This document shows positions 1 through 64,000 of a DNA stretch of 64,000 nt, one piece after another. The notes under the pieces are model-generated. The model saw only the letters and a program-made list of their open reading frames with translations. It was not told where the DNA came from and did not search any database. Source of the DNA: Falsiroseomonas stagni DSM 19981 (GTDB taxonomy: Bacteria > Pseudomonadota > Alphaproteobacteria > Acetobacterales > Acetobacteraceae); contig NZ_FOSQ01000011.1 of the NCBI RefSeq assembly GCF_900114315.1, positions 1 through 64,000 on the forward strand. The letters run 5' to 3'. How positions within the stretch are numbered: the stretch's first letter is position 1; every line of letters begins with the position of its first letter. A program made the translations under genes and the position numbers.

Positions 1-213
1 ACCGGAAACGCCTTCGGCATTGTAGCGATGAACCCAGTCCCGCAGCGTCTGCCGATCCATCCCGCAGGTCTCTGCCGCAACCGCTCGCGGCACGCCCTCC
101 AGCACCAGTGCCAGGGCCAGCATGCGGCGCGCCGCCGAGGCGTCACGGCTTCCCGCCGCCAGGCGTCGCAACTCCGACGCCGTATGGTCCTTCCGGTCTA
201 CCGACACCGCCAT
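1..213 (-). CDS. IS630-family transposase, N-terminal fragment (cut by window edge)
   Basis: The minus strand is open from an ATG at 213 to the window edge, giving 71 residues. They form a helix-turn-helix of the kind that opens IS630-type transposases: an alpha-helical start, then ALVLEGVPRAVAAETCGMD and TLRDWVHRYNAEGVSG, which matches the family's 'recognition helix plus WV.RYN..G..GL' pattern. The DDE catalytic domain would lie outside the window, so it is unknown whether the gene is intact. The element's terminal inverted repeat should lie between about 214 and 340, but I could not fix it. The family call rests on pattern recognition only. Confidence 0.75.
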   Translation of the reverse strand, partial: MAVSVDRKDHTASELRRLAAGSRDASAARRMLALALVLEGVPRAVAAETCGMDRQTLRDWVHRYNAEGVSG

Positions 214-512
214 GATCCGCCCCTTCCGCCCTCAGGCGCAGCGAATCACACATCGACAGCGCACCAACATCACCATCGAGTCAGCCATTCAGGGCGCTGG
301 TATAAGCCGATTATGCCGATTAGCCGTCTTTAGCACCGTTTTTCGCGAGCCCTTCCGGGCGTGCCGGGCCGGACAGGGGCTGTCCGGGCATAGCTGTGGC
401 AATGGCGGCGAGGAACATACCAGAAACACCAGCCGCGATGCCAGGGAATTCCGGGGGCTTTGCCCCTGCCCTGCCCGGCCCTACCGTCCCGGCATCGCGT
501 GGGGGTGGGTGC
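214..512. other. Intergenic stretch between the IS fragment and the oxidase gene
   Basis: I see no gene here. It should contain the outer end of the IS element; short AT-richer repeats (GCCGATTATGCCGATTAGCCG-like, about 306-326) mark a composition change from the surrounding DNA. A small GGGGC-TTT-GCCCC hairpin lies at about 454-466. No clear promoter was identified. Confidence 0.3.
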
Positions 513-1760
513 ATGGCGGGCAAGCGGGTTCTGGTGGTGGGCGCGGGGATCGTGGGGCTGGCGCTCGCCTGGCGGCTGCAACGGCTCGGCGCCGATGTCG
601 CGATCGTGGACCCGGAACCCCCTGGCGAGGGCGGGGCCAGCTTCGGCAATGCGGGGGCGATCTCCACCAGTTCGGTCGTGCCGCTGGCGACACCCGGCGT
701 ACTGAAGACGGTGCCGCGGATGCTGCTGGACCCGGCGGCGCCGCTGCACATCCCCGCGGGCTATTGGCTGCGCGCCGCGCCCTGGCTGGCCCGCTTCGTC
801 GCCGCCGCCACGCCGGCCACCGTGACGCGCGTCGGCCAGGCGCTGGACCAGCTGCTGCGCCTGGCCACCGAACAGCACCAGGCCCTGGCGCGGGAGGTGG
901 GGGTGCCGGAGGTGCTGGTCGCCAACGGGCAGCTCTATGTCTACCGGGACGAGAAGCAGCTTTCGAAGGATGCCGGCAGCTGGGCGATGCGCCGCGCCCA
1001 TGGGGCCGATGTGCGGCAGATCGACCGCCGCGCGATCGAGGCGCTGGAGCCCTCGATCGGCCCCGCCTACCAGATCGGCATCTTCCTGCCGGACCACACG
1101 CATTGCGCCTCCCCCGCCCGCTACGCGCGGGCGGTGGCGGAGGCCTTCCGGGAGGCGGGCGGCGAGATCCGGCAGGATCGGGTGCTGGCGCTGACGACGG
1201 AGGATGGCCGGGTGACGGGCGCCCAGGGCGAAGTCATGCACCACCGGGCGGAGGAGGTGGTCGTGGCCGCCGGCGCCTGGTCCGCGCGCCTGGTTGCGCC
1301 GCTGGGCTACCGCATCCCGCTGGAAACCCAGCGCGGCTACCACGTGAACCTGCCCGACACCGGGCTTGCCCTGCAACGGCCGGTGATCCCGGCGGACCGG
1401 AAGGTGTTCATCACGCCGATGGAAGGTGCGCTGCGCGTCGCCGGCACCGTCGAATTCGGCGGGCTGGAGCGGCCGCCGAACGAGGAACGGGCGCGGCTGC
1501 TCTATGGCGACCTGGCCGCGGTCTTCCCGCAGGCGCGGCTGGAGGAAGCGGAAGACTTCTGGATGGGCCACCGGCCGTGCCTGCCGGACAGCGTGCCGGT
1601 GATCGGGCCGGCGCAGCGGGTGAAGGGGCTGTGGTTCGCGTTTGGCCACGGGCATCTGGGGCTGACCGGATCGGCGCCGACGGCGGAGATGCTGGCCCCG
1701 CAGATCATGGGACGGCCGGGGAATCTGGACATGGCGGGGTATGCGGCGGAGAGGTTTTGA
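513..1760 (+). CDS. FAD-dependent D-amino-acid dehydrogenase/oxidase family protein (DadA-like)
   Basis: This is a 415-residue flavoprotein of the DAO fold. The N-terminus is a dinucleotide-binding motif, VLVVGAGIVGLALAW, at residues 5-19, followed by an acidic strand end (VDPEPPGEGGASFGNAG). The C-terminus has the DadA-style segment FWMGHRPCLPDSVPVIGP and the glycine-rich GHGHLGLTGS that closes over FAD. Members oxidise D-amino acids or related secondary amines and pass electrons to the quinone pool; the substrate cannot be read from sequence. An upstream in-frame ATG at 396 exists, but the ATG at 513 directly precedes the fold and follows a G-rich ribosome site. No operon partner is evident. 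Confidence 0.85.
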   Translation: MAGKRVLVVGAGIVGLALAWRLQRLGADVAIVDPEPPGEGGASFGNAGAISTSSVVPLATPGVLKTVPRMLLDPAAPLHIPAGYWLRAAPWLARFVAAATPATVTRVGQALDQLLRLATEQHQALAREVGVPEVLVANGQLYVYRDEKQLSKDAGSWAMRRAHGADVRQIDRRAIEALEPSIGPAYQIGIFLPDHTHCASPARYARAVAEAFREAGGEIRQDRVLALTTEDGRVTGAQGEVMHHRAEEVVVAAGAWSARLVAPLGYRIPLETQRGYHVNLPDTGLALQRPVIPADRKVFITPMEGALRVAGTVEFGGLERPPNEERARLLYGDLAAVFPQARLEEAEDFWMGHRPCLPDSVPVIGPAQRVKGLWFAFGHGHLGLTGSAPTAEMLAPQIMGRPGNLDMAGYAAERF

Positions 1761-1820
1761 GGGGGCGCCGTTTCGGATTTTGCGATGTAATGAACAGGCT
1801 TCGCGCGTCAGGCGGGATGG

Positions 1821-2219
1821 ATGGTCGTGATGGAAAATGGCAACAGGGACAGCGTGAGGCGCGGCTATGTGGTGGAGCGCGCCGCCTATGCGCAGGTCGC
1901 GGCTGTCGAGGGATTGAGCCTCGGTCAGCCGGCGCGCGACAGGTTCGCGGCGTTTGATGCCAGCGGCGCATCCCCGGCCGAGCACCTGGTGGCCATCATC
2001 GCCGCGCACAGCGCGCCAGGCGCCGTTCACGTGGTGCCGCATGCCGGCGGCTGGGCGGTGCGCCCGGCGGAAGGTGGCAGCGGTATCGGCACCTACGGAA
2101 CCCAGGCAGAGGCGATCGCCCGTGGCCGCCAGGCCGCCGAGGCGCGACGCGGAGAGTTGCTGGTGCATGGCCGCGACGGGCGGTTGCTGCGGCGGACGGT
2201 CTTCGGCGCGGGCGCATAG
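1821..2219 (+). CDS. DUF2188-domain protein with antitoxin-like N-terminus, upstream of fic
   Basis: A 132-residue protein in two parts. Residues about 12-62 form an acidic/alanine helical segment (VAAVEGLSLGQPARDRFAAF followed by SPAEHLVAIIAAH) that resembles small Fic antitoxins in layout; this is inference. Residues about 65-130 carry a DUF2188-type domain (VHVVPHAGGWAVR, then TQAEAIARGRQAA and ELLVHGRDGRL). The stop is 14 bp before the fic start, as expected for an antitoxin-toxin pair. The canonical inhibitory (S/T)xxxE(G/N) motif is not obvious. Alternative start: ATG at 1830. It could be an orphan now, because the downstream fic carries a premature stop. Confidence 0.65.
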   Translation: MVVMENGNRDSVRRGYVVERAAYAQVAAVEGLSLGQPARDRFAAFDASGASPAEHLVAIIAAHSAPGAVHVVPHAGGWAVRPAEGGSGIGTYGTQAEAIARGRQAAEARRGELLVHGRDGRLLRRTVFGAGA

Positions 2220-2233
2220 GCCCGGGCCGGGCG

Positions 2234-2806
2234 ATGTATGCGGGGGACGACGCCCTCTATTGCTATCCCGGGACCGCGATCCTGCGGAATCGCCTGGGCT
2301 TGACCGATCCAGACCGGCTCCAGGCCTTCGAGACCGAAGCAACGACCTTCCGCGCGGAACAGGGCCTGCCATGAGGCCGCTTCGGCGTGCGGCACTACTG
2401 CGCGGTCCATCGGCACCTGTTCCAGGATGTCTACGCCTGGGCCGGCAAGGTGCGCCGCATCCGCACCGGCAAGGACGGCGCCTGGTTCTGCTACCCCGAA
2501 CACATCCCCGGGCAACTCACCACCACCTTCGGGAAGCTCAAGGCAACGGGCTTCCTGCGCGGGCTTGCGGCGGGGGCGTTTGCCTGCGCCGGCGCGAGCT
2601 TCCTGGCGGAGCTCAATGCCATCCATGCATTCCGGGAGGGCAATGGGCGCACGCAGACGCTGTTCTTCGCGATGCTGGCGGAGGCGGCGGGGCATCCCAT
2701 GGATTTGCGGCGCTTGCAGCCGGACGCGATGCTGGATGCGATGATCCGGAGTTTCTCGGGGGATGAAGCGGCATTGCGGAAGGTGATCGAAGGTCTGATG
2801 GCGTGA
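2234..2806 (+). pseudogene. Fic-family AMP-transferase toxin, interrupted by in-frame TGA
   Basis: From ATG 2234 the frame reads as a Fic N-terminus (YCYPGTAILRNRLGLTDPDRL, typical of Fic/cell-filamentation proteins) for 46 codons. It then meets TGA at 2372-2374 and continues in the same frame with GRFGVRHYCAVHRHLFQDVY, LNAIHAFREGNGRTQ and a normal end at 2806. Intact relatives read smoothly through this point (GLPxGRF), so one base change such as CGA to TGA explains it. The active-site motif is HAFREGNGR: Pro of HPFx(D/E)GNGR is replaced by Ala, while His, Glu, Asn and Arg remain. A GTG at 2387 could restart a 139-residue core protein. Fic enzymes add AMP to target proteins; function here is doubtful. 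Confidence 0.8.
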
Positions 2807-2937
2807 GGGCGTGCCTGGCCTGGCGACCCCGGCTTTCGTGCCCTACGCGGCAAAGGGCACCGATCTGCCCTGGCCCCGATCAGAGACTGTTCGAGGATGC
2901 CGGCGACCGAGGGTCCGCAGGGGATTTCTTGGCCCTG

Positions 2938-2959
2938 CCATCCGCCGCGCGGCGGATGG
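2938..2959. terminator. Perfect 22-bp palindrome between convergent fic and glycosyltransferase genes
   Basis: CCATCCGCCGC is followed at once by its exact reverse complement. It sits in the 177-bp gap between the convergent ends of the fic remnant and the glycosyltransferase gene. No U-tract follows, so it may be a terminator or simply a structured convergent end. Confidence 0.4.
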
Positions 2960-2983
2960 CGCAAGAAGACTGAGCACCTTCCC

Positions 2984-4306
2984 TCATCCGCCCACCCCTT
3001 CCCGCACCACCCTGCCCGACCGCGCGCGGCGTGCCGCGCCGATCTCCTCCAGCATCGCCGACAGCCTCCGCACCTTGCTGTCCCAGGAGAAATGGCGCGC
3101 CAGGTGCTGCTGGGCGGCCTCGGCCAGGCGCGTCGCCAGGGCGTCCGAACCGCTGACGCGCACCACCGATGCGGCGAAGGAGGCAGCGTCGATGGCGACC
3201 TCCATCTCCACCCCCGGCGTCACGCCCAGCCCCTCCGCCCCGATCGGCGTCGCCACCACGGGACAGAAGCGCGCCATGGCGTCCAGCGCCTTGATCTTGG
3301 TGCCGCCGCCGAAGCGGTAGGGCACCAGCGCCACCCGCGCATCCCCGTAGAAATCATCGAGGCTCTCGACGAAGCCGCGCACCACCACGCCCGCCGCCAC
3401 ATGCTCCGCGGCGAAGGCCGGGATGCCGGGGCCTGCGATGTGGAGTTCCATCTCCGGCAATTCGCGCCGCACCGCCGGCCAGATGGCGGCCAGCAGCCAT
3501 TCCAGCGCGTCCCGGTTCGGCGCGTGGTCGAAATTGCCGATGAAGGCGGCGTAGCCGTCCCGGCCGCGGCCCGGCGCGCGGGGGCGGATCTCCGCCGCCA
3601 CTGGGCTCAGCAGGCAAGGCGTGTCGGGGAAGAAGGACCGCAGCACGCCCTGGTCATTGTCGCTCAGCGCCAGCAGGCCATCGGCGCGGGCGTACCAATG
3701 CAGTTCGTAGCGCAGCCAGGCCAGCCAGGCGACGAGGCGCGCCAGGCGCCGCCCCCGCCCCGTCGCGCAGCGCCATTCCCGGAAGCGGGAGACCAGGGCG
3801 ACGTCCTGCGTATCGATCACCACGGGCAGGTCGCCGCAATCGCCGGCGTATTGCGCCATCTGCGGGAATTGCAGCAGCACGGCGTCGGCATCGGTGGTCG
3901 CCGCACGCTCGGCGATGGCGCGGGCCATGGCGGGGCTGGCCATGCCGCGGACCTCCCGCGGCTGGCGCAGCAGCACCTGGGTGAACTGCCCCCCTTTGTC
4001 GGCCAGGCCACCGGAGGCCGCCGGCACCGGCAGCAGCGTGACGCTGGCGCAGAGGCGTGACAGCGCGCGCCGCCCGCCCTCCGCATCATGGGGCACCTGG
4101 TCGAAGGCGATGAAATGGATCGCGTAGCGCGCCGCCAGGCGTTCGAGCAGTTGGAAGCACAGCACGCCGCCGCCGATGCCGCAGCCCGGGTGATAGGGCC
4201 AGGGTGCCGCGATGATGAGCGACCGGCGCGGCGGTGGCGCCGCAGTCGGAACAGGCGCAGGCCGCGCCGTGGTGGTATCGAGCATGGGGTCCACTTTCGT
4301 CATGTG
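2984..4306 (-). CDS. Glycosyltransferase, GT4-like (GT-B fold)
   Basis: A 440-residue soluble glycosyltransferase. The N-terminal half shows the GT-B opening (SLIIAAPWPYHPGCGIGGGV, then FQLLERLA). The C-terminal half carries the donor-binding pattern: YAAFIGNFDHAPNRDALEWL, LHIAGPGIP, GVVVRGFVESLDDFYGDARV and the acidic/glycine-rich GGGTKIKALDAMA of GT4 enzymes. It transfers a sugar from a nucleotide donor to an unknown acceptor, probably in surface polysaccharide synthesis. Start choice is uncertain: ATG 4306 or ATG 4288 (MLDTTTA); neither has a strong ribosome site. It stands alone, 158 bp from the leftward GH16-like gene. Confidence 0.8.
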   Translation of the reverse strand, partial: HMTKVDPMLDTTTARPAPVPTAAPPPRRSLIIAAPWPYHPGCGIGGGVLCFQLLERLAARYAIHFIAFDQVPHDAEGGRRALSRLCASVTLLPVPAASGGLADKGGQFTQVLLRQPREVRGMASPAMARAIAERAATTDADAVLLQFPQMAQYAGDCGDLPVVIDTQDVALVSRFREWRCATGRGRRLARLVAWLAWLRYELHWYARADGLLALSDNDQGVLRSFFPDTPCLLSPVAAEIRPRAPGRGRDGYAAFIGNFDHAPNRDALEWLLAAIWPAVRRELPEMELHIAGPGIPAFAAEHVAAGVVVRGFVESLDDFYGDARVALVPYRFGGGTKIKALDAMARFCPVVATPIGAEGLGVTPGVEMEVAIDAASFAASVVRVSGSDALATRLAEAAQQHLARHFSWDSKVRRLSAMLEEIGAARRARSGRVVREGVGG

Positions 4307-4463
4307 CCGGGCCCGGACGATCCCGGCACATCCCGCCGGGCGGCCCCGCCGGATGGCGGGGCTGGACCGGGCCGCCGGCGCAGGCATCGCGCCGGCGCCG
4401 CCCGCCTCAACCGGCGGGACAGGGCTGTAAACGCAGCGCAGGGCCGGGGTTCCCCGGCGGGGA

Positions 4464-5480
4464 TCAGACGATCCAGGCGCCCGTCATGTCGGGGGTCACC
4501 GGGGTGACGCGGGTGCCATCGGCGTTCCAGCCTTCCGGGATGTACCAATGGCCGGTGACGGCGTGGTTCGCCTCCATCTCGGCGGCCAGGCCCTCCCAAT
4601 CCACGACGGCGTTGGCCACCGGGGCGGGGGGCGGCACCGAAGTCGGGTCGGGCGTCGTGCCGGATGGCGGCGGGGGTGTCGTGCCGGATGGCGGCGGGGG
4701 CGTCGCGGTCGTGGTGCTGCGCGTGCCGTCGGCGTTCCAGCCCTCCGGGATGTACCACTGGCCGGTCAGCAGGTAGTTCGCCTCCACCGCGGCGGCGAGG
4801 CCGTTCCAATCCACCACGCCGGCTGCCGGCGCGGGGTCCGTCGGCGCAGGCGGCGGCGGCGCCGTGGCGGGGGTGCTGGAGCCGAGCGGTTCGTACTTCA
4901 CGTCATGGACGGTCAGCGACGTCTCGGGCTTGTTGTTGTAGAAGGCGAAGACGTGGTTCCAGCCGCCATCGGCAAAGTCCTTCGGCACCGCGACGGTGAA
5001 GACCGCCTGCGTCACGCCATCCACCTTCATCGTGATGCGGTCGGGTTCCCAGACCGCCTGGTAGGTATGCGCGACACCAGGGCGGATCGCCGGGTCGTAC
5101 CAAAGCTGGGAGAAGCGGTCCTGGCCGTTGTCGTCCCAGTGCAGCGCCGCGTATTGCTGGCCGTCGCCGGCCTCCGAGGTCTCCGCGATATCGATCTCCG
5201 ACAGCGGCCATTCATTCGGCGCGTTCCAGAGCATGATGGCGGAGCCGGGATAGATGCCCTCCAGCATCGCGTTGATCGTGTAGGTGCCGTAGCCATGGCC
5301 CATATCGGCCCGCCCCGTCGCCTCCATCATGCCGGAGGTCAGGTAGTATTCCGGCGAATGGAGCGTCACCTGGCCGGGGATGGAGGTGTCCACGTTCCAG
5401 GTATCGGGGAAGTTGACGCTGCCCGCATCGAAACTGTCGAAGAAGGGCTGGTAGTAGGCGGGGGTCGTGGTGGCGGACAT
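4464..5480 (-). CDS. GH16-like glycoside hydrolase with two repeated C-terminal modules
   Basis: A 338-residue protein. Residues about 5-195 form a concanavalin-like domain with the GH16 catalytic signature EIDIAE: E95 nucleophile, D97, E100 acid/base. This class cleaves or transfers beta-1,3/1,4-glucans and galactans. Two near-identical 33-residue modules follow (residues 222-254 and 292-324), both of the form VVDW.GLAA..EAN and ending WYIPEGWNADGTR. They are separated by a Pro/Ser/Thr linker encoded by a tandem DNA repeat (PPPPSGTT twice, about 4660-4707). No signal peptide is seen, so export would need a non-Sec route. The start at 5480 has a good AGGGAG site; the longer frame is not needed. 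Confidence 0.8.
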   Translation of the reverse strand: MSATTTPAYYQPFFDSFDAGSVNFPDTWNVDTSIPGQVTLHSPEYYLTSGMMEATGRADMGHGYGTYTINAMLEGIYPGSAIMLWNAPNEWPLSEIDIAETSEAGDGQQYAALHWDDNGQDRFSQLWYDPAIRPGVAHTYQAVWEPDRITMKVDGVTQAVFTVAVPKDFADGGWNHVFAFYNNKPETSLTVHDVKYEPLGSSTPATAPPPPAPTDPAPAAGVVDWNGLAAAVEANYLLTGQWYIPEGWNADGTRSTTTATPPPPSGTTPPPPSGTTPDPTSVPPPAPVANAVVDWEGLAAEMEANHAVTGHWYIPEGWNADGTRVTPVTPDMTGAWIV

Positions 5481-5598
5481 GGGTGGTCTCCCTGGCTCAC
5501 GCACAGGAACGGCCAGCGACGCCAAGGTTTCCCCGCCGCCACGCCCGCCGCGCGAATACGGCGCGCTCGCGTCGCTTCGCGCGGGAACCGGTCCGCCG

Positions 5599-6738
5599 TC
5601 AGATCCTTCCCATGCCGGCGACGCCCATCTCCCGCATCGTCGCCTCCAGCGCATCCAGCGCGCGGCCGATATCGTCTTCCGTCACCACGCCGATGCAGGC
5701 GATGCGGAAGGTGTTCGCCGCGGCCAGGCGGCCGGGGAAGATGATGAAGCCGCGGCGCTTCATGCCTTCGTACAGCGCCTTGAAGGAATAGGCGGGGTCG
5801 AGCGGTTCGTGGAAGGTCGTGACGATGGGGGATGCGACCTCATCCTCCAGCAGCGTGCGAAACCCCATCTGGCGCATGCCATCCACCAGGCGGCGCCAGC
5901 TGCGGCGGTAGCGGTCATGCCGGCCGGCGATGCCGCCCTCCCCGGCGTGTTCGCGCAGCGCCTCCGCGAAGCCCAGCAGCAGATGGGTCGCGGGGGTGAA
6001 GCGGAACATGCCCGTGCGGTCCATGTGCTGGTTCTGGTCCCAGAGGTCGAGCGTGAGGCTGTGGGCATTGCCCTTCGCCTCCTCCAGCGCGGATTTCTTC
6101 GCGATGATCCAGGCGAGGCCCGGCGGCGCCTGGAGCCCCTTGTTGGCGGAACAGATGACGGCATCGAAGGACAGCGCCTTCGCGTCCAGCATGAAGGCGC
6201 CGAAGCTCGCCACCGCATCGATCAGCAGGCCCTTGCCGGCGCGGCGGCACACCGCGGCGATGGACTCGATCGGGTTCAGGATGCCGGTCGAGGTCTCGCA
6301 ATGCACGACCATCACATGGGTGATGCCCGGGTCGGCGGCGATCGCGGCCGCGAACTGCTCGGCCGTCGGCGGCGTGTAGGGGGCGGTGCGGAAGCTGGTG
6401 TAGGGGGTGCGGATGCGGCGCGCGATCTCCACCAGGCGGTCGCCATAGACGCCGTTGGTGTGGATCAGCAGCTTGCCGTTGGGGGGCACGAAGGTGCCGA
6501 TGGCGGCCTCCGTGCCCGAGGTTCCGCTGCCCACCAGCGGAATCGCGGTGTGGGTCCCCTGCGCGTTGCACAGGTCCAGCAGGTATCGCCGCGACCAGGC
6601 GATGGTCTCCTGCATCACGGCCTCGCCGGAGGCGTAGTCATGCAGCATGGCGCGCTTGACGCGGGCCGAGAGCGTGACGGGACCGGGGGTGAGCAGCAGG
6701 GGCTCGTCCTCGATCCGCGCCTGGTCGATCTGGTCCAT
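5599..6738 (-). CDS. phnW: Class V PLP aminotransferase, 2-aminoethylphosphonate:pyruvate-type
   Basis: A 379-residue fold-type I aminotransferase. It opens with LLLTPGPVTLSARVKRAM, has GSGTSGTEAAIG for phosphate binding and ends with NTFRIACIGVV. The likely Schiff-base lysine is K200 in CSANKGLQAPPGLAW, as in PhnW (SSANKCLEG). PhnW converts 2-aminoethylphosphonate and pyruvate to phosphonoacetaldehyde and alanine. No phosphonatase (phnX), phosphonoacetaldehyde dehydrogenase or phosphonate transporter lies nearby, so the substrate is inferred; serine-glyoxylate or alanine-glyoxylate activity is the alternative. It is separated from its leftward neighbour by 118 bp and from the esterase by 56 bp. 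Confidence 0.72.
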   Translation of the reverse strand: MDQIDQARIEDEPLLLTPGPVTLSARVKRAMLHDYASGEAVMQETIAWSRRYLLDLCNAQGTHTAIPLVGSGTSGTEAAIGTFVPPNGKLLIHTNGVYGDRLVEIARRIRTPYTSFRTAPYTPPTAEQFAAAIAADPGITHVMVVHCETSTGILNPIESIAAVCRRAGKGLLIDAVASFGAFMLDAKALSFDAVICSANKGLQAPPGLAWIIAKKSALEEAKGNAHSLTLDLWDQNQHMDRTGMFRFTPATHLLLGFAEALREHAGEGGIAGRHDRYRRSWRRLVDGMRQMGFRTLLEDEVASPIVTTFHEPLDPAYSFKALYEGMKRRGFIIFPGRLAAANTFRIACIGVVTEDDIGRALDALEATMREMGVAGMGRI

Positions 6739-6794
6739 GGATGCCCCTTCCGCCGCCCGCGCATGGTGCCATGCCGGGCGGCGGGGGCAACGGG

Positions 6795-8132
6795 TTACAG
6801 GCGCAACGCCGCGATATCGATGTTGCCCGCCATCGCGACATAGCCGGCGCGGTTCGGGTGCAGCTTGTCGCCGGGGCCGCCCGTCGTGCTGTCCGGCACG
6901 AATTCCACCTTCATCTGGCCGGTGGCGGAATCGAGGGTCGGGCCATCGAAATCGACGAAGCCGTCGAACACGCCTGACGTCCGGATGAAGCTGTTGAGGG
7001 CGCGCCGCTTCTCATCCTGCTCCGCGAAGCCATGCGCGGCGCTGGTGCTGCCGAGGGCGGAAGTGAGGGTGGCGCCGATCACGCGGATGCCGGGCAGCTT
7101 CTCCTTCAGCGTCGCCACGCCGCGGCGCATGCCGTCCATCACCGCCTGGGCGGAGGCATTGCCGTTGCGGGAGAAGTCGTTGGTGCCCTCCAGCCAGATC
7201 AGATGCGTGACGCCCGACAGGGTGATGACATCGCGATCCAGCCGCGCCAGCGCGGAGGGGCCGCCCGGGAAAGGTGTGGCGGGCGTGTATTGCGCGGGGC
7301 CGACCACCTGGTTGCCGCCGATGCCGGCATTCACCACGGCGACGCGGTTCGGCTGGGCGGCGTGCAGGCGGCGCTGCAGCACATCCGGCCAGCGGTCATC
7401 GCCATTCATCGTGCTGGCGGTGCCATCCGTGATGCTGTCGCCGAAGCAGACGATCACGGGCGTCGCCGCCGGCATCATCATGTCCACGGCATCGAGGAAG
7501 AACCAGGAGGCGGTCGGATGCGGGAAGGCCGCATCCGTCTCCTCCGCGCCGCGCGCGCCGGCGCCCGGCGCGGTGGCGTAGGAGGTCTGGAGCGCCTTGG
7601 CGTGCCAGGTCATCGGCCCGCTGCTGCCCGCGACATGGAAGGACACAGCCAGCTTCCGGCCCGCCAGAAGGGGGGATGCCGGATCGGATGCGAAGGGCAG
7701 CGCGACGGCGTCGCTCCAGGCATCGTGGCCGGGGGCGATGGTGATGGAAGCCTGGCCGCCGAAGCGCACGGCCTGGCTGGTACCGGGCATCACGGCGGCG
7801 CCGCCATGCTGCAACCCCACGAAGACGCCATCCAGCGTCAGCGGCCTGGTGCCGAGCGCGTTGGAGAAGCGGAAGCGCGCCTGCGGCCCCCAGACGGTGG
7901 GACGGACGATCATGCGCAGCGACTGGTCGCGCGCGCCCTCGGCCGGCGTCGGGAAGGCGAAGGACTGGTTGGGCTGGGCCGAGGGATTGCCCACGGGATA
8001 GGGCCCCTGGACGGAGGCCGCCCAGCTGGTCGCCCAGCGGCCCGGCGCGGCGGTCTGCGCCAGGGCCGGGGTCGCCGCGGCGGCGGCCATCAGGGCGCCC
8101 ACCGCGCGGCGCGGCATGCGGAATTCAACCAT
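6795..8132 (-). CDS. Secreted SGNH/GDSL-type esterase
   Basis: A 445-residue protein with a Sec signal peptide (residues 1-25, ending TPALAQ). Residues about 30-220 form a beta-rich N-terminal domain (WATSWAASVQGP...) common in this subfamily. The SGNH hydrolase domain follows: block I CFGDSITDG with catalytic Ser233, block II Gly in NAGIGGNQV, block III Asn in LEGTNDF, and block V Asp/His in DKLHPNRAGY. Such enzymes remove acyl or acetyl groups from polysaccharides or lipids; the substrate is unknown. The ribosome site GGAGGAAGCACC precedes ATG 8132. Closest family descriptions are fungal/bacterial 'SGNH/GDSL hydrolase' lipases. Confidence 0.85.
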   Translation of the reverse strand: MVEFRMPRRAVGALMAAAAATPALAQTAAPGRWATSWAASVQGPYPVGNPSAQPNQSFAFPTPAEGARDQSLRMIVRPTVWGPQARFRFSNALGTRPLTLDGVFVGLQHGGAAVMPGTSQAVRFGGQASITIAPGHDAWSDAVALPFASDPASPLLAGRKLAVSFHVAGSSGPMTWHAKALQTSYATAPGAGARGAEETDAAFPHPTASWFFLDAVDMMMPAATPVIVCFGDSITDGTASTMNGDDRWPDVLQRRLHAAQPNRVAVVNAGIGGNQVVGPAQYTPATPFPGGPSALARLDRDVITLSGVTHLIWLEGTNDFSRNGNASAQAVMDGMRRGVATLKEKLPGIRVIGATLTSALGSTSAAHGFAEQDEKRRALNSFIRTSGVFDGFVDFDGPTLDSATGQMKVEFVPDSTTGGPGDKLHPNRAGYVAMAGNIDIAALRL

Positions 8133-8210
8133 GGTGCTTCCTCCAACGCCGCCAATTTGGCCCCGGCGGCTGGAGAAAGGCTGGCACGCGCTGCCAGCCT
8201 GTTCAACGCA

Positions 8211-9212
8211 TCACGCGGCCAGGGAATGAGGCATTTCGCGCGCCACCTCCGCCAGGATGGCGAAGGATCGCAGCCGCGCCTGGTGGTCATGGATCTGCGC
8301 CGTCACCATCAACTCATCCGCGCCGGTGCGGGCGATGAACTCGGCCAGGCCGCGTTTCACCGTGTCCGGCCCGCCGACGATGGAGCAGGAGAGCGAATGC
8401 GACAGCATCGCCTGCGCCTGTGGGTCCAGCATCAGATCGGCCTTCGGCGGCGGCAGCTTGCCCGGCGTGCCGCGGCGGAGATTGAGGAAAGCCTGCTGCA
8501 AGGAGGTGAACAGCAGCCGCGCCTCCGCATCCGTCTCCGCCGCGAAGACGTTCACGCCGAGCATGACATGCGGCTTCGCGAGCCGGTCGGAGGGGCGGAA
8601 GCGATCGCGATAGATCGCCACCGCATCCATCATCTGCCCGGGCGCGAAATGGGAGGCGAAGGCGTAGGGAAGGCCGAGCATGGCCGCCAATTGCGCGCCA
8701 TAGGTGGAGGAGCCGAGGATCCAGGCCTCCACGGCCTCCCCCTCCCCGGGCACGGCGACCAGGCGCTGGCCGGGCTCGGCCGGCTTGAAGTAGTTCAGCA
8801 ATTCGATGACGTCGCGTGGAAAATCCTCGACATCGCCATCGAGGTTGCGGCGCAGCGCGCGGGCCGCCAACTGGCCCGACCCAGGCGCGCGGCCGAGGCC
8901 GAGGTCGATGCGGCCGGGATGCAGCGCGGCCAGCGTGCCGAATTGTTCCGCCACCATCAGCGGCGCGTGGTTCGGCAGCATGATGCCGCCCGCGCCGATG
9001 CGGATCGTGCGCGTCGCCGCGCCGACATGGGCCAGCGCCACCGCCGTCGCGGCGCTGGCGATGCCCACCATGTTGTGGTGCTCCGCCATCCAGTAGCGGG
9101 TGTAGCCGTGGCGTTCGGCGTGCTGGGCGAGCGAGGCGGAATTGCGCAGCGCATCACCGGCGCGAGCGCCTTCGGGGATCGGGGAGAGGTCGAGGACGGA
9201 AAGCTGTGCCAT
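8211..9212 (-). CDS. LLM-class flavin-dependent oxidoreductase (luciferase-like monooxygenase)
   Basis: A 333-residue member of the luciferase-like superfamily in the MsnO8-like subgroup. Diagnostic stretches are [12 protein letters not shown] at the start, [61 protein letters not shown] and the C-terminal [11 protein letters not shown]. It uses FMNH2 supplied by a reductase and O2 to oxidise an unknown small molecule. The start could be ATG 9212 (chosen; matches the family start) or ATG 9221. It lies 20 bp downstream of the puuE-like gene on the same strand and is probably cotranscribed. Confidence 0.85.
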
Positions 9213-9232
9213 GCGCGGCATATGGGGTGTCG

Positions 9233-10135
9233 TCAGGCCTCGGGGAAGCGGGAGAGCCAGTGGCGGGCGATGCTGTCGCGCCGCGCGAACCAGGCGCCGC
9301 CCTTGTCCCGCATGTGGCGCAGCAGCCGGTCCAGCCCCGCGATGCGGCCGGCGCGGCCGATCATGCGCAGATGCAGCCCGATGGAGAGCATCCGCGGATG
9401 CTCCGCGCCTTCCGCCCACAAGGCATCATAGGCATCGACGCAATATTCCGTGAAATGCGCGGCGGTGGTGAAGCGCTGGCTGCCCTGGTGGAAATGCATG
9501 TCGTTGGTGTCGAAGCTGTAGGGCAGCACCAGATGCCGCGTGGTGCCGACCCGCGTGAAGAAGGGCAGGTCGTCGCTATAGGCATCGCTGTCATAGAGGA
9601 ACCCGCCATGGTCCAGCAGCAGGCGGCGGGTATTGGCCGATGGCGCTGACCTGGTGTGCCAGCCCAGCGGCGCCGTGCCGCAGGCGTCGCGGATGGCGGC
9701 GACGGCGCGGGCGATGGTGGCGCGCTCATGCGCTTCCTCCATCCCGGCGTGGCGTTCCCAGCGCCAGCCATGGCAGGCGACCTCATGCCCCCGCGCCACG
9801 GCATCCTGGGCGAGCCAGGGCGAACGCTCGATCGCGCGGCCGCAGGCATTCAGGGTGGAGGGCGCGCCATGCGCGTCCAGCACCCGCATGATGCGGTGGT
9901 AGCCCACGCGCGTGCCGTATTCGAAATGGGTGTCGCGGCAGGGATCGGGGCCGCCCTTCACCTCATCCGTCACCTCATAGACCGCCTCGTTCCGCTCATC
10001 GCCATCGATGATGGAGAGTTCCGCCCCTTCCTCGACATTCACGACGAAGGAGACGGCGACACGCGCACCCCCCGGCCAGCGCGGATCCGGCGGGTTGGGG
10101 CCATAGCCGAGGAAGTCGCGGGGGTCGGTCAGCAA
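9233..10135 (-). CDS. puuE: Polysaccharide-deacetylase-fold allantoinase (PuuE-like)
   Basis: A 300-residue NodB-fold protein with the PuuE pattern: [25 protein letters not shown] near the start, [14 protein letters not shown], the metal-site segment [13 protein letters not shown] and the C-terminal [15 protein letters not shown]. PuuE opens the allantoin ring to allantoate without the classic amidohydrolase fold. The only plausible start is TTG 10135, which has a GGAG site 8 bp upstream; the frame is closed just before it by the stop of the upstream gene. Urate oxidation (puuD, uraH) is encoded about 18 kb away, and an M20 hydrolase that could take allantoate lies at 33.5 kb. Other PuuE-fold deacetylases are possible. 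Confidence 0.75.
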
Positions 10136-10168
10136 GGTTCGGGCTCCGGCGAGTCGGGAGGCCCCATC

Positions 10169-11872
10169 CTATATCGCCATGGCGTAGGCGGGGCGGCGGG
10201 GATCGGCGGCGGCGGCGATCAGCCCGCTGGCGGGGTCGGTGCGGATCACCTCCACGCAGCCCGCCAGCGCGGTCCATTCGGGCCAGTCGGCGATGACATG
10301 GCCGCGTGCGGCCAGGGCGTCGCGCACCTCCGCCGGGATGCGGGCTTCGAGGGACAGGCGGCCCGGGAAGTAGTCATGCGGGGAGGAGGAGGATGGGAAG
10401 GCATAGGTCGCGATGCGCGGTGCCTCCACCGCGGCCTGGGGTTCCATGCCGAAATGCAGGATGTTCAGCAGCACCTGGAGCATGGCCTGCGGCTGCACGT
10501 CATTGCCCGGCGACCCGAAGGGCATGATCCCGCCATCCGCCAACTCGACCATCGCCGGATTGGGCGTGAGGCGCGGCCGCTTGCCCGGCGCATAGCCCGC
10601 GGGATGGGTCGGGTCCGGCCGGTTCTGGGAGCCTCGGCCGGAGACCATCAGCCCCGTCCCCGGCACCAGCGGCCCGGTCCAGGACCCATCGGACGGCGTA
10701 GCGGAAACCGCGTTGCCCCAGCGATCCACGACGCAGACATAGGACGTGCCCGCCTCCACCGGCGGCTCCTCCTCCGCCGAGACCGGCGGGTTGGCATTGG
10801 CGCCGACACCGATCAGCCGTTCCGGCATGCCGGGATGCGCGCGGGCCGGATCGATGGCGGCGGCGCGGCGGGCGACATGCGGCGCCGACAGCATCTCGGC
10901 GATCGGCACATCGACGAAGCTCGGGTCGCCCACATGATATTCGCGATCCGCGAAGGCGCCCTTCAGCGCCTCCGCGACCACATGCAGATACTCGGGCGAG
11001 TTATGCGCCAGGCCGTCCAGCCCGTGGCGTTCCGCGATCAGCAGCGCCTCCAGCAGCGCCGGGCCCTGGCACCATGGGCCGCAGCCCAGCACGCGGTGGC
11101 CACGCCAATCGACCGCGAGCGCGGGTTCGATCGGGCTGCGGTAGCGGGCCATGTCCTCCATGGTCAGGAACCCGCCCTCCCGCGCCTGGAAGGTGGTGAT
11201 CTCCCGCGCCAGGTCGCCCTCGTAGAAGGCGGCGCGGGCGGCTTCCAGCCCGGCATCGCGCCCCCTGCCGATGGCGGCCTTCTCCTCCTCCATCATGTAG
11301 GCGATGGAGCGCGCGAGGTCGGCCTGGACGAATTTCTCCCCCACGCGCGGCGCGCGGCCGCCGGGGTGGAAGATCGCGGCATTGTAGTCCCAGCGCGCAT
11401 AATCGGCCTGGCGCTTGGACAGGCTGGTGGCGAGCAATTCGTAGACGGCGAAGCCTTCCGACGCGAAGCGCCAGGCGAAGCCCGCGATGTCGGAAAAGGA
11501 CATCGTGCCATGCCGCCGCAGCGCGGTGATCCAGGCATCCGGCGCGGCCGGCACCACCGTCCGCAACACGCCGGGCGGCATCTTCCCGCCATGCTTCTCC
11601 CGAAACAGGTCGGGCGGGATGGAGGCCGGCCAGGGGCCGAGGCCCACGATGGTTTCCGTCCGGCCATTCGCCATGCGGATCATGATGGGCGCGACACCCG
11701 CGACGCTCACGATATCCGGCTGCAGCACGCCCAGCGCGAAGCCCGCCGCACAGGCGGCATCCACCGCATTGCCGCCATTCTCCAGCACCGAGAAGGCCGC
11801 CGCGGTGGCGAGGTAGTGGCCCGCGGAGACGGCATGGCGCGTCCCGGTGATGGTCGGCCTGGTCAACGGCAT
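10169..11872 (-). CDS. Gamma-glutamyltransferase family protein
   Basis: A 567-residue Ntn-hydrolase. It starts with HAVSAGHYLATAAAFSVLENGGNAVDAACAAGFALGVLQP, split here as HAVSAGHYLATAA and ENGGNAVDAACAAGFALGV, the usual large-subunit opening. The autoprocessing threonine is expected in the segment AGTSYVCVVDRWGNAVSAT, about residue 375. The end has MPFGSPGNDVQPQAMLQVLL. No signal peptide is visible, so it may be cytoplasmic, like many GGT relatives acting on modified amides rather than glutathione. It precedes puuE by 33 bp, and its stop codon lies in the same frame as puuE. A Bug-type binding protein is immediately upstream (13 bp), suggesting a shared transcript for uptake and hydrolysis of an amide. 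Confidence 0.85.
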   Translation of the reverse strand: MPLTRPTITGTRHAVSAGHYLATAAAFSVLENGGNAVDAACAAGFALGVLQPDIVSVAGVAPIMIRMANGRTETIVGLGPWPASIPPDLFREKHGGKMPPGVLRTVVPAAPDAWITALRRHGTMSFSDIAGFAWRFASEGFAVYELLATSLSKRQADYARWDYNAAIFHPGGRAPRVGEKFVQADLARSIAYMMEEEKAAIGRGRDAGLEAARAAFYEGDLAREITTFQAREGGFLTMEDMARYRSPIEPALAVDWRGHRVLGCGPWCQGPALLEALLIAERHGLDGLAHNSPEYLHVVAEALKGAFADREYHVGDPSFVDVPIAEMLSAPHVARRAAAIDPARAHPGMPERLIGVGANANPPVSAEEEPPVEAGTSYVCVVDRWGNAVSATPSDGSWTGPLVPGTGLMVSGRGSQNRPDPTHPAGYAPGKRPRLTPNPAMVELADGGIMPFGSPGNDVQPQAMLQVLLNILHFGMEPQAAVEAPRIATYAFPSSSSPHDYFPGRLSLEARIPAEVRDALAARGHVIADWPEWTALAGCVEVIRTDPASGLIAAAADPRRPAYAMAI

Positions 11873-11885
11873 GGAGGCGGGTCCT

Positions 11886-12866
11886 TCAATCGGGGCGCGC
11901 GCCGGACCGCTTCACCACATCCGTCCAGCGCGCGATCTCCACGGGCAGGAAGGCGGCGAATTCGGGCGCGGAGAGGGAACGCGGGCGCATGCCCGCATGG
12001 GTCATGATGTCGCGGAAGCGCGGGGTTTCGGTGATGCGGCGGATCGCCTCCGCCGCTATCGCCAGAACCTCCGGCGGCGTGCCCGCGGGCATGGCGAAGC
12101 CGAGCCAGCCGCTGGCCTCGTAGGCGGGGTAGCCGACCTCCGCAAAGGTCGGCACATCGGGCAGCAGCGGGTCCCTGCCCTGCCCCGTCGTCGCCAGCGC
12201 GCGGATGGTGCCCGCGCGGATGCCGGGCAGCAGCGCGTTGATGGTGTTGAAGGTCAACTCCACCTGGCCGCCAAGCAGATCCGTGATGGCCTGCGGGCTG
12301 CCGCGATAGGGCACATGCGTGATGTCCACCTCCGCCACCAGGCGGAACAACTCGCCCGCCATGTGGGTGGAGGACCCGCTGCCGGCGGAGGCCCAGTTCA
12401 AGGCACCCGGCCTGGCCCGCGCCGCCGCCACCACATCCGCCACGCTGCGAAACCGGCTGTCCGCCCGCACGGCCAGCGCGCAATCATTGCTGGCCCCCAG
12501 GCCGAGCGGCGCGAAGCTCGTCAGCGGATTGTACTGCACATCCGGGATGATCGCCGGCGCGATGGCCAGCGACGACGAATTCACCACCCCCATCGTGTAG
12601 CCATCGCGCGGCGCCTTCGCGAGCGCCTCCGTCCCGATCGTGCCGCCGGCGCCGAAGCGGTTCTCCACCACCACCGGCTGGCCCCAGGCCTCCGACAGCC
12701 CCTGCGCGACGGCGCGGCCGAGGATGTCCATCCCCGCCCCCGCCGCCGCCGGCACGATCATGCGCACGGGGCGCGTGGGCCAGGATGGCTGCGCGCGGGC
12801 GATGCCCGGCAGGAAAACCGCCGCGAGGATCGCCCGGCGCGATGCGATGGCCCCGATCCGCTGCAT
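11886..12866 (-). CDS. Bug/TctC-family tripartite tricarboxylate-type binding protein
   Basis: A 326-residue periplasmic binding protein of the TctC/Bug family. It has a signal peptide with a twin-arginine-like start (SRRAILAAVFLPGIARAQ), then WPTRPVRMIVPAAAGAGMD, VVENRFGAGGTIGTEALAKA, INYA-type core LNWASAGSGSSTHMAGELF, HVPYRGSPQAITDLLGGQV and PTFAEVGYPAYEASGWLGF. These proteins bind carboxylates or amides for TctAB-type permeases, but no permease is encoded nearby, as is common for expanded Bug sets. It lies 13 bp upstream of the GGT gene. ATG 12866 is chosen because the signal peptide begins there; the gap upstream holds repeat copy A. Confidence 0.88.
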   Translation of the reverse strand: MQRIGAIASRRAILAAVFLPGIARAQPSWPTRPVRMIVPAAAGAGMDILGRAVAQGLSEAWGQPVVVENRFGAGGTIGTEALAKAPRDGYTMGVVNSSSLAIAPAIIPDVQYNPLTSFAPLGLGASNDCALAVRADSRFRSVADVVAAARARPGALNWASAGSGSSTHMAGELFRLVAEVDITHVPYRGSPQAITDLLGGQVELTFNTINALLPGIRAGTIRALATTGQGRDPLLPDVPTFAEVGYPAYEASGWLGFAMPAGTPPEVLAIAAEAIRRITETPRFRDIMTHAGMRPRSLSAPEFAAFLPVEIARWTDVVKRSGARPD

Positions 12867-12982
12867 GGGCACTGCCTCATCCCTCGACACAACAACCCTA
12901 GTCCCGCACCTCCGGCAGCGGCAACCATCGCTGCCGGCATCATGGTGATGCCGGGGTGTGCGCCGGGGTTGCGCCGGTTGCC

Positions 12983-13203
12983 TCGGGGAAAGGGCTCCGC
13001 CCCTTCCCCGAACCCCTTCCCCGCCGAGGGGCAGCGGCCCCTCGGAACCCATAAGATTGGTCGGTGAAGGGAGGGGCACCGAGCGCGCGTCGGACATGAA
13101 CGCGCGCGATGCCCCTCCCTTCACCTACCAATAACCTCGCGGTCCAGGGTCCCGCTGGACCCTGGCGGGGAGAGGTGCGGAGAGGGGCAGCGCCCCTCTC
13201 CGC
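12983..13203 (-). repeat. Polar hairpin-array intergenic element, copy A
   Basis: Five hairpins in order along the plus strand: 12983-13011 (triloop TCC), 13024-13045 (9-bp stem, loop AGCG), a central palindrome with 23-nt arms 13056-13078 and 13110-13132 (one mismatch, 31-nt loop with an inner GCGCGCGT/ACGCGCGC stem), 13144-13165 (9-bp stem CCAGGGTCC, loop CGCT) and 13177-13203 (12-bp stem, loop AGC). Read on the minus strand, the order of stem classes and loops matches copies B and C. It then lies 28 bp after the stop of the CitE-like gene, in that gene's direction, and upstream of the Bug gene. Confidence 0.85.
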
Positions 13204-13231
13204 GGCAACGAGCGCGACCCGCGCCCCGCCT

Positions 13232-14095
13232 TCACCCCCGCGTCGCGCGGGCCAGCAATCGCTTCGCGCGTTCCACGATGGGCAGGTCGATCATGGCGCC
13301 TTCGAAGGCGACGGCGCCGAGGCCCTTTGACAGCGCGTCGTCGAAGGCGGCGATGAGGCGGCGGGCGCGGTCGAGTTCGGCGGGGGTTGCGCCGTAGATC
13401 TCGTTGATGATCGGCACATGCGCGGGGTGGATGCAGGAGGCGGTGGCGAAGCCGAGGTTTTTCGCGCGGGTGAGCGCGGCGCGGTAGGCGTCGAGGTCGT
13501 CGATCTGGGCGAGGGCGCCGAGGGAGCCCATGGGCAGGATGTTGGCGCTGCGGGCGGCGGCGATGCAGTGCATGGCCCAGACATACATGCTGTCGGCGGA
13601 GGGGATGCCGCCGAATTCGGTGGCCAAATCCTCGGCGCCGACGGCGAGGGCCGCCATGCGCGGATCGGCGGCAGCGATGGCGTAGAGGTGGGGAAGCGAG
13701 GCGGCGGTCTCGGCCAGCGCCAGGAAACGCGTGCGGCCGATCGGGATGTTGTGGGCGGCTTCGCGCGTGGCGACGACTTCCGACAGCAGGCGGATATGTT
13801 CCGGCCCCATCACCTTGGGCAGGATCAGGCCCGTGGCGCCGGCGGCGATGGCGGCGGCGATGTCGGGCAGGGCGAGTTCCAGCGGCCGGTTGATGCGGAC
13901 GATGACGTCGGCGCCGGATTGGGAGACGCGCGGCGCGGCGGCGGCGAGGGCGTTGCGGGCGGCGTCCTTGGAATCGGGCGGGATGCTGTCTTCCAGGTCG
14001 AGGATGATCGCGTCGGCGCCGCGGGTATGCGCCTTGGCGATGAAGCGTTCGGCGGTGGCGGGGACGAAGAGAAGGGAGCGCCAGTTGGGGGTCAT
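13232..14095 (-). CDS. CitE/HpcH-type CoA-ester lyase (citramalyl-/malyl-CoA lyase-like)
   Basis: A 287-residue TIM-barrel lyase of the CitE-like family. It has WRSLLFVPATAERFIAKA at the start, the metal/CoA segment ADAIILDLEDSIPP, IVRINRP (substrate Arg), GLILPKVMGPEHI, ALAVGAEDLATEFGG (metal Glu/Asp) and CIHPAHVPIINEIY near the end. Such enzymes split citramalyl-CoA, malyl-CoA or related beta-hydroxyacyl-CoA esters to pyruvate/glyoxylate plus acyl-CoA. Its start codon overlaps the stop of the CoA-transferase gene by 4 bp, so the two are translationally coupled. This is the last gene of the four-gene operon; repeat copy A follows its stop. Confidence 0.85.
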   Translation of the reverse strand: MTPNWRSLLFVPATAERFIAKAHTRGADAIILDLEDSIPPDSKDAARNALAAAAPRVSQSGADVIVRINRPLELALPDIAAAIAAGATGLILPKVMGPEHIRLLSEVVATREAAHNIPIGRTRFLALAETAASLPHLYAIAAADPRMAALAVGAEDLATEFGGIPSADSMYVWAMHCIAAARSANILPMGSLGALAQIDDLDAYRAALTRAKNLGFATASCIHPAHVPIINEIYGATPAELDRARRLIAAFDDALSKGLGAVAFEGAMIDLPIVERAKRLLARATRG

Positions 14096-15297
14096 GGTGT
14101 CGGTGCTTTCGCGGCGCCGGCTTCCATCATCCGGGCGATCTGGGTCGTGTCGTAGCCGAGTTGCGCGAGGAGTTCCCGCGTCTGGGCGCCGAGCTGGGGG
14201 GCGGGCAGCTTGTCGTCGCGCATGCCGCCGCTGAAGCGGTTGGGGATGCGGGTGCGGCGGAGTGCGCCTTCGGTCGGGTGGGTTTCGGATTCGAAGAAAC
14301 CCACATCGGCCAGATGCGGGTCGGCCATCAGGTCCTCGAAGGTGTTGTAGCGGGCGCAGGGGATGTCGCGGGGGCCGAGGATGGCGAGCCATTCATCGGT
14401 GGTGCGCTGCGCCATGGCCGCCTTGCGGATGGAGAAGTAGTAGGGCGCGTTGGCGGTGCGGGCGCTGGCGCTGGACAGGCGCGGGTCCTGCTTGAGTTCG
14501 GGCTGGCCGATGGCGTCGAAGAATCCGAAGGCCTGGGCATCGGTGTTCGGGCCGATGGTGATGAAGCCGTCCTTCGTCGGCAGGGGGCGGTAGTCCGGGC
14601 TCAGCAGGCGGTTGTCGCCGGAGGGGCCGGTGGGCGGGTCGAAGGTGGCGGCGCCCATGTGCTCGCTCATGACGAAGCTTGCCATGTTCTCGAACATCGG
14701 CACCTCGATCGCCTCTCCCTTGCCGGTGCGCTCGCGGCGGAACAGGGCGAAGCCGATGCATTGCGCGGCGATCAGGCCGGTGACGTGGTCCGTCATCACC
14801 ATGGGCACGAAGCGGGGCTCGCCCGTGGCGCGGTGGAAGGTGGCGGCGACGCCGGAGAGCGACTGGATCACCGGGTCATAGGCCGGGCGGTTGGCGTAGC
14901 GACCCTCGCTGCCGAAGGCGAGGATGCCAACATGGATGAGGCGCGGGTTGAGCGCGGCGAGCGTCGCGGGATCGAGGCCGAGGCGTTCCAGCGCGTTGGG
15001 GCGGACATTGCTGACGAAGACATCCGCCGTCTCCAGCAGCTTCCGCATCGCCGCCATGCCGTCTTCCTGCTTCAGGTCCAGGCAGATGGAGCGCTTGTTG
15101 CGGTTGAACTGGATGAACTTGCCGGACATGCCGGGGTTGCGGCTGCCCTGCGCCAGGCGGCGGAGGATGTCACCCTCCGGCGGTTCCACCTTGATGACGT
15201 CGGCGCCCTGGTCGGCCAGCATCCGCGTGCAGATCGGCCCCACGACGACGGAGGTGAGGTCGATGACTCGGATGCCCTCCAGCGGCCCGCCGCTCAT
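14092..15297 (-). CDS. Class III (CaiB/BaiF) CoA-transferase
   Basis: A 401-residue family III CoA-transferase. The opening GPLEGIRVIDLTSVVVGPICTRMLADQGADVIKVEPP is the family hallmark, broken here as GPLEGIRVIDLTSVVVGP and TRMLADQGADVIKVEPPEGD. ICLDLKQEDG, DVFVSNVRPNALERLGLD and LRRTRIPNRFSG also fit. The expected catalytic aspartate lies in the segment GRYANRPAYDPVIQSLSG. It moves CoA between carboxylates, here presumably activating a C4/C5 dicarboxylate for the adjacent hydratase and lyase. ATG 15297 gives a 4-bp overlap with the hydratase stop and is preferred over GTG 15306. It overlaps the lyase start by 4 bp as well. Confidence 0.88.
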   Translation of the reverse strand: MSGGPLEGIRVIDLTSVVVGPICTRMLADQGADVIKVEPPEGDILRRLAQGSRNPGMSGKFIQFNRNKRSICLDLKQEDGMAAMRKLLETADVFVSNVRPNALERLGLDPATLAALNPRLIHVGILAFGSEGRYANRPAYDPVIQSLSGVAATFHRATGEPRFVPMVMTDHVTGLIAAQCIGFALFRRERTGKGEAIEVPMFENMASFVMSEHMGAATFDPPTGPSGDNRLLSPDYRPLPTKDGFITIGPNTDAQAFGFFDAIGQPELKQDPRLSSASARTANAPYYFSIRKAAMAQRTTDEWLAILGPRDIPCARYNTFEDLMADPHLADVGFFESETHPTEGALRRTRIPNRFSGGMRDDKLPAPQLGAQTRELLAQLGYDTTQIARMMEAGAAKAPTP

Positions 15298-16166
15298 GCG
15301 TCGCACTCCACGACCATCTCGGCGGCCTGGTGGCCATCCTTGTCGGCGACCCAGGCGCGAATGGTGGTGCCCTCGACCGCGCCTTCGAAGCGCGCGGTGT
15401 CGCCGACGAACAAGGGGCGCATGAGGCGGGCGGAGAAGGACCGGAGGGGACCGGGCGCGCGCTTCAGCGCGGAATCCAGCAGCAGGTGCATGGTCAACCC
15501 GCCATTCATCACCACGCCGGGATAGCCCTCCGCGCTGCGCGTGTAGTCGGCGTCGTAGTGGATGCGATGGGCGTTCCAGGTGATGGCGCCGTAGCGGAAG
15601 ACCTGCACGGGATCGAGCAGCGTGGAATCCGACCAGGCGGCGCCGGGCGGCGCGGGCATGGGTGCGGTGGTGGTGCTCGCGGCGCCGGGCGGGACGGCTT
15701 CCCGGTAGATCGCGTCGAACTCATCCACGACCAGGATCGCGCCGCGCGCCGTGATGGTGTGGCGCATGGTCAGGACCACGATGGTGCCGCTGCGCGCCGC
15801 CTTGGGCGCGATGGCGGCGACCTCCACCGTCTTGCTCGCATCATCGCCGACGCGGAGCGCGCCATGGATGCGCACGCGCCGCCCGGCACCCATGCGGCGA
15901 GGCAGCGGGATGGGCGGCAGGAACTCGCCCTTCCGCGGATGGCCGTCCGGGCCGATGGCGGAATGCCGCGCCACGTCGCTGAAGAACAGGTTGAACCAGT
16001 GGGAGGGGATTTCGCTGCCCTCCTGGAACGCATCCGGGTCCAGGTCGAAGGTGCCGGCGATGCGGCGCACGGCGGCCAGCGCGATGCGCTCCTCCACCAC
16101 GCGCTTGCGGCCGATCCAGCCGGTCAGTTCCGGCATCGCGGCGGCGACATCCTCGGCGGCGCTCAT
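15294..16166 (-). CDS. FAS1-like/MaoC-type acyl-CoA hydratase (mesaconyl-C4-CoA hydratase-like)
   Basis: A 290-residue double-hotdog protein. The N-terminal FAS1-like half carries EIPSHWFNLFFSDVARHSAIGPDGHP. The C-terminal half has the hydratase segment FRYGAITWNAHRIHYDADYTRSAEGYPGVVMNGGLT, with the catalytic Asp/His expected around NAHRIHYD and GVVMNGGL. Relatives include mesaconyl-C4-CoA hydratase of the 3-hydroxypropionate cycle and itaconyl-CoA hydratases, which form citramalyl-CoA, the substrate of a CitE-like lyase. Both ends overlap neighbouring genes by 4 bp (ATGA junctions at 16163-16166 and 15294-15297). The precise substrate is inferred from the operon. Confidence 0.8.
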   Translation of the reverse strand: MSAAEDVAAAMPELTGWIGRKRVVEERIALAAVRRIAGTFDLDPDAFQEGSEIPSHWFNLFFSDVARHSAIGPDGHPRKGEFLPPIPLPRRMGAGRRVRIHGALRVGDDASKTVEVAAIAPKAARSGTIVVLTMRHTITARGAILVVDEFDAIYREAVPPGAASTTTAPMPAPPGAAWSDSTLLDPVQVFRYGAITWNAHRIHYDADYTRSAEGYPGVVMNGGLTMHLLLDSALKRAPGPLRSFSARLMRPLFVGDTARFEGAVEGTTIRAWVADKDGHQAAEMVVECDA

Positions 16167-17137
16167 TCCGCGACGAGCCTCAGGCGGCGGACCAGCGCGG
16201 ACCAGATTTCGCCCCGCTGGCGCAGGAAGGCGCCGAATTCCTCCGGCGTGTTGGGCGCGGCGGGATCGGCGCCGACGCGGAGGAAACTCTCCCGCACCGA
16301 GTCGGTGCGCAGCGCGTCGTTCAGCGCGGCGTTCATGCGGGTGACGACCTCCGGCGGCGTGCGGGCGGGGACGGCGAGGCCGAAGGCGTTCACGGCCTCG
16401 TAGCCCGGCAGGGTCTCGGCCACCGTCGGCACATCGGGCCATTGCGGGTTGCGCTGCGTGCCGGTGACGGCCAGCGCGCGGATGGCGGCGTTGCCCTTCA
16501 CGGGTTCGGCTTCCGGCAGGCCGAGGCTGCGCGCCTGCACGCGGCCTGCCAGCAAGTCCGTCATGCCCTGGGTGGATTGCCGGTAGGGGACGTGCACCAT
16601 CTCGATCCCCGCCTTCTCCGACAGCAATTCCATGGAGAGATGCGTGGTCGCGCCGACGCCGGAGGAGGCGTAGTTGATCCGGCCGGGATTGGCCTTCGCA
16701 TAGGCGATGAACTCCGCCAGGTTCCGCACGGGCAGGCTGTTGTGCACCAGGATCACGTTCTGCGCGGTGGTGAAGAGCCCGATCGGCGCGAAGTCGCGCT
16801 GCCAGTCATAGCTCAGCGTGCGATAGAGCACCGCGTTCACGCCGCCGAGCGGGCCGGTCGAGCCCACCATCATCGTGTAGCCATCGGCGGGGGCGCGGCT
16901 GACGATCTCGGCGGCGAAATTGCCGGCCGCCCCCGGGCGGTTGTCGGCCAGGACGGGGGTGCCGAGGCGCTGGGCGATCGCCTCCCCGATCAGGCGGGAG
17001 ACGACGTCGGTCTGCCCGCCGCCGCCATAGGGGATGACCAGGCGGATGGGCCGCTCCGGCCAGGCGGCGAGCGCCAGGCGCGGCGCGGCCATTGTGATCG
17101 CGGCGCCGAGCGCGGCGCGCCGTCCGATCAGGACCAT
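16163..17137 (-). CDS. Bug/TctC-family binding protein, first gene of the CoA operon
   Basis: A 324-residue Bug protein. The signal peptide (residues 1-24, RRAALGAAITMAAPRLALA) is followed by WPERPIRLVIPYGGGGQTD, VLADNRPGAAGNFAAEIV, INYASSGVGATTHLSMELL, MVHVPYRQSTQGMTDLLAGRV and PTVAETLPGYEAVNAFGLAV. It should bind a carboxylate in the periplasm. The strong site GGAGGAAGCGAAGC precedes ATG 17137, and its stop overlaps the hydratase start, so binding protein, hydratase, CoA-transferase and lyase are made together. That linkage is the best clue that the ligand is the dicarboxylate the enzymes degrade. No matching permease is present. Confidence 0.87.
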   Translation of the reverse strand: MVLIGRRAALGAAITMAAPRLALAAWPERPIRLVIPYGGGGQTDVVSRLIGEAIAQRLGTPVLADNRPGAAGNFAAEIVSRAPADGYTMMVGSTGPLGGVNAVLYRTLSYDWQRDFAPIGLFTTAQNVILVHNSLPVRNLAEFIAYAKANPGRINYASSGVGATTHLSMELLSEKAGIEMVHVPYRQSTQGMTDLLAGRVQARSLGLPEAEPVKGNAAIRALAVTGTQRNPQWPDVPTVAETLPGYEAVNAFGLAVPARTPPEVVTRMNAALNDALRTDSVRESFLRVGADPAAPNTPEEFGAFLRQRGEIWSALVRRLRLVAE

Positions 17138-17366
17138 GCTTCGCTTCCTCCTGTCTTGTTGGAGGAAGCCTAGGCCCAGGACGGCGCGCCGCGCACCCCC
17201 CCTGGCGACCGTTTGACGATACCGGACGGGTCGGCTCCGCGGTGCTTTTCCGTCCCTGCCGCGTTGGTCGGCTTGCCGATGCAACCAGCATCGGCCGCGC
17301 CGCCCGCCTTGCAGGAACGAAAAATCCCCTACGGATCCTCAGCCGCCGGCATCGTCAAACGGTCGG

Positions 17367-19052
17367 TCATGCGATCGCAGGCTTCTTCAGAATGCGGAGC
17401 ATCAGCGCCGTGACGACCGTGCCCGCCACCAGCGCCACGATGTAGCCCAGCAGATGGGACACCGCGTTCGGGATGGGCAGCACGAAGATGCCGCCATGCG
17501 GCACGCGAAGCTCCGCGCCCACCATCATGGACAGCGCGCCCGCCACCGCGGAGCCCACGACGAGGGAGGGGATCACCCGCAGCGGGTCCTTGGCGGCGAA
17601 GGGGATCGCGCCCTCGCTGATGAAGGCCAGGCCCAGCACGCCGGCGGCCGGCGCGGCTTCCCGTTCCTCCGTGGTGAAACGGTCGCGGAAGAGATACGCG
17701 GCCAAGGCGAGGCCGAGCGGCGGCGTCATGCCAGCCGCCATGGCGGCGGCCATGGGCGCATAGACCTCGCTGGCGATGAGGCCCGTGGAGAAGGCGTAGG
17801 CCGCCTTGTTCACCGGCCCGCCCATGTCGAAGGCCATCATGGCGCCAATGATGAGGCCGAGCGCGATGGCGCCGCTGCCCTGCATGCCGCGGAGGAATTC
17901 CGTCAGCGCGGCCAGCGCGGTGGCCACCGGCCCGCCGGCCACGTAGATCATGAACAGCCCCGTCACCAGCGCGCCGGCGACGGGCAGGATGAGGACGGGC
18001 TTCAGCCCCTCCAGCGTCCGGGGCAGTTTCAGGTTGCTGTTGAGCCAGGCGACGAAGTAGCCGGCCACGAAGCCCGCCACGATGCCGCCGAGGAAGCCGG
18101 CATTGAGGTGCCCCGCGATCATGCCGCCGATCATGCCGGGCGCGATGCCGGGCCGATCCGCGATGGAATAGGCGATGTAGCCCGCCAGCGCCGGCACCAT
18201 CAGGGCCAGCGCCGCGCGCCCGCCGATCTGGAACAGCGCGCCGGCGAAGGTGCCCTTGTGCGCGTCGTCGAAGGCGTAGATGCCGCCGAAGGCAAAGGCC
18301 AGCGCCACCAGCAGCCCGCCCGCCACCACGAAGGGCAGCATGAAGGACACGCCCGTCATCAGATGCTTGTAGGGGCCGGTCAGCTGCTTCTTGCCGGGCG
18401 CGGGGGCGGCCGCGCTGCCGGCCTGGACCGTCGCCTCCGCGAAGGCGCGCGTCACCAGCGCCTTGCCGTCATTGATCGCGGGCTTGGTGCCGGACAGGAA
18501 CACGCGCTTGCCCCCGAAGCGCGCCAGATCCACCTGCGTATCGGCCGCGATCAGCACGAGGTCGGCCGCCGCGATATCCTCGGCCGTCAGGGTGTTCTGC
18601 GCGCCGACGGAGCCCTGCGTCTCCACCTTGATGCCGTGGCCGAGTGCCTTCGCCGCGCCTTCCAGCCCCTCCGCCGCCATGAAGGTGTGGGCGATGCCGG
18701 TGGGGCAGGAGGTGATGGCGACGATGCGCTTCGCACCCGACGTGGCGGGCGCGGCAATCGTCGGCGCCAGGGTGCGGTCCAGCACGGCCATGGCGTCGGC
18801 CAGCACGTCCTCCACCTTCGCGCGGATCGGCGTCAGCGCGGCCAGCGCCCCGGGCGGCTCGGCATCGCCGACCAGCAGCAGGGCATCGGCCTCCGGCTGC
18901 GCCGGCAGCGGGTGCAGCACGCCGCGGGGGGTGCGGATTTCCACCGTCAATTCACGGCCACCCTTCCGGGCGGCCTGGCGCAGCGCTTCCGCCGCCAGCA
19001 TGGCCTGGACGGGGTTGTCGCCCCCCTCCACCACCGCGATCACGCCGGACAT
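17367..19052 (-). CDS. fruA: Fructose-specific PTS enzyme IIB'BC
   Basis: A 561-residue membrane protein. Residues 1-100 are a degenerate IIB' domain. A functional IIB domain follows, with the phosphocysteine C116 in [17 protein letters not shown]. From about residue 225 the IIC domain has about ten hydrophobic helices and the conserved [17 protein letters not shown] and [16 protein letters not shown] motifs. It imports fructose and phosphorylates it to fructose 1-phosphate. GGAGG lies 7 bp before ATG 19052, and the gene follows fruK by 13 bp. It completes the fruB-fruK-fruA operon. The region from its stop to the Bug gene (17138-17366) contains nothing recognisable. Confidence 0.95.
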
Positions 19053-19065
19053 GTCGTTTCCTCCG

Positions 19066-19992
19066 TCATTCGATGGGTTCGGGGCGGAGCGTGGCGGCAA
19101 TCGCCTCCACCGCCGCGCGGCCGGGAATCTGGGCGCCGGTCTTCTGCAACTTGCCCGCGGCGAAGGCGGTGGCGCGGCAGGCCAGCGCCGGCAGCGGCAG
19201 ATTGTCGGCGAGGCCGGCGACGATCCCCGCCACCATCGCATCCCCCGCGCCGACGCTGCTGGTGACGGGCACCGCGGGCGGATGTACGCGCAGCGCGGCA
19301 TCGGCGGTGACGAACAAGGCGCCCTCCCCGCCCATGGAGACGACGACCAGGCCCACGCCCCGCGCCACCAGGCGGCGCGCGGCGCCGAGCAGCGCGGCGG
19401 CGTCGGGCAGCGCATGGCCGACCAGGCCTTCCAACTCGTGCCGGTTCGGCTTGATGGCGTGCGGCATCACGGCGCCGTCCAGCAGCGCCTTCAAGGCCGC
19501 GCCGCTGGCATCCGCCACCACGCGCACGCCGCGCGCCACCAGCGTCGCGGTCAGGCGGGCATAGATGTCGGACTGCACCCCACGGGGCAGGCTGCCGCAC
19601 AGCACGGCGATATCCCGCGCCTGTTCCGCCGCTGCGATGCAGGCGTCCAGCGCGGCGCCATCGGGCGCCAGGCCGGGCAGGTTGATGTCCGTGGTCTCGC
19701 CGCTCGACCGGTCCAGCAGCTTGATGTTGGTCCGCGTCTCGCCGGGGATGCGCGTGCAATGGTCCGCGATGCGTTTTTCCGTGAACAGCGCGCGGAAGAT
19801 CGCGTCATTGTCGGCGCCGAGCAGCCCGGTGGCGGTGACCGCCGCGCCCCAATCCGCCAGGCAGGAGGCGACGTTGATCCCCTTCCCCGCGGCATGGCGT
19901 TCCTGGCCCACGGCCGGGTTCACCTGGCCCGGCAGCAATGCCTCCAGCGCCACCGTCACATCGATGGCGGGATTGAGCGTGAGGGTGAGCAT
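19066..19992 (-). CDS. fruK: 1-phosphofructokinase
   Basis: A 308-residue PfkB-family kinase. The start [19 protein letters not shown] is typical of FruK/Lac[21 protein letters not shown] carries the substrate-binding glycines, and [17 protein letters not shown] contains the catalytic GAGD aspartate. It converts fructose 1-phosphate to fructose 1,6-bisphosphate in the cytoplasm. Translation most likely begins at ATG 19992, which shares one base with the fruB stop (TGATG); a GTG one codon earlier is also possible. Position between fruB and fruA makes the assignment firm. Confidence 0.95.
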
Positions 19993-22532
19993 CACGCCGC
20001 TTCCTGTTCCGCCGGGGCAAGCGTGGCTTCCAGCGCGCGGACCTCATCCGCCGTCGCGCAATCCAGCGCCTGCGCCGACAGCGCCTGCAACTGCGACAGG
20101 GTCGCGCCGCGCAGCGCCGACTTCACCGCGGGGATGTCGCGCGGCGTCATGGACAATTCGCGCACGCCGAGGCCCGCCAGCAGCGCGGCGCCGAAGGGGT
20201 CGCCGGCCAGGCCGCCGCAGACGCCGGTCCATTTCCCCGCGCGGTCGGCCGCCTGCACCGTCATCGCGATCATGCGCAGCACGGCGGGGTGCAGGCTGTC
20301 GGCCTCCGCCGCCAAATCGGGGTTCTGGCGATCCATGGCGAGGACGTATTGCGTCAGGTCGTTGGTCCCGATGGAGAAGAAATCCACGTGCCGCGCCAGC
20401 GCATCCGCCTGCACCGCGGCGGCCGGGACTTCCACCATGATGCCGATGGGGATCTCCGGCGCGCCGATCGCGGCGCGGATGCGGTCGCAGGCCGCGCGCA
20501 GCGCGATCACCTCCTGCACCGAGGTCACCATGGGGAACATGATGGACAGCGCGCCGCCTTCCTTCGCGGCGCGATACAAGGCGCGCAATTGCGGCTCCAT
20601 CAGGTCCGGCCGGCGCAGCAGCAGGCGCGCGCCGCGCACGCCGAGGAAGGGGTTCGCCTCCACCGGCAGGCGCAGATGCGGCACCTGCTTGTCGCCGCCG
20701 ATATCCAGCGCGCGCACGATCAGCGGCTTGCCCTGCACAGCCTCGATCATCGCGCGGTAGGTGGCGAACTGGCTGTCCTCATCCGGCGTCACGCCGGACT
20801 CAAGAAACAGGAACTCCGTCCGCATCAGGCCGACGCCCTCCGCGCCCTGCGCCAGGGCGAAGGCGGCCTGGTCCGGCAGGTTGATGTTGGCGGCGACCTC
20901 GATCCGCGTGCCGTCGCGCGTCGTCGCGGGTTCCGCGCGGAGCGCCTCCTGGCGCGCGCGGCGTTCGGCCTGGCGGGCGATGAAGGCGCGGGCGGCGGCG
21001 AGGTCGGCCTCGGTCGGGTCCAGGTGCAGCCGGCCGCCGGTGCCATCGATGATGGCCTCCGTCCCCGGCTTCAGGTCGAGCAGCCCCGCCCCGCCCGCGA
21101 CCAGCGCGGGCACGCCGAGCGTGCGCGCCAGGATGGCGGTGTGGGAGGTGGGGCCGCCCGTCGCGGTGGCCAGGCCCACCACCCGATCGGGGTCAAGGCC
21201 CGCCGTGTCCGACGGCGAGAGATCCTCCGCCACCAGGATCACCTTCCCCTCCGGCAGGTCGGCAAGGCTGCCGCCGGCGAGCGAGGGGTCGATCTGGCCG
21301 AGCACGCGGCGCCCGACATCGCGCAGATCCGCGGCGCGCCCGGCCAGCACGGGGTTGCCGAGGGCCGAGAGGGAGGCGGCGACGCGCCCCACCGCCTGGT
21401 GCCAGGACCAGGCGAGGCCATGGCCCTCCACCATCAACTGGCAGGTGGTGGTGATGAGGTCGGGATCGTCGTCCAGCAGCCCGGCCTGGGCCGTGAAGAT
21501 GGCGGCATCCGCCGCGCCGAGGCGCCGGGCCGTGTCATCCTCCAGCGCCTTCAACTGGGCGCGGGTGGCGCGGATGGCGTGTTCCAGCCGGGCGCCGCCT
21601 TCCGCCAGCGACAAAGGCTGGTCGGGGATGGCGGCATCCTGCGCCGCCAGCAGGTGGATGCGGCCGATGGCGAGACCGGGGCTGGCGCCGATGCCGGCCA
21701 GGGTGATGACCCGCCCGGTCGGCTCGAACCCCCGCGCGGTGGTGGTGGCGCGGCGGGCGGCCAGGGCGGCGTCGGCCTTCTCCTGCGCGGAGAGGCCCGC
21801 GATGGTGGCGCGGAAGCGCGCCAGCGCGGCGGCGGCGTCCCGGCCCTCGGCGGAGATGGTGAGGGCGTCGCCGGGGCGCAGCCCCAGTTGCAGCAGGGCG
21901 ATCAGGGCGGAAGCATCGGCGGCCCGGACGCCGTGGCGCACCTGGATGCGCGCGCCGGTGGCCCGCGCCGTCTCCACCCAGCGCGTGGCGGGGCGGGCAT
22001 GAAGGCCCGAGGGGTAGTCCAGCACCCAGTCGACGCGCTCCGCGAAATCCGTCGCGGCGGCGGCGGGGGCTTCCGGCGCCTCGGCACCGAGGGCGGCGAT
22101 GATGGCGGCCGGGTCCTCCACCGTGAACAGGCGGGCGAGTGCGGCTTCGTCCTGCATCAGCCGCGTCAGCCGGCGGAGGATGGCGATGTGTTCGTCCGAC
22201 GTCGCGGCGATGCCGACGATCAGATGCGCGCGCTGGCCGGGATTCCATTCGATGCCGTCGCGGACCTGGAGGATGGCGAGGCCGTTGCGGCGGACCAGGT
22301 GGCGGTCGGCCGCCAGGCCATGGGGGATGGCGACGCCATGGCCGAGGAAGGTGTTCGCCGCCCTCTCCCGCCCTTCCATGCTGGCGGCATAGCCGGGGTC
22401 CACGCAGCCGGCGGCGGCGAGGAGCTGCCCCAGCTGCTGGATGGCGGCGTGCTTGTCGGCGGGGTGGGCATCGAGGCGCACGAGTTCCGGCGCGATGGCC
22501 ATGGAGGGGCTGACGGACGCGGTCTGGGCCAT
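19992..22532 (-). CDS. fruB: Fructose PTS fusion protein: IIA-HPr-enzyme I
   Basis: An 846-residue multiphosphoryl transfer protein. Residues 1-150 are an IIA(Fru) domain with phospho-His71 (GVAIPHG). Residues about 165-255 are an HPr domain with His178 (GLHARPA). Residues about 275-846 are enzyme I, with the phospho-histidine at His464 (GGPTSHTAIL) and the PEP-binding segments VGLMRTEFLF and VDFFSIGTNDLTQY. It carries phosphate from PEP through to FruA, so the operon needs no separate ptsHI. ATG 22532 is chosen; an ATG at codon 11 is the alternative. The gene is first in the operon and faces the LacI regulator across 144 bp. Confidence 0.95.
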   Translation of the reverse strand: MAQTASVSPSMAIAPELVRLDAHPADKHAAIQQLGQLLAAAGCVDPGYAASMEGRERAANTFLGHGVAIPHGLAADRHLVRRNGLAILQVRDGIEWNPGQRAHLIVGIAATSDEHIAILRRLTRLMQDEAALARLFTVEDPAAIIAALGAEAPEAPAAAATDFAERVDWVLDYPSGLHARPATRWVETARATGARIQVRHGVRAADASALIALLQLGLRPGDALTISAEGRDAAAALARFRATIAGLSAQEKADAALAARRATTTARGFEPTGRVITLAGIGASPGLAIGRIHLLAAQDAAIPDQPLSLAEGGARLEHAIRATRAQLKALEDDTARRLGAADAAIFTAQAGLLDDDPDLITTTCQLMVEGHGLAWSWHQAVGRVAASLSALGNPVLAGRAADLRDVGRRVLGQIDPSLAGGSLADLPEGKVILVAEDLSPSDTAGLDPDRVVGLATATGGPTSHTAILARTLGVPALVAGGAGLLDLKPGTEAIIDGTGGRLHLDPTEADLAAARAFIARQAERRARQEALRAEPATTRDGTRIEVAANINLPDQAAFALAQGAEGVGLMRTEFLFLESGVTPDEDSQFATYRAMIEAVQGKPLIVRALDIGGDKQVPHLRLPVEANPFLGVRGARLLLRRPDLMEPQLRALYRAAKEGGALSIMFPMVTSVQEVIALRAACDRIRAAIGAPEIPIGIMVEVPAAAVQADALARHVDFFSIGTNDLTQYVLAMDRQNPDLAAEADSLHPAVLRMIAMTVQAADRAGKWTGVCGGLAGDPFGAALLAGLGVRELSMTPRDIPAVKSALRGATLSQLQALSAQALDCATADEVRALEATLAPAEQEAA

Positions 22533-22568
22533 CTGGACGTTCCTGCCTGACGCTTCGCTGTCGTGAAT

Positions 22569-22580
22569 GAAAACGTTTCC
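22569..22580. promoter_or_regulatory. Operator-like palindrome for the LacI-family regulator
   Basis: GAAAACGTTTCC is a near-palindrome centred on ACGT, the classic half-site pattern of LacI/FruR repressors. It lies 37 bp upstream of the fruB start and in the divergent gap to the regulator gene, so one site could control both promoters. Binding is inferred. Confidence 0.65.
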
Positions 22581-22676
22581 ACACCCCCTGTCAAAGGGTT
22601 TTTCAAGCCCGGCAACGACGAGGCGGCGGAAAGGCGTTGATGGGCTGGCAGCGTGGCGCCATGCTGGGGCAGGCTC

Positions 22677-23678
22677 ATGAAATCGATCACACCCCCCCCT
22701 GCCCCCGTCGGCATCAAGGATGTCGCCCGCGCCGCCGGCGTGGCGCCCGCCACCGTATCCCGTGCGCTCGGCAAGGGGCCGATCAGCGACGCGCTTCGCG
22801 AACAGGTGATGCAGGCCGTGCGCGCCACGGGCTACCGCCCCAACCTGGCCGCGCGTCGCCTGCGGTCCCAGGAAACCGGGACGATCGGGCTGATGGTGGC
22901 GGACATCGCCAACCCCTTCTTCACCGGTGTCGCCCGCGCCGTGGAACACGCGGCCTTCGAGGCGGGGCTGCGCGTCATCCTCTGCGACTCGGATCGCGAT
23001 CCGGCGCGGGAGGCCAGCTACCTCCAGCTGATGCAGGCGGAGCGGGTGACAGGCCTCATCATGGCGCCGACGCGCGCCACGGCGCATCGGCTGGCGGGGC
23101 TGGACCTGTCCCTGCCCACGGTGCTGATCGACCGCGCCGGCCCGCCCGGCCTGTTCGACAGCGTGCTGCTGGATAATGGGGAGGCCGCTTCCGGCCTGGT
23201 GGACCATCTGGTCGCCAACGGCCACCGCCGCATCACCGGCCTGTTCGGGGAGACGAGCGACACCGGCCGCGCGCGGGCGGAGGGCTACGCCACCGCCATG
23301 GCCCGCCACGGCCTGGCGCCCGATGCCCGCTTCATCCCGCCCGCGACCCCGCCGGCGGAGGCCGCGCTGGCGGTGCTGCGGGATGGCCCGCCGGGCGCGC
23401 TGCTGGCGGCCAATTCACTGCTGCTGCTGGGCGCGCTGCGCGCCACGCGCCAGGCGGGGCTGCGCGTGCCGGGGGACCTCGCGCTCTGCGGCTTCGACAA
23501 TGAACCCTGGACGGAGCTGGTGGAGCCCGGCCTGACCGTGGTGGAGCAGCCGCTGGAGGAAATCGGCCGCGGCGCCATGCGCCTGCTGTTCGACCGGCTG
23601 CGGGACCCGGATGCGCCCGTTCGGAAGCTGATGCTCAGCGGGCGGCAGGTGGTGCGGGGATCGACGGCGGCGCGATAG
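22677..23678 (+). CDS. fruR: LacI-family transcriptional regulator, probable fructose repressor
   Basis: A 333-residue LacI-type regulator. The HTH is at residues about 12-33 (GIKDVARAAGVAPATVSRAL) followed by the hinge helix YRPNLAARRL. The effector domain has TIGLMVADIANPFF, GLIMAPT, TVLIDRAGPP and CGFDNEPWTELVEPGLTVVEQP. Divergent placement opposite fruBKA with an ACGT-centred palindrome between them argues that it represses the fructose operon and responds to a fructose phosphate. ATG 22677 is chosen from the HTH position; an upstream ATG at 22653 would add only eight residues. Its stop is 3 bp from the end of the convergent gene. Confidence 0.9.
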   Translation: MKSITPPPAPVGIKDVARAAGVAPATVSRALGKGPISDALREQVMQAVRATGYRPNLAARRLRSQETGTIGLMVADIANPFFTGVARAVEHAAFEAGLRVILCDSDRDPAREASYLQLMQAERVTGLIMAPTRATAHRLAGLDLSLPTVLIDRAGPPGLFDSVLLDNGEAASGLVDHLVANGHRRITGLFGETSDTGRARAEGYATAMARHGLAPDARFIPPATPPAEAALAVLRDGPPGALLAANSLLLLGALRATRQAGLRVPGDLALCGFDNEPWTELVEPGLTVVEQPLEEIGRGAMRLLFDRLRDPDAPVRKLMLSGRQVVRGSTAAR

Positions 23679-23681
23679 GCC

Positions 23682-24158
23682 TCAACGGCGGGACCGGCGG
23701 GCGGGAGCGCGCTTGGACTTCGCCTTCGCCTTCGGCCGGGGCCGGGGTGCGGGCTTCGCCTTGCGCGGGGGCGCGGCAGGCTTCGGGCTGGCAACCGGCT
23801 TCGCGATGACAACCGGCTTCGGCACCGGGATGCCGTCCGGGCCTTCATAGCGCTGCAAGGTCGCCTCCGCCGCCAGATGCGGATAGGCCCGCGCGCCCTT
23901 GGGCCAGGTGCGGGCGAAGGCCGCGACCTCCGCCTGGTCATGCCCGCGGATCGCCTGGACCAGCGCCTCCGCCGCCTGGGCGGGCTTCAGGCGCTGCTGC
24001 TTAAGCAGCCGCACATGCCATTCCCGAGCACGCAGCGGACACCAATCCACCAGCGATTCCTGCAGCGCGCGGCGCACCGCCGGGGGCAGTTCCTCATAGG
24101 CGCGATAGGCATCGCCCTTCAGCGTGCTGCGGGGCCGGGTGGCCATGCTGTTGTCCAT
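23682..24158 (-). CDS. Basic hypothetical protein with histone H1-like Lys/Pro/Ala tail
   Basis: A 158-residue protein of unknown function. Residues 1-105 form a compact, tryptophan-containing region (YEELPPAVRRALQESLVDWC, REWHVRLLKQQRL, AFARTWPKGARAYPHLAAEA) that reminds me of small alphaproteobacterial DUF proteins such as DUF6525, but this is uncertain. From residue about 112 the chain becomes a low-complexity Lys/Arg/Pro/Ala tail (KPAPRPRPKAKAKSKRAPARRSRR in type), like histone H1-like proteins and AlgP, so nucleic-acid binding is possible. AAGG lies 6 bp before ATG 24158. It converges on the fructose regulator gene. Confidence 0.7.
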   Translation of the reverse strand: MDNSMATRPRSTLKGDAYRAYEELPPAVRRALQESLVDWCPLRAREWHVRLLKQQRLKPAQAAEALVQAIRGHDQAEVAAFARTWPKGARAYPHLAAEATLQRYEGPDGIPVPKPVVIAKPVASPKPAAPPRKAKPAPRPRPKAKAKSKRAPARRSRR

Positions 24159-24267
24159 CGGCGCCTTCTAGCGAGGGCGCGCGCGCGGGCAAACCGAAAC
24201 CCTCGCCCCCCCGCCGCATGGCGGGTGCGACCAGGGATCGGGGCTGGCGGCCTGCCTTGTCCGCCGG

Positions 24268-24447
24268 TCAGCCCCGCGGCAGCCCGAATTCGATGAGCAG
24301 GAGCAGGAACCCGCCAGCGAACAGGATGGCGGCCAGCGTGAGGACCGCCGCCAGGGTGAGCCACCGCCCCTCCCGCCGCAGCCTGGACGCCCAGGTCAGC
24401 AGCAGGAAGACCGGATCGCCGCCGGTCTCGCGAAACCAGCGCAGCAT
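24268..24447 (-). CDS. Small single-pass membrane protein (59 aa), hypothetical
   Basis: An ATG at 24447 opens a 59-codon frame ending in TGA at 24268-24270. The product starts MLRWFRETGGDPVFLLLTWA, has a basic loop SRLRREGRW and then one strong hydrophobic segment (LTLAAVLTLAAILFAGGFLL, residues about 31-50) before a short polar end, IEFGLPRG. The first hydrophobic stretch may be a second, weaker helix. No family is recognised. It lies 21 bp downstream of the SDR gene on the same strand and could be its last operon member. Support comes from the membrane-protein pattern and location only. Confidence 0.5.
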   Translation of the reverse strand: MLRWFRETGGDPVFLLLTWASRLRREGRWLTLAAVLTLAAILFAGGFLLLLIEFGLPRG

Positions 24448-24468
24448 GGGGCGGCCGCTACCCGCCGG

Positions 24469-25233
24469 TCACACCGTCAGCCCGCCATCCACCACCACGG
24501 TCTGGCCCGTGACCATCGCGGCACCCGCCAGCAGGAAGACCATCACCTCCGCCAGGTCTTCCGGCGTGCAGCGGCGCTTCAGCAGGGCGTTGTCGATGGA
24601 CGACGCGCGCTGTTCGTTCGTCCATTCGATCATCCAGGTGCTGTCCACCGCACCCGGCGCCACCGCATTCACCCGGACCTCCGGCGCCAGGCCGCGCGCC
24701 AGGTTCTTCGTCAGGCTGATGACGCCGGCCTTGGTGGCGCCATAGGCCATGGAGGAGCCGGGCGAATTGATCCCGGCGATGGAGGCGGTGTTGACGATGG
24801 CGCCGCGCGACGCCCGCAGCGCCGGCGCCGCCGCCTTGGCGCAGCGGAAGACGCCGAGCAGGTTCACCTCGATCACGGCCTGCCAGAGTTCCTCCGTCAG
24901 CCGGTCCAGCTCCTGCGGCGCGACGGAGGTGCGGGTGCCGGGGGTGCCGGCATTGTTGGCGAGGTAGTCGAGCCGCCCGAGATCGGCGACCGCCTTTTCC
25001 ACCATCGCCGCCGCGCCCGCCGCATCGGCGACGGAACCGGGGGCGGAGATCACCCGCGCGCCGGTCTCGGCAGCGAGCTTCGCCACCGCCTCCGGCCCGC
25101 GCGGGTCATCGGCCAGGTGGTTGATCGCAACCGCGCAGCCGCTGCGCGCCAGCAGAGTCGCGGTGGCGAGCCCGATGCCGGAGGCACCGCCCGTGACCAG
25201 CGCGGCGCGGCCCTTGAGGTCGTAGGTGATCAT
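24469..25233 (-). CDS. Short-chain dehydrogenase/reductase (SDR)
   Basis: A 254-residue classical SDR. The cofactor motif ALVTGGASGIGLATATLL (TGxxxGIG, residues about 12-26) is followed by NNAG (LDYLANNAGTPG), the catalytic Ser in NTASIAGIN, YxxxK in AYGATKAGVISLTKN and the end VTGQTVVVDGGLTV. It reduces or oxidises a hydroxyl/keto group with NAD(P)H. Its ATG overlaps the stop of the hydroxyacyl-CoA dehydrogenase gene by 4 bp. With the ThDP enzyme upstream it forms a three-gene operon, suggesting sequential steps on one carbon skeleton; the substrate is unknown. Confidence 0.9.
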   Translation of the reverse strand: MITYDLKGRAALVTGGASGIGLATATLLARSGCAVAINHLADDPRGPEAVAKLAAETGARVISAPGSVADAAGAAAMVEKAVADLGRLDYLANNAGTPGTRTSVAPQELDRLTEELWQAVIEVNLLGVFRCAKAAAPALRASRGAIVNTASIAGINSPGSSMAYGATKAGVISLTKNLARGLAPEVRVNAVAPGAVDSTWMIEWTNEQRASSIDNALLKRRCTPEDLAEVMVFLLAGAAMVTGQTVVVDGGLTV

Positions 25234-26195
25234 GCGCTTCGTCCCTGTCCCGCCATGGTGCCGATGCGCCGGATGGCGCGCTTGAGTTCCATCAACCGCC
25301 GGTCGCGCGCCTCGAACAACGCGGCCGGGTCCTGTCCTCCCCAGTCGTAGAAGCCGGCGCCGGCCATGACGCCGGTCCTGCCTTCCGCGACCAGCGCATC
25401 CACCGCCTCGCACTTCCCCCGCACCGGCGGCGGTTCGTACATGCGGTTGGAGAGGCTGGCCTGCATGAAGGGCAGGCCGGTGAAATCGGCCTTGGCCAGC
25501 ATGCCGAGGATGGGGAGGCGGAGCGCGATGCCCTCGATGATCGCCGTGTCGATCTCCTCCGCCGTCGCGACGCCGTCATCCAGCAGCTTCTGGATCTCCA
25601 GCCCGATCGCGGATTGCACGCGGTTGGCGATGTAGCCGGGGACGAATCTGCGCATGACGACGGGCGCCTTGCCCATGGCCAGGCAGAGTTCGCGGGCGAA
25701 GGCCACGCAGGCGGGGTCGCATTCGGGCCCGCCGACGATGTCCACCAGATCCACCAGGTAGGGCGGCGTGTACCAGTGCATGATGATCGCGCGCTGCTGG
25801 CGCCGCGCGGGGATCAGCGGGAAGGGATCGAGGTAGCTGGTGTTGCTGGCGATGATCGCGTCCATCGGCGCCACCGCGTCGATCTGGTCGAACAGCACGC
25901 GCTTGGCGTCCGGCTTCTCGATGATCGCCTCCACGATCAGGTCGGCGCCCTCCACCGTCTCCGCCAGCGTCGGCAGGCGCGTGACCTTGGCGTGCAGCCA
26001 TTCGGCGTCGCGCTCCGCCGGTGCCTCCCCCGCCTGCACCAGCGTGGCCAGCGCCGTCTCCATCAGCGGGCCCGCCTTGTCGAGCGTCGCCATGGCGCTG
26101 TCGGTCAGCCGCACCTCATGCCCGCCCAGCGCATAGACCAGCGCGAGGGCATGCCCCATCGTGCCGGCGCCGATCACCGCGACCTTGATGCCCAT
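25230..26195 (-). CDS. 3-hydroxyacyl-CoA dehydrogenase family protein
   Basis: A 321-residue NAD-dependent dehydrogenase. The N-terminal Rossmann fold has VAVIGAGTMGHALALVYALGG, split here as VAVIGAGTMGHALA. Further family motifs are ADLIVEAIIEKPDAK, IIASNTSYL, HWYTPPYLVDLVDIV and MGKAPVVMRRFVPGYIANRVQ, then the C-terminal helical domain with YDW near the end. The general dehydrogenase signature HW.NPP reads HWYTPP here, as in several non-beta-oxidation members (L-gulonate or carnitine dehydrogenase types). It sits 8 bp after the ThDP enzyme gene and overlaps the SDR gene by 4 bp. Confidence 0.88.
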   Translation of the reverse strand: MGIKVAVIGAGTMGHALALVYALGGHEVRLTDSAMATLDKAGPLMETALATLVQAGEAPAERDAEWLHAKVTRLPTLAETVEGADLIVEAIIEKPDAKRVLFDQIDAVAPMDAIIASNTSYLDPFPLIPARRQQRAIIMHWYTPPYLVDLVDIVGGPECDPACVAFARELCLAMGKAPVVMRRFVPGYIANRVQSAIGLEIQKLLDDGVATAEEIDTAIIEGIALRLPILGMLAKADFTGLPFMQASLSNRMYEPPPVRGKCEAVDALVAEGRTGVMAGAGFYDWGGQDPAALFEARDRRLMELKRAIRRIGTMAGQGRSA

Positions 26196-26203
26196 GCCGC
26201 TTG

Positions 26204-27868
26204 TCACTCCGTGGGTGTGTAGGGTTCGGGGGCACGCGCCTCGATATCCGTGCGGACGTCGATGACAACCGTCTCCTTCGCCGCCAGGGCGTCGCGCAGG
26301 GCGGGGGCGATGTCTTCCGGGCGCTCCACGACGATGCCGCGCAGGCCGAAGCCGCGCGCGATGGCGGCGAAATCGGCGTGGTCGCCGAAGCGCAGCAGCT
26401 CCGCCGCCGCCGCCGGGTCGTTCCCCGCGGCGCGGCGGAGATTGGGCCAGCCCTGGCCGAATCCCTGGTTGTTGTTGACGACGCAGACCACCGCGATGCC
26501 GAGGCGCTTCGCCGTCTCCAGCTCCGCCAGATGGTAGTGGAAGGCGCCGTCGCCGGACCAGCAGAGCACGGGGCGGTCGGGCGCCGCGCATTTCGCGCCG
26601 AGTGCGGCGGGGAAGGCCCAGCCGAGCGAGCCCGCCGCGCGCTGGTAGCCCTGCGTGGTCAGGTCGATCAGCGTGCCGGTCCAGATGCCGGAATAGCCGG
26701 TATCGGCGACGAGGATGCCGTCCGCCGGCAGCGCGGCACTGATCTCCGCGCAGAGGCGCGCGGGGTCGATGGGCGTGGCGTCGCTGGATAGCCGCGGCGC
26801 GACGGAGGCGCGCCATTCGGCAACCAGCGCCGCCGCTTCCCGCGCGAAGGCATCGTCCCGCGCTTGCCTGCCAAGCTGGTCCAGCAGTTCCACCAGCACC
26901 GCGCGCGGGTCGCCCAGCAGCGCGACCGTCGCGGGCAGGCTGCGGTCGAATTCCAGCGGGTCGGCATCGACCTGGATGATCGGCACGCCAGGGCGCGGCA
27001 GGCGCCAGCCATGCGTCATCTGGTCGCCGGTATCGCAGCCCACCAGCAGCACCAGGCCCGCCTGTTCCAGCACCTTGTTGGCCGGCGGCGCGGAATAGGA
27101 CCCGACGACACCCGCCACCCGCGGATGCGCCGTCGGCACCAGCGCCCGCGCGCCGAGCGTCGTCAGCACCGGCGCCTCCAGCGCCTCCGCCAATCCCAGC
27201 ACTTCCGCCCCGCAGCCCGAGAGCATGGCGCCATCGCCGGCCACGATCACGATGCGGCGCGCGGCCCCCAGGGCGGCGACGGCGGCGGCCACCGCATCGG
27301 GGTCCGGCGCGCCGCGGAAGCGCGGCGCGACCAGGGCGGAGAGGTCGGCGGGCGGTTCGGCCACACGTCCCTGTTCCACCACCTCCGCCATCAGCCCGTG
27401 CAGGTCGAGATGGACGGGGCGGACGGGCACGGACACCGCCGCCGCCCAGGCCTGGCGCAGCAGCCGCGGCAGATGCGCGGCCTCCGCCACCTCCGCCGAG
27501 AATTTCGTGACCGCCTGGAACAGCGGCGCATGCGCCACTTCCTGGTAGGCGTTGCGATGCTGGGCCGCGTGGGGCTTGCGGCCCGTCAGCGCGATGACCG
27601 GGCTGCGGGCGAGCCAGGCATCCTGCAACCCCGCCGCCAGATTGGCCGCGCCCACCGACTGCGCCGCCACCACGCCCGGCCGGCCGCTGACGCGGCCATA
27701 GGCATCCGCCATGTAGACGGCGGCCTTTTCCGTATGCGCCAGCACCGGCTTCACGCCGAGCCGCGACAGCGCCAGCAGCGTCGGGCGCAGCACGGCATCG
27801 ACGAAGAAGACATGGCTCTGCCCGGAAGCCGCGAGGCTCCCCGCCAGCCATTCGGCGCCGGTCATCAT
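26204..27868 (-). CDS. Thiamine-diphosphate-dependent enzyme, acetolactate-synthase-like
   Basis: A 554-residue three-domain ThDP enzyme. The N-terminal Pyr domain has the catalytic glutamate in VLAHTEKAAVYMADAYGRV. The middle domain is an NAD/FAD-like fold (RRIVIVAGDGAMLSG). The C-terminal PP domain has the ThDP/Mg motif SGDGAFHYHLAELETAKRLG ending in VVNNNQGFGQ. It is annotated by fold only: carboligase or 2-oxoacid decarboxylase. The two downstream dehydrogenases suggest a catabolic role in which a keto product is then reduced or oxidised. ATG 27868 is chosen because GGGGGA lies 7 bp upstream; ATG 27883 is the longer alternative. Confidence 0.87.
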   Translation of the reverse strand: MMTGAEWLAGSLAASGQSHVFFVDAVLRPTLLALSRLGVKPVLAHTEKAAVYMADAYGRVSGRPGVVAAQSVGAANLAAGLQDAWLARSPVIALTGRKPHAAQHRNAYQEVAHAPLFQAVTKFSAEVAEAAHLPRLLRQAWAAAVSVPVRPVHLDLHGLMAEVVEQGRVAEPPADLSALVAPRFRGAPDPDAVAAAVAALGAARRIVIVAGDGAMLSGCGAEVLGLAEALEAPVLTTLGARALVPTAHPRVAGVVGSYSAPPANKVLEQAGLVLLVGCDTGDQMTHGWRLPRPGVPIIQVDADPLEFDRSLPATVALLGDPRAVLVELLDQLGRQARDDAFAREAAALVAEWRASVAPRLSSDATPIDPARLCAEISAALPADGILVADTGYSGIWTGTLIDLTTQGYQRAAGSLGWAFPAALGAKCAAPDRPVLCWSGDGAFHYHLAELETAKRLGIAVVCVVNNNQGFGQGWPNLRRAAGNDPAAAAELLRFGDHADFAAIARGFGLRGIVVERPEDIAPALRDALAAKETVVIDVRTDIEARAPEPYTPTE

Positions 27869-27925
27869 CGGTCGTTCCCCCATGGCGGCAGCCTGCCCGC
27901 CCGGGGCGGGTGGGGCAAGACGGCG

Positions 27926-28264
27926 TCAGGAACCCCGATAGGTCGCGTAGCTCCAGGGCGTGCAGAGCAGCGGCACGTGGTAGTGCCCCTCCCCCGCCCG
28001 CAGCGTCACCACGATCGGCAGCTCGTCGAGAAAACCCTCACCGCCGAAATGCGCGCCGATGTGGAAGCGCAGTTCGTAGGTCCCGGCGACGAAATCAGCG
28101 GCATTCATCAGCGGCGAATCGGTGCGGCCATCGGCGTTGGTCAGCGCCTCCGTCACCTTCTCGCGGGCCTCGCCCTGCAGCCGGAACAATTCGACGCGCA
28201 CGCCCTGGGCTGGCCTGCCGGAGGCGGTATCGAGGATATGGGTCGTCAGCGCGCTGGCCTTCAT
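27926..28264 (-). CDS. uraH: 5-hydroxyisourate hydrolase (transthyretin-like)
   Basis: A 112-residue transthyretin-related protein. ALTTHILDTASGRPAQGVRV opens the fold, Arg and His active-site residues are in the expected places (LRFHIGAHF; HYHVPLLCTPWSYATYRGS), and the C-terminus is the diagnostic YRGS. It hydrolyses 5-hydroxyisourate, the product of urate oxidation, to OHCU. It lies 1 bp after puuD on the same strand, so oxidation and hydrolysis are coupled. An OHCU decarboxylase (uraD) is not in the window. Confidence 0.95.
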   Translation of the reverse strand: MKASALTTHILDTASGRPAQGVRVELFRLQGEAREKVTEALTNADGRTDSPLMNAADFVAGTYELRFHIGAHFGGEGFLDELPIVVTLRAGEGHYHVPLLCTPWSYATYRGS

Positions 28265-28265
28265 C

Positions 28266-29453
28266 TCAGTCGGCTTTCGCGCCGGCGGCGACCCAGGCGA
28301 GGATCTTCTGCCGTTCCTCCGTCGTCATCTCCGTCATGTTGCCCGGCGGCATCGCCTCCGTCGCCACCTGCTGGCGCATGGCCTGGGCCCAGCGGCGGAT
28401 CTGGGCGGGGTCGTCGAAGCGCACGCCCTTGGGCGCAGCGGCAATGCCCTCGAAGGTCGGGCGGGCGGCGTGGCAGGAGGCGCAGTGGGATGCGGTGATG
28501 GCCTGGACCTCCGCGAAGCTGGGCACCTCCATGCCCGCGATGTCCGGCCCGCGCTTCGGCATCAGCATGATCGCCAGCACCACGATCACGGCAATGGCCA
28601 TGGCGGGCAGCATCACCTGGTTCTTGCCGATCTGCCGCAGCACGAAGAACTGGCGCACCAGCGCGCCGGCGAGCGTGATGGCCAGCAGCACCACCCAGTT
28701 CCAGTCGCTGCTCCAGGTCATGGGGTAGTGCGGGCTGATCATCAGGAACAGCACGGGCAGCGTCAGGTAGGTGTTGTGGACGCTGCGCTGCTTGCCCCAG
28801 CGGCCGTATTTCGGATCGGGCTCCTGCCCCGCCTGCATGGCGGCGACCATCTTCCGCTGCCCGGGGATGATGACCATGGCGACATTCGCCACCATGATCG
28901 TTCCCGTCATCGCGCCGATCTGGAGGAAGGCGCCGCGCCCGCTGAAGATGTGGCAGGCGACGAAGGCGGAGACGACCAGCAGCGCGACGCCGAAGATCGA
29001 CAGGTTGCGCTCATTCTCCGCGAACTTCGACTTGCAGACGAGGTCATAGACCACCCAGCCGCCCACCAGCATCGCCGCGGAGATCGCGACCGCGACGCCG
29101 GGCGAGAGGTTCATCACCGCCGGATCGACCAGGTAGGTGGAGGCCTGGCCCCAATAGATCAGCATGAACAGCGAGAAGCCGCTGATCCAGGTCCAGTAGG
29201 CTTCCCATTTGAACCAGTGCAGCTTTTCCGGCAACTGGGCCGGGGCGTTCAGGTACTTCTCCTTCCGGTAGAAGCCGCCGCCATGGATGGCCCACTGCTC
29301 CCCCTTCACGCGGGGGTTGCCGTCCCGCGGCGGGTCCAACTGGTTGTCGAGGCCGATGAAGTAGAAGCTGGTGCCGATCCAGGCGATGCCGGTGATCAGG
29401 TGCAGCCACCGGATGAGCAGGCTGGCCCAGTCGGAGAGGTAGGCGAGGTCCAT
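28266..29453 (-). CDS. puuD: Urate oxidase PuuD, membrane-bound with cytochrome c domain
   Basis: A 395-residue inner-membrane protein. About eight or nine hydrophobic helices start with WASLLIRWLHLITGIAWIGTSFYFI, read here as LLIRWLHLITGIAWIG. A conserved loop has NPRVKGEQWAIHGGGFYR, and a C-terminal periplasmic cytochrome c has the heme site CASCH and the Met ligand region TEAMPPGN. PuuD oxidises urate to 5-hydroxyisourate and passes electrons to the respiratory chain rather than to O2. ATG 29453 has AGGGA six bases upstream; ATG 29459 is possible. Two direct repeats lie just upstream (29475-29515). It is followed directly by uraH. Confidence 0.93.
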   Translation of the reverse strand: MDLAYLSDWASLLIRWLHLITGIAWIGTSFYFIGLDNQLDPPRDGNPRVKGEQWAIHGGGFYRKEKYLNAPAQLPEKLHWFKWEAYWTWISGFSLFMLIYWGQASTYLVDPAVMNLSPGVAVAISAAMLVGGWVVYDLVCKSKFAENERNLSIFGVALLVVSAFVACHIFSGRGAFLQIGAMTGTIMVANVAMVIIPGQRKMVAAMQAGQEPDPKYGRWGKQRSVHNTYLTLPVLFLMISPHYPMTWSSDWNWVVLLAITLAGALVRQFFVLRQIGKNQVMLPAMAIAVIVVLAIMLMPKRGPDIAGMEVPSFAEVQAITASHCASCHAARPTFEGIAAAPKGVRFDDPAQIRRWAQAMRQQVATEAMPPGNMTEMTTEERQKILAWVAAGAKAD

Positions 29454-29474
29454 CGGCATCCCTGGGGCGCGTCG

Positions 29475-29515
29475 CGGCGCCGTTTTGCCCCCGGCGCGGG
29501 TCGGCGCCGTTTTGC
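29475..29515 (-). promoter_or_regulatory. Two direct repeats upstream of puuD (possible regulator sites)
   Basis: The 14-mer CGGCGCCGTTTTGC occurs at 29475-29488 and again at 29502-29515, exact and 27 bp apart. Each has the palindromic core CGGCGCCG. They start 22 bp before the puuD start, where a repressor or activator of urate degradation could bind. No regulator gene is adjacent, so the role is inferred. Confidence 0.4.
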
Positions 29516-29554
29516 GCTGCAACAATCGCGAAACGGGGCCCTGGGGGCAAGGGG

Positions 29555-30262
29555 CTACCGCACCTCGTGCCAGGGCTCCGCGCGTTCGCCGCGGCGGAAC
29601 AGGATCATGCTGTCGAAGAAGCTCACGCTTTCCGTCGTGCGGCACAACTCGCTGACCGCATCGCCCGGCCCCCGTTCCGCGGGCGGGATGCCGAGCCGGT
29701 CCATGGAGCCCACGCGCCCCGTCCATTCATGCAGGCGCTGGCAGACTCCGAACGCGACGTCGTAGATGGACCTTCCCTGCGGGTCATCGGCGAAGGGCCC
29801 GCCCCAGAAGGCGGTGTGGGTGTCCTCGATCAGGTAGGCGCCGGGCAGGCGCATGGCGGGGTAGAGGACATCGAAGGTGTTGATCTGCTGGCGGGCGGTG
29901 TGGCCGCCATCATCCAGCACGATGTCGGGCGGCCCCATTTCCGCCAGCGCGGCGCGGAGGAAATCGGGGTCCGCCTGGTCCCCCACGAAGACCTTCGCGC
30001 CGGGCAGGCCATGGGCTTCCGTCGCCGGGTCGATATCCATCCCGAAGATGCGCGCCTGCGGGCCGAGGTAGTCCTGCCACATGCGAAGCGACCCGCCGCG
30101 CTGCACGCCGATCTCCAGCATCGTCACCGGCCTGCCGCGGAAAGGCGCGAACGCCTGGTGATAGACCTCGAAGTAATGGTGCCATTTGTGGATCGGCGGC
30201 TGATCCTGCCTTCCCTGCAGGAACCGCAGATACAGGGGATTGTCGGGCGCGCTGTGGTGCAT
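29555..30262 (-). CDS. Class I SAM-dependent methyltransferase-like protein
   Basis: A 235-residue Rossmann-fold protein. The SAM site is TMLEIGVQRGGSLRMWQDYL, with an acidic strand end FGMDIDP, the adenine-side segment VGDQADPDFLRAAL and DIVLDDGGHTARQQINTF. The pattern is that of the methyltransferase type found in cephalosporin-hydroxylase-like and glycan-tailoring proteins, where the DDGGH motif binds a metal. The end (SFFDSMILFRRGERAEPW) resembles O-methyltransferases of rhamnosyl or antibiotic-type substrates. It is alone on its transcript; the neighbour upstream lies 74 bp away. Substrate unknown. Confidence 0.78.
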   Translation of the reverse strand: MHHSAPDNPLYLRFLQGRQDQPPIHKWHHYFEVYHQAFAPFRGRPVTMLEIGVQRGGSLRMWQDYLGPQARIFGMDIDPATEAHGLPGAKVFVGDQADPDFLRAALAEMGPPDIVLDDGGHTARQQINTFDVLYPAMRLPGAYLIEDTHTAFWGGPFADDPQGRSIYDVAFGVCQRLHEWTGRVGSMDRLGIPPAERGPGDAVSELCRTTESVSFFDSMILFRRGERAEPWHEVR

Positions 30263-30336
30263 CCTGCGGGGCCTCCACTCGCCGGCCTGCTGCCGGGGGT
30301 CCCGCCCGGCATAGCGGCGGCCCCGCCAACAACAGG

Positions 30337-31470
30337 TTAAGCCGTGGCCGCGATCAGGTCGGCGGTGGGAACGATGGCGACCGAGGTCCGCCCCTCCACC
30401 AGCGTGGTGTAGGTCACGGCCTGGTCCCGGGCGCAGAAGCGGGGATGGGGGTGGCGGTGCAGCTCATCCTCCACCGGTGGCGTCATGCGCGCGAATTCGA
30501 TGGACCGGCCGGTGTCCCGGTTCAGGAAGCGCAGCAGCCAGGCGGGGCCGCCCTTGTTCTCGCCGATCCGGTGGTCGGCCACGACATAGCGTTCGCAGGC
30601 GCTGGCATGGGTGTGCCAGCCGGTGCCGCGCCAGACCAGCTCCGCCGCCCCGCTGGCGATGTCGAAGCGCATCACCCCCTGGCGGAAATCGACGAACCAC
30701 ACGCCGCGCCCATCCGCGCCCCACACCTCATGCCCCGCCTTCCGCCCGGGCGGGCCGACCGGCCCGAAGCTGCCGGACCGGCGGTAGAAGAACATGCGGT
30801 GCTCATAGGGCTCGCTGGCGCCGGAGGTCATGTCCACCTCATCCTCCCGCGCCAACAGCACCAGCTCCGGATCGGTGGGCGAGAACTGGCCGTGGTTGAA
30901 GTGGAACGGGCTGCAGAACCAGGGCTCATACCCGCCATCGGCCAGGTCGAGCGCGCCGATGAAGCAGCGCGTGCCGATCCGCGAATCGAGCAGCAGCCGC
31001 GACCCGTCCGCGCTGATGCTGGGCTGCGTGACCAGGCGCTGGAGGAGGCGGCGATGCGTCATCTCGAAGGGCAGGCAGCCGAGGTGGCGCGGCACCGCTT
31101 CGGGATCGGGGCCGCGGCGCCAGAGGTCCCGGTTGTTCGCCCAGACCAGATCCCCCGTCGCCGGGTCCACCGCCGCCCCGCCATCGCTGAACTGGTGGTC
31201 CGGCAGCCGCGTGACCGTGCCGCGTTCCAGGTCCACGACGCCCAGCATCCGCCCCGCCTTGGCCGACCCGGCCCAGGGCGTGAACCAGGCGAACCACAGG
31301 AAGCGCAGCCCGTCATCGCAGGACGGCTTGCCGAAATAGAGCGTTTGCGAGGAGACCGAGGGCGGCATCCGCAGCAGCCAGCTGTCGATGCCGCTGGCCG
31401 GATGGGTCGACCGCGCGAAGATGCCGGGCGCCGCGGCGCGCAGCCGGTCCACTGCCGAAACCATCGTCAT
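30337..31470 (-). CDS. Oligogalacturonate-lyase-like beta-propeller protein
   Basis: A 377-residue protein with a repeated beta-propeller pattern (DPATGDLVWANNRDLWR, SADGSRLLLDSRIG, WGADGRGVWFVDFRQG). Histidines stand where the PL22 oligogalacturonate lyases hold their Mn site and substrate: FHFNHGQFSPTDPEL, KAGHEVWGADG, GTGWHTHAS and HRHPHPRFCARDQ. PL22 enzymes cleave unsaturated pectin oligomers in the cytoplasm, and no signal peptide is present here, which fits. No other pectin genes are nearby, so activity is uncertain. ATG 31470 is chosen; ATG 31464 is close behind. Confidence 0.55.
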   Translation of the reverse strand: MTMVSAVDRLRAAAPGIFARSTHPASGIDSWLLRMPPSVSSQTLYFGKPSCDDGLRFLWFAWFTPWAGSAKAGRMLGVVDLERGTVTRLPDHQFSDGGAAVDPATGDLVWANNRDLWRRGPDPEAVPRHLGCLPFEMTHRRLLQRLVTQPSISADGSRLLLDSRIGTRCFIGALDLADGGYEPWFCSPFHFNHGQFSPTDPELVLLAREDEVDMTSGASEPYEHRMFFYRRSGSFGPVGPPGRKAGHEVWGADGRGVWFVDFRQGVMRFDIASGAAELVWRGTGWHTHASACERYVVADHRIGENKGGPAWLLRFLNRDTGRSIEFARMTPPVEDELHRHPHPRFCARDQAVTYTTLVEGRTSVAIVPTADLIAATA

Positions 31471-31614
31471 GCCGGCCCGCCTCCCCCATCCCCCGGGCTT
31501 TCCCGCCCGCGCAGCCCGGGGGCCATTCACCTTGCCGTGCCCGCTTCGCCGCCACTTCGTAACCCCCACGGATTATCCTAGGCTACGCGGCACGTCCAAG
31601 CCGGGAGTCCGCCG

Positions 31615-33330
31615 ATGCGCCGCCGCCTCGTCATCATCGCCGTCGCCGGCGCCATCGCCCTGCCGGTCGCGGGTGCCCTCGCCCAGGCGGAGGCGGAGCG
31701 CCGCGTGGACCGGGCGATCGAGGTGCTGCGCCAGTCCATCGGGCCCGAGGCGCGCATCACCTGGGGGCTGCGCCAGGTGGATCCCGTCACCGGCCGCACC
31801 CGGCTGGGCGATGTCACCATCACCAGCGGACCCCGCCAGGTCACGGTGGCGGAAGTGCTGCTCTCCGACGTCTCCGACACACGGCTCGGCCGCGCGGAGA
31901 TGCGCGCCCTGCTGATGACGGAGGGCAAGGGGGAGCGGACGGAACTCGCCCGCCTGGTGCTGGGGGGCATCCCCCTTCCCGCCGCGGGGCAGCGGGTGGA
32001 GCTGGCACGGCTGGAGATCGGCGTGCTGGAGGCCGATTCGCTGTCGATCCAGAGCGCGGCGGGGAATGTCCGGCTCGGCCGCCTGGCGGTGGAGGGCTAT
32101 GCCCCCGGCGCGCTCGGCCAGGCGACGGCGGAGGGCTTCGAGTATCTAGACACCAGCCGCGGCGGCCGCAACGGCGCCCGCATCGGCCGCCTGGCCCTGG
32201 CCGGCGTGACCATGCCCGCACCCGGCCAGGATTTCGACATCAAGGATGTCACGCTGCGCGGCGCCAGCCTCGAAGGCGCGACGCTGGTGGATGAGGAGAA
32301 GAAGATCGACCTCGCCCTCGGCCGGGTCGCGCTGCGGGACTGGGTGCCGGGACGCCTCACCGATCTGGCGGTGGAGGGCGTGACTCTCGGCACGGAATTC
32401 GGCGCGATGGGGCCGGGCGTGTTCCGGCTCGGCCGCATCGTGATGCAGGGGATCGATGGCGCGGGGCTCGCCACCGCCTGGTCCACCAACATCCAGCCGC
32501 CGGACCCGGCGCCGGGCGTGCCGCAGCTGATCCTGATCGAAGGCATCACGGCGGAGGCCAATGGCGCGCCGCTGGTCAGCCTGGGCCGCATCCAGGCGGA
32601 TGGCAGCGTGGCGGCCGATGGCGTCGTCGGCGGGTCGCTCGTGGTCGACGGGCTGCGCGTGACCCTGCCACGCGGCAGCGCGCCGCCGCTGGAACAGCTG
32701 GGCTACACGGAGATCGCGGGCGGACTGGAGATGCGCGCCACCCTGGCCCGGGCCGGCGGCGTCCTCGCCCTGAGCCCCTGGCGGACCCGGTGGAACGAGG
32801 CCGGCACGCTGACGCTCGCCGGTCGCTTCCTCGACATGCCCGCCCCCCTTCCCGGCACGGTGCTCGACCCCGATGCGCAGGCGGCGGCACTGATGAATGC
32901 CCGGATGGAGGCGGTGACGCTGTCCTGGCGGGACCAGGGGCTGCTGGGCCGCGCCATCGCCTGGCAGGCCCGCCAGCAGCGGGTGCCGGAAGCGCGGATC
33001 CGCGACCAATGGGCGCAGATGGTGATGGCGATGCCGCTGCCGGGTGAGGCGCCGCAACAGCGCCGCCGCGCCGCGCCGCCTTCCCCCGCCAGCAAGGGCG
33101 CCCAGGCACCCGCCGCCGGCGGCAAGGCCGGCCCGGCGCCGGCGGCCGATGCGCCCGACCCCTTCGTCGCGGTGCGGGAAGCCGTCGCGCAGTTCATCCG
33201 CCAGCCGCGGGAGATCGAATTCACCCTCCGCCCGCCCCGCCCCATGGCGTTCGGGGAGATGGCGGGGCTGATGGCCGCGGGACCGTCGGAGGGCGCGCGG
33301 CAGCTGGGGCTGACGGTAAGGCTGCCGTGA
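31615..33330 (+). CDS. Exported protein of unknown function, 571 aa, repeated LGRL/LGDV segments
   Basis: A Sec signal peptide (residues 1-24, ending AGALAQ) is followed by a long, beta-rich chain. Short motifs recur: VARLEIGVLEA-like, NVRLGRLAVEGYAPG, ARIGRLALAGVTMPAPG, LGRVALRDWVPG, FRLGRIVMQGIDG and LGRIQADGSVA. Spacing is about 35-45 residues, which suggests stacked strands as in AsmA-like or DUF945-like periplasmic proteins; I do not recognise the family. A Pro/Ala/Lys-rich linker (about 475-515) precedes a C-terminal segment with QPREIEFTLRPPRPMAFGE. It is a single gene, with no operon partner, on the opposite strand to its left neighbour. Confidence 0.75.
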   Translation: MRRRLVIIAVAGAIALPVAGALAQAEAERRVDRAIEVLRQSIGPEARITWGLRQVDPVTGRTRLGDVTITSGPRQVTVAEVLLSDVSDTRLGRAEMRALLMTEGKGERTELARLVLGGIPLPAAGQRVELARLEIGVLEADSLSIQSAAGNVRLGRLAVEGYAPGALGQATAEGFEYLDTSRGGRNGARIGRLALAGVTMPAPGQDFDIKDVTLRGASLEGATLVDEEKKIDLALGRVALRDWVPGRLTDLAVEGVTLGTEFGAMGPGVFRLGRIVMQGIDGAGLATAWSTNIQPPDPAPGVPQLILIEGITAEANGAPLVSLGRIQADGSVAADGVVGGSLVVDGLRVTLPRGSAPPLEQLGYTEIAGGLEMRATLARAGGVLALSPWRTRWNEAGTLTLAGRFLDMPAPLPGTVLDPDAQAAALMNARMEAVTLSWRDQGLLGRAIAWQARQQRVPEARIRDQWAQMVMAMPLPGEAPQQRRRAAPPSPASKGAQAPAAGGKAGPAPAADAPDPFVAVREAVAQFIRQPREIEFTLRPPRPMAFGEMAGLMAAGPSEGARQLGLTVRLP

Positions 33331-33493
33331 GGCGGCCGGACATCGCCCAGCCGGCGTCGAGCCAGGACTGAACCGCCGCGACCGCCGGCGGGCACGCCCC
33401 GCTGCCAGGATGCTCCCGCGGCGCCTCACCCCGTTGATCTGACGCCTGTTCCCCGCCAAACAGGGGCGCGCAGGGACAGGGGAGACGCGACGC

Positions 33494-34792
33494 ATGGCCG
33501 CATCGGACAGCACATCGGTCGAAGCCGCGCCCAACCTCGTCGCCGCCGTCTCCGAATCCCGGCAATGGGACCGCATCGCGCAGATGGCGCGGCTCGGCGG
33601 CTTCACCGATGCCGATGGCCATCACGGCGTGAACCGCGCCGCGCTCACGAAGCTGGACCGCGATTCCCGGCGCCTCCTGCTCTCCTGGGCGCTGCCGCTC
33701 GGCCTCAAGCCCTCCGTCGACGTGCTGGGCAACCTGTTCCTGCGGCATGAGGGGACGGAACCCGGCGCCGCCGCGGTCATGGCCGGCAGCCACATGGACA
33801 GCCAGCCCAATGGCGGCCGCTTCGACGGCATCTGGGGCGTGCTGGCGGCGCTGGAGGCCGTGCAGGCGATCCGCGAGGCGGGCATGGCGACCAAGCGCCC
33901 GATCGAGATCGTGGCCTGGACGAATGAGGAAGGCGGCCGCTTCGCGCCGGGCTGCATGGGCAGCATGGCCTGGTCCGGCCACCGCCCGCCCGATACCTGG
34001 AACGACACCAGGGATGGCGACGGCATCCGCTTCGGCGACGAACTCGCCGCGCTGTTGGCCGCGGAAGCGGACATCCCGCGCCGCCCGCTCGGCATCGTGG
34101 AGGGGCCGCGCCCCTTCGCCTATGTCGAGCCGCATATCGAACAGGGCCCGCTGCTGGAATCGGAAGGGCTCGATATCGGCGTCGTCACCGGCATCCAGGG
34201 CAGCCGCTGGTTCCTGGTGGAGATCGAGGGCAAGACGGACCATGCGGGCACCGCGCCGCTCTCGCTTCGCCGCGACGCGGTGCAGGACATGGTGCGGGTC
34301 ATCAATGCGCTGAACGCGCTAATGGCGGACCCGACCGACGTGCTGCGCTTCACGGTGGGGCGGATCGAGGTCGGCCCCAATTCCAGCAACACCGTCGCCG
34401 ACCGCGCGCGCTTCACCATCGATTTCCGCCACCCGGACCCCGCCGTGCTGCTGCCGAAGGGCGACGCGATCGAGGCGACGGTGCAGGCCGCGCTGACCAC
34501 CTGCCGCGCCACCGTGACGGAACGCTTCCACGCCCTGCCCGCCCGCTTCGACGCCATGGTTCAGGACACGATCGAGGCCGCCGCCCGGTCCCAGGGCCTG
34601 ACGACGCGGCGCATGCCCTCCGGCGCCTTCCACGATGCGCAGTTCCTGGTGCCGGTCTGCCCGACCGGGATGATCTTCATCCCGAGCCGGGGCGGCGTCA
34701 GCCACCACCCCGCCGAATACAGCACGCCCGCCCAGGTCGCGAATGGCGCGCGGGTGCTGGCCCAGGTGCTGGCGACGCTGGCGAACCGCTGA
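33494..34792 (+). CDS. M20-family Zn amidohydrolase (allantoate amidohydrolase/N-carbamoyl-amino-acid hydrolase type)
   Basis: A 432-residue binuclear metallopeptidase-fold enzyme. Metal ligands are visible in AVMAGSHMDSQPNGGRFDG (His and Asp), WTNEEGGRF (Glu pair), YVEPHIEQGPLLE and the C-terminal GVSHHPAEY. The lid domain has the substrate Arg/Asn-type segment IEVGPNSSNTVADRARFTID. Relatives release ammonia and CO2 from allantoate or cleave N-carbamoyl-L-amino acids. In a genome with puuD, uraH and a PuuE-like enzyme, allantoate is an attractive substrate, but the genes are dispersed. GGGGAGACG precedes ATG 33494. The 163-bp gap upstream shows no gene. Confidence 0.85.
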   Translation: MAASDSTSVEAAPNLVAAVSESRQWDRIAQMARLGGFTDADGHHGVNRAALTKLDRDSRRLLLSWALPLGLKPSVDVLGNLFLRHEGTEPGAAAVMAGSHMDSQPNGGRFDGIWGVLAALEAVQAIREAGMATKRPIEIVAWTNEEGGRFAPGCMGSMAWSGHRPPDTWNDTRDGDGIRFGDELAALLAAEADIPRRPLGIVEGPRPFAYVEPHIEQGPLLESEGLDIGVVTGIQGSRWFLVEIEGKTDHAGTAPLSLRRDAVQDMVRVINALNALMADPTDVLRFTVGRIEVGPNSSNTVADRARFTIDFRHPDPAVLLPKGDAIEATVQAALTTCRATVTERFHALPARFDAMVQDTIEAAARSQGLTTRRMPSGAFHDAQFLVPVCPTGMIFIPSRGGVSHHPAEYSTPAQVANGARVLAQVLATLANR

Positions 34793-34934
34793 GGTTGCAC
34801 GGCCGGGGGATCACGCTCCGGCTAAGTTGAATCGTCGCCGCCGGTACCGCCCGTTAAGGATTGCCCCGGGGCCGCCCACGCCCGTGGCCCCGGCCACGCC
34901 GGGCGGCGCCGCCGGCAGCCGAGAGAAACCGTGC

Positions 34935-36380
34935 ATGGGCGTTGATGGCAGGGGCGGCACGCCGCCTGGATCGGGCGTGCTGGACCCCGTGGCGGGCGCC
35001 GGCGCGCTCGATACGACGCTCCGGCTGATGCGCCACTCCCGCCAGCCGATGTTCGTCGCCTGGGGCCCGGCGCTGACCTTCTTCTACAATGACGCCTATG
35101 CGGTCATCCTCGGCCGGCGGCACCCCGAGGCCTATGGCAGGCCCTTCCGGGATGTCTGGCCGGAGATCTGGGACGCCATCCTGCCGCTGATCCGCCAGGC
35201 GCTGGCCGGCCAGGCGACCTGGAGCGAGAACCTCCACCTCGTCATGGAACGGCATGGCTACCGGGAGGACACCTGGTGGACCTTCTCCTACAGCCCCGCG
35301 CATGACGAGGCCGGCGCGGTCGCCGGCATGTTCTGTTCCTGCATGGAAACCACCGGCCAGGTGCTGGCCGAACGCCGCCTGCGGGAGAATGAGGGGCGCT
35401 TCCGCGCCCTGCTGGATGCCGCGCCCGCCATGATGTGGGTGACGGACAGCAGCGGCTACTGCACGCATCTCAGCCGCAGCTGGTACGACTTCACCGGCCA
35501 GACGCCGGCCACGGGCCTCGGCACCGGCTGGCTCGACGCGGTGCATGCCGAGGATCGGGGCCCCGCCCGGGCGCATTTCATGCAGGGCATCCGCGACCAC
35601 GCCTCCTTCCGGCTGGACTACCGGCTGAAGCGCGCCGACGGCGCCTGGCGCTGGGCCATCGATGCCGCGGAACCGCGCCTGGCCGCCAGCGGCGACTATC
35701 TCGGCCATGTCGGATCGGTGCTCGACATCACGGAGCGGCGGGAAGCGGAGGAGCGCCAGGCGCTGCTGGCGCGGGAAGTGGACCACCGCGCCAAGAACGT
35801 GCTGGCGGTGGTGCAGGCGGTGCTGCGCCTGACCCGCGCGCCGGACCTGCCGAGCTTCGCGCGCGCGGTGGAAGGCCGCGTCGCCGCGCTGGCGCGGGCG
35901 CAGACGCTGCTGGCCAAGGATCGCTGGGCGGGTGCCGACCTGCGATCCATGGTGGAGGGCGAGATCGCCCCCTTCCTGGTCGAGCATGGCGAGCGCGAAA
36001 GCCGCGCCACGCTGCGCGGCCCCGCCGTGGTGCTGCCCGCCGCGGCCGCGCAGCCGCTGACCATGCTGGTCCACGAACTCGCCACCAACGCCATGAAGCA
36101 TGGCGCCCTGTCGGTGGAGACCGGGCGCCTGCTGGTAGCCTGGCGGGTGGAGGGGCAGGCGCTGCACCTCGACTGGCTGGAGAGCGGCGGCCCCGCCATC
36201 ACCGCCCCGCCGCCGCGCAGCGGCTTCGGCACGCGGGTGCTGGACGGGACCGCGCGCGGGCAACTCGGCGGGTCGATCGCGATGGATTGGCGGCCGGAGG
36301 GGCTGGCCTGCCACCTGGCCATCCCGCTGGACCGCATCCCCGCCGGCCCGGATGACACGATCCCGGGCCTGGCGGGGTAG
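34935..36380 (+). CDS. PAS-domain sensor histidine kinase of the HWE family
   Basis: A 481-residue soluble kinase. Two PAS domains are seen: residues about 25-145 (FVAWGPALTFFYNDAYAVIL) and 155-270 (LLDAAPAMMWVTDSSGYCTH, ending DITERREAEERQ). The HWE dimerisation domain follows, with phospho-His284 in REVDHRAKNVLAVVQAVL. The ATPase domain has the N-box HELATNAMKHGAL and the W-E pair of the family (LDWLESGGP) plus GFGTRVLDG. No transmembrane segment is present, so it senses an internal signal. No response regulator is adjacent. Start ATG 34935 lies before the first PAS; a ribosome site is weak. Confidence 0.88.
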   Translation: MGVDGRGGTPPGSGVLDPVAGAGALDTTLRLMRHSRQPMFVAWGPALTFFYNDAYAVILGRRHPEAYGRPFRDVWPEIWDAILPLIRQALAGQATWSENLHLVMERHGYREDTWWTFSYSPAHDEAGAVAGMFCSCMETTGQVLAERRLRENEGRFRALLDAAPAMMWVTDSSGYCTHLSRSWYDFTGQTPATGLGTGWLDAVHAEDRGPARAHFMQGIRDHASFRLDYRLKRADGAWRWAIDAAEPRLAASGDYLGHVGSVLDITERREAEERQALLAREVDHRAKNVLAVVQAVLRLTRAPDLPSFARAVEGRVAALARAQTLLAKDRWAGADLRSMVEGEIAPFLVEHGERESRATLRGPAVVLPAAAAQPLTMLVHELATNAMKHGALSVETGRLLVAWRVEGQALHLDWLESGGPAITAPPPRSGFGTRVLDGTARGQLGGSIAMDWRPEGLACHLAIPLDRIPAGPDDTIPGLAG

Positions 36381-36389
36381 CGGCCGCGA

Positions 36390-38090
36390 TCAGAACAGCG
36401 CGTCGCCACCGTACCAATACTGGAAGTCGGCATTGGTCAGGGGGGCCACGCCGCCGGTGGCGAAGTTCACCATCACGTCGATATCCGCCGCCGCATCGCC
36501 ATCCGTATCGGCCAGGATGCGCAGCCCCGCATCCGTGACCACCTGCCAGGCCATGTTGGCGGCGGGCCCGCCAGCCAGGAACTGCACCGTCCCGTCCGGC
36601 TGGATCGTGCCGGCTTCGATGACGATGTGATCGGCGCCGCGCTGGAAATCAGTGATGACGCTCTGCGATCCCTTGGCCGAATGGTCGAACTGGAAGAGGT
36701 CCGCGCCGATGCCGCCCGTCATCTGGTCCGCGCCCGAGAAGCCGAAGAGGATGTCGTCGCCGGCATTGCCGTGCAGCTGGTCATTGCCCTCGCCGCCATG
36801 CAGGTAGTCATTGCCGGCGCCGCCGCCGAGCACGTCGTCGCCCTTCCCGCCGCGAAGCTGATCATCCCCGGCATCACCCAGCAGCGTGTCGTTGCCCGCG
36901 CCGCCGAAGACCACGTCGTTGCCGCCGCTTGCGTGGATCTGGTCGTTCCCCTCCTCCCCGTACAGCAGATCGCGCCCGGCACCGCCGAAGACCGTGTCGT
37001 TGCCGCCGCCCGCGCGCAGCATCTGGCGGAGTTGCGCGTGGTCGCCGCCGGTGATGACGTTGTCGAGGTCATTGCCCGCGGCGATGATGGGCATGTCCCC
37101 GGCATAGACGTCGGCCGGGGTCTCGATCCGCAGGTTCTCGACATTGGCGTAGAGGTCGGCCAGCGTGCCGGCGACACTGCCCTCCTGCATCCAGCTGGGC
37201 ACGAAGGAGTCGGCGATCTGCACGTTGGTGCTGGCCGTCACGTTGGCGTTGCTGAAATCGACATTGGTGAGGTCGAAGAAGCCGGTGCCCAGCACCACCG
37301 TGTCCGTGCCTTCGGCCCTGGCTTCGACCACCTTCTCGACGAAGGCCATGCGGCCCAGCACGGGGGCGCCCCCATTGGCCTCGTAGGATGCAGCTTCGAC
37401 ATAGGCGGAGGCGCCACCGGTGATGTAGTAGGTGTCGTCGCCGGCCCCGCCGACCAGCGTATCCTCCGCCTGGGAGAAGCTGAACCGCGGCGCCGCGTTC
37501 AGCGTGTCGTTGCCGGCGCCGCCGACCAGCAGGTCCGCCCAGTGGCCGCCGCTGCCCACCAGCACGTCATCGCCCAGCCCGCCCTTCAGCGTATCGCCGC
37601 CAAGCCCGCCACCCACCAGCGTATCGTCGCCGATGCCGCCGGTGATCTGGTTGCGCTCCGCATTGCCGGTGCCGGCGAAGTCGCCGAGGCCGGTATAGAC
37701 CATGTTCTCCGCATTGTTGTGCAGCGCATAGCTGGAGATGGAGACACGGACGGTGTCGATGCCCTCGTTCTTCGCCTCGATCACCAGGTCACCGGCATTG
37801 TCGACGACATAGGTATCGTCGTTGATGCCGCCGGCCATGTTGTCGGCACCCGTGCCGCCATCCAGCCAGTCATTGCCCTCGTCGCCGCGCAGGGTGTCGT
37901 TGCCCGCATCGCCGTAGAGCTGGTCGTTCCCTTCATTGCCCTGCACCCAGTCATTGCCGGCACCGCCATACAGCGTGTCCTGGCCCAGGCCGCCGCCCAT
38001 CGTATCGTCGCCGGCGCCGCCATCCATGTAGTCGGCGAAACCCGTGCCGATCAGGTGGTTCTTCAGCGCATTGCCATTGATGAAAGCCAT
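36390..38090 (-). CDS. RTX-type calcium-binding repeat protein
   Basis: A 566-residue protein rich in GGxGxDxUx nonapeptides. Two blocks stand out: residues about 15-90 (GGAGDDTMGGGLGQDTLYGG, GNEGNDQLYGDAGNDTLRGD) and about 370-470 (GGAGNDTLLGDAGDDQLRGG and neighbours), with further short runs between. Such repeats fold into Ca-loaded parallel beta-rolls outside the cell, and the proteins usually leave through a type I secretion system recognising the C-terminus. No type I transporter is encoded here. The last 90 residues resemble the C-terminal domain that follows RTX rolls (VITDFQRGADHIVIEAGTI). No enzymatic domain is seen. GGAGAACGACG precedes ATG 38090. Confidence 0.88.
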   Translation of the reverse strand: MAFINGNALKNHLIGTGFADYMDGGAGDDTMGGGLGQDTLYGGAGNDWVQGNEGNDQLYGDAGNDTLRGDEGNDWLDGGTGADNMAGGINDDTYVVDNAGDLVIEAKNEGIDTVRVSISSYALHNNAENMVYTGLGDFAGTGNAERNQITGGIGDDTLVGGGLGGDTLKGGLGDDVLVGSGGHWADLLVGGAGNDTLNAAPRFSFSQAEDTLVGGAGDDTYYITGGASAYVEAASYEANGGAPVLGRMAFVEKVVEARAEGTDTVVLGTGFFDLTNVDFSNANVTASTNVQIADSFVPSWMQEGSVAGTLADLYANVENLRIETPADVYAGDMPIIAAGNDLDNVITGGDHAQLRQMLRAGGGNDTVFGGAGRDLLYGEEGNDQIHASGGNDVVFGGAGNDTLLGDAGDDQLRGGKGDDVLGGGAGNDYLHGGEGNDQLHGNAGDDILFGFSGADQMTGGIGADLFQFDHSAKGSQSVITDFQRGADHIVIEAGTIQPDGTVQFLAGGPAANMAWQVVTDAGLRILADTDGDAAADIDVMVNFATGGVAPLTNADFQYWYGGDALF

Positions 38091-38496
38091 CGTCGTTCTC
38101 CGCTTCGCGATGCCGGACGCTTGCCGGCGATGGCGCGACAATAGGGGAGGCCGGCCGCGGGCCGATGGCGCGGGTGCTGTAACGTGGTTTCAATCCTGTC
38201 GCGTCGCGGGCCACCGGCGAAACGCAGAAACAATACTGCGCGGGATCAGGGATCCTTCGCGATCGCCGGCGGCAGAGCCGCGGCGTTCCGTGTCGATCCG
38301 GCGATCGACAGCGGGGCGCGCCTTCTGCAGCGCCTCGACCAGCCGGGTGATGCTGGGCCGGGCCCGCGACCTGCCGGTCCGCCAGCGCAGGGTGCCGGTG
38401 AATTTGCTGCGCCGGCACCTGGCCCGATGCCCGGGACGCAGGCGGCGGAACCGGAGGCGGCGATCCTGGCCCGCATCGGCGAGATCGCCATGCGAT
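38091..38496. other. 406-bp stretch without a supported gene
   Basis: Both strands have open frames here, but all are Arg/Pro/Ala-rich and none has a recognisable motif or ribosome site. The right part could be a decayed gene. Upstream of the RTX gene the minus strand has TTGAAA near 38190, a possible -35 box, but no convincing -10 partner. Confidence 0.3.
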
Positions 38497-39105
38497 TCAG
38501 GCCGGCAGGCCCTCCGCCCGCAAGGCTGCCGCCAGCCCCGCCGCATCCCGGAAGTGATGCGCCCGCATCCCCACCGCGCGCGCGCCGGTCACATTCTTCT
38601 CGCTGTCATCGATGAACAGGCAATCGGCCGCCGCCAGGCCGTTGCGGTCGAGCAGCCGGCGATAGATCGCGGGGTCGGGCTTCAGCAGCCGCTCCTCCGC
38701 CGACACCACCACATCGATGAAGCGGGCGAGGAAGGGGAAGCGGGCCTGCTCCTCCGCGAATTTCTCGCTGGAGAAATTCGTGATGGCGTAGAGCGGCACG
38801 CCCGCCGCGCGCAGCCCCTCCAGGATCGCGACCGTGCCAGGCACCTCTCCCGGCACCATCTCATGCCAGCGGTCGCTATAGGCGGCGATCAGGTCGGCCT
38901 GGTCGGGGAACAGGGCGGTGCGCTCCGCCACCGCCTCCGCCCATCGCCGGCCGCGATCCTGTTCCAGGTTCCAGTCCATGGTGCAGATGCGGGACAGGAA
39001 ATCCGCCCGCGCGGCGGCATCCGGGATCAGCTTGCGATAGAGATGCTCCGGGTCCCACTCGATCAGCACATTGCCGACATCGAAGACCACCACGGACGCC
39101 GCCAT
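38497..39105 (-). CDS. HAD-superfamily hydrolase (subfamily IA)
   Basis: A 202-residue HAD protein. Motif I is VVVFDVGNVLIEWDP: the second Asp of DxDxT is replaced (D-V-G-N), as in the YihX/haloacid-dehalogenase-like group that keeps the nucleophilic Asp. Motif II is LYAITNFS, motif III is the Lys in RLLKPDPAIYRRLL, and motif IV is CLFIDDSEKNVTGA. It probably dephosphorylates a small sugar phosphate or related compound in the cytoplasm. GGGAG lies 8 bp before ATG 39105. It is 14 bp downstream of a small hypothetical gene on the same strand. Confidence 0.87.
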   Translation of the reverse strand: MAASVVVFDVGNVLIEWDPEHLYRKLIPDAAARADFLSRICTMDWNLEQDRGRRWAEAVAERTALFPDQADLIAAYSDRWHEMVPGEVPGTVAILEGLRAAGVPLYAITNFSSEKFAEEQARFPFLARFIDVVVSAEERLLKPDPAIYRRLLDRNGLAAADCLFIDDSEKNVTGARAVGMRAHHFRDAAGLAAALRAEGLPA

Positions 39106-39119
39106 CACCGGACTCCCTG

Positions 39120-39392
39120 CTATGCCTGGGGCAGGGTAGTCCCGAAGGGCTCCTCGATCCCAGCCCGGGCGAGGTCCGCCGCCAGCCGGCCTGCGGGGTC
39201 ATCGCCGCGCCGCACCGCCTCCGCCGCCGACAGCGCATAGAGCAGCAGCGCCGGACCCGCGAGCCCGATGCGCAGCCCGACGCGGCCGGCGCGCGCCAGC
39301 GCGTCCCGCGCCCGGGGATCGTCCCCCGCCATCTCGGCCAATGCCTCCAGCCCATCCCCCGCCAGGGGACCCGGCCTGCCGGAATCAACCAT
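39120..39392 (-). CDS. Small hypothetical protein, 90 aa
   Basis: A 90-residue frame from ATG 39392. The product is Ala/Leu/Arg-rich and helical, with a mildly hydrophobic centre (VGLRIGLAGPALLLYALSAA). It has no recognised domain. A ribosome site is weak. Its close spacing (14 bp) to the HAD gene on the same strand is the main support for it being real; it could also be a chance frame in high-GC DNA. Confidence 0.45.
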   Translation of the reverse strand: MVDSGRPGPLAGDGLEALAEMAGDDPRARDALARAGRVGLRIGLAGPALLLYALSAAEAVRRGDDPAGRLAADLARAGIEEPFGTTLPQA

Positions 39393-39635
39393 GCCGCGAC
39401 GCGGCCATCACACCACCCCTCCCGTCATCCGCGCCGCCTGGCGGCGCATGAACATCCTGTCAGCCCACGCGAACCCATAGCCGCCGGAATCGGCGGAACC
39501 GAGTGACGTAAGGTTACAGGAAATTCACGCGGACCGCACCCCCCCTCCCCGACCCTCCCATGCAACCCTTGCCCCGGCCGGGCATCGGGGGCAGAGAAGC
39601 GCCCCCTCTCATCCTCCCCGGATGCCCAGCACGCC
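39393..39635. other. Divergent promoter gap before serA
   Basis: This 243-bp region lies between the leftward small gene and serA and has slightly lower GC around 39440-39530 (for example GTGACGTAAGGTTACAGGAAATTC). That is a sensible place for the serA promoter, but I could not assign -35/-10 boxes or an attenuator with confidence. Confidence 0.3.
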
Positions 39636-40883
39636 ATGAACGACCGCATCTCCCTCCCCAAGGACCGCATCCGCATCCTGCTGCTGGAAGGCATCGCGGA
39701 CAGCGCCGTCGACCTGTTCGGCTCCGCCGACTACGTGACCATCACGCGGGAGAAGAAGGCGCTGGAAGGCCAGGCGCTGATCGAGGCGGTGAAGGGGGTG
39801 CATATCCTCGGCATCCGGTCCCGCACCGAGGTGACGGAGGAAGTGCTGGCCGCCGCCGACCGGCTGATCGCCATCGGCTGCTTCTGCATCGGCACCAACC
39901 AGGTGGACCTGGCCGCCGCCGCCCGCCGGGGCGTGGCCGTGTTCAACGCCCCCTTCAGCAACACCCGCAGCGTCGCCGAACTCACCTTGGCGGAAGCCGT
40001 GATGCTGATGCGCGGAATCGTCGAGAAGTCGAACAGCGCCCACACCGGCGGCTGGGACAAGTCGGCCGCCAATAGCTGGGAGATGCGGGGCAAGACCCTC
40101 GGCATCGTCGGCTACGGCAATATCGGCAGCCAGCTTTCCGTCCTGGCGGAAGCCTTCGGCATGCGGGTTCTCTACCACGACCACACCGGCAAGCTGCCGC
40201 ATGGCAACGCCAGCCCGGCCGCGTCGCTGAAGGACCTGATGACGCAGTCGGACGTGGTGACCATCCATGTGCCGGAAACGCCCGACACCGTCGGCATGAT
40301 CGGCGCGCGCGAACTGGGCTGGATGAAGCCCAGCGCCATCTTCATCAACAACGCCCGCGGCACGGTCGTGGATGTGGACGCGCTGGCCGATGCGCTGCGG
40401 GAAAAGCGCATCCTCGGCGCCGCCGTGGACGTCTTCCCGGTGGAGCCCAAGCGCAACGGCGACCCCTTCACCAGCCCGCTCCAGGGCCTGCCCAACGTGA
40501 TCCTGACGCCCCATATCGGCGGCAGCACGGCGGAAGCGCAGGACCGGATCGGCCAGGAAGTGGCCCGCAAGCTGGTGGACTACAGCGACACCGGCGCGAC
40601 CATGGGCTCCGTCAACCTGCCGCAGGTGCAACTGCCCGTCCGCCCCGCCGGCGCCCGCTGGACCCACCTGCACCGGGACGCACCCGGCATGCTGTCCCGC
40701 ATCAACGAAAGCTTCGGCCGCCGCGGCCTGAACATCACCGCCCAGTACTACCAGACGGATTCCGAACTCGGCTACATCGTGGTCGAAAGCGTCGAAGCCC
40801 GTGCGGAAGCGGAAGCGATCCTGGCCGAGCTGCGCGAACTGCCGGGCACCGTGCGGGCGCGCCTGATCTACGAGCGGCGCTGA
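39636..40883 (+). CDS. serA: D-3-phosphoglycerate dehydrogenase with C-terminal ACT domain
   Basis: A 415-residue short-form SerA. The opening LPKDRIRILLLEGIADSAVDLF matches E. coli-type enzymes. The NAD fold has LGIVGYGNIGSQLSVLAEAF, and active-site residues sit in INNARGTVVDVDALADAL (Arg), VDVFPVEP (Glu) and TPHIGGSTAEAQ (His). The ACT domain at residues about 340-415 (HRDAPGMLSRINESFG) allows serine feedback inhibition. It catalyses the first step of serine synthesis from 3-phosphoglycerate. Repeat copy B starts 8 bp after its stop, in the same orientation. Confidence 0.95.
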   Translation: MNDRISLPKDRIRILLLEGIADSAVDLFGSADYVTITREKKALEGQALIEAVKGVHILGIRSRTEVTEEVLAAADRLIAIGCFCIGTNQVDLAAAARRGVAVFNAPFSNTRSVAELTLAEAVMLMRGIVEKSNSAHTGGWDKSAANSWEMRGKTLGIVGYGNIGSQLSVLAEAFGMRVLYHDHTGKLPHGNASPAASLKDLMTQSDVVTIHVPETPDTVGMIGARELGWMKPSAIFINNARGTVVDVDALADALREKRILGAAVDVFPVEPKRNGDPFTSPLQGLPNVILTPHIGGSTAEAQDRIGQEVARKLVDYSDTGATMGSVNLPQVQLPVRPAGARWTHLHRDAPGMLSRINESFGRRGLNITAQYYQTDSELGYIVVESVEARAEAEAILAELRELPGTVRARLIYERR

Positions 40884-40891
40884 GGGTGGCC

Positions 40892-41099
40892 TGCAGGGCG
40901 GGCTCCGCCCCCCTGCACCCCCCGCCAGGAGCCAGCGGGCTCCTGGACCTCATGCTTTGCATCGATGGGTGATGGGAGGGGCACGGAACGCCCGCCTGTC
41001 CGGCGGCACCGCCATGCCCCTCCCATCACCCATCGATTGAAGGGGGTTCAAAGGGGCCGCTGCCCCTTTGCGGGGGTGCAGGGGGCAGAGCCCCCTGCA
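40892..41099 (+). repeat. Polar hairpin-array intergenic element, copy B
   Basis: Hairpins in order: 40892-40917 (triloop TCC), 40925-40946 (9-bp stem CCAGGAGCC, loop AGCG), a central palindrome with perfect 23-nt arms 40961-40983 and 41015-41037 around a 31-nt loop, 41049-41070 (9-bp stem CAAAGGGGC, loop CGCT) and 41077-41099 (10-bp stem, triloop AGA). The arms end in GGGAGGGGCA as in copy A; at least three differences from copy A are matched in the opposite arm. It fills the gap between the convergent serA and the AapJ-like gene (stop at 41106). Confidence 0.88.
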
Positions 41100-41105
41100 A
41101 GGCCA

Positions 41106-42137
41106 TCACCTGATCGGCGGCGCGTACATCAGGCCGCCGCGCGTCCACAAATCGTTCACGCCGCGCGGCAGGCCCACGGGCGATCCGGCGCCAAGGTGGC
41201 GGTCGAAGATCTCGCCGTAGTTCCCCACGGCCTTGATGGCGTTGTAGGCCCAGCGCCGGTCGAGGCCCATGAAGGGGCCGTGGTCGCCGGAGACGCCGAG
41301 CAGGCGGCGCACATCGGGGCGTTCGCTGCGCAGCATCTCGTCCACATTGGCTTGCGTGACGCCGAGTTCCTCGGCCTCGATCAGCGCGAAGATGGTCCAG
41401 CGGACGATGTCGAACCACTGGTCGTCGCCCTGGCGGACCGCGACGCCGAGGGGTTCCTTCGAGATGAGCTCGGGCAGGACCATGTGCTCCGCGGGGTTGC
41501 GGAGTGCGGTGCGCGTGCCGGCGAGCTGGGAGGCATCGGTGGTGAAGACGTCGCAGCGGCCGGACTGGTAGGCGACGCGGGTTTCGTCGTTGTTCTCGAA
41601 GACCAGGGGGCGGACGGTCAGACGGTTGGCGCGCGCCCAGTCCGCCAGGTTGAGTTCGCTGGTGGTGCCGGCGGTGACGCAGAAGGTCGCGCCGTCGAGC
41701 TGCGTGGCGCGCGTGACGCCGAGGCTGCGGCGGATCAGGAAGCCCTGCCCGTCGTAGAAGTTCACCGCGGTGAAGTTGAGGCCGTTGGCGGTGTCGCGCG
41801 AATGGGTCCAGGTGGTGGTGCGCGGCAGGACATCGATCTGCCCGGCCTGGAGCGCCGTCATGCGGGTGGAGGAGGTGAGCGTGGTGAAGCGCACCTTGTT
41901 GCCGTCGCCGAGCACCGCGGCGGCGACCGCGCGGCAGGTATCGGCATCGAGCCCGGCATAGGTGCCGCGGCTGTCCATGACGCCGAAGCCCGGCGCGCCG
42001 GGATGGCCGCCGCAATCGACCACGCCCTTGGCGCGTACGGCGGTCAGCGTCGGCCCGGCGGAGACGACGCTTTGCGCGAGGGCCGGCAGCGCCGTGACGG
42101 CAAGCAAGCCCAGCGCCGCGACTGTGCTGCGGATCAT
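41106..42137 (-). CDS. Amino-acid ABC-type periplasmic binding protein (AapJ/YhdW-like)
   Basis: A 343-residue family 3 binding protein. The signal peptide (1-21, ending LPALAQ) is followed by LTAVRAKGVVDCGGHPGAPGFGVMDSRGTYAGLDAD, read as GVVDCGGHPGAPGF, and by LPRTTTWTHSRDT, FYDGQGFLIRR, CVTAGTTSELNLADW and MGLDRRWAYNAIKAVGNYGEIFDRHLG, the AapJ-type C-terminus. AapJ proteins feed the AapQMP general L-amino-acid ABC transporter, but no aapQMP genes follow. Instead its ATG overlaps by 4 bp the stop of a TAXI-TRAP permease gene. It may work with a distant ABC permease or represent an unusual partnership. Confidence 0.88.
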   Translation of the reverse strand: MIRSTVAALGLLAVTALPALAQSVVSAGPTLTAVRAKGVVDCGGHPGAPGFGVMDSRGTYAGLDADTCRAVAAAVLGDGNKVRFTTLTSSTRMTALQAGQIDVLPRTTTWTHSRDTANGLNFTAVNFYDGQGFLIRRSLGVTRATQLDGATFCVTAGTTSELNLADWARANRLTVRPLVFENNDETRVAYQSGRCDVFTTDASQLAGTRTALRNPAEHMVLPELISKEPLGVAVRQGDDQWFDIVRWTIFALIEAEELGVTQANVDEMLRSERPDVRRLLGVSGDHGPFMGLDRRWAYNAIKAVGNYGEIFDRHLGAGSPVGLPRGVNDLWTRGGLMYAPPIR

Positions 42138-44047
42138 CCTGTTCCCCCCTGGTTGAGGCGCGCGGTGCGTGCCGCCGCCCATTGGAATCCCGCGATCCCG
42201 CCCAGCACGCAGGCCGCGATCAGGAAGCGCGTCGTGTCGTCCAGCACATGGGCGAAGGCGGCGACCAGCCCCGTCGCGGCCATGAGCAGGCGGACCGGCC
42301 AGCCCACCGGCGCCAGCAGGAAGCCGGCATAGCTGGCGGTGATCAGCGTCAGCGCCACCACCTGGTTCGATGTCGCCAGGATGATGTCGAAGGCCGATCC
42401 GCGGAACATGATGCCGGGGTCGTAGATGAAGGCGAAGCCCACGGTGAAGCCGGCGATGCCGAAGCGGGTCGCGTGCACGCTGGTGATGGTGGGGCTGGCC
42501 TTGGCGATCGCCGCCGCCGCGAAGGCCGCCGCCGCCACGGGTGGCGTCGCATCCGCGATCACCGCGAAGTAGAAGACGAAGAGGTGCGCCGCCAGCGGGT
42601 CCACGCCGATGCTGCGGCCCAGTTCCAGCACCTGCGGCACGCCGATCGCGGCGGCGATGATGTAGGACGGCGTCGTCGGGATGCCGAGGCCGAGCACCAG
42701 CACCGTCAGCGCCAGCAGCACCAGCAGCAGGCCGAGATTGCCATCCGCCAGCCCCTTGATGATGCCGCCGAAGGCCACGACCATCCCCGTCGCCGTCAGG
42801 GCGGAGACGACGATGCCCGCGCCGGCGATGGAGACCGCCAGCGGTGCCATGGTCAGCCCCGCCTGGGCCAGGCTCTCCACGATGTCCCGCAGGCTCATCC
42901 GCGTGCGCTTCTTCAGCATGGCGACGACGACCATGGCGACGGTGGCGCAGAAGGCGGCGTAGTTGCCCGACCAGCGCTCCATCATCATCCAGACCAGCAC
43001 GGCGATGGGCAGCACCAGGTGGACATCGGCCAGGACTTCCCGCCAGGCGGGGATGTCCTTCAGCGGCATGCCGGTCATGCCCTGCTTCTTCGCCTCGAAA
43101 TGCACGGCGGCGAGGATGGCGAAGTAATAGAGAACTGCACCAATAGCCGCGGCGATGACGATATCGCCATAGGGGATGTTGGTGATCTCCGCCATCACGA
43201 AGGCGGCCGCGCCCATCACCGGCGGCATCAGCGCGCCGCCGACGGAAGCCGCACTCTCGATCCCGCCCGCGACGGCGGGCTTGTAGCCGATGCGCGTCAT
43301 CAGCGGGATCGTCATCGCGCCCGTGGTGATGACGTTGGAGACGGAGGACCCGCTCATCGTCCCGAAAAGGCCGGAGGTGATGACGGCGACCTTGGCCGGC
43401 CCGCCGGTGTAGCGCCCGGCGGCGGCGGCGCCGAGGTTGCTGAACAGCCGCCCCGTGCCGCTGCCCTGCATGAAGCTGCCGAACAGGATGAAGACGGCGA
43501 TGGTGGTGGCGACGATGCCGGTCAGCGGGCCATAGACGCCGCCCGCGGTCGGCACCAGCCAGGCGGCTTCGACGATCTCCTGCGGCGTGAAGGGGCGGGC
43601 GTTGAAGATGCCCGGCACCAGGTAGCCCCACTGCATGTAGGCGAGGCTGCCCGCCACCATCCAGGCCAGGCCCGGTTCCACCGCGCGCCGCGTCGCTTCC
43701 AGCAGCGTGACGATGCAGGTGATGCCGAGCACCATCATCATGGGCGTGAAGGGATCGACGTATTCCATGCGGTCCGCGACCGCCATCCAGTTCCACATCA
43801 CCCAGGCATGCGGCGCCGCGGCCGCGACCGCCCAGGCCCAGTCGAGCACCGAGGGTCGCCGCGCCGGGGATTTCCCGGGCCGCGCGGGATAGAGCAGGAA
43901 CAGGATCGGCACGAAGACGAGCAGGTGGAACCCGCGCATCTGGATGGGTTCAGGGAATCCCACCGCGCCGAAATAGAGATGGACCGCGGCAGCCGCCGCG
44001 GCCCATGCCCAGCACACCCACTTCAGCGGGCCCGAAAGATCACGCAT
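42134..44047 (-). CDS. TRAP transporter fused small/large permease (TAXI type)
   Basis: A 637-residue inner-membrane protein with about 16 or more hydrophobic helices. The N-terminal part corresponds to the small DctQ-like subunit. The large DctM-like part has the conserved GSFMQGSGTGRLFSNLG, GLFGTMSGSSVSNVITTGAM, ESAASVGGALMPPVMGAAAF and LGLGIPTTPSYIIAAAIG. It uses an ion gradient to bring in the ligand handed over by a TAXI binding protein, which is encoded 28 bp upstream (44076-45077). Substrates of TAXI-TRAP systems are often glutamate-like or other carboxylates. Its stop overlaps the start of the AapJ-like gene. Confidence 0.92.
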   Translation of the reverse strand: MRDLSGPLKWVCWAWAAAAAAVHLYFGAVGFPEPIQMRGFHLLVFVPILFLLYPARPGKSPARRPSVLDWAWAVAAAAPHAWVMWNWMAVADRMEYVDPFTPMMMVLGITCIVTLLEATRRAVEPGLAWMVAGSLAYMQWGYLVPGIFNARPFTPQEIVEAAWLVPTAGGVYGPLTGIVATTIAVFILFGSFMQGSGTGRLFSNLGAAAAGRYTGGPAKVAVITSGLFGTMSGSSVSNVITTGAMTIPLMTRIGYKPAVAGGIESAASVGGALMPPVMGAAAFVMAEITNIPYGDIVIAAAIGAVLYYFAILAAVHFEAKKQGMTGMPLKDIPAWREVLADVHLVLPIAVLVWMMMERWSGNYAAFCATVAMVVVAMLKKRTRMSLRDIVESLAQAGLTMAPLAVSIAGAGIVVSALTATGMVVAFGGIIKGLADGNLGLLLVLLALTVLVLGLGIPTTPSYIIAAAIGVPQVLELGRSIGVDPLAAHLFVFYFAVIADATPPVAAAAFAAAAIAKASPTITSVHATRFGIAGFTVGFAFIYDPGIMFRGSAFDIILATSNQVVALTLITASYAGFLLAPVGWPVRLLMAATGLVAAFAHVLDDTTRFLIAACVLGGIAGFQWAAARTARLNQGGTG

Positions 44048-44075
44048 CCCGGCGTGCGAGGATACCGGCGGCCGT

Positions 44076-45077
44076 TCAGGCCGCCGGCATCACGCCCGCT
44101 TCGCGGAAGGCACGCGCGGCGCCGGGGTGCAGCGGCAGGCCGTTGTACTTCCAGGCCTCCCGCGGGTTGAAGGCGGCGCAGGACGCATGGATCTGCGTCA
44201 GCCGCGGCCCGGCATGCTTGATGAGGGTGCGGGTGATGCCATAGGCCACGGGCTCCGGCAGCGAATTATGGACCATGATGACGGTGTCCATCGTCGTCAC
44301 CATCATGTCCTGCGTCTGGCCAAGGCTCGGATAGGTGTTCGCCGGCAGCAGGCCCTGGTTGTAGGCGAAGGTGTCCTGCAGGTGCTTCCGCACATCCTCC
44401 GGCCACGCCACCATCCGCGTGGCGCGGCGGCCCTGGCCGATCTCGGTCAGGATCGCGGCCGGCTTGGCGAGCGCGCAGTACAGGTAGTCCACCTGGCCGT
44501 CATTGTAGGCCGCCGCGATATCGGCATAGGACCCGTTGAGGTAGCGGCCACCGGAGTTCCGGATCGCGTCCGGGCTGGTGCCGAGGAAGCGCAGGATGCG
44601 CTGCAGCGTCATCTCATCCGTGCTGGAGCGCTGCGGGCAGGCGATCCGCAGGCCGCGCTGGGTCAGGATCTCCCGCATCCCCTCCGGCCCCGCATCGGCG
44701 CGGCGGATCAGATTGTGCTCGGTCGGGCTGTAGCCGACGCCCAGTGAGGAGATGTTCTCGTGCTTGGCCGTGTAGGGTTCCTCGCCCCGCGCGGCGGCGG
44801 CGGCGAAGGCATCGATGCCGAAGCCGACCTGGGACTGGTTGTTGTTCACGCGGGTGGAATTGGCGAGGCCACCGCCCGGCACGACGCGCAGCCGGATCTG
44901 CGGATTCTCCTCCGCGATCAGGGAGGAGAAGCCAGCGGCGATGGTGTACCATCCGCCGCCGACCGACCCCGCCACGAATTCGAAGGTCTGCTGCGCCTGC
45001 GCCGTGCGCATGAAGGGGGATGCCAGCGCGGCGGCGGCACCCAGCAGCGCGGCGCGCCGCGGAACGAACAGGGCCAT
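44076..45077 (-). CDS. TAXI-family TRAP transporter solute-binding protein
   Basis: A 333-residue TAXI-type binding protein. It has an N-terminal signal (PRRAALLGAAAALASPFMRT, ending AQAQ) and the fold start FEFVAGSVGGGWYTIAAGFS. It continues with RVVPGGGLANSTRVNNNQSQVGFGID, read as VPGGGLANSTRVNNNQ, then LGVGYSPTEHNLIRR and GSYADIAAAYNDGQVDYLYC. The start at ATG 45077 has GGGAGAGACAAGAC upstream. It belongs with the fused permease gene that follows. The ligand is unknown; the conserved glycine-rich loop marks the family rather than a substrate. Confidence 0.9.
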   Translation of the reverse strand: MALFVPRRAALLGAAAALASPFMRTAQAQQTFEFVAGSVGGGWYTIAAGFSSLIAEENPQIRLRVVPGGGLANSTRVNNNQSQVGFGIDAFAAAAARGEEPYTAKHENISSLGVGYSPTEHNLIRRADAGPEGMREILTQRGLRIACPQRSSTDEMTLQRILRFLGTSPDAIRNSGGRYLNGSYADIAAAYNDGQVDYLYCALAKPAAILTEIGQGRRATRMVAWPEDVRKHLQDTFAYNQGLLPANTYPSLGQTQDMMVTTMDTVIMVHNSLPEPVAYGITRTLIKHAGPRLTQIHASCAAFNPREAWKYNGLPLHPGAARAFREAGVMPAA

Positions 45078-45182
45078 GTCTTGTCTCTCCCAACCTCGAC
45101 CTGAGGCGGCGATCATGCGCGGCATTGCGCGGGCTGGGCAAGGCCCGGCATCCTTGCGTCTCCGTAAGCTGGGAGTCCCTCC

Positions 45183-46769
45183 ATGCGCCGCCGTACGCTA
45201 CTGACCACCCTCGCCGCCGCCCCCCTCGCCGCCCGCGCCGCCCCCGCCCTCGCCCAGGGCAGCGCGGCCACCACGCTGCGCTACATGCCGCAGGCGGACG
45301 TCACCTCCATCGACCCCATGAGCACGACGAGCTACGGCGTCCGCAACCACGGCCATATGTGCTGGGACACGCTCTACGGCCCGGACGAGAATTTCGTCAT
45401 CCGCCCGCAGCTGGCCGCCGGCCACACGGTGGAGGATGACGGGCTGCGCTGGACCTTCACGCTGCGGCCCGGCGTGCGCTTCCACGACAACGAACCGGTC
45501 CGCGCGCGCGACGCCGTCGCCTCCATCCAGCGCTGGTGGGCGCGGGACACGCTGGGCCAGACGCTGCGGGACCGGACGGACGCGATCACGGCGCTGGACG
45601 ACCGGCGCTTCGAGATCCGCCTGAAGCAGCGCTTCGGCCCGATGCTGGAAGCACTCGGCAAGCCCAGCTCCTACCCCTGCTTCATCTTCCCCGAACGCTT
45701 CGCCACCGTCGATCCGGCCCGCCCCTTCACGGAAGTCGTGGGATCGGGCCCCTATCGCTGGGTGGCCGCCGAACGCCTCTCCGGCGCCCGCGCCGTCTAC
45801 CAGCGGTTCGAGGGCTATGTCCCGAACCCCGCCGCGCCCAGCCTGCTCGGCGGCGCCAAGATGGCGCATTTCGAACGCGTGGTCTTCAACTGGATCCCCG
45901 ATGCCGGCACCGCCGCCGCCGCGCTGCAATCCGGCGAGATCGACATGTACGAACAGGTGGCGCCCGATTTGCGCGGCCTGCTGGCACGCCACCGCGACGT
46001 GGTGCTGGACCGCGTGGATACCGGCGGCCTGGTCGCGCATCTCCGCTTCAACCAGCTGCACGCGCCCTTCGACGATCCGGCCGTGCGCCGTGCCCTGCTG
46101 CATTCCATCAACCAGTCCGACTTCATGACCTCCATCATGGGCAATGACAGGCGCCTCTGGTCCGATGGCATCGGGGCCTTCCCCACCGCATCGCCGCTCG
46201 CGAATGACGAGGGGATCGCGGCCATGACATCCCCCCGCAGCGTGGACCGCGCGCGGGAAGCGCTCCGCGCCACGGGCTACGCCAATACGCCCGTCACCGT
46301 CCTGCACCCCACCGACGTCACCAACAACAACACCCTGACCACGCTGCTGACGGACGTGATGAAGCGCAGCGGCCTGAACGCCGACAGCGCGACCAGCGAC
46401 TGGGCCACCGTCCTGCAACGCCGCGCCAACCAGAACCCGCCCGGCCAGGGCGGGTGGAATGCCCTCATCGTCCTGTTCGGCGGCGTGGATTTGGCCAACC
46501 CCGGCGTCCACCCGCTGCTGCGCGGCAATGGCCGCCAGGCCTGGTTCGGCTGGCCCACCAGCCCGACCCTCGAAACACTCCGCGACGAATGGCTGGCGGC
46601 ACCGGACCTCAATGCGCAAAGGCCCATCGCCCGCCGCGTCCAGGCCGCGCTGTGGCAGGACGCGCCCTACATCCCGCTCGGCCAATACTACACCGACGCC
46701 GCCTGGCGCCGCGGGCTGACGGGAATCCAGAAGGGGATGACACTGCCGCTGAACATCCGCCGGGGGTGA
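45183..46769 (+). CDS. Peptide/nickel-type (family 5) ABC transporter binding protein
   Basis: A 528-residue SBP_bac_5 protein. The signal peptide (1-25, MRRRTLLTTLAAAPLAARAA) leads into ATTLRYMPQADVTSIDPM, then LAAGHTVEDDGLRWTFTLRPG, VRARDAVASIQRWWARDTLG, VGSGPYRWVA and LRFNQLHAPFDDPAVRRALL. These bind peptides, sugars or other small solutes for Dpp/Opp-like permeases. None is encoded here, so it is an orphan. GGGAG lies just before ATG 45183. Copy C of the hairpin element begins 9 bp after its stop. Confidence 0.9.
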   Translation: MRRRTLLTTLAAAPLAARAAPALAQGSAATTLRYMPQADVTSIDPMSTTSYGVRNHGHMCWDTLYGPDENFVIRPQLAAGHTVEDDGLRWTFTLRPGVRFHDNEPVRARDAVASIQRWWARDTLGQTLRDRTDAITALDDRRFEIRLKQRFGPMLEALGKPSSYPCFIFPERFATVDPARPFTEVVGSGPYRWVAAERLSGARAVYQRFEGYVPNPAAPSLLGGAKMAHFERVVFNWIPDAGTAAAALQSGEIDMYEQVAPDLRGLLARHRDVVLDRVDTGGLVAHLRFNQLHAPFDDPAVRRALLHSINQSDFMTSIMGNDRRLWSDGIGAFPTASPLANDEGIAAMTSPRSVDRAREALRATGYANTPVTVLHPTDVTNNNTLTTLLTDVMKRSGLNADSATSDWATVLQRRANQNPPGQGGWNALIVLFGGVDLANPGVHPLLRGNGRQAWFGWPTSPTLETLRDEWLAAPDLNAQRPIARRVQAALWQDAPYIPLGQYYTDAAWRRGLTGIQKGMTLPLNIRRG

Positions 46770-46778
46770 ACGCGCTGT

Positions 46779-46917
46779 GCGAGAGGGACGCTGTCCCTCT
46801 CGCGCTCTCCCTGCCAGGGTCCAGCGGTGCCCCTCCCTCGATCGACCAATCTCAAGGGTGCCAAGGGGCCGCTGCCCCTTGGTGGGTGGGGCTCGGGGAG
46901 GGCGACGCCCTCCCCGA
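46779..46917 (+). repeat. Polar hairpin-array intergenic element, copy C (core half-deleted)
   Basis: Intact hairpins are 46779-46803 (11-bp stem, triloop GCT), 46861-46882 (9-bp stem CCAAGGGGC, loop CGCT) and 46893-46917 (11-bp stem, triloop GAC). Between them lie only the left arm and loop of the AGCG hairpin (46814-46826, CCAGGGTCC plus AGCG) and the right 23-nt arm of the core (46828-46850). The right arm of the AGCG hairpin, the left core arm and the core loop are missing, as if removed by one deletion of about 90 bp. Confidence 0.82.
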
Positions 46918-46960
46918 AACGCGTTTGCAGACGGCGCACCTCCGGGTGTATCGCCCCCTC

Positions 46961-48682
46961 ATGATCCGACAGTTCGCGCAGTTCTACCGGCCGCATCTGC
47001 GGCTGGTCTTCATCGCCTTCGGTTGTGCCGCGGCCTCGGGGTTGCTGGAGCTTGGCTTCCCGATGGCCGTGCGGGCCTTCATCGACCATCTGCTGCCGCG
47101 GCAGGACATGCAGGTGGTGGTGCTGGCGATCGCGGGGCTGCTTGCGGTCTATCTGCTCAACGCCGTGCTGATGGCGATCGTCACCTATTGGGGCCATGTG
47201 CTCGGCATCGCGATCGAGACGGAGTTGCGCGCCCGCGCCTTCGACCATCTGCTGCGCCTGTCGCACCGTTTCTACGATGAGGAAAAGACCGGCCACCTGG
47301 TGGGCCGCGTGACCAAGAACCTGGAGGATATCGGGGAGGTCGCGCATCACGGGCCGGAGGATCTGCTGATCGCCTTGCTGACCTTCGCCGGCGCCTTCGC
47401 GCTGATGGTGATGGTCAGCCCGCAGCTCGCCTTGCTGACGGCGCTGATCGTCCCCATCGTCGGCTGGGCCGTCGCGCATTTCGGCGGGCGGATGACGGGC
47501 AACTGGCAGGCGCAGTTCCGGCGCGTCGGCGCCTTCAATGCGCGGATCGAGGAAGCGGTCGGCGGCATCCGCGTGGTGAAGGCCTTCGCGAATGAGGCGC
47601 ATGAGAGGCGCCTGTTTGCCGCGGACAATGCGGGCTACCAGCGCACCAAGCTCGATGCCTATCGCATCATGGCCATCGGCACGACCTTCAACTACCTCGG
47701 CATGCGGCTGGTGCAGTTGGTGGTGATGCTCGCGGGCGCGGTGTTCATCGTGGGCGGCAGCCTCACCATCGGCGATTTCGTCGCCTTCCTGCTGCTGGTC
47801 GGCGTCTTCTACCGGCCGCTCGAGAAGATCAACGCGGTGATCGAGACCTATCCCAAGGGCATCGCCGGTTTCCGCAGCTACCTCGACCTGATGGCGACGA
47901 AGCCGGAGATCGAGGACGCGCTCGATGCCCGTCCCGCCCCCGCGCTTCGCGGCGCGGTGCGGTTCGAGGGTGTGACCTTCGGCTACGACCCTGCGCGCCC
48001 CGTGCTGCGCGGCATCGATCTGGCGGTGGAGCCGGGGCAAACCATCGCCCTCGTCGGCCCCTCCGGCGCGGGCAAGACCACGCTGTGTTCCCTGCTGCCG
48101 CGCTTCTACGATGTGCAGGGCGGCCGCATCACCATCGACGGCATCGACATCCGGCACATGACGCTGGCCTCGCTCCGCGCGCAGATCGGCCTGGTGCAGC
48201 AGGATGTGTTCCTGTTTGCCGGCACGATGCGGGAGAACATCGCCTATGGCCGGCTCGGCGCCTCGGATGAGGAGATCATGCAGGCCGCGCGGCGCGCGCG
48301 GCTGGATGCGCTGATCGCGGAGATGCCGGCGGGGCTCGACACGCTGATCGGGGAGCGCGGCGTGAAGCTCTCCGGCGGGCAGAAGCAGCGCATGGCGATC
48401 GCGCGCATCTTCCTCATGAACCCGCCGATCCTGATATTGGATGAGGCGACGAGCGCGCTGGATACGGAGACGGAGCGCGCCATCCAGCAGGCGCTGGCGG
48501 AGCTGGCGCAGGGCCGCACGACGCTGGTCATCGCCCACCGCCTGGCGACGATCCGTGACGCCGACCGCATCGTCGTCGTCACCACCGACGGCATCGCCGA
48601 ACAGGGCACGCACCAGGACCTGCTGGCCCGCCCCGGGCCGTATCGGCGCCTGCACGAGGCACAGTTCACCGAAGCGTCCTAG
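46961..48682 (+). CDS. ABC exporter, fused permease-ATPase (MsbA-like)
   Basis: A 573-residue half-transporter. Six membrane helices occupy residues about 15-300 (start FYRPHLRLVFIAFGCAAASG; LLGAVFIVGGSLTIGDFVAF-type core near 260-290). The nucleotide-binding domain has Walker A GPSGAGKTT (about 366-374), a Q-loop (IGLVQQDVFLF), the signature LSGGQ (about 470), Walker B ILILDEATSALD (about 490) and the switch His in VIAHR. It works as a homodimer exporting lipid-like or drug-like molecules. ATG 46961 is the start consistent with the first helix. It lies downstream of repeat copy C; its stop lies inside an inverted repeat shared with the tetR stop. Confidence 0.92.
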   Translation: MIRQFAQFYRPHLRLVFIAFGCAAASGLLELGFPMAVRAFIDHLLPRQDMQVVVLAIAGLLAVYLLNAVLMAIVTYWGHVLGIAIETELRARAFDHLLRLSHRFYDEEKTGHLVGRVTKNLEDIGEVAHHGPEDLLIALLTFAGAFALMVMVSPQLALLTALIVPIVGWAVAHFGGRMTGNWQAQFRRVGAFNARIEEAVGGIRVVKAFANEAHERRLFAADNAGYQRTKLDAYRIMAIGTTFNYLGMRLVQLVVMLAGAVFIVGGSLTIGDFVAFLLLVGVFYRPLEKINAVIETYPKGIAGFRSYLDLMATKPEIEDALDARPAPALRGAVRFEGVTFGYDPARPVLRGIDLAVEPGQTIALVGPSGAGKTTLCSLLPRFYDVQGGRITIDGIDIRHMTLASLRAQIGLVQQDVFLFAGTMRENIAYGRLGASDEEIMQAARRARLDALIAEMPAGLDTLIGERGVKLSGGQKQRMAIARIFLMNPPILILDEATSALDTETERAIQQALAELAQGRTTLVIAHRLATIRDADRIVVVTTDGIAEQGTHQDLLARPGPYRRLHEAQFTEAS

Positions 48683-48763
48683 GGTCCAAACCCAGCCATC
48701 TGCCGGGCGCCTGGCCGGTCTCTCGCGGCATCCGCCTCGGGTCTGACTGGGTTTGGACCCTAG
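48679..48763. terminator. 17-bp inverted repeat enclosing both convergent stop codons
   Basis: CTAGGGTCCAAACCCAG at 48679-48695 is repeated as its exact reverse complement at 48747-48763, with a 51-nt spacer. The TAG of the exporter (48680-48682) and the TAG of tetR (48760-48762, minus strand) are the same bases of the two arms. A bidirectional terminator is the likely role, though no U-tract follows. Confidence 0.6.
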
Positions 48764-49371
48764 CCCGGCGCCGCGAGGCCCCGCGCCAGGGCCAGCACCA
48801 CGGCGGCAAGCTGCGCCCGCAGCGCCGGCAGGGGCGTCGTCTCCAGCTTCTCATCGAGGCCGAGGGAGACGATGCCGTGGACGGCGGCGAAGATGGATCG
48901 CGCCATCGCCTCCCGCTCCGCCGGCGTCGCCTGCGGCAGAAGGGCGGTGAGCGGCGCCTCCACATGGCGGAACAGCCGGGCGCGCTGGGCGCGATAATCC
49001 GGCGGGACCTCGGCATCCGCGGCCAGCCGGTGTTCGAACAGCGCGGCCCAGCGCGGGCGGTTCGCGGCCGCCCAGTCGAGATAGGCGAGCGAGAGCGCGA
49101 GGATGCGCGGGGCCGGCGCCGCCCCCTCCCCGGCCGCCGCCGAGACCGCCGCGTCCAGCAGGTCCAGCGTCCGCGCCTGCACGGCGAAGACCAGCGCATC
49201 GAGGTCCGGAAAATGCAGGTAGATCGCGCCGAGGGAGCACCCGGCCTCCTTCGCCAGGTCGCGCGCCTTCAGCGCGGCCAGGCCCCCCTCGGCGATCCGG
49301 TGCTCGGCGATATCGGTCAGGGCGGCGCGCAGCGCGGCGTGGCGGTCGGCGGTGGATATGGGGGGGGACAT
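48760..49371 (-). CDS. TetR-family transcriptional repressor
   Basis: A 203-residue TetR protein. The N-terminal HTH is at residues about 12-55 (ALTDIAEHRIAEGGLAALKA, then RDLAKEAGCSLGAIYLHFPD). The C-terminal ligand domain is helical, with YLDWAAANRPRWAALFEHRL (TetR_C_33-like WHG domain). It faces a membrane-protein gene across 96 bp that hold three copies of TGAAC-N3-GTTCA, so it should repress both itself and that gene. The start could be ATG 49371 or ATG 49383. Its convergent neighbour, the ABC exporter, might be the transported-ligand partner, but no site lies before that gene. Confidence 0.9.
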   Translation of the reverse strand: MSPPISTADRHAALRAALTDIAEHRIAEGGLAALKARDLAKEAGCSLGAIYLHFPDLDALVFAVQARTLDLLDAAVSAAAGEGAAPAPRILALSLAYLDWAAANRPRWAALFEHRLAADAEVPPDYRAQRARLFRHVEAPLTALLPQATPAEREAMARSIFAAVHGIVSLGLDEKLETTPLPALRAQLAAVVLALARGLAAPG

Positions 49372-49388
49372 GGGGGGCAGCATAGCGG

Positions 49389-49457
49389 TTGAACGCCGTT
49401 CAGAAAACGATTGAACAACGTTCACGACGATGGCATAGCGAATTGAACGTTGTTCAA
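49389..49457. promoter_or_regulatory. Three TetR operators, TGAAC-N3-GTTCA
   Basis: Palindromes are at 49390-49402 (TGAACGCCGTTCA), 49412-49424 (TGAACAACGTTCA) and 49444-49456 (TGAACGTTGTTCA). All share TGAAC and GTTCA with a variable 3-bp centre. Centres are 22 and 32 bp apart, two and three helical turns, so dimers would bind one face. The first lies just upstream of tetR, the third just upstream of the membrane-protein gene. Confidence 0.85.
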
Positions 49458-49467
49458 GGAACCCGCC

Positions 49468-50610
49468 ATGCACCCGATCCTCACCCCGCCCACCCCCACC
49501 CCAAGCGCGAAGCCGGACCTGCTGGACGGGCTGAAGAACCTCGTGACGGCCGTCGCCGGCGTGATCCTGGCCTTCCTGATCCTGGCCCAGGCCGAGTGGT
49601 TCGGCCTGCCCTGGCAGGTCGCGCAGGTCATCGGGCTGGGGCTGCTGGCCATCATTCCCGCCACGCTCATGGTCGCGCTGCCGCTGAAGACATTGAAGCT
49701 GGGGGCTGGGCGGGATGCGCTGATGCCCTTCGCCATCGTCCATGCGGTGGCGATCATCGTCTCCGTGCCGGCCCTCCTCGGCCCGGGCCTGCCGACGGTG
49801 CTGATGACCTTCATGCCGGCCATCGGCGCGCTCCTGCTGGTGGCGCTGAACGCGGCGCTGGCCCTGACGGTCTGGTGGCCCGCCTTCCTGGTGGCGCGGG
49901 CCACGGGGCGGCGGCATCCCGCGCTGCTTCTGGCCGCGGCGATCTTCGCAGCCCTGACCATCCCGCCGGGCCTCGCCTCCCGCCTGATGGCGGAGCGGGA
50001 GGCCGCGCCACTCCGCGCGGAGGATGTCGCCGGCCGGCTGGAGGGCGAGGCGCCGCGGCGGCTGGAGATCGCCGTGGCGTCGGTGGCGGAGCGGGGCTCG
50101 CCGCAGCCCTTCCGGGATGCGCGCTGCGACACGCTGTGCGAGGGCCTGCTGCGCTCCGGCCAGGTGGACCGGCTGCGCATCACCTGGCAGGCGCCGGATG
50201 CGCCGCCGCGCAGCGTCACCTATGCCGCCGCCGCGCCCGATACCTGCCGCGCGGGGCGCCCCTGCGTCGCCACGGTGGAGGAGGCGGATTGGGCGCCCTC
50301 CCCCCGGCTGTCGGTGACGGAAACCACCCTGCCGGGGCCGCGCGCCGGGGACCGCCGCGGCAGCCGCCTGGTGACGCGCTTCGAGGTCACGCTGCCCGAT
50401 GCCGGGGGCGACCGGCTGCTGGCGCGTTCCACCATGGTGCGAGCGGCCGTCGTGACCGTGCCGGTGCTGGTGGACTACAACTGGACGGACCACCAGACGG
50501 CGGTGGTCGGTGTCTCCCGCATTCATCGGCTGATGAACCCCATCGGGATGCGCGACATCCTCCTCGACACGCTGGGCTACGCCATGCCGCAAGATGAACG
50601 GCCTTCCTGA
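49468..50610 (+). CDS. TetR-controlled inner-membrane protein, unknown function
   Basis: A 380-residue protein that I do not recognise. Residues 1-25 are Pro/Thr-rich and cytoplasmic-like. Four or five hydrophobic helices follow (AVAGVILAFLILAQAEWFGL, VAQVIGLGLLAIIPATLMVA, AIVHAVAIIVSVPALLG, TFMPAIGALLLVALNAALAL, PALLLAAAIFAALTIP). A periplasmic-like domain from about residue 170 contains cysteines (DARCDTLCEG, PDTCRAGRPC). AAGGAA lies 7 bp before ATG 49468. The three TetR operators upstream make ligand-induced expression very likely. It might be a stress or envelope protein. Confidence 0.75.
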   Translation: MHPILTPPTPTPSAKPDLLDGLKNLVTAVAGVILAFLILAQAEWFGLPWQVAQVIGLGLLAIIPATLMVALPLKTLKLGAGRDALMPFAIVHAVAIIVSVPALLGPGLPTVLMTFMPAIGALLLVALNAALALTVWWPAFLVARATGRRHPALLLAAAIFAALTIPPGLASRLMAEREAAPLRAEDVAGRLEGEAPRRLEIAVASVAERGSPQPFRDARCDTLCEGLLRSGQVDRLRITWQAPDAPPRSVTYAAAAPDTCRAGRPCVATVEEADWAPSPRLSVTETTLPGPRAGDRRGSRLVTRFEVTLPDAGGDRLLARSTMVRAAVVTVPVLVDYNWTDHQTAVVGVSRIHRLMNPIGMRDILLDTLGYAMPQDERPS

Positions 50611-50660
50611 CCGCGGCGCGCAGGACCATGCTGCGCGCAACACCACCGGGAGGAACCGCC

Positions 50661-51479
50661 ATGCTCCGACGCAGCCTGCTGGCCGCCGCCGCGCTTCTCG
50701 CCACGCGGCCCGCCCTGGCGCAGCCCGCCGATGCCGCGGCGCGGGCGCAGCTTCTCCCCACCGGGCGGCTCCGCGTCGGCATCGGCGTGGGCCCCGCGGC
50801 CTCCGCCTTCTGGGCCATGCGCCAGCCCGATGGCACGGCGCGCGGCGTGACGGTGGCGCTGGCACAGGAAGCCGCCAGCCGGCTCGGCGTGCCGCTCGAC
50901 CTGCTGCTGCTGAATTCTTCCGGTGAGGTGGTGGAGGCCGGCGCCACGGCGACGCCCTCCTGGGACCTCTCCTTCATGCCGGTCGATGCGGAACGGGTGG
51001 CCAGGCTCGATTTCGGGCCGGACTACTACCTCTCCACCAGCACCTATCTGGCGCCGGCGGGCAGTCCGCTGACCAGCGTGGAGCAGGCGAACACGCCGGG
51101 CATGCGGATCTGGGGTGTCGCCAACACCACGACCATCCGCGCCAGCCAGCGCACCGCGCCGCGCGCCACCATCACCGCCGCCGCCAGCCTGGACCAGGTG
51201 ATGGCGGCGATCGCGCGGGGGGAGGTCGATGGCGTGGCGCTGGGGCGCGAATCGCTGGACAGCCTGCTGCCCCGCCTGCCCGGCGCGCGCATCCTGGATG
51301 GACATTTCCACGCGCTGGGCACCGCCATCGTCGTGCCGCGGGGCCGCCCCCTTGCCCATGCCTGGGCCACCGCCTTCATCGAAAGCGCCAAGGCCGATGG
51401 CACGGTGCGGCGCGCGCTGGATGCGATGTCCATCACGGGCCCGGTGGCGCCGGCGGGCAGCCGCACCGCGGGGGCCTGA
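50661..51479 (+). CDS. Family 3 amino-acid-type periplasmic binding protein
   Basis: A 272-residue protein. A signal peptide (MLRRSLLAAAALLATRPALAQ) is followed by LLPTGRLRVGIGVGPAASAF and LAQEAASRLGVPLDLLLLNS, then WDLSFMPVDAERVARLDFGP and RIWGVANTTTIRASQRTAPR. That order fits SBP_bac_3 domains binding amino acids or small amines. GGGAGGAACCGCC precedes ATG 50661. It is 50 bp after the TetR-controlled gene on the same strand and may be cotranscribed with it. No permease or ATPase gene is adjacent. Confidence 0.82.
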   Translation: MLRRSLLAAAALLATRPALAQPADAAARAQLLPTGRLRVGIGVGPAASAFWAMRQPDGTARGVTVALAQEAASRLGVPLDLLLLNSSGEVVEAGATATPSWDLSFMPVDAERVARLDFGPDYYLSTSTYLAPAGSPLTSVEQANTPGMRIWGVANTTTIRASQRTAPRATITAAASLDQVMAAIARGEVDGVALGRESLDSLLPRLPGARILDGHFHALGTAIVVPRGRPLAHAWATAFIESAKADGTVRRALDAMSITGPVAPAGSRTAGA

Positions 51480-51584
51480 CCGCACGGGGGGGCGGAATCG
51501 TGTTGCAACGGGATGACGCGCGGGGATACACCGCGCGCGGTTGAGCAAGGCGACAGCATCGTTCGAAGGGAAGGACCCCGGACC

Positions 51585-52019
51585 ATGTCGATCGCCCATG
51601 TTTTGCGTCACAAGGGAAATGCGGTCATCACCGTCCGGCCGGACACACCGGCCGGCGATGCCGCGCGGCTGCTCGCCGGCCACGGGATCGGCGTGCTGCT
51701 GGTGCGCGATGATGGCGGCACCATCCTCGGCCTGCTGTCGGAATCCGATATCGTCCGCGCGGTTGCCGCGCGGCCGCGCGGCGTCGCGGGCCTCGACGTC
51801 GCCGCGCTGATGCTGCGCGACCCGCTGCTGGTGGGGCCCGAGACCTCGATCCCCGTCGCCATCGACCTGCTGGCGGAAGGCATCCAGCGACACCTGCCGG
51901 TGGTGGATGATGGCGGCGTGCTGGTCGGCATCCTCGGCCTGGCGGATCTGGTGCGGCACCGCGCCCCCGCCGATGGCGGCGCCCGGGCGGACCGGCCACC
52001 GCGCAGCCGCCTGCACTGA
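51585..52019 (+). CDS. Two-CBS-domain protein (first of a pair)
   Basis: A 144-residue stand-alone CBS pair. CBS1 is residues about 7-65 (VITVRPDTPAGDAARLLAGH, GLLSESDIVRAVAARP) and CBS2 is residues about 75-130 (MLRDPLLVGPETSIPVAIDL, QRHLPVVDDGGVLVGILG, LADLVRHR). Such proteins bind adenosyl nucleotides and regulate partners or sense energy state. The next gene but one intergenic gap encodes a similar protein, indicating a duplication. ATG 51585 is chosen because CBS1 starts there. Confidence 0.87.
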   Translation: MSIAHVLRHKGNAVITVRPDTPAGDAARLLAGHGIGVLLVRDDGGTILGLLSESDIVRAVAARPRGVAGLDVAALMLRDPLLVGPETSIPVAIDLLAEGIQRHLPVVDDGGVLVGILGLADLVRHRAPADGGARADRPPRSRLH

Positions 52020-52145
52020 AAGCCGCCTGCCGGGATTTCTTCAGAAATCGACGGCCCCCAACATTGCGAATGCGTGAACCCTACCGATATGCGCCAGGCG
52101 GAGGGGAACGCACACTAAGGACCGGCGCAGGGAGCGCTCATCACC

Positions 52146-52589
52146 ATGAACATCGAAGCCGTATTGCGGCTGACGAGCCATGGGGTCATCGCGGTGACGC
52201 CGGAAAGTCCGGTGGCGGAAGCAGCGAGGTTGATCGCGGCACACCGCATCGGCGCGGTGGTGGTGCAGGACCGCGGCGGCAACGCCATCGGCCTGCTCTC
52301 CGAATTCGACATCGTCCGCATCGTGGCCGAACGCCGTGCCGGCATCCGCGGCCTGGCGGCGGAGGATGCGATGCGCCGCACGCCCATCTCCGTCCTGCCC
52401 GATACCAGCGTGGCGGATGCCATCGCGCTGATGGCGGATGGCGATCTGCGCCACCTGCCCGTCTGCACCCCCGAAGGCCGGCTGCTCGGCCTGGTGGGCC
52501 TGCGCGACCTGCTGCGCCACCGCCCGGATCCCGCCGCCCATCCCGGTGCCGCCGAGGGTCAGGACAACAGCCGCGCCTATGTGAACTGA
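52146..52589 (+). CDS. Two-CBS-domain protein (second of a pair)
   Basis: A 147-residue CBS pair. The first domain contains GVIAVTPESPVAEAARLIAA and GLLSEFDIVRIVAERRAG. The second contains MRRTPISVLPDTSVADAIAL, LRHLPVCTPEGRLLGLVGLR and DLLRHRP. It matches the preceding protein domain for domain but differs in sequence, so the copies have separated for some time. Expected role: nucleotide-dependent regulation. The 126-bp gap to the first copy shows no clear promoter, so both may be on one transcript. Confidence 0.87.
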   Translation: MNIEAVLRLTSHGVIAVTPESPVAEAARLIAAHRIGAVVVQDRGGNAIGLLSEFDIVRIVAERRAGIRGLAAEDAMRRTPISVLPDTSVADAIALMADGDLRHLPVCTPEGRLLGLVGLRDLLRHRPDPAAHPGAAEGQDNSRAYVN

Positions 52590-52662
52590 ACGCGGCGCCA
52601 CTTTTGCCTGCCCCCGGCGCGCAGCCCGCGCTGGCGGGCCCGCGCTTCCTGGAGACTTCGCG

Positions 52663-53643
52663 ATGATTCAACGCCGCCTGCTGCTCGGCACCCTTGCCGC
52701 GCCCTTGCTGGTTCCTGCCCTGGCGCGGGCACAGGGCTCGCCCTGGGTGCCCGACCGCCCGCTGCGGCTGCTGATCGGCTTCCCGCCCGGCGGTGCCTCC
52801 GATGCCGCCGTTCGCATCATCCAGCCCAGGCTTTCGGCATTGCTCGGCCAGACCGTCGTGGTGGACAACCGCGCGGGCGCCGGCGGCAACCTGGCGGCGG
52901 AAGCCGCTTCCCGCAGCGCGCCGGATGGCACCACCCTCGTCTCCGCCAATATCGGCACCCTGGCGGTGAACCCGGCGCTGGTGCGGCACATGCCCTTCCA
53001 TCCCGTGAATGATTTGGCGCCGCTGTCGCTGATCTTCAACGCGACCAATGTCCTCGTCGTCCCCGCCTCCCGCCCCTGGCGGAGCGTGGCGGAGCTGGTG
53101 GCGGCGGCGAAGGCGCGGCCGGACACGATCACCTACGGCACCGGCGGCGTCGGCTCCCCGGGCCATCTCTGCGGCATCCTGCTGGACAAGATCGCGGGCA
53201 CGCGCACCGTCTCCGTCCCCTATCGCGGCGGCGGGCCGCAGATGCTCGGGCTGGTGGCCGGGGAGCATGACTTCTCCTTCTCCCCCATGGGCACCGTCAC
53301 CACCCACATCGCCGCCGGCACCATCCGGGCGCTGGGGGTTTCCACCCGCACCCGCGCGCCCGAACTCCCCGACGTGCCGACGATGATCGAGACCGGCCTG
53401 CCGGACTACGAGGTGCTGAACTGGGACGGCATCCTGGTGCCGCGCGCGACGCCGGCGCCGATCCGCCAGCGGCTGGGCGACGTGATCCGCCAGGTGCTGG
53501 CGGAGCCGGAGATCGTGTCCGAATTCGCCAAGCGCGGCCTGACGCCCCGCCCGACCAGCGAAGCCGCCTTCGCCGCGCAGCTCGCCTCGGACAGCGAAAC
53601 CTGGCAGGGCCTGATCCGCGCGGCGGGGATCGAACCGAGCTGA
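52663..53643 (+). CDS. Bug/TctC-family binding protein
   Basis: A 326-residue Bug protein. The signal peptide (MIQRRLLLGTLAAPLLVPALA) is followed by WVPDRPLRLLIGFPPGGASD, VVVDNRAGAGGNLAAEAASR, ITYGTGGVGSPGHLCGILL, TVSVPYRGGGPQMLGLVAGE and VPTMIETGLPDYEVLNWDGI. It is the third Bug protein in the window and again lacks a permease. A short gap (73 bp) follows the second CBS gene. Its ligand is unknown. A strong hairpin begins 6 bp after the stop. Confidence 0.88.
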   Translation: MIQRRLLLGTLAAPLLVPALARAQGSPWVPDRPLRLLIGFPPGGASDAAVRIIQPRLSALLGQTVVVDNRAGAGGNLAAEAASRSAPDGTTLVSANIGTLAVNPALVRHMPFHPVNDLAPLSLIFNATNVLVVPASRPWRSVAELVAAAKARPDTITYGTGGVGSPGHLCGILLDKIAGTRTVSVPYRGGGPQMLGLVAGEHDFSFSPMGTVTTHIAAGTIRALGVSTRTRAPELPDVPTMIETGLPDYEVLNWDGILVPRATPAPIRQRLGDVIRQVLAEPEIVSEFAKRGLTPRPTSEAAFAAQLASDSETWQGLIRAAGIEPS

Positions 53644-53649
53644 AACGTG

Positions 53650-53680
53650 AAGGCCCGGGCGTTCATCCCGCCCGGGCCTT
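53650..53680. terminator. Terminator hairpin between the Bug gene and dedA
   Basis: AAGGCCCGGGC (53650-53660) and GCCCGGGCCTT (53670-53680) form a perfect 11-bp stem with a 9-nt loop. The A's of one arm and T's of the other make it usable in both directions for the convergent genes. Confidence 0.75.
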
Positions 53681-53746
53681 CTGTCGTCACCGTCATCATT
53701 CCGTCACAACCCGGGATTGCCGCTACTCGCGCCCCGGTTGCGAGTG

Positions 53747-54337
53747 TCAGGTCGGCTGGACAGCGGCGCGGCGTCGGCGCCACCACCAGCGCGCCAGGAA
53801 GAAGCCGACCACCGAGAAGGCGATGCCGCCGATCGCCCAGAAGATGTTCTCCGCCCCCAGCCAGGCGCCGAGGAACCAGCCCGCGGCCACGAAGCTCGCG
53901 GCCCAGACGCCGGCACCGATGAAGTTGAGGATCGCGAAGCGGCGATAGGACAGGCCCGCCATGCCGCAGGCCGCCGCCGCGACGTTGCGGATGCCGTAGA
54001 GGAAGCGGAAGCTCAGGATGAAGTAGGCGCCGTATCTGTGCAGCAGGACGGAGGCGCGTTCGAAATGCTTGCGCGCCTTGGGCATCCGCTCCAGCAGCCG
54101 CGGGCCGAATTTCCAGCCGAGATAGAACCAGCACTGGTCGCCGCAGAAGGATCCGAACCAGGCGGAGAGCATCAGGAGCCAGGGGTCGATGAGCCCGGTC
54201 GCCGAACCGACGGCCGCCGCGGCAATGACGAAGGTCTCGCCTTCGAGGAACGCCCAGAGGAACACGCCGAGATAGGCGAGTGAGCCCCAATCCTCCCAGA
54301 TTTCTGCCAAACCTGCTCTCCCGCTCGTGATGAGCAT
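53747..54337 (-). CDS. DedA-family membrane protein
   Basis: A 196-residue DedA/VTT-domain protein. It has GVFLWAFLEGETFVIAAAAV near the start (the glutamates sit in the re-entrant helix), FGSFCGDQCWFYLGWKFGP, HRYGAYFILSFRFLYGIRNV with the family's Arg residues, and AAACGMAGLSYRRFAILNFI. DedA proteins move polyprenyl phosphates or phospholipids across the membrane and keep the proton gradient. ATG 54337 is used; a TTG a few codons later has a better ribosome site and is possible. The gap to the autotransporter gene is 79 bp. Confidence 0.88.
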   Translation of the reverse strand: MLITSGRAGLAEIWEDWGSLAYLGVFLWAFLEGETFVIAAAAVGSATGLIDPWLLMLSAWFGSFCGDQCWFYLGWKFGPRLLERMPKARKHFERASVLLHRYGAYFILSFRFLYGIRNVAAAACGMAGLSYRRFAILNFIGAGVWAASFVAAGWFLGAWLGAENIFWAIGGIAFSVVGFFLARWWWRRRRAAVQPT

Positions 54338-54416
54338 GACTGATATGCAGGATGATGAAAAGACATCCAGGGACCATTAATGCGGTGTCACATTTAAGAC
54401 AGGTCGGCGAAGAAGC

Positions 54417-57400
54417 TCAGAATTCGTAACGCAGCCGCGCCGTTCCGCCGACGCTGGTCACATTGCCGCTGAACTCACCCTCCATCCGGCTGTGCAGGGT
54501 GATGCGGTCGGCCAGCGTCACCTCCAGCCCCGCCCCGACCAGCGCCGCGTTCCGGTCCGGCCGCGCGCCATTCGTCACGAAGCCGGTGCTGCGCTCCCCC
54601 GCGAAGTTGGACAGCATGCCCGCTTCCCGGTCGAGGTAATGCGCCCAGGCCAGGCGCCCCACCAGCCGCAGGTTCAGCCCCAGCGACCGGCCGAGCAGGT
54701 CGCTCCGCCCGACCTCGTATTCGCCCCCCAGCCCGATCTCGGTCCGGGTCGTGGCCTGGGTGGTGGGCTGCACCGTCAGCGCCGCGGCGGTCGCGCCGCC
54801 CGAGGCGGTCTCCGAATAGCCCTCGCTCCGTGTCCAATGGCCCTGGTAGGCGAAGGCCGGGATCGGGGTGAAGCCGCCGATCTTCGCCATCTCGTAGGCC
54901 GCCTCGATCCGCGTGGACCAGGTCTGCGGCACCGTCTCCGCCCGCGCGGCCCCGTTGAGGTAGCTCATCGACCGGCTGGTATCGGCTTCCATCCGCGTAT
55001 GGCTGCCGGCGAAGCCCAGGAAGAGCGGCCCGAACCAGTGGGAGCCGAAGAGGCCGCCTTGGAACACCTCCCCGCTCGCCCGCCCCTGCCCGCCATCCAG
55101 CGTCGCCTCCCCCTGCCCGCCCGCGAAGGCGAAGCCGAAGGTGGTCCCGGCGCCGAGCCGCATGTCGGTGCCGGCCACGCTGCCGGCATGGCGGGTCTGG
55201 CGCGTGGCGGAGCCGGTCGCGCCCTCTCCGGCGGTGCGGCCATAGCCGCCGGTCGCCGCCACCCAGACGGAATAGGGCTGGTCGGAGGACCTTTCCCCCC
55301 GCCGCAGCCGGGATCCGTCCAGCATCGCCGCCAGGAATTGCGACGCCGCCTGCTGGGTGATCGCGGCCGGCGCGGTGCCGACTTCCCCGGTCAATTGCCG
55401 GGCCGCGGCACGGGTCTCGCCAGCCGGCGCGTTCAGCACGCCGAAAAAGGGGTCGGCCGAGCCGCTCCGCGCATCCAGCGCGTTGGTGACGTTGACGACA
55501 TTGGTGGGCGTGTCGGGCGCCAGGGTCGGCGTCAGCGACTGGGGTTGCAGCACCAGCGACACGCCATTCGGCGTCAGCGCGATCAGCGGGTTCACGCCCG
55601 CGCCGAAGCTGCCGGTGGTGGAGACCGCATCGAAGGCACCCGTCCGCCCGCCCGCGGCATTCACCAGCACGAAGGGCGTGTTGAAGGTGAAGCTGGTCCC
55701 GATCGGCACCAGGCGCAGCGTGCCCGCCAGCGCCGCGGTGCCGGAGACGTTGATGCGATCCGCCGCGCCGCCCTGCACCTCCATCACCGTCACCGATCCC
55801 GGCTGCAGGACGAGGTTGCCGGCGACGGTCAGCGTGCCGATGGAATTGCCCGGCGCGATGGTGCCCGCCACGGCCGTGGACCCCACCGTCCCCGTGCCGC
55901 CCAGCAGCCCGCCCGCCTCCACGCTGACGGGGGAGGCCAGGCTGCCATTCACCACCAGCGTGCCGGACCGGACGGTGGTGGTGCCGGTGTAGGTGCTCGT
56001 CCCCGTCAGGGTCAGTTGCGCGCCGCCGGTCAGCAGCAAGCCGCCGCCGGTCCCGTCCTCCGCCCCGCCATCGGTGATGGCGCCGGACAGGGTGCCGCCG
56101 CCGCCGATGGTCAGCAGGTTGCCGCCCAGCCGGACGGTGCCCGCGCCGGACAGTCCGGCGACGCTCGTGCCGGGCAGGTTCGCGCCGGAGATGTCGAAGG
56201 TCGTGCCCGCGCCGACAGAGACCGCGCTGCCCGCCAGCGACCCGGCGCCGGACAGCAGCAGGGAACCGGCCTGGATCGTGGTCGCGCCGGTGAAGCTGTG
56301 CGCCCCGGTCAGCGTCAGCGCGCCGCTGCCCTGTTTCACCAGCCCGCCCGTGCCGCTGACCACGCCGCCATAGGTCACGGCATCGGACCGGTTGAAGCCG
56401 AGCGTCGTACCCGCCCCCAGCGCGACATTGCCCGCGATGCTGCCGGTGGTGCCGCCATTCCCGACCGTGAGCGACCCGCCCTGCACCGCGATGCTGCCCG
56501 AGGTGGTGCTGGCGCCCGTCAGCACCCGCGCCTCACTGCCCGCGAAGGTCACGTTGCCGCTGCCGGTGATGTCCACCGGCAGCGCGCCGCCCGCGACGGA
56601 CAGGATGGTCAGCGTGCCGGTGCCGAAGGTCTCGATCGTGCCGCCGGTCGCGGACAGCGTGCCGAGGGTGAAGGCCGCCATGGGGGCCGAATCGCTGCCC
56701 ATCCGCAGCGCGCTGCCCGCCACCAGGTTCAGCCGGGCGCCATTGCCCGTGGCGCTGTCGAAGACCTGCAACGCGCTGCCGCCCCCGCCCAGCGTGATCG
56801 TCGCCGTGCCGAGCGAGCCGTTGGAGCCCACGCTCACCACGCCGCCCGCCGCCATGCCGATGCTGGCATTGCCGAGGCTCGCCGTGCCGGCCGGCCCGGT
56901 CATGTTGACGTCGATCGAGGCCGCGTTGGTGACGGTGGCATTGCCGAGGATGGAGGCGCCCAGCAGCACGATCGGCACGCCATTGATGGTCGCGCTGCCG
57001 CCGCTGGCGGTGCCGGAGAACTGCACCACCGTCGGCCCGCCCGTGCCGCCGCTGACCGCCGCATTGCCGAGGCTCGCCCCGTTCTGGAGCAGCAGCCGCA
57101 CCGCGCCGCTGGGATCGGCCGGGCTCAGCAGGATGGTCGGCGCGAAGTCGGAGGCATTGGCGATGCCGGCGCCGTCCAGGGTCAGCGCGACGTCATTGCC
57201 GAAGCCGCCATTCAGGGTGATGGCATAGGCCGGCGCACCGGCCTCGAAGGACAGGGTGCCGAAGGCCCGTGAATTGTCGAGGAAGACGCTGGTCGTGCCG
57301 GTGGCGCCGAAGGTCGCGGTGCCGGTCGGCACCGAATCGGGGATCCAGTTCCCGCCCGATCCGAGGTCGCCGCTGCCGAAGCCGTTCCAGGTGCCGTCCT

Positions 57401-57479
57401 GGGCCGCGGCCTCGGCCGCGACAAGGGCGAGGCAGCCCAGCAGTGGCGCGATTCCGCCACCCACGCGCAGCCCTGCCAT
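54417..57479 (-). CDS. Type V autotransporter with beta-helical passenger
   Basis: A 1020-residue protein. A signal peptide (about 1-27, ending AEAAAQ) is followed by a Gly/Ala/Ser/Thr-rich passenger with passenger-associated repeats ([60 protein letters not shown]). The C-terminal 280 residues form the autotransporter barrel and end in RLRYEF, the terminal Phe recognised by the BAM complex. The passenger would be exposed at the surface; no protease catalytic triad or adhesin signature was noticed. It is a single gene with no regulator nearby. Confidence 0.93.
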
Positions 57480-57581
57480 GATCCGTCCCGCCCCCGATTG
57501 CCCGCGCGTTGCTCAAGAATCTTGCGCAAAGGAGAGCTTAATCGTCGCGGCGGCCCGGCGTTAACCAGATTCGACGGGCGG

Positions 57582-58469
57582 TCAGCAGGCCTCGGCGCGG
57601 AAGACCCGGCTCGGCGTCACGAATTCCTCCTGCGCGGCGACCGTCAGGATCTCCCGGCTGCCGGCCTCCGCCGTGCGGCGCAGCAGCCCGTAGATGGAGG
57701 AGGCGGCGGCCGACAGCGCGACGGAGGCCTGGCCCCAGCGCAGGCGGTGGAACAGGAACAGCGCCGCGATGGCATCGCCCGCGCCATTGACGTTCACCGG
57801 CAGCAGCGGCGTGCGGACGCGCCAGAACTGCCCGCCATCGGCGGCCAGCAGGTCCATGGCGTCGGCGGGCGTATCATCCACCCGCAGGGAGGTCACCAGC
57901 ACGCAGCGCGGGCCGCGGGCCTGGAGGGCGGCGACCGCCGCCTTCGCCTGGCCGAGCGTGGTGACGCTGGTGCCGGCCATCCATTCCAGCTCGAACTGGT
58001 TGGGGGTGATGATGTCGGCCGCCGGGATGGCGCGGTCGCGCATGAATTCGGGGATGCCGGGGCGGACGAAGATGCCGCGCCCGACATCGCCGATCACCGG
58101 GTCGCAGCAATACATCGCATCGGGGTTGGCGGCCTTCACGCGGGCGGTGGCGTCCAGGATCGCCTCCCCGATCCCGGCGGCGCCCATGTAGCCGGACAGC
58201 ACCGCGTCGCAGCGCGGCAGGGCGCCGCGTTCGGCGATTCCCTCCACCAGTTCCTGGATCAGCTCCGCCCCGAAGACGCTGCCGCGCCAGGCGCCGTAGC
58301 CCGTGTGGTTGGAGAACTGGACCGTGTTCACCGCCCAGACCTCCGCCCCCAGCCGCTGCAGGGGGAAGACGGCGGAGGCATTGCCGACATGGCCATAGGC
58401 CACCCAGGACTGGATGGAGAGGATGTTCAGCGGGCGCCCCGAATCGGAGGGGGAGGTGGCCTGGTTCAT
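57582..58469 (-). CDS. pdxY: Pyridoxal kinase
   Basis: A 295-residue ribokinase-fold enzyme. It has [20 protein letters not shown] at the start, [54 protein letters not shown] and the anion hole/catalytic segment [15 protein letters not shown] (Asp of GAGD). It phosphorylates pyridoxal to PLP in the cytoplasm as part of vitamin B6 salvage. AGGACG precedes ATG 58469. It is divergent from rpmE. Confidence 0.93.
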
Positions 58470-58673
58470 GCGCTTCGTCCTGCTTCGCGCCCCCGCTATG
58501 GCGTCGCGGGGCGGGCAGGATCAACCCCAACCGCCGCGCAGCGGCGCGCATCGATCCCGGCGGGGCGCCGCCGCGCGCGGAAGGTTGCGCGTCGGCGCGC
58601 CCTCCCCTATAGCGCGCCTTCCCTGTGCCTGCCGGTCACCGTCGGCGGGACCTTCTGTATGAGCGGCGGACCG

Positions 58674-58904
58674 ATGAAGCCCGACATCCATCCCGAGTAC
58701 CACACCATCAACATCATCATGACGGATGGTACGACCTTCACCACCCGGTCGTGCTACGGGAAGGAAGGGGACACGATGCGCCTCGACATCGACCCGAAGT
58801 CCCACCCGGCCTGGACCGGCCAGCAGCGCGTGATGGACACGGGCGGCCAGATCGCCAAGTTCAACAAGAAGTTCGCCGGCCTCGGCGTCCGCAAGACGGC
58901 CTGA
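58674..58904 (+). CDS. rpmE: 50S ribosomal protein L31 (zinc-free form)
   Basis: A 76-residue L31. The start [20 protein letters not shown] is typical of alphaproteobacterial RpmE. The product has [40 protein letters not shown] and the usual KFAGLG end. It lacks the CxxC pairs of the Zn-binding version (one Cys only). ATG 58674 is preferred over ATG 58659 because the family starts with MKPDIHP. Two terminator-like hairpins follow. Confidence 0.93.
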
Positions 58905-58910
58905 GCAATA

Positions 58911-58932
58911 GACGGCGGGCCAACCCGCCGTC
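58911..58932 (+). terminator. Hairpin directly after rpmE
   Basis: GACGGCGGG (58911-58919) and CCCGCCGTC (58924-58932) form a perfect 9-bp stem with a 4-nt loop. There is no U-tract, so it may act with the next hairpin. Confidence 0.6.
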
Positions 58933-58948
58933 CTGCCCGCGCATGATG

Positions 58949-58984
58949 AAGCGCGCTTCCGGCACCGCCGGGGGCGCGTTTTTT
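58949..58984 (+). terminator. Rho-independent terminator after rpmE
   Basis: A GC-rich stem (GCGCGCTTCCGGC / GCCGGGGGCGCG, imperfect) is followed by TTTTTT at 58979-58984, the classic intrinsic-terminator layout. Confidence 0.75.
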
Positions 58985-59133
58985 CACGTCCGCGCCCCCT
59001 CTTGAACGGCGCCAGGCCGTTGCTTAACTCCTGCATCGCTGGCGGTGCCCGATAGGGGCCGACAGCGCGGACCAGGGGTCCAGGTCGCCCGGTATCGGGG
59101 ACCGTCACGACCCCTCGGATTCGCCGTGCAACG

Positions 59134-59159
59134 ACCTTGCTCCCGCAGGAGGTCTTTCT
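59134..59159 (+). promoter_or_regulatory. ROSE-type RNA thermometer hairpin in the hsp20 leader
   Basis: ACCTTGCT (59134-59141), a CCCGC loop and AGGAGGT (59147-59153) pair to hide the Shine-Dalgarno sequence. This includes the UUGCU/AGGA pairing with a bulged G that defines ROSE elements of alphaproteobacterial small heat-shock genes. The hairpin ends 6 bp before the hsp20 ATG. Upstream leader sequence (about 59090-59130) has a further GGGG/CCCC stem, as expected. Confidence 0.8.
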
Positions 59160-59633
59160 ATGAACACGCTCGATTTCGCTCCCCTCTTCCGCACCGCCAT
59201 CGGCTTCGACCGCATGGCCCGCCTGGCGGAGACCGCGCGCGCCGCGGCCGAGGGATCCAGCTACCCCCCCTACAACATCGAGAAGACGGGCGAGGACAGC
59301 TACGTGCTGACCATGGCCGTCGCCGGCTTCGGGCCGGAGGACATCGATGTGGTGGCGCATGAGAACACGCTCACCGTCTCCGGCAAGGCGCCCCAGGCGC
59401 AGGCCGAGAATGGTCGCGTGCTCTATCGCGGCATCGCCGGCCGCGCCTTCGAACGCCGCTTCGTCCTGGCCGACCACATCGTGGTCGAGGGCGCGGATCT
59501 GCAGCACGGCCTGCTGCATGTCGCGCTGCGGCGGGAGGTGCCGGAAGCCCTGAAGCCGCGCCGCATCGCGATCCAGGCCGGCGCGCCGAAGGTCATCCAG
59601 AACGAGGCCCAGGCGGTCCAGCAGGCCGCCTGA
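59160..59633 (+). CDS. Small heat-shock protein (Hsp20/IbpA family)
   Basis: A 157-residue alpha-crystallin-type chaperone. The N-terminal arm has FAPLFRTAIGFDRMARLAET, the IbpA-like opening. The alpha-crystallin domain follows: PPYNIEKTGEDSYVLTMAVA, GFGPEDIDVVAHENTLTVSG, YRGIAGRAFERRFVLADHI and the end of the domain GLLHVALRREVPE. It holds unfolding proteins during heat stress. The leader carries a ROSE-type thermometer, so translation should rise with temperature. A terminator follows at 59646. Confidence 0.93.
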   Translation: MNTLDFAPLFRTAIGFDRMARLAETARAAAEGSSYPPYNIEKTGEDSYVLTMAVAGFGPEDIDVVAHENTLTVSGKAPQAQAENGRVLYRGIAGRAFERRFVLADHIVVEGADLQHGLLHVALRREVPEALKPRRIAIQAGAPKVIQNEAQAVQQAA

Positions 59634-59645
59634 CGTCAGCGACCG

Positions 59646-59672
59646 GGCCGGCGGGACAACCCGCCGGCCTTT
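59646..59672. terminator. Convergent terminator between hsp20 and the DUF1192 gene
   Basis: GGCCGGCGGG (59646-59655) and CCCGCCGGCC (59660-59669) form a perfect 10-bp stem with loop ACAA, followed by TTT. It fills the 42-bp gap between convergent genes. Confidence 0.8.
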
Positions 59673-59675
59673 CCG

Positions 59676-59870
59676 CTACCCCTGCGGCCCCAGCTTGAAG
59701 AACGCCGAAGCCGCCGCCCTGCTGGCCTCCCGCTTGCCGATCTCGCGCTCCGCGCGGCCGATCTCCTCCCGCAGCGCCTCGATATAGGCGCGCAACTCCT
59801 CCACCCCCCAGGCATCGATCACCGGCGGCGTGAAGCGGTTCCGGGGCCGCGGCCCCTCCTCCTCCATCAT
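59676..59870 (-). CDS. DUF1192-family small protein
   Basis: A 64-residue protein with an acidic/basic head (MMEEEGPRPRNRFTPP) and the DUF1192 core VIDAWGVEELRAYIEALREE, followed by a helical IGRAEREIGKREASRAAASA and a short end. Members occur in alphaproteobacteria, are predicted to be coiled-coil and have no assigned function. GGGGGAG lies 5 bp before ATG 59870. It is divergent from trcR. Confidence 0.85.
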   Translation of the reverse strand: MMEEEGPRPRNRFTPPVIDAWGVEELRAYIEALREEIGRAEREIGKREASRAAASAFFKLGPQG

Positions 59871-60002
59871 TCCTGCTCCCCCGTTTCCTCGGGCTTTGAC
59901 CCGGCCCGGCCCCCTCTCTATATCCGATGCTGACGAGGCGCGGGCGCCCCGGCGCGCGGTTCCGCGTGCCCAGGCGGCGGCCCGACCACCAAAGGGTAGA
60001 AC

Positions 60003-60575
60003 ATGAAGACGCCCCTGATGCCGAAGGCCACCGCGGTGTGGCTGATCGAGAAGACGTCGCTCTCCTTCGAGCAGATCGCCGATTTCGTCGGCATGCATCC
60101 GCTCGAGGTCCAGGCCATCGCCGATGGCGAGGTGGCGCAGGGCATCGTCGGCTACGATCCCGTGGCGAATGACCAGCTGACGCGGGAGGAGATCGTGCGC
60201 TGCGAGGCCTCCCCCGGCGCGCGCCTCCAGCTCACGGAACGGTCGATGCCGCTGCCGAAGCAGCGCGGCAAGGGTGCGCGCTACATCCCCGTCGCCAAGC
60301 GGACGGAGCGCCCGGACGCCATCGCCTGGCTGCTGCGCAACTATCCCCAGCTCTCGGACCCGCAGATCGTCAAGCTCCTCGCCACCACGAAGGAGACGAT
60401 CGCGAAGGTGCGGGACAAGACCCATCCCAACACGCCGAACATCAAGCCGCGGGATCCCGTGACGCTCGGCCTCTGCACCCAGACCGCGCTGAACGAGGCG
60501 GTGGGCATCGCGATGGAACGCCATGGCGGCGGCCCGATCCCGCCGCCCCTGCCGATGGACGACCAGGCGGCCTGA
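60003..60575 (+). CDS. trcR: TrcR/DUF1013-family cell-cycle regulator
   Basis: A 190-residue DUF1013 protein, named TrcR in databases as a cell-cycle transcriptional regulator of alphaproteobacteria. The N-terminal HTH-like region is MKTPLMPKATAVWLIEKTSL and SFEQIADFVGMHPLEVQAIA. The second half repeats an HTH-like pattern, DAIAWLLRNYPQLSDPQIVK and LLATTKETIAKVRDKTHPNT, before NIKPRDPVTLGLCTQTALNE. AAGGG precedes ATG 60003. It is a single-gene transcript ending at a strong hairpin. Confidence 0.88.
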   Translation: MKTPLMPKATAVWLIEKTSLSFEQIADFVGMHPLEVQAIADGEVAQGIVGYDPVANDQLTREEIVRCEASPGARLQLTERSMPLPKQRGKGARYIPVAKRTERPDAIAWLLRNYPQLSDPQIVKLLATTKETIAKVRDKTHPNTPNIKPRDPVTLGLCTQTALNEAVGIAMERHGGGPIPPPLPMDDQAA

Positions 60576-60581
60576 CCAGTA

Positions 60582-60609
60582 ACCCTCCCCCGGTCGTCCG
60601 GGGGAGGGT
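60582..60609. terminator. Convergent terminator between trcR and a DUF465 gene
   Basis: ACCCTCCCCCGG (60582-60593) and CCGGGGGAGGGT (60598-60609) form a perfect 12-bp stem with loop TCGT. It lies 6 bp after the trcR stop and 11 bp before the end of the convergent gene. Confidence 0.78.
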
Positions 60610-60620
60610 GACGCCCTGCC

Positions 60621-60794
60621 TTAGTGCAGGCGCGTTCGCAGCTTCTCCATCTCCTCCTTCAGCCGGAGCTTTTCCCGCTTCAGCCGGACGAGCTCGAGGT
60701 CGTTCGGCTTCGGCCGACATCCCTCCTCGGCAATCCGTGCCTCCAGCGTCGCGTGCCGCTCCTCGAGGGATCGGATGCGTGCTGCTTCAGCCAT
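60621..60794 (-). CDS. DUF465 (YdcH-like) coiled-coil protein
   Basis: A 57-residue protein of the DUF465 type: MAEAARIRSLEERHATLEAR, then IAEEGCRPKPNDLELVRLKR and EKLRLKEEMEKLRTRLH. The middle ending (D.E..RLK+.KL.LK+E+..L) is the family signature and forms an antiparallel coiled coil. Function is unknown, although the family is widespread in proteobacteria. ATG 60794 starts the family pattern. A second DUF465 gene lies 292 bp away, divergently. Confidence 0.87.
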   Translation of the reverse strand: MAEAARIRSLEERHATLEARIAEEGCRPKPNDLELVRLKREKLRLKEEMEKLRTRLH

Positions 60795-61086
60795 GCGCAA
60801 GGTTCCTTGTCCGTTGCCACGCGGGGCAAAGGCAGGACGATCCGCGCCACGGTGGGCGCCACGATCCCAAGGATCGAAACCGGGAAGGCGGCACCCAGGC
60901 ACCGGGGGCGCGCATCCGTCCCTTCTGCGCCCGCGCCTCCCATGTTATGCCGAGCCCCGGCAGGGTCCAGCACTATGTTTGCGATCCGCCGGGTCGAGCG
61001 GCACGTTTTTTCGAGGGGCCTTAACCCTTGATCAACCGTTGTTTCGCGGCCCCGATCTGCCTCTTCAACCGGCACCCAGGGGGCGC

Positions 61087-61287
61087 ATGCAGGCCGACCG
61101 CGACAGCCTTCTCCGACGCCTGCATGAGCTGCGGAGCGAGCACCGGGACCTCGACACCGTCATCGCCCGGCTCAGCGAGGCCGGGACCGATGCCCTGCAG
61201 CTCCAGCGCCTCAAGAAGCGCAAGCTGAAGCTGAAGGACGAGATCGCCTGGCTCGAAGGCCGCCTCGTCCCCGACATCATTGCCTGA
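61087..61287 (+). CDS. DUF465 (YdcH-like) coiled-coil protein, second copy
   Basis: A 66-residue DUF465 protein: [20 protein letters not shown], then [20 protein letters not shown] and [16 protein letters not shown]. It matches the neighbouring DUF465 protein in pattern, with a longer N-terminal helix. Function unknown. Its stop is 10 bp before purE on the same strand, so it is probably cotranscribed with purEK. Confidence 0.87.
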
Positions 61288-61297
61288 GGGTTCGCCC

Positions 61298-61797
<500 letters not shown>

Positions 61798-61801
<4 letters not shown>

Positions 61802-62931
61802 CCCGGCCCGTACCAGCCCCCTTGGCCCCCGGCTCCACCATCGGCATCCTGGGTGGCGGGCAATTGGGCCGCATGTCGGCGCTGGCCGCCGCGGCGCTCG
61901 GCTATCGCTGCCATGTCTTCGCCCCCGAAGCCGACAGCCCGGGCATGCAGGTCGCCGCCGCCCGCACCGTCGGCGGCTATGACGATGCCGTCGCCCTGGC
62001 CGCCTTCGCCGCCGCCGTCGATGTCGTGACCTTCGAATTCGAGAATGTCCCGGCCGCGACGCTCGACGCCCTGGCCCCCCTGGTTCCCTGCCGGCCCGGA
62101 GTCGCCGCGCTGCGCATCGGCCAGGACCGGGTGGCGGAGAAGCGCTTTTTCGAGTCGGCCGGCATTCCGGTCGGCCCCTGGCGGGAAATCACCACGCGCG
62201 AATCGCTGCATGCCGCGATCGCCGAACTCGGCCTGCCCGCCGTGCTGAAGACCACCCGGCTTGGCTATGATGGCCGCGGCCAGGCGGTGCTGCGGGCGCC
62301 CGGGGATGCCGATGCGGCCTTCGACCGGCTGGCGCCGCATCCGCTGATCCTCGAAGCCTTCATCCCCTTCGCCAAGGAGGTCTCCGCCATCGCCGCGCGC
62401 GGCGCGGATGGCCAGGTCGTGACCTTCGACGCGGTGGAGAACCGGCACGCCCACCACATCCTCGACCTCTCCTTCGCCCCGGCCCTGGTGCCGGCGGGAG
62501 TCGCCGCGGCTGCCCGCGCCCATGTCGCGGCCGTCGCCACGGCGCTGGACCTGATCGGCATCCTGGCGCTGGAGCTGTTCCTGCAGGCCGACGGCACGTT
62601 GTTGGCCAATGAGATGGCGCCCCGCCCCCACAATTCCGGCCACTGGACCATGGATGCCTGCGCCCATGGGCAGTTCGAGCTGCATATCCGCGCCGTGGCT
62701 GGCCTGCCCCTGCCCGATCCCGGCCGGCACCACGATGCCGTGATGAAGAACCTGGTCGGCCCCGATTCCTTCGCCGCCTGGCCGGCCCTGGCCGCCATGC
62801 CGGACGTGGCGCTGCACCTCTATGGCAAGGCGGAGGCCCGGCCGGGCCGCAAGCTCGGCCACGCCAACCGCCTGTTGCCGATCGGCAGCCTCGCCGAGGC
62901 GCAGGATCCCGCCGATCTCTCGCCCCTGTGA
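61798..62931 (+). CDS. purK: 5-(carboxyamino)imidazole ribonucleotide synthase
   Basis: A 377-residue ATP-grasp enzyme. It opens with [20 protein letters not shown], then has [18 protein letters not shown], the ATP-binding [60 protein letters not shown] and [15 protein letters not shown]. It makes N5-CAIR from AIR, bicarbonate and ATP, the substrate for PurE. Translation is coupled to purE by the ATGA overlap. A short hairpin (62950-62969) follows. Confidence 0.95.
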
Positions 62932-62949
62932 CCGTTTTGCCATAATGGC

Positions 62950-62969
62950 GTGTGGCCGATCTGCCACAC
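62950..62969 (+). terminator. Hairpin after purK
   Basis: GTGTGGC (62950-62956) and GCCACAC (62963-62969) form a perfect 7-bp stem with a 6-nt loop, 19 bp after the purK stop. No U-tract follows. The rest of the gap to the porin gene (about 165 bp) holds no gene and probably its promoter. Confidence 0.5.
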
Positions 62970-63135
62970 ACCCGCCCGGCACACCAAGGAATATGCTGCA
63001 TCCGCGCTGACATCGCCGATCAGGCAATGTTAGTCTGGTTCCCATGCAGCCGCCTTGGACGGGGGCATCGGCGGTCACACGTCGATGAGGTGGTCCGGTC
63101 GGGTGCGACGCACCTGTGATCAAGGAGTTGATCGA

Positions 63136-64000
63136 ATGACCTTCCGCAAGGCCCTGCTGGCCGCCACCATGCTGGCGCTGCCGCTCGCCGCCCAGGCGCA
63201 GCCTGTGACCGGCTTCTACATCGGTGCCGGCGCCGGCGTGAACCTGCTCCAGGAATCCGACGTCGCCATCAAGGGCCCGGCCGCAACCGGCCTGACCAGC
63301 CCGCAGCGCAGCGGCTCGGTCGAATTCAACTACGGCTATGTCGGCGTCCTGAGCCTCGGCTACGGCTACGGCAACGGCCTCCGCGCCGAACTCGAAGGCA
63401 GCTACCGCGAGAACGAGGTCGACGGCGCCAGCGGCTTCCGCGTGCTCGGCACGCCGCTCCGCAGCGACGGCAAGGCCCGCTCCTACGGCGTGATGGCCAA
63501 TGTCTTCTACGATTTCGACCTGGGCGCCGGTTCCTTCATCCAGCCCTATGTCGGCGCGGGCCTCGGCTTCCAGTGGCATGAGTATTCGGGCGTTCGCGCC
63601 CGCAACACCGCCGGCACCGGCTTCACCATCGATGGCGACCAGGGCCGCTTCGCCTACCAGGCGATCGTGGGCGCCGCCTTCCCGGTGAACGCGAATCTGT
63701 CCATCACGGCGGAATACCGCTTCATGGCCACGCAGCCCGCCGAGATCGACGTGCGCAGCAGCGCCGGCGCCCGCGGCACGGCCGATGTGGACAACATGAA
63801 CCACAGCCTGCTGATCGGCCTGCGCTACGCCTTCGGCGCCGCCCCGGCCCCGGCCCCTGTTGTCGCGCCGACCCCGGCCGCCGCCCCGGCCCCGGCCCGC
63901 ACCTTCCTGGTGTTCTTCGACTTCGACCGCGCCGACCTGACGGACCGCGCCCGCCAGATCATCGGTGAGGCCGCGACCAACAGCCGCACCGGCACGACGC
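63136..64000 (+). CDS. OmpA-family outer-membrane protein (3' end outside window)
   Basis: The frame opens at ATG 63136, with AAGGAG 8 bp upstream, and runs to the window edge (288 codons seen). A signal peptide (MTFRKALLAATMLALPLAAQA) is followed by an 8-stranded-barrel-like region (GFYIGAGAGVNLLQE, YGYVGVLSLGYGYGNGLRAE, QPYVGAGLGFQWHEYSG, HSLLIGLRYAFG). A Pro/Ala linker (APAPAPVVAPTPAAAPAPA) leads to the start of an OmpA peptidoglycan-binding domain (TFLVFFDFDRADLTDRARQI). It anchors the outer membrane to the wall. Completeness cannot be judged. Confidence 0.9.
   Translation, partial: MTFRKALLAATMLALPLAAQAQPVTGFYIGAGAGVNLLQESDVAIKGPAATGLTSPQRSGSVEFNYGYVGVLSLGYGYGNGLRAELEGSYRENEVDGASGFRVLGTPLRSDGKARSYGVMANVFYDFDLGAGSFIQPYVGAGLGFQWHEYSGVRARNTAGTGFTIDGDQGRFAYQAIVGAAFPVNANLSITAEYRFMATQPAEIDVRSSAGARGTADVDNMNHSLLIGLRYAFGAAPAPAPVVAPTPAAAPAPARTFLVFFDFDRADLTDRARQIIGEAATNSRTGTT

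What the first reader, a model, noticed from the sequence alone, without database searches (positions are those of the whole stretch)
12983..46917. A polar, covarying hairpin-array element found three times, each just after a stop codon
Seen directly: copies A (12983-13203, read on the minus strand), B (40892-41099) and C (46779-46917) share one order. They run outer triloop hairpin, 9-bp stem with loop AGCG, 23-bp core with 31-nt loop, 9-bp stem with loop CGCT, outer triloop hairpin. Stem sequences differ but stay paired: AGCG-side stems are CCAGGGTCC, CCAGGAGCC and CCAGGGTCC; CGCT-side stems are CCGAGGGGC, CAAAGGGGC and CCAAGGGGC. The core arms of A and B differ at several places that are mostly matched across the stem, and all end in GGGAGGGGCA. 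With A inverted, every copy starts 8, 9 or 28 bp after a gene's stop codon in that gene's direction. Compensatory change and fixed polarity argue for a functional 3' RNA or DNA structure rather than decayed repeats. I know of no named family with this layout, but G/C-rich hairpins of this type are common between alphaproteobacterial genes.
Basis: partly seen in the sequence, partly recalled or inferred. Interest (0 to 1): 0.82.

Follow-up and report, generated by a model that had tools for sequence, protein, structure and literature searches.

The report
Flipping nested palindromes after bacterial genes
These are copies of a repeated, multi-hairpin DNA element that sits right after genes, often between two genes that face each other, in many relatives of this bacterium; it is found flipped around between species, so its matched stem changes probably reflect how palindromic DNA copies itself rather than a one-way RNA signal.

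Summary
The hairpin arrays are real, though copy C has lost half its AGCG stem and one core arm. They belong to a dispersed family: 83 places in this Falsiroseomonas-like genome, 15 of 15 genus genomes examined, own included, and 67 of 200 genomes (36 of 102 genera) of its family. The stems covary, but "fixed polarity" is wrong. Of 81 own copies with genes called on both sides, 41 lie between convergent genes; the 36 co-directional ones split 19:17 in orientation. At 28 orthologous loci the array is inverted in 28 of 79 comparisons, at 12 loci, A and C included. Stems favour G-T no more than A-C (41 and 39 of 6,171 pairs), unlike selection on an RNA. No Y1/RAYT transposase was found; 21 of 23 top-scoring copies outside the window adjoin the same two genes in another species.

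Best reading: nested palindromic gene-end DNA whose stems and flips come from template switching between arms. It probably acts, on both strands, as a two-sided transcript-end barrier (function inferred). It works like BIME/REP arrays but fails defining REP features.

The parts
12983..13203 (-). Array A, complete copy (gene direction: minus strand), between an HpcH/HpaI-family lyase gene and a TctC-family receptor gene
   Evidence: (157.6 bits)
13177..13203 (-). A outer triloop hairpin next to the stop codon (GGAGAGGGGC type)
13144..13165 (-). A L-stem, CCAGGGTCC-AGCG-GGACCCTGG
13056..13132 (-). A core hairpin (arms 13056-13087 and 13101-13132 by the tool, 91% complementary)
13024..13045 (-). 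A R-stem, CCGAGGGGC-CGCT-GCCCCTCGG
12983..13011 (-). A outer triloop hairpin, far side (GGGGAAAGGGC type)
40892..41099 (+). Array B, complete copy filling most of a 222-bp convergent intergenic region (phosphoglycerate dehydrogenase gene > < family-3 solute-binding protein gene, PF00497)
   Evidence: (157.7 bits)
40892..40917 (+). B outer hairpin, left
40925..40946 (+). B L-stem, CCAGGAGCC-AGCG-GGCTCCTGG
40961..41037 (+). B core hairpin (arms 40961-40986 and 41012-41037, 96% complementary)
41049..41070 (+). B R-stem, CAAAGGGGC-CGCT-GCCCCTTTG
41077..41099 (+). B outer triloop hairpin, right; ends 6 bp from the stop codon of the convergent gene
46777..46917 (+). Array C, internally deleted copy: outer hairpins 46777-46805 and 46893-46917, R-stem 46861-46882; only half of the L-stem (46814-46827) and the 3' core arm (from 46828) remain
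   Evidence: 41.2 bits

Best explanation
The element is a dispersed DNA element made of nested inverted repeats: outer hairpin, L-stem, core, R-stem, outer hairpin, about 140-220 bp in A, B and C, with a loose terminal repeat outside in about half of the ends looked at. It occupies the space after stop codons, above all between convergent genes. SHOWN: it is a dispersed family; its best copies are old at their sites; its stems covary with no preference for G-T over A-C; and the array is found inverted between orthologous loci. INFERRED evolutionary mechanism: template switching or hairpin-primed copying between arms during replication, which rewrites one arm from the other and flips what lies between, plus exchange between copies. 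INFERRED function: because both strands give the same hairpins and orientation does not matter, the array serves as a two-sided gene-end boundary that hinders read-through and protects 3' ends of transcripts arriving from either side. It works like BIME/REP arrays and bidirectional terminators, but with no U-tail clearly above chance and no Y1 transposase found in this genome.
For: Covariation on 16 copies: 94.0% of cells paired, 78 cells with both-side changes, 0/500 shuffles; slid controls 41-56% paired. Stem pairs in copies of 120 nt or more of six genomes: 6,171 pairs, of which 41 G-T, 39 A-C, 36 other non-Watson-Crick; in gene-sense orientation of co-directional copies G-U 12 and A-C 14. 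In tRNAs of the same genome 43 of 828 drawn pairs are G-T. Inversion: 28 inverted, 45 direct, 6 unresolved of 79 comparisons; 12 of 28 loci. The clearest is L056/L268: about 235 bp match far better as reverse complement while both gene flanks match directly. Of six loci held for G000, G005, G012 and G013, four (A, C, L056, L080) show the split {G000,G012}|{G005,G013} and two show no inversion. Flanks of these loci favour (G000,G013) with 373 against 164 and 134 two-two columns, so flips recurred unless array regions were exchanged between lineages. Core spacer flipped inside an unflipped array: G005A/G013A, score 22 inverted, -2 direct. Placement: 41 of 81 convergent against 25 of 274 other junctions, Fisher p 7e-15; divergent 4 of 81. 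Fetched copies of five relatives: 39 of 68 convergent, 1 divergent. Shared sites: of the 23 best-scoring own copies outside the window, 22 have both flanks, and 21 both flanks adjoining, at an array locus of at least one relative.
Against: No evidence on transcription, termination or RNA protection. U-tailed terminators are hardly above chance at array ends (10 of 118; shuffled 6) and rare elsewhere too (9 of 102; shuffled 0), so the boundary role rests on position only. In-place inversion is not proved for every case: in 30 comparisons called inverted by model strand the orthologue is the nearest fetched copy in 12, within the top three in 22 and lower in 8, and core spacers carry little locus-specific signal (2 of 65 orthologous loop pairs exceed the 99th percentile of unrelated pairs, one flipped and one direct). 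Replacement by another copy, in either direction, must also occur; locus B looks like that. For L286/L307, L275/L279 and L075/L291 the model's strand and the alignment disagree. The near-perfect pairing is partly built in, because cores and hairpins were picked by few mismatches. B is missing in G013, where 3,084 bp lie between the two genes.
Confidence: 0.5

Rival explanations
1. Neutral or selfish relic: an old amplified palindromic repeat with no function. Template switching alone keeps the arms matched, and selection against insertions in genes and promoters leaves it only after stop codons.
For: Orientation varies freely, G-T is not favoured over A-C, many reduced forms exist (43 of 82 examined own places span under 120 nt), C is a deletion derivative, and B is gone in G013.
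Against: 21 of the 23 best own copies outside the window adjoin the same two genes in another species with flanks mostly 85-93% identical. Placement is biased to convergent space (41 of 81), although co-directional junctions are far commoner elsewhere (195 of 274).
Confidence: 0.3
2. REP/BIME-type element moved by a RAYT (Y1 tyrosine transposase).
For: Placement as reported for REPs (between convergent and unidirectional ORFs; PMC3733652, passages); palindromic; dozens of copies.
Against: PF01797 (Y1_Tnp): 0 matches in this genome (98.56% complete), while 5 of 14 control genomes ring. GTAG or CGTC at the foot of 0 of 158 hairpins in tag orientation. Much longer unit than 20-40 bp. Sites shared between species.
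Confidence: 0.07
3. A polar, strand-specific 3' RNA element.
For: Compensatory stems; position after stop codons.
Against: 19:17 and 13:13 orientation relative to genes; inversion at A, C and ten other loci; no excess of G-U over A-C in gene-sense orientation.
Confidence: 0.03
4. Topological element: cruciforms or protein-binding sites (gyrase is recalled for E. coli BIMEs) that handle supercoils between convergent genes, with no role in RNA.
For: Convergent enrichment; DNA-level matching of stems. PMC1525189 notes that REPs often lie between convergent genes, where transcription builds up supercoiling (passages).
Against: 36 of 81 copies lie between co-directional genes; binding could not be tested.
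Confidence: 0.1

Closest known systems
BIME / REP arrays (GTAG- and CGTC-tagged REPs)
   Same: Multi-copy extragenic palindromes, placed after genes between convergent or unidirectional ORFs (PMC3733652, passages).
   Different: Long nested array with a core of about 22-26-bp arms; no GTAG/CGTC tag at 158 hairpin feet in tag orientation; no Y1 transposase found in the genome; found inverted between species. That paper says CGTC repeats are missing in Acetobacteraceae.
Inverted repeats evolving by template switching (yeast genes; rRNA and microRNA hairpins)
   Same: Arm homogenization, both-side changes and spacer inversion (PMC8604942 and PMC8794818; abstracts and passages).
   Different: Spacer inversions reported there are short (2-5 bp substitutions in yeast; loops typically 4 nt, up to 7-8 nt in rRNA). 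Here one spacer of about 30 nt and arrays of roughly 235 bp are found flipped, in a dispersed repeat.
Bidirectional intrinsic terminators between convergent genes (recalled as a class; listings)
   Same: Strong hairpins readable on both strands in convergent intergenic regions.
   Different: No U-tails clearly above chance at array ends (10 of 118 against 6 shuffled); several hairpins instead of one; dispersed homologous family.
DNA segments inverted by site-specific recombinases (recalled; PMC5903667 seen in the listing only)
   Same: A segment between inverted repeats found in both orientations.
   Different: No gene in the segment; the terminal motif is about 11 bp and matched with up to two changes at only 9-11 of 22 ends per side. 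No recombinase was searched for.

Membership tests
REP/BIME (RAYT-associated) | Y1 tyrosine transposase (RAYT) in the genome | tested here: not met
   PF01797: 0 matches in own genome at E <= 0.001; 5 of 14 controls positive
REP/BIME (RAYT-associated) | GTAG or CGTC tag at the foot of the palindrome | tested here: not met
   0 of 158 hairpins in 39 own copies carry either tag within 6 nt of a foot in tag orientation; opposite orientation 0 GTAG and 2 CGTC; random positions 0.5-3.1
REP/BIME (RAYT-associated) | Short unit of 20-40 bp | tested here: not met
   The repeated unit is the whole array
REP/BIME (RAYT-associated) | Extragenic, after genes, convergent or unidirectional | tested here: met
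   41 convergent, 36 co-directional, 4 divergent of 81
Rho-independent (intrinsic) bidirectional terminator | G+C-rich hairpin followed by a U-tract | tested here: not met
   10 of 118 array-associated 3' ends against 6 in shuffled sequence
Rho-independent (intrinsic) bidirectional terminator | RNA 3' ends formed at the site | not testable with these tools
   Needs Term-seq
Rfam RNA families | Match at or above gathering score | tested here: not met
   0 in the window. A permissive search of five array loci gave 30 matches, all to microRNA precursor models and all below gathering
Conserved structured RNA | G-U tolerated more than A-C on the transcribed strand | tested here: not met
   G-U 12 and A-C 14 in gene-sense orientation; small numbers
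Template-switch-maintained inverted repeat | Homogenized arms together with spacer inversion | tested here: met
   79 both-side against 7 one-sided core changes, in 25 pairs picked by identity and few mismatches; inversions at 12 of 28 loci; core-spacer flip G005A/G013A. A single switch event was not reconstructed.
Recently active MITE | Lineage-specific insertions with empty orthologous sites | tested here: inconclusive
   In the syntenic stretches of three relatives no clean empty site was seen for A, B or C; B is missing in G013 but other DNA lies there. Not surveyed genome-wide.

The most novel reading that the evidence does not exclude
A family-wide class of flipping nested palindromes: orientation-free, two-sided gene-end insulators whose multi-stem structure is renewed by replication template switching instead of base-by-base compensatory selection, with array inversion as a normal part of their life history.
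Probability: 0.35. Interest if true: 0.8.

Novelty: new variant of a known kind. Interest (0 to 1): 0.6.

Why it matters
Covariation is usually read as proof of a selected RNA structure. Here strong covariation occurs together with frequent inversion and no preference for G-U over A-C, so it can arise at the DNA level. Monttinen and Loytynoja (PMC8794818, passages seen) expected a compensatory change with a loop inversion to be the strongest support for template switching and found such cases extremely rare; this repeat offers at least 28 orthologous loci on which to look for it. If the boundary function holds, it would also help to explain how a high-G+C genome with few U-tailed terminators separates convergent genes.

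Tried and rejected
RAYT/REP origin: rejected on PF01797 absence, tags and unit size. Rfam membership: none. Canonical terminators: uninformative, because U-tails are rare at other gene ends too. Palindromes growing into gene ends as a general rule: in 80 convergent copies of all fetched genomes only L055 (22 bp across both stop codons) and L082 (12 bp) exceed the longest value of the mismatched controls (11). Independent flipping of the core spacer as a general rule: weaker than it first looked. With a margin of 6 score units 13 of 31 resolved comparisons seemed inverted, but loops of unrelated copies are also alike, and at the 99th percentile of unrelated pairs only 2 of 65 remain, one inverted and one direct. 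The tRNA control showed no A-C pair, but ARAGORN probably draws only canonical and G-U pairs, so only its G-U share is used. The alignment behind misplaces the core arms of four of 16 copies (L007, L015, L021, L024), so its 94.0% is probably too low.
Full report
WHAT IS THERE. A and B are complete hairpin arrays; C is an internally deleted one. The layout is quasi-palindromic: AGCG and CGCT loops are reverse complements and the core is an inverted repeat, so the layout itself is the same on both strands. Polarity exists only in sequence: L-stem CCAGG.., linker ACC.., outer hairpin often of GGAGAGGGGC type on one side; R-stem often ..AAGGGGC and outer hairpin often of GGGGAAGGGGC type on the other. 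B starts 8 bp after one stop codon and ends 6 bp from that of the convergent gene.

HOW MANY. B as DNA gave 59 matches in the own genome. A covariance model from 16 copies (alignment, model) gave 124 matches at E <= 0.01, many on both strands of one place because of the palindrome. I count 83 places. Only 150 of 11,977 first-look candidates were scored, so there may be more, while the weakest matches (about 32-36 bits) may be chance. Of the 82 places examined, 39 span 120 nt or more and 43 less; coreless forms span about 73-83 nt. Two coreless copies (L022, L023) look like precise losses of the core between its ATCGAT ends; at one of them, L080, the relatives keep a core.

WHERE. With a codon-usage gene finder of my own, trained on the window, 81 of 82 own places had genes on both sides: 41 convergent, 19 and 17 co-directional in the two orientations, 4 divergent. 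Other junctions in the same stretches: 25 of 274 convergent (Fisher p 7e-15) and 54 of 274 divergent. These stretches were chosen around arrays, a few overlap, and a second array in a stretch counts as other; in the window itself 7 of 54 junctions are convergent. Sixty-eight copies of five relatives, taken from the top of the hit list and many of them orthologous to own copies, gave 39 convergent, 13 and 13 co-directional (up to three of ambiguous orientation), 1 divergent, 2 unknown. Another 29 loci, some in the former set too, gave 12 convergent, 9 and 6 co-directional, 2 divergent.

WHO HAS IT. 15 of 15 genomes of the genus including the own, 4 of 8 other genomes of the family, 0 of 16 outside it. 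In a family-wide sample 67 of 200 genomes and 36 of 102 genera at E <= 1e-5, with 15 candidates scored per genome. Five loci of more distant genera keep the layout with other stem sequences. The Rhodovarius orthologue of the B region holds a similar-looking array that the model does not report at E <= 0.1.

INVERSION. At locus A, after the same gene, the own genome and G012 have the array in one direction and G005 and G013 in the other; on the far side of A the relatives have about 1.1 kb more DNA. At C the split is the same, though the G012 cassette is of another length class. I assembled 28 orthologous groups; left out were L062, whose flanks match different loci, and pairs with a single matching flank; in A and L055 one flank adjoins only in part of the genomes. 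Aligned in the gene frame, 45 of 79 comparisons are direct, 28 inverted and 6 unresolved at a margin of 20; 12 of 28 loci have at least one inversion, 4 of them between co-directional genes. In L056/L268 about 235 bp match far better as reverse complement while the gene flanks match directly; the change lies near a terminal GGCGCGGGT. Among fetched copies (7 to 24 per genome) the orthologue is the most similar in 41 of 76 comparisons; of 30 called inverted by model strand it is first in 12 and within the top three in 22. So several events look like inversion in place, while replacement from another copy cannot be excluded for the rest. At B the inner cassette of G005 and G012 is of another subtype than the window's inside similar outer parts, which looks like replacement, and in G013 the array is missing with 3,084 bp between the two genes. 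Flank columns favour (G000,G013), against the {G000,G012}|{G005,G013} orientation split at four of six four-genome loci, so flips recurred unless array regions were exchanged between lineages. Assembly error is unlikely, because the repeats at the ends are far shorter than usual assembly words (inference).

RNA OR DNA. The stems covary. In 477 hairpins with 6,171 pairs, G-T (41) is no commoner than A-C (39); in gene-sense orientation of co-directional copies it is 12 and 14. My finder penalises both alike but limits mismatches, so only their ratio is informative. In tRNAs of the same genome 43 of 828 drawn pairs are G-T. In 25 comparable orthologous cores 79 pair changes are on both sides and 7 leave one copy unpaired; cores had been picked by few mismatches and pairs by 60% identity, so this too leans towards perfect pairing. 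The spacer of G005A and G013A is flipped inside an otherwise direct array; elsewhere spacer flips are uncertain, and orthologous spacers are seldom more alike than unrelated ones. Arm homogenization and spacer inversion are what template switching is reported to cause (PMC8604942, abstract and passages; PMC8794818, abstract and passages).

FUNCTION. Orientation-free, palindromic, tight against stop codons, and shared between species (21 of the 23 best copies outside the window adjoin the same genes elsewhere): the simplest role is a two-sided gene-end barrier. This is inference. There are no U-tails clearly above chance and no transcript data.

KNOWN OR NEW. In eight literature searches none of the listed titles and abstract openings describes this repeat in Acetobacteraceae or Roseomonas; most lists were capped, and only the open-licence library was searched. 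PMC3733652 (passages) describes REP placement and says CGTC repeats are missing in Acetobacteraceae. RepRanger (PMC12306157, passages) counts 1,369 REPs in Lichenicola cladoniae, which is in Acetobacteraceae; whether these include this element was not tested. I file it as a new variant of interspersed palindromic repeats.

Noticed in passing
window 46777-46917 (array C): C is an internal deletion: it lost the second half of the L-stem, the 5' core arm and the loop; fuller arrays stand at the orthologous site in G005, G012 and G013.
   Followed up: yes
L055 (G000:C15:29443-34596) and L325 (G106), array flanks: In L055 the palindrome runs through the stop codons into the coding ends of both convergent genes (22 bp identical ends); in L325 the outer arms form a similarly long palindrome containing a TAA.
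   Followed up: partly
window 40884-41105 and L239, L241: Same intergenic region, similar outer parts, but another inner cassette (short core with ACTTCG loop) in G005 and G012: exchange at an occupied site.
   Followed up: partly
window 40884-41105, orthologous stretch of G013 (L263): In G013 3,084 bp lie between the two genes and no array is reported there.
   Followed up: no
window 12867-13231: The three relatives have about 1.1-1.2 kb more here, beyond the array, than the own genome.
   Followed up: no
window 17138-17366: About 160 bp present in the own genome and absent from three relatives (66-67 bp there); no hairpin was found in it.
   Followed up: no
a locus among those scanned for tRNA: ARAGORN calls a tRNA-Ala in what reads like a coreless hairpin array, and a permissive Rfam search matches cores to microRNA models: an annotation hazard.
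   Followed up: no
L165 (Rhodovarius crocodyli), about 6243-6420: A similar hairpin array (CCAGGAGATAATATCTCCTGG ...) in the orthologous region after the phosphoglycerate dehydrogenase gene, not reported by the model at E <= 0.1.
   Followed up: no
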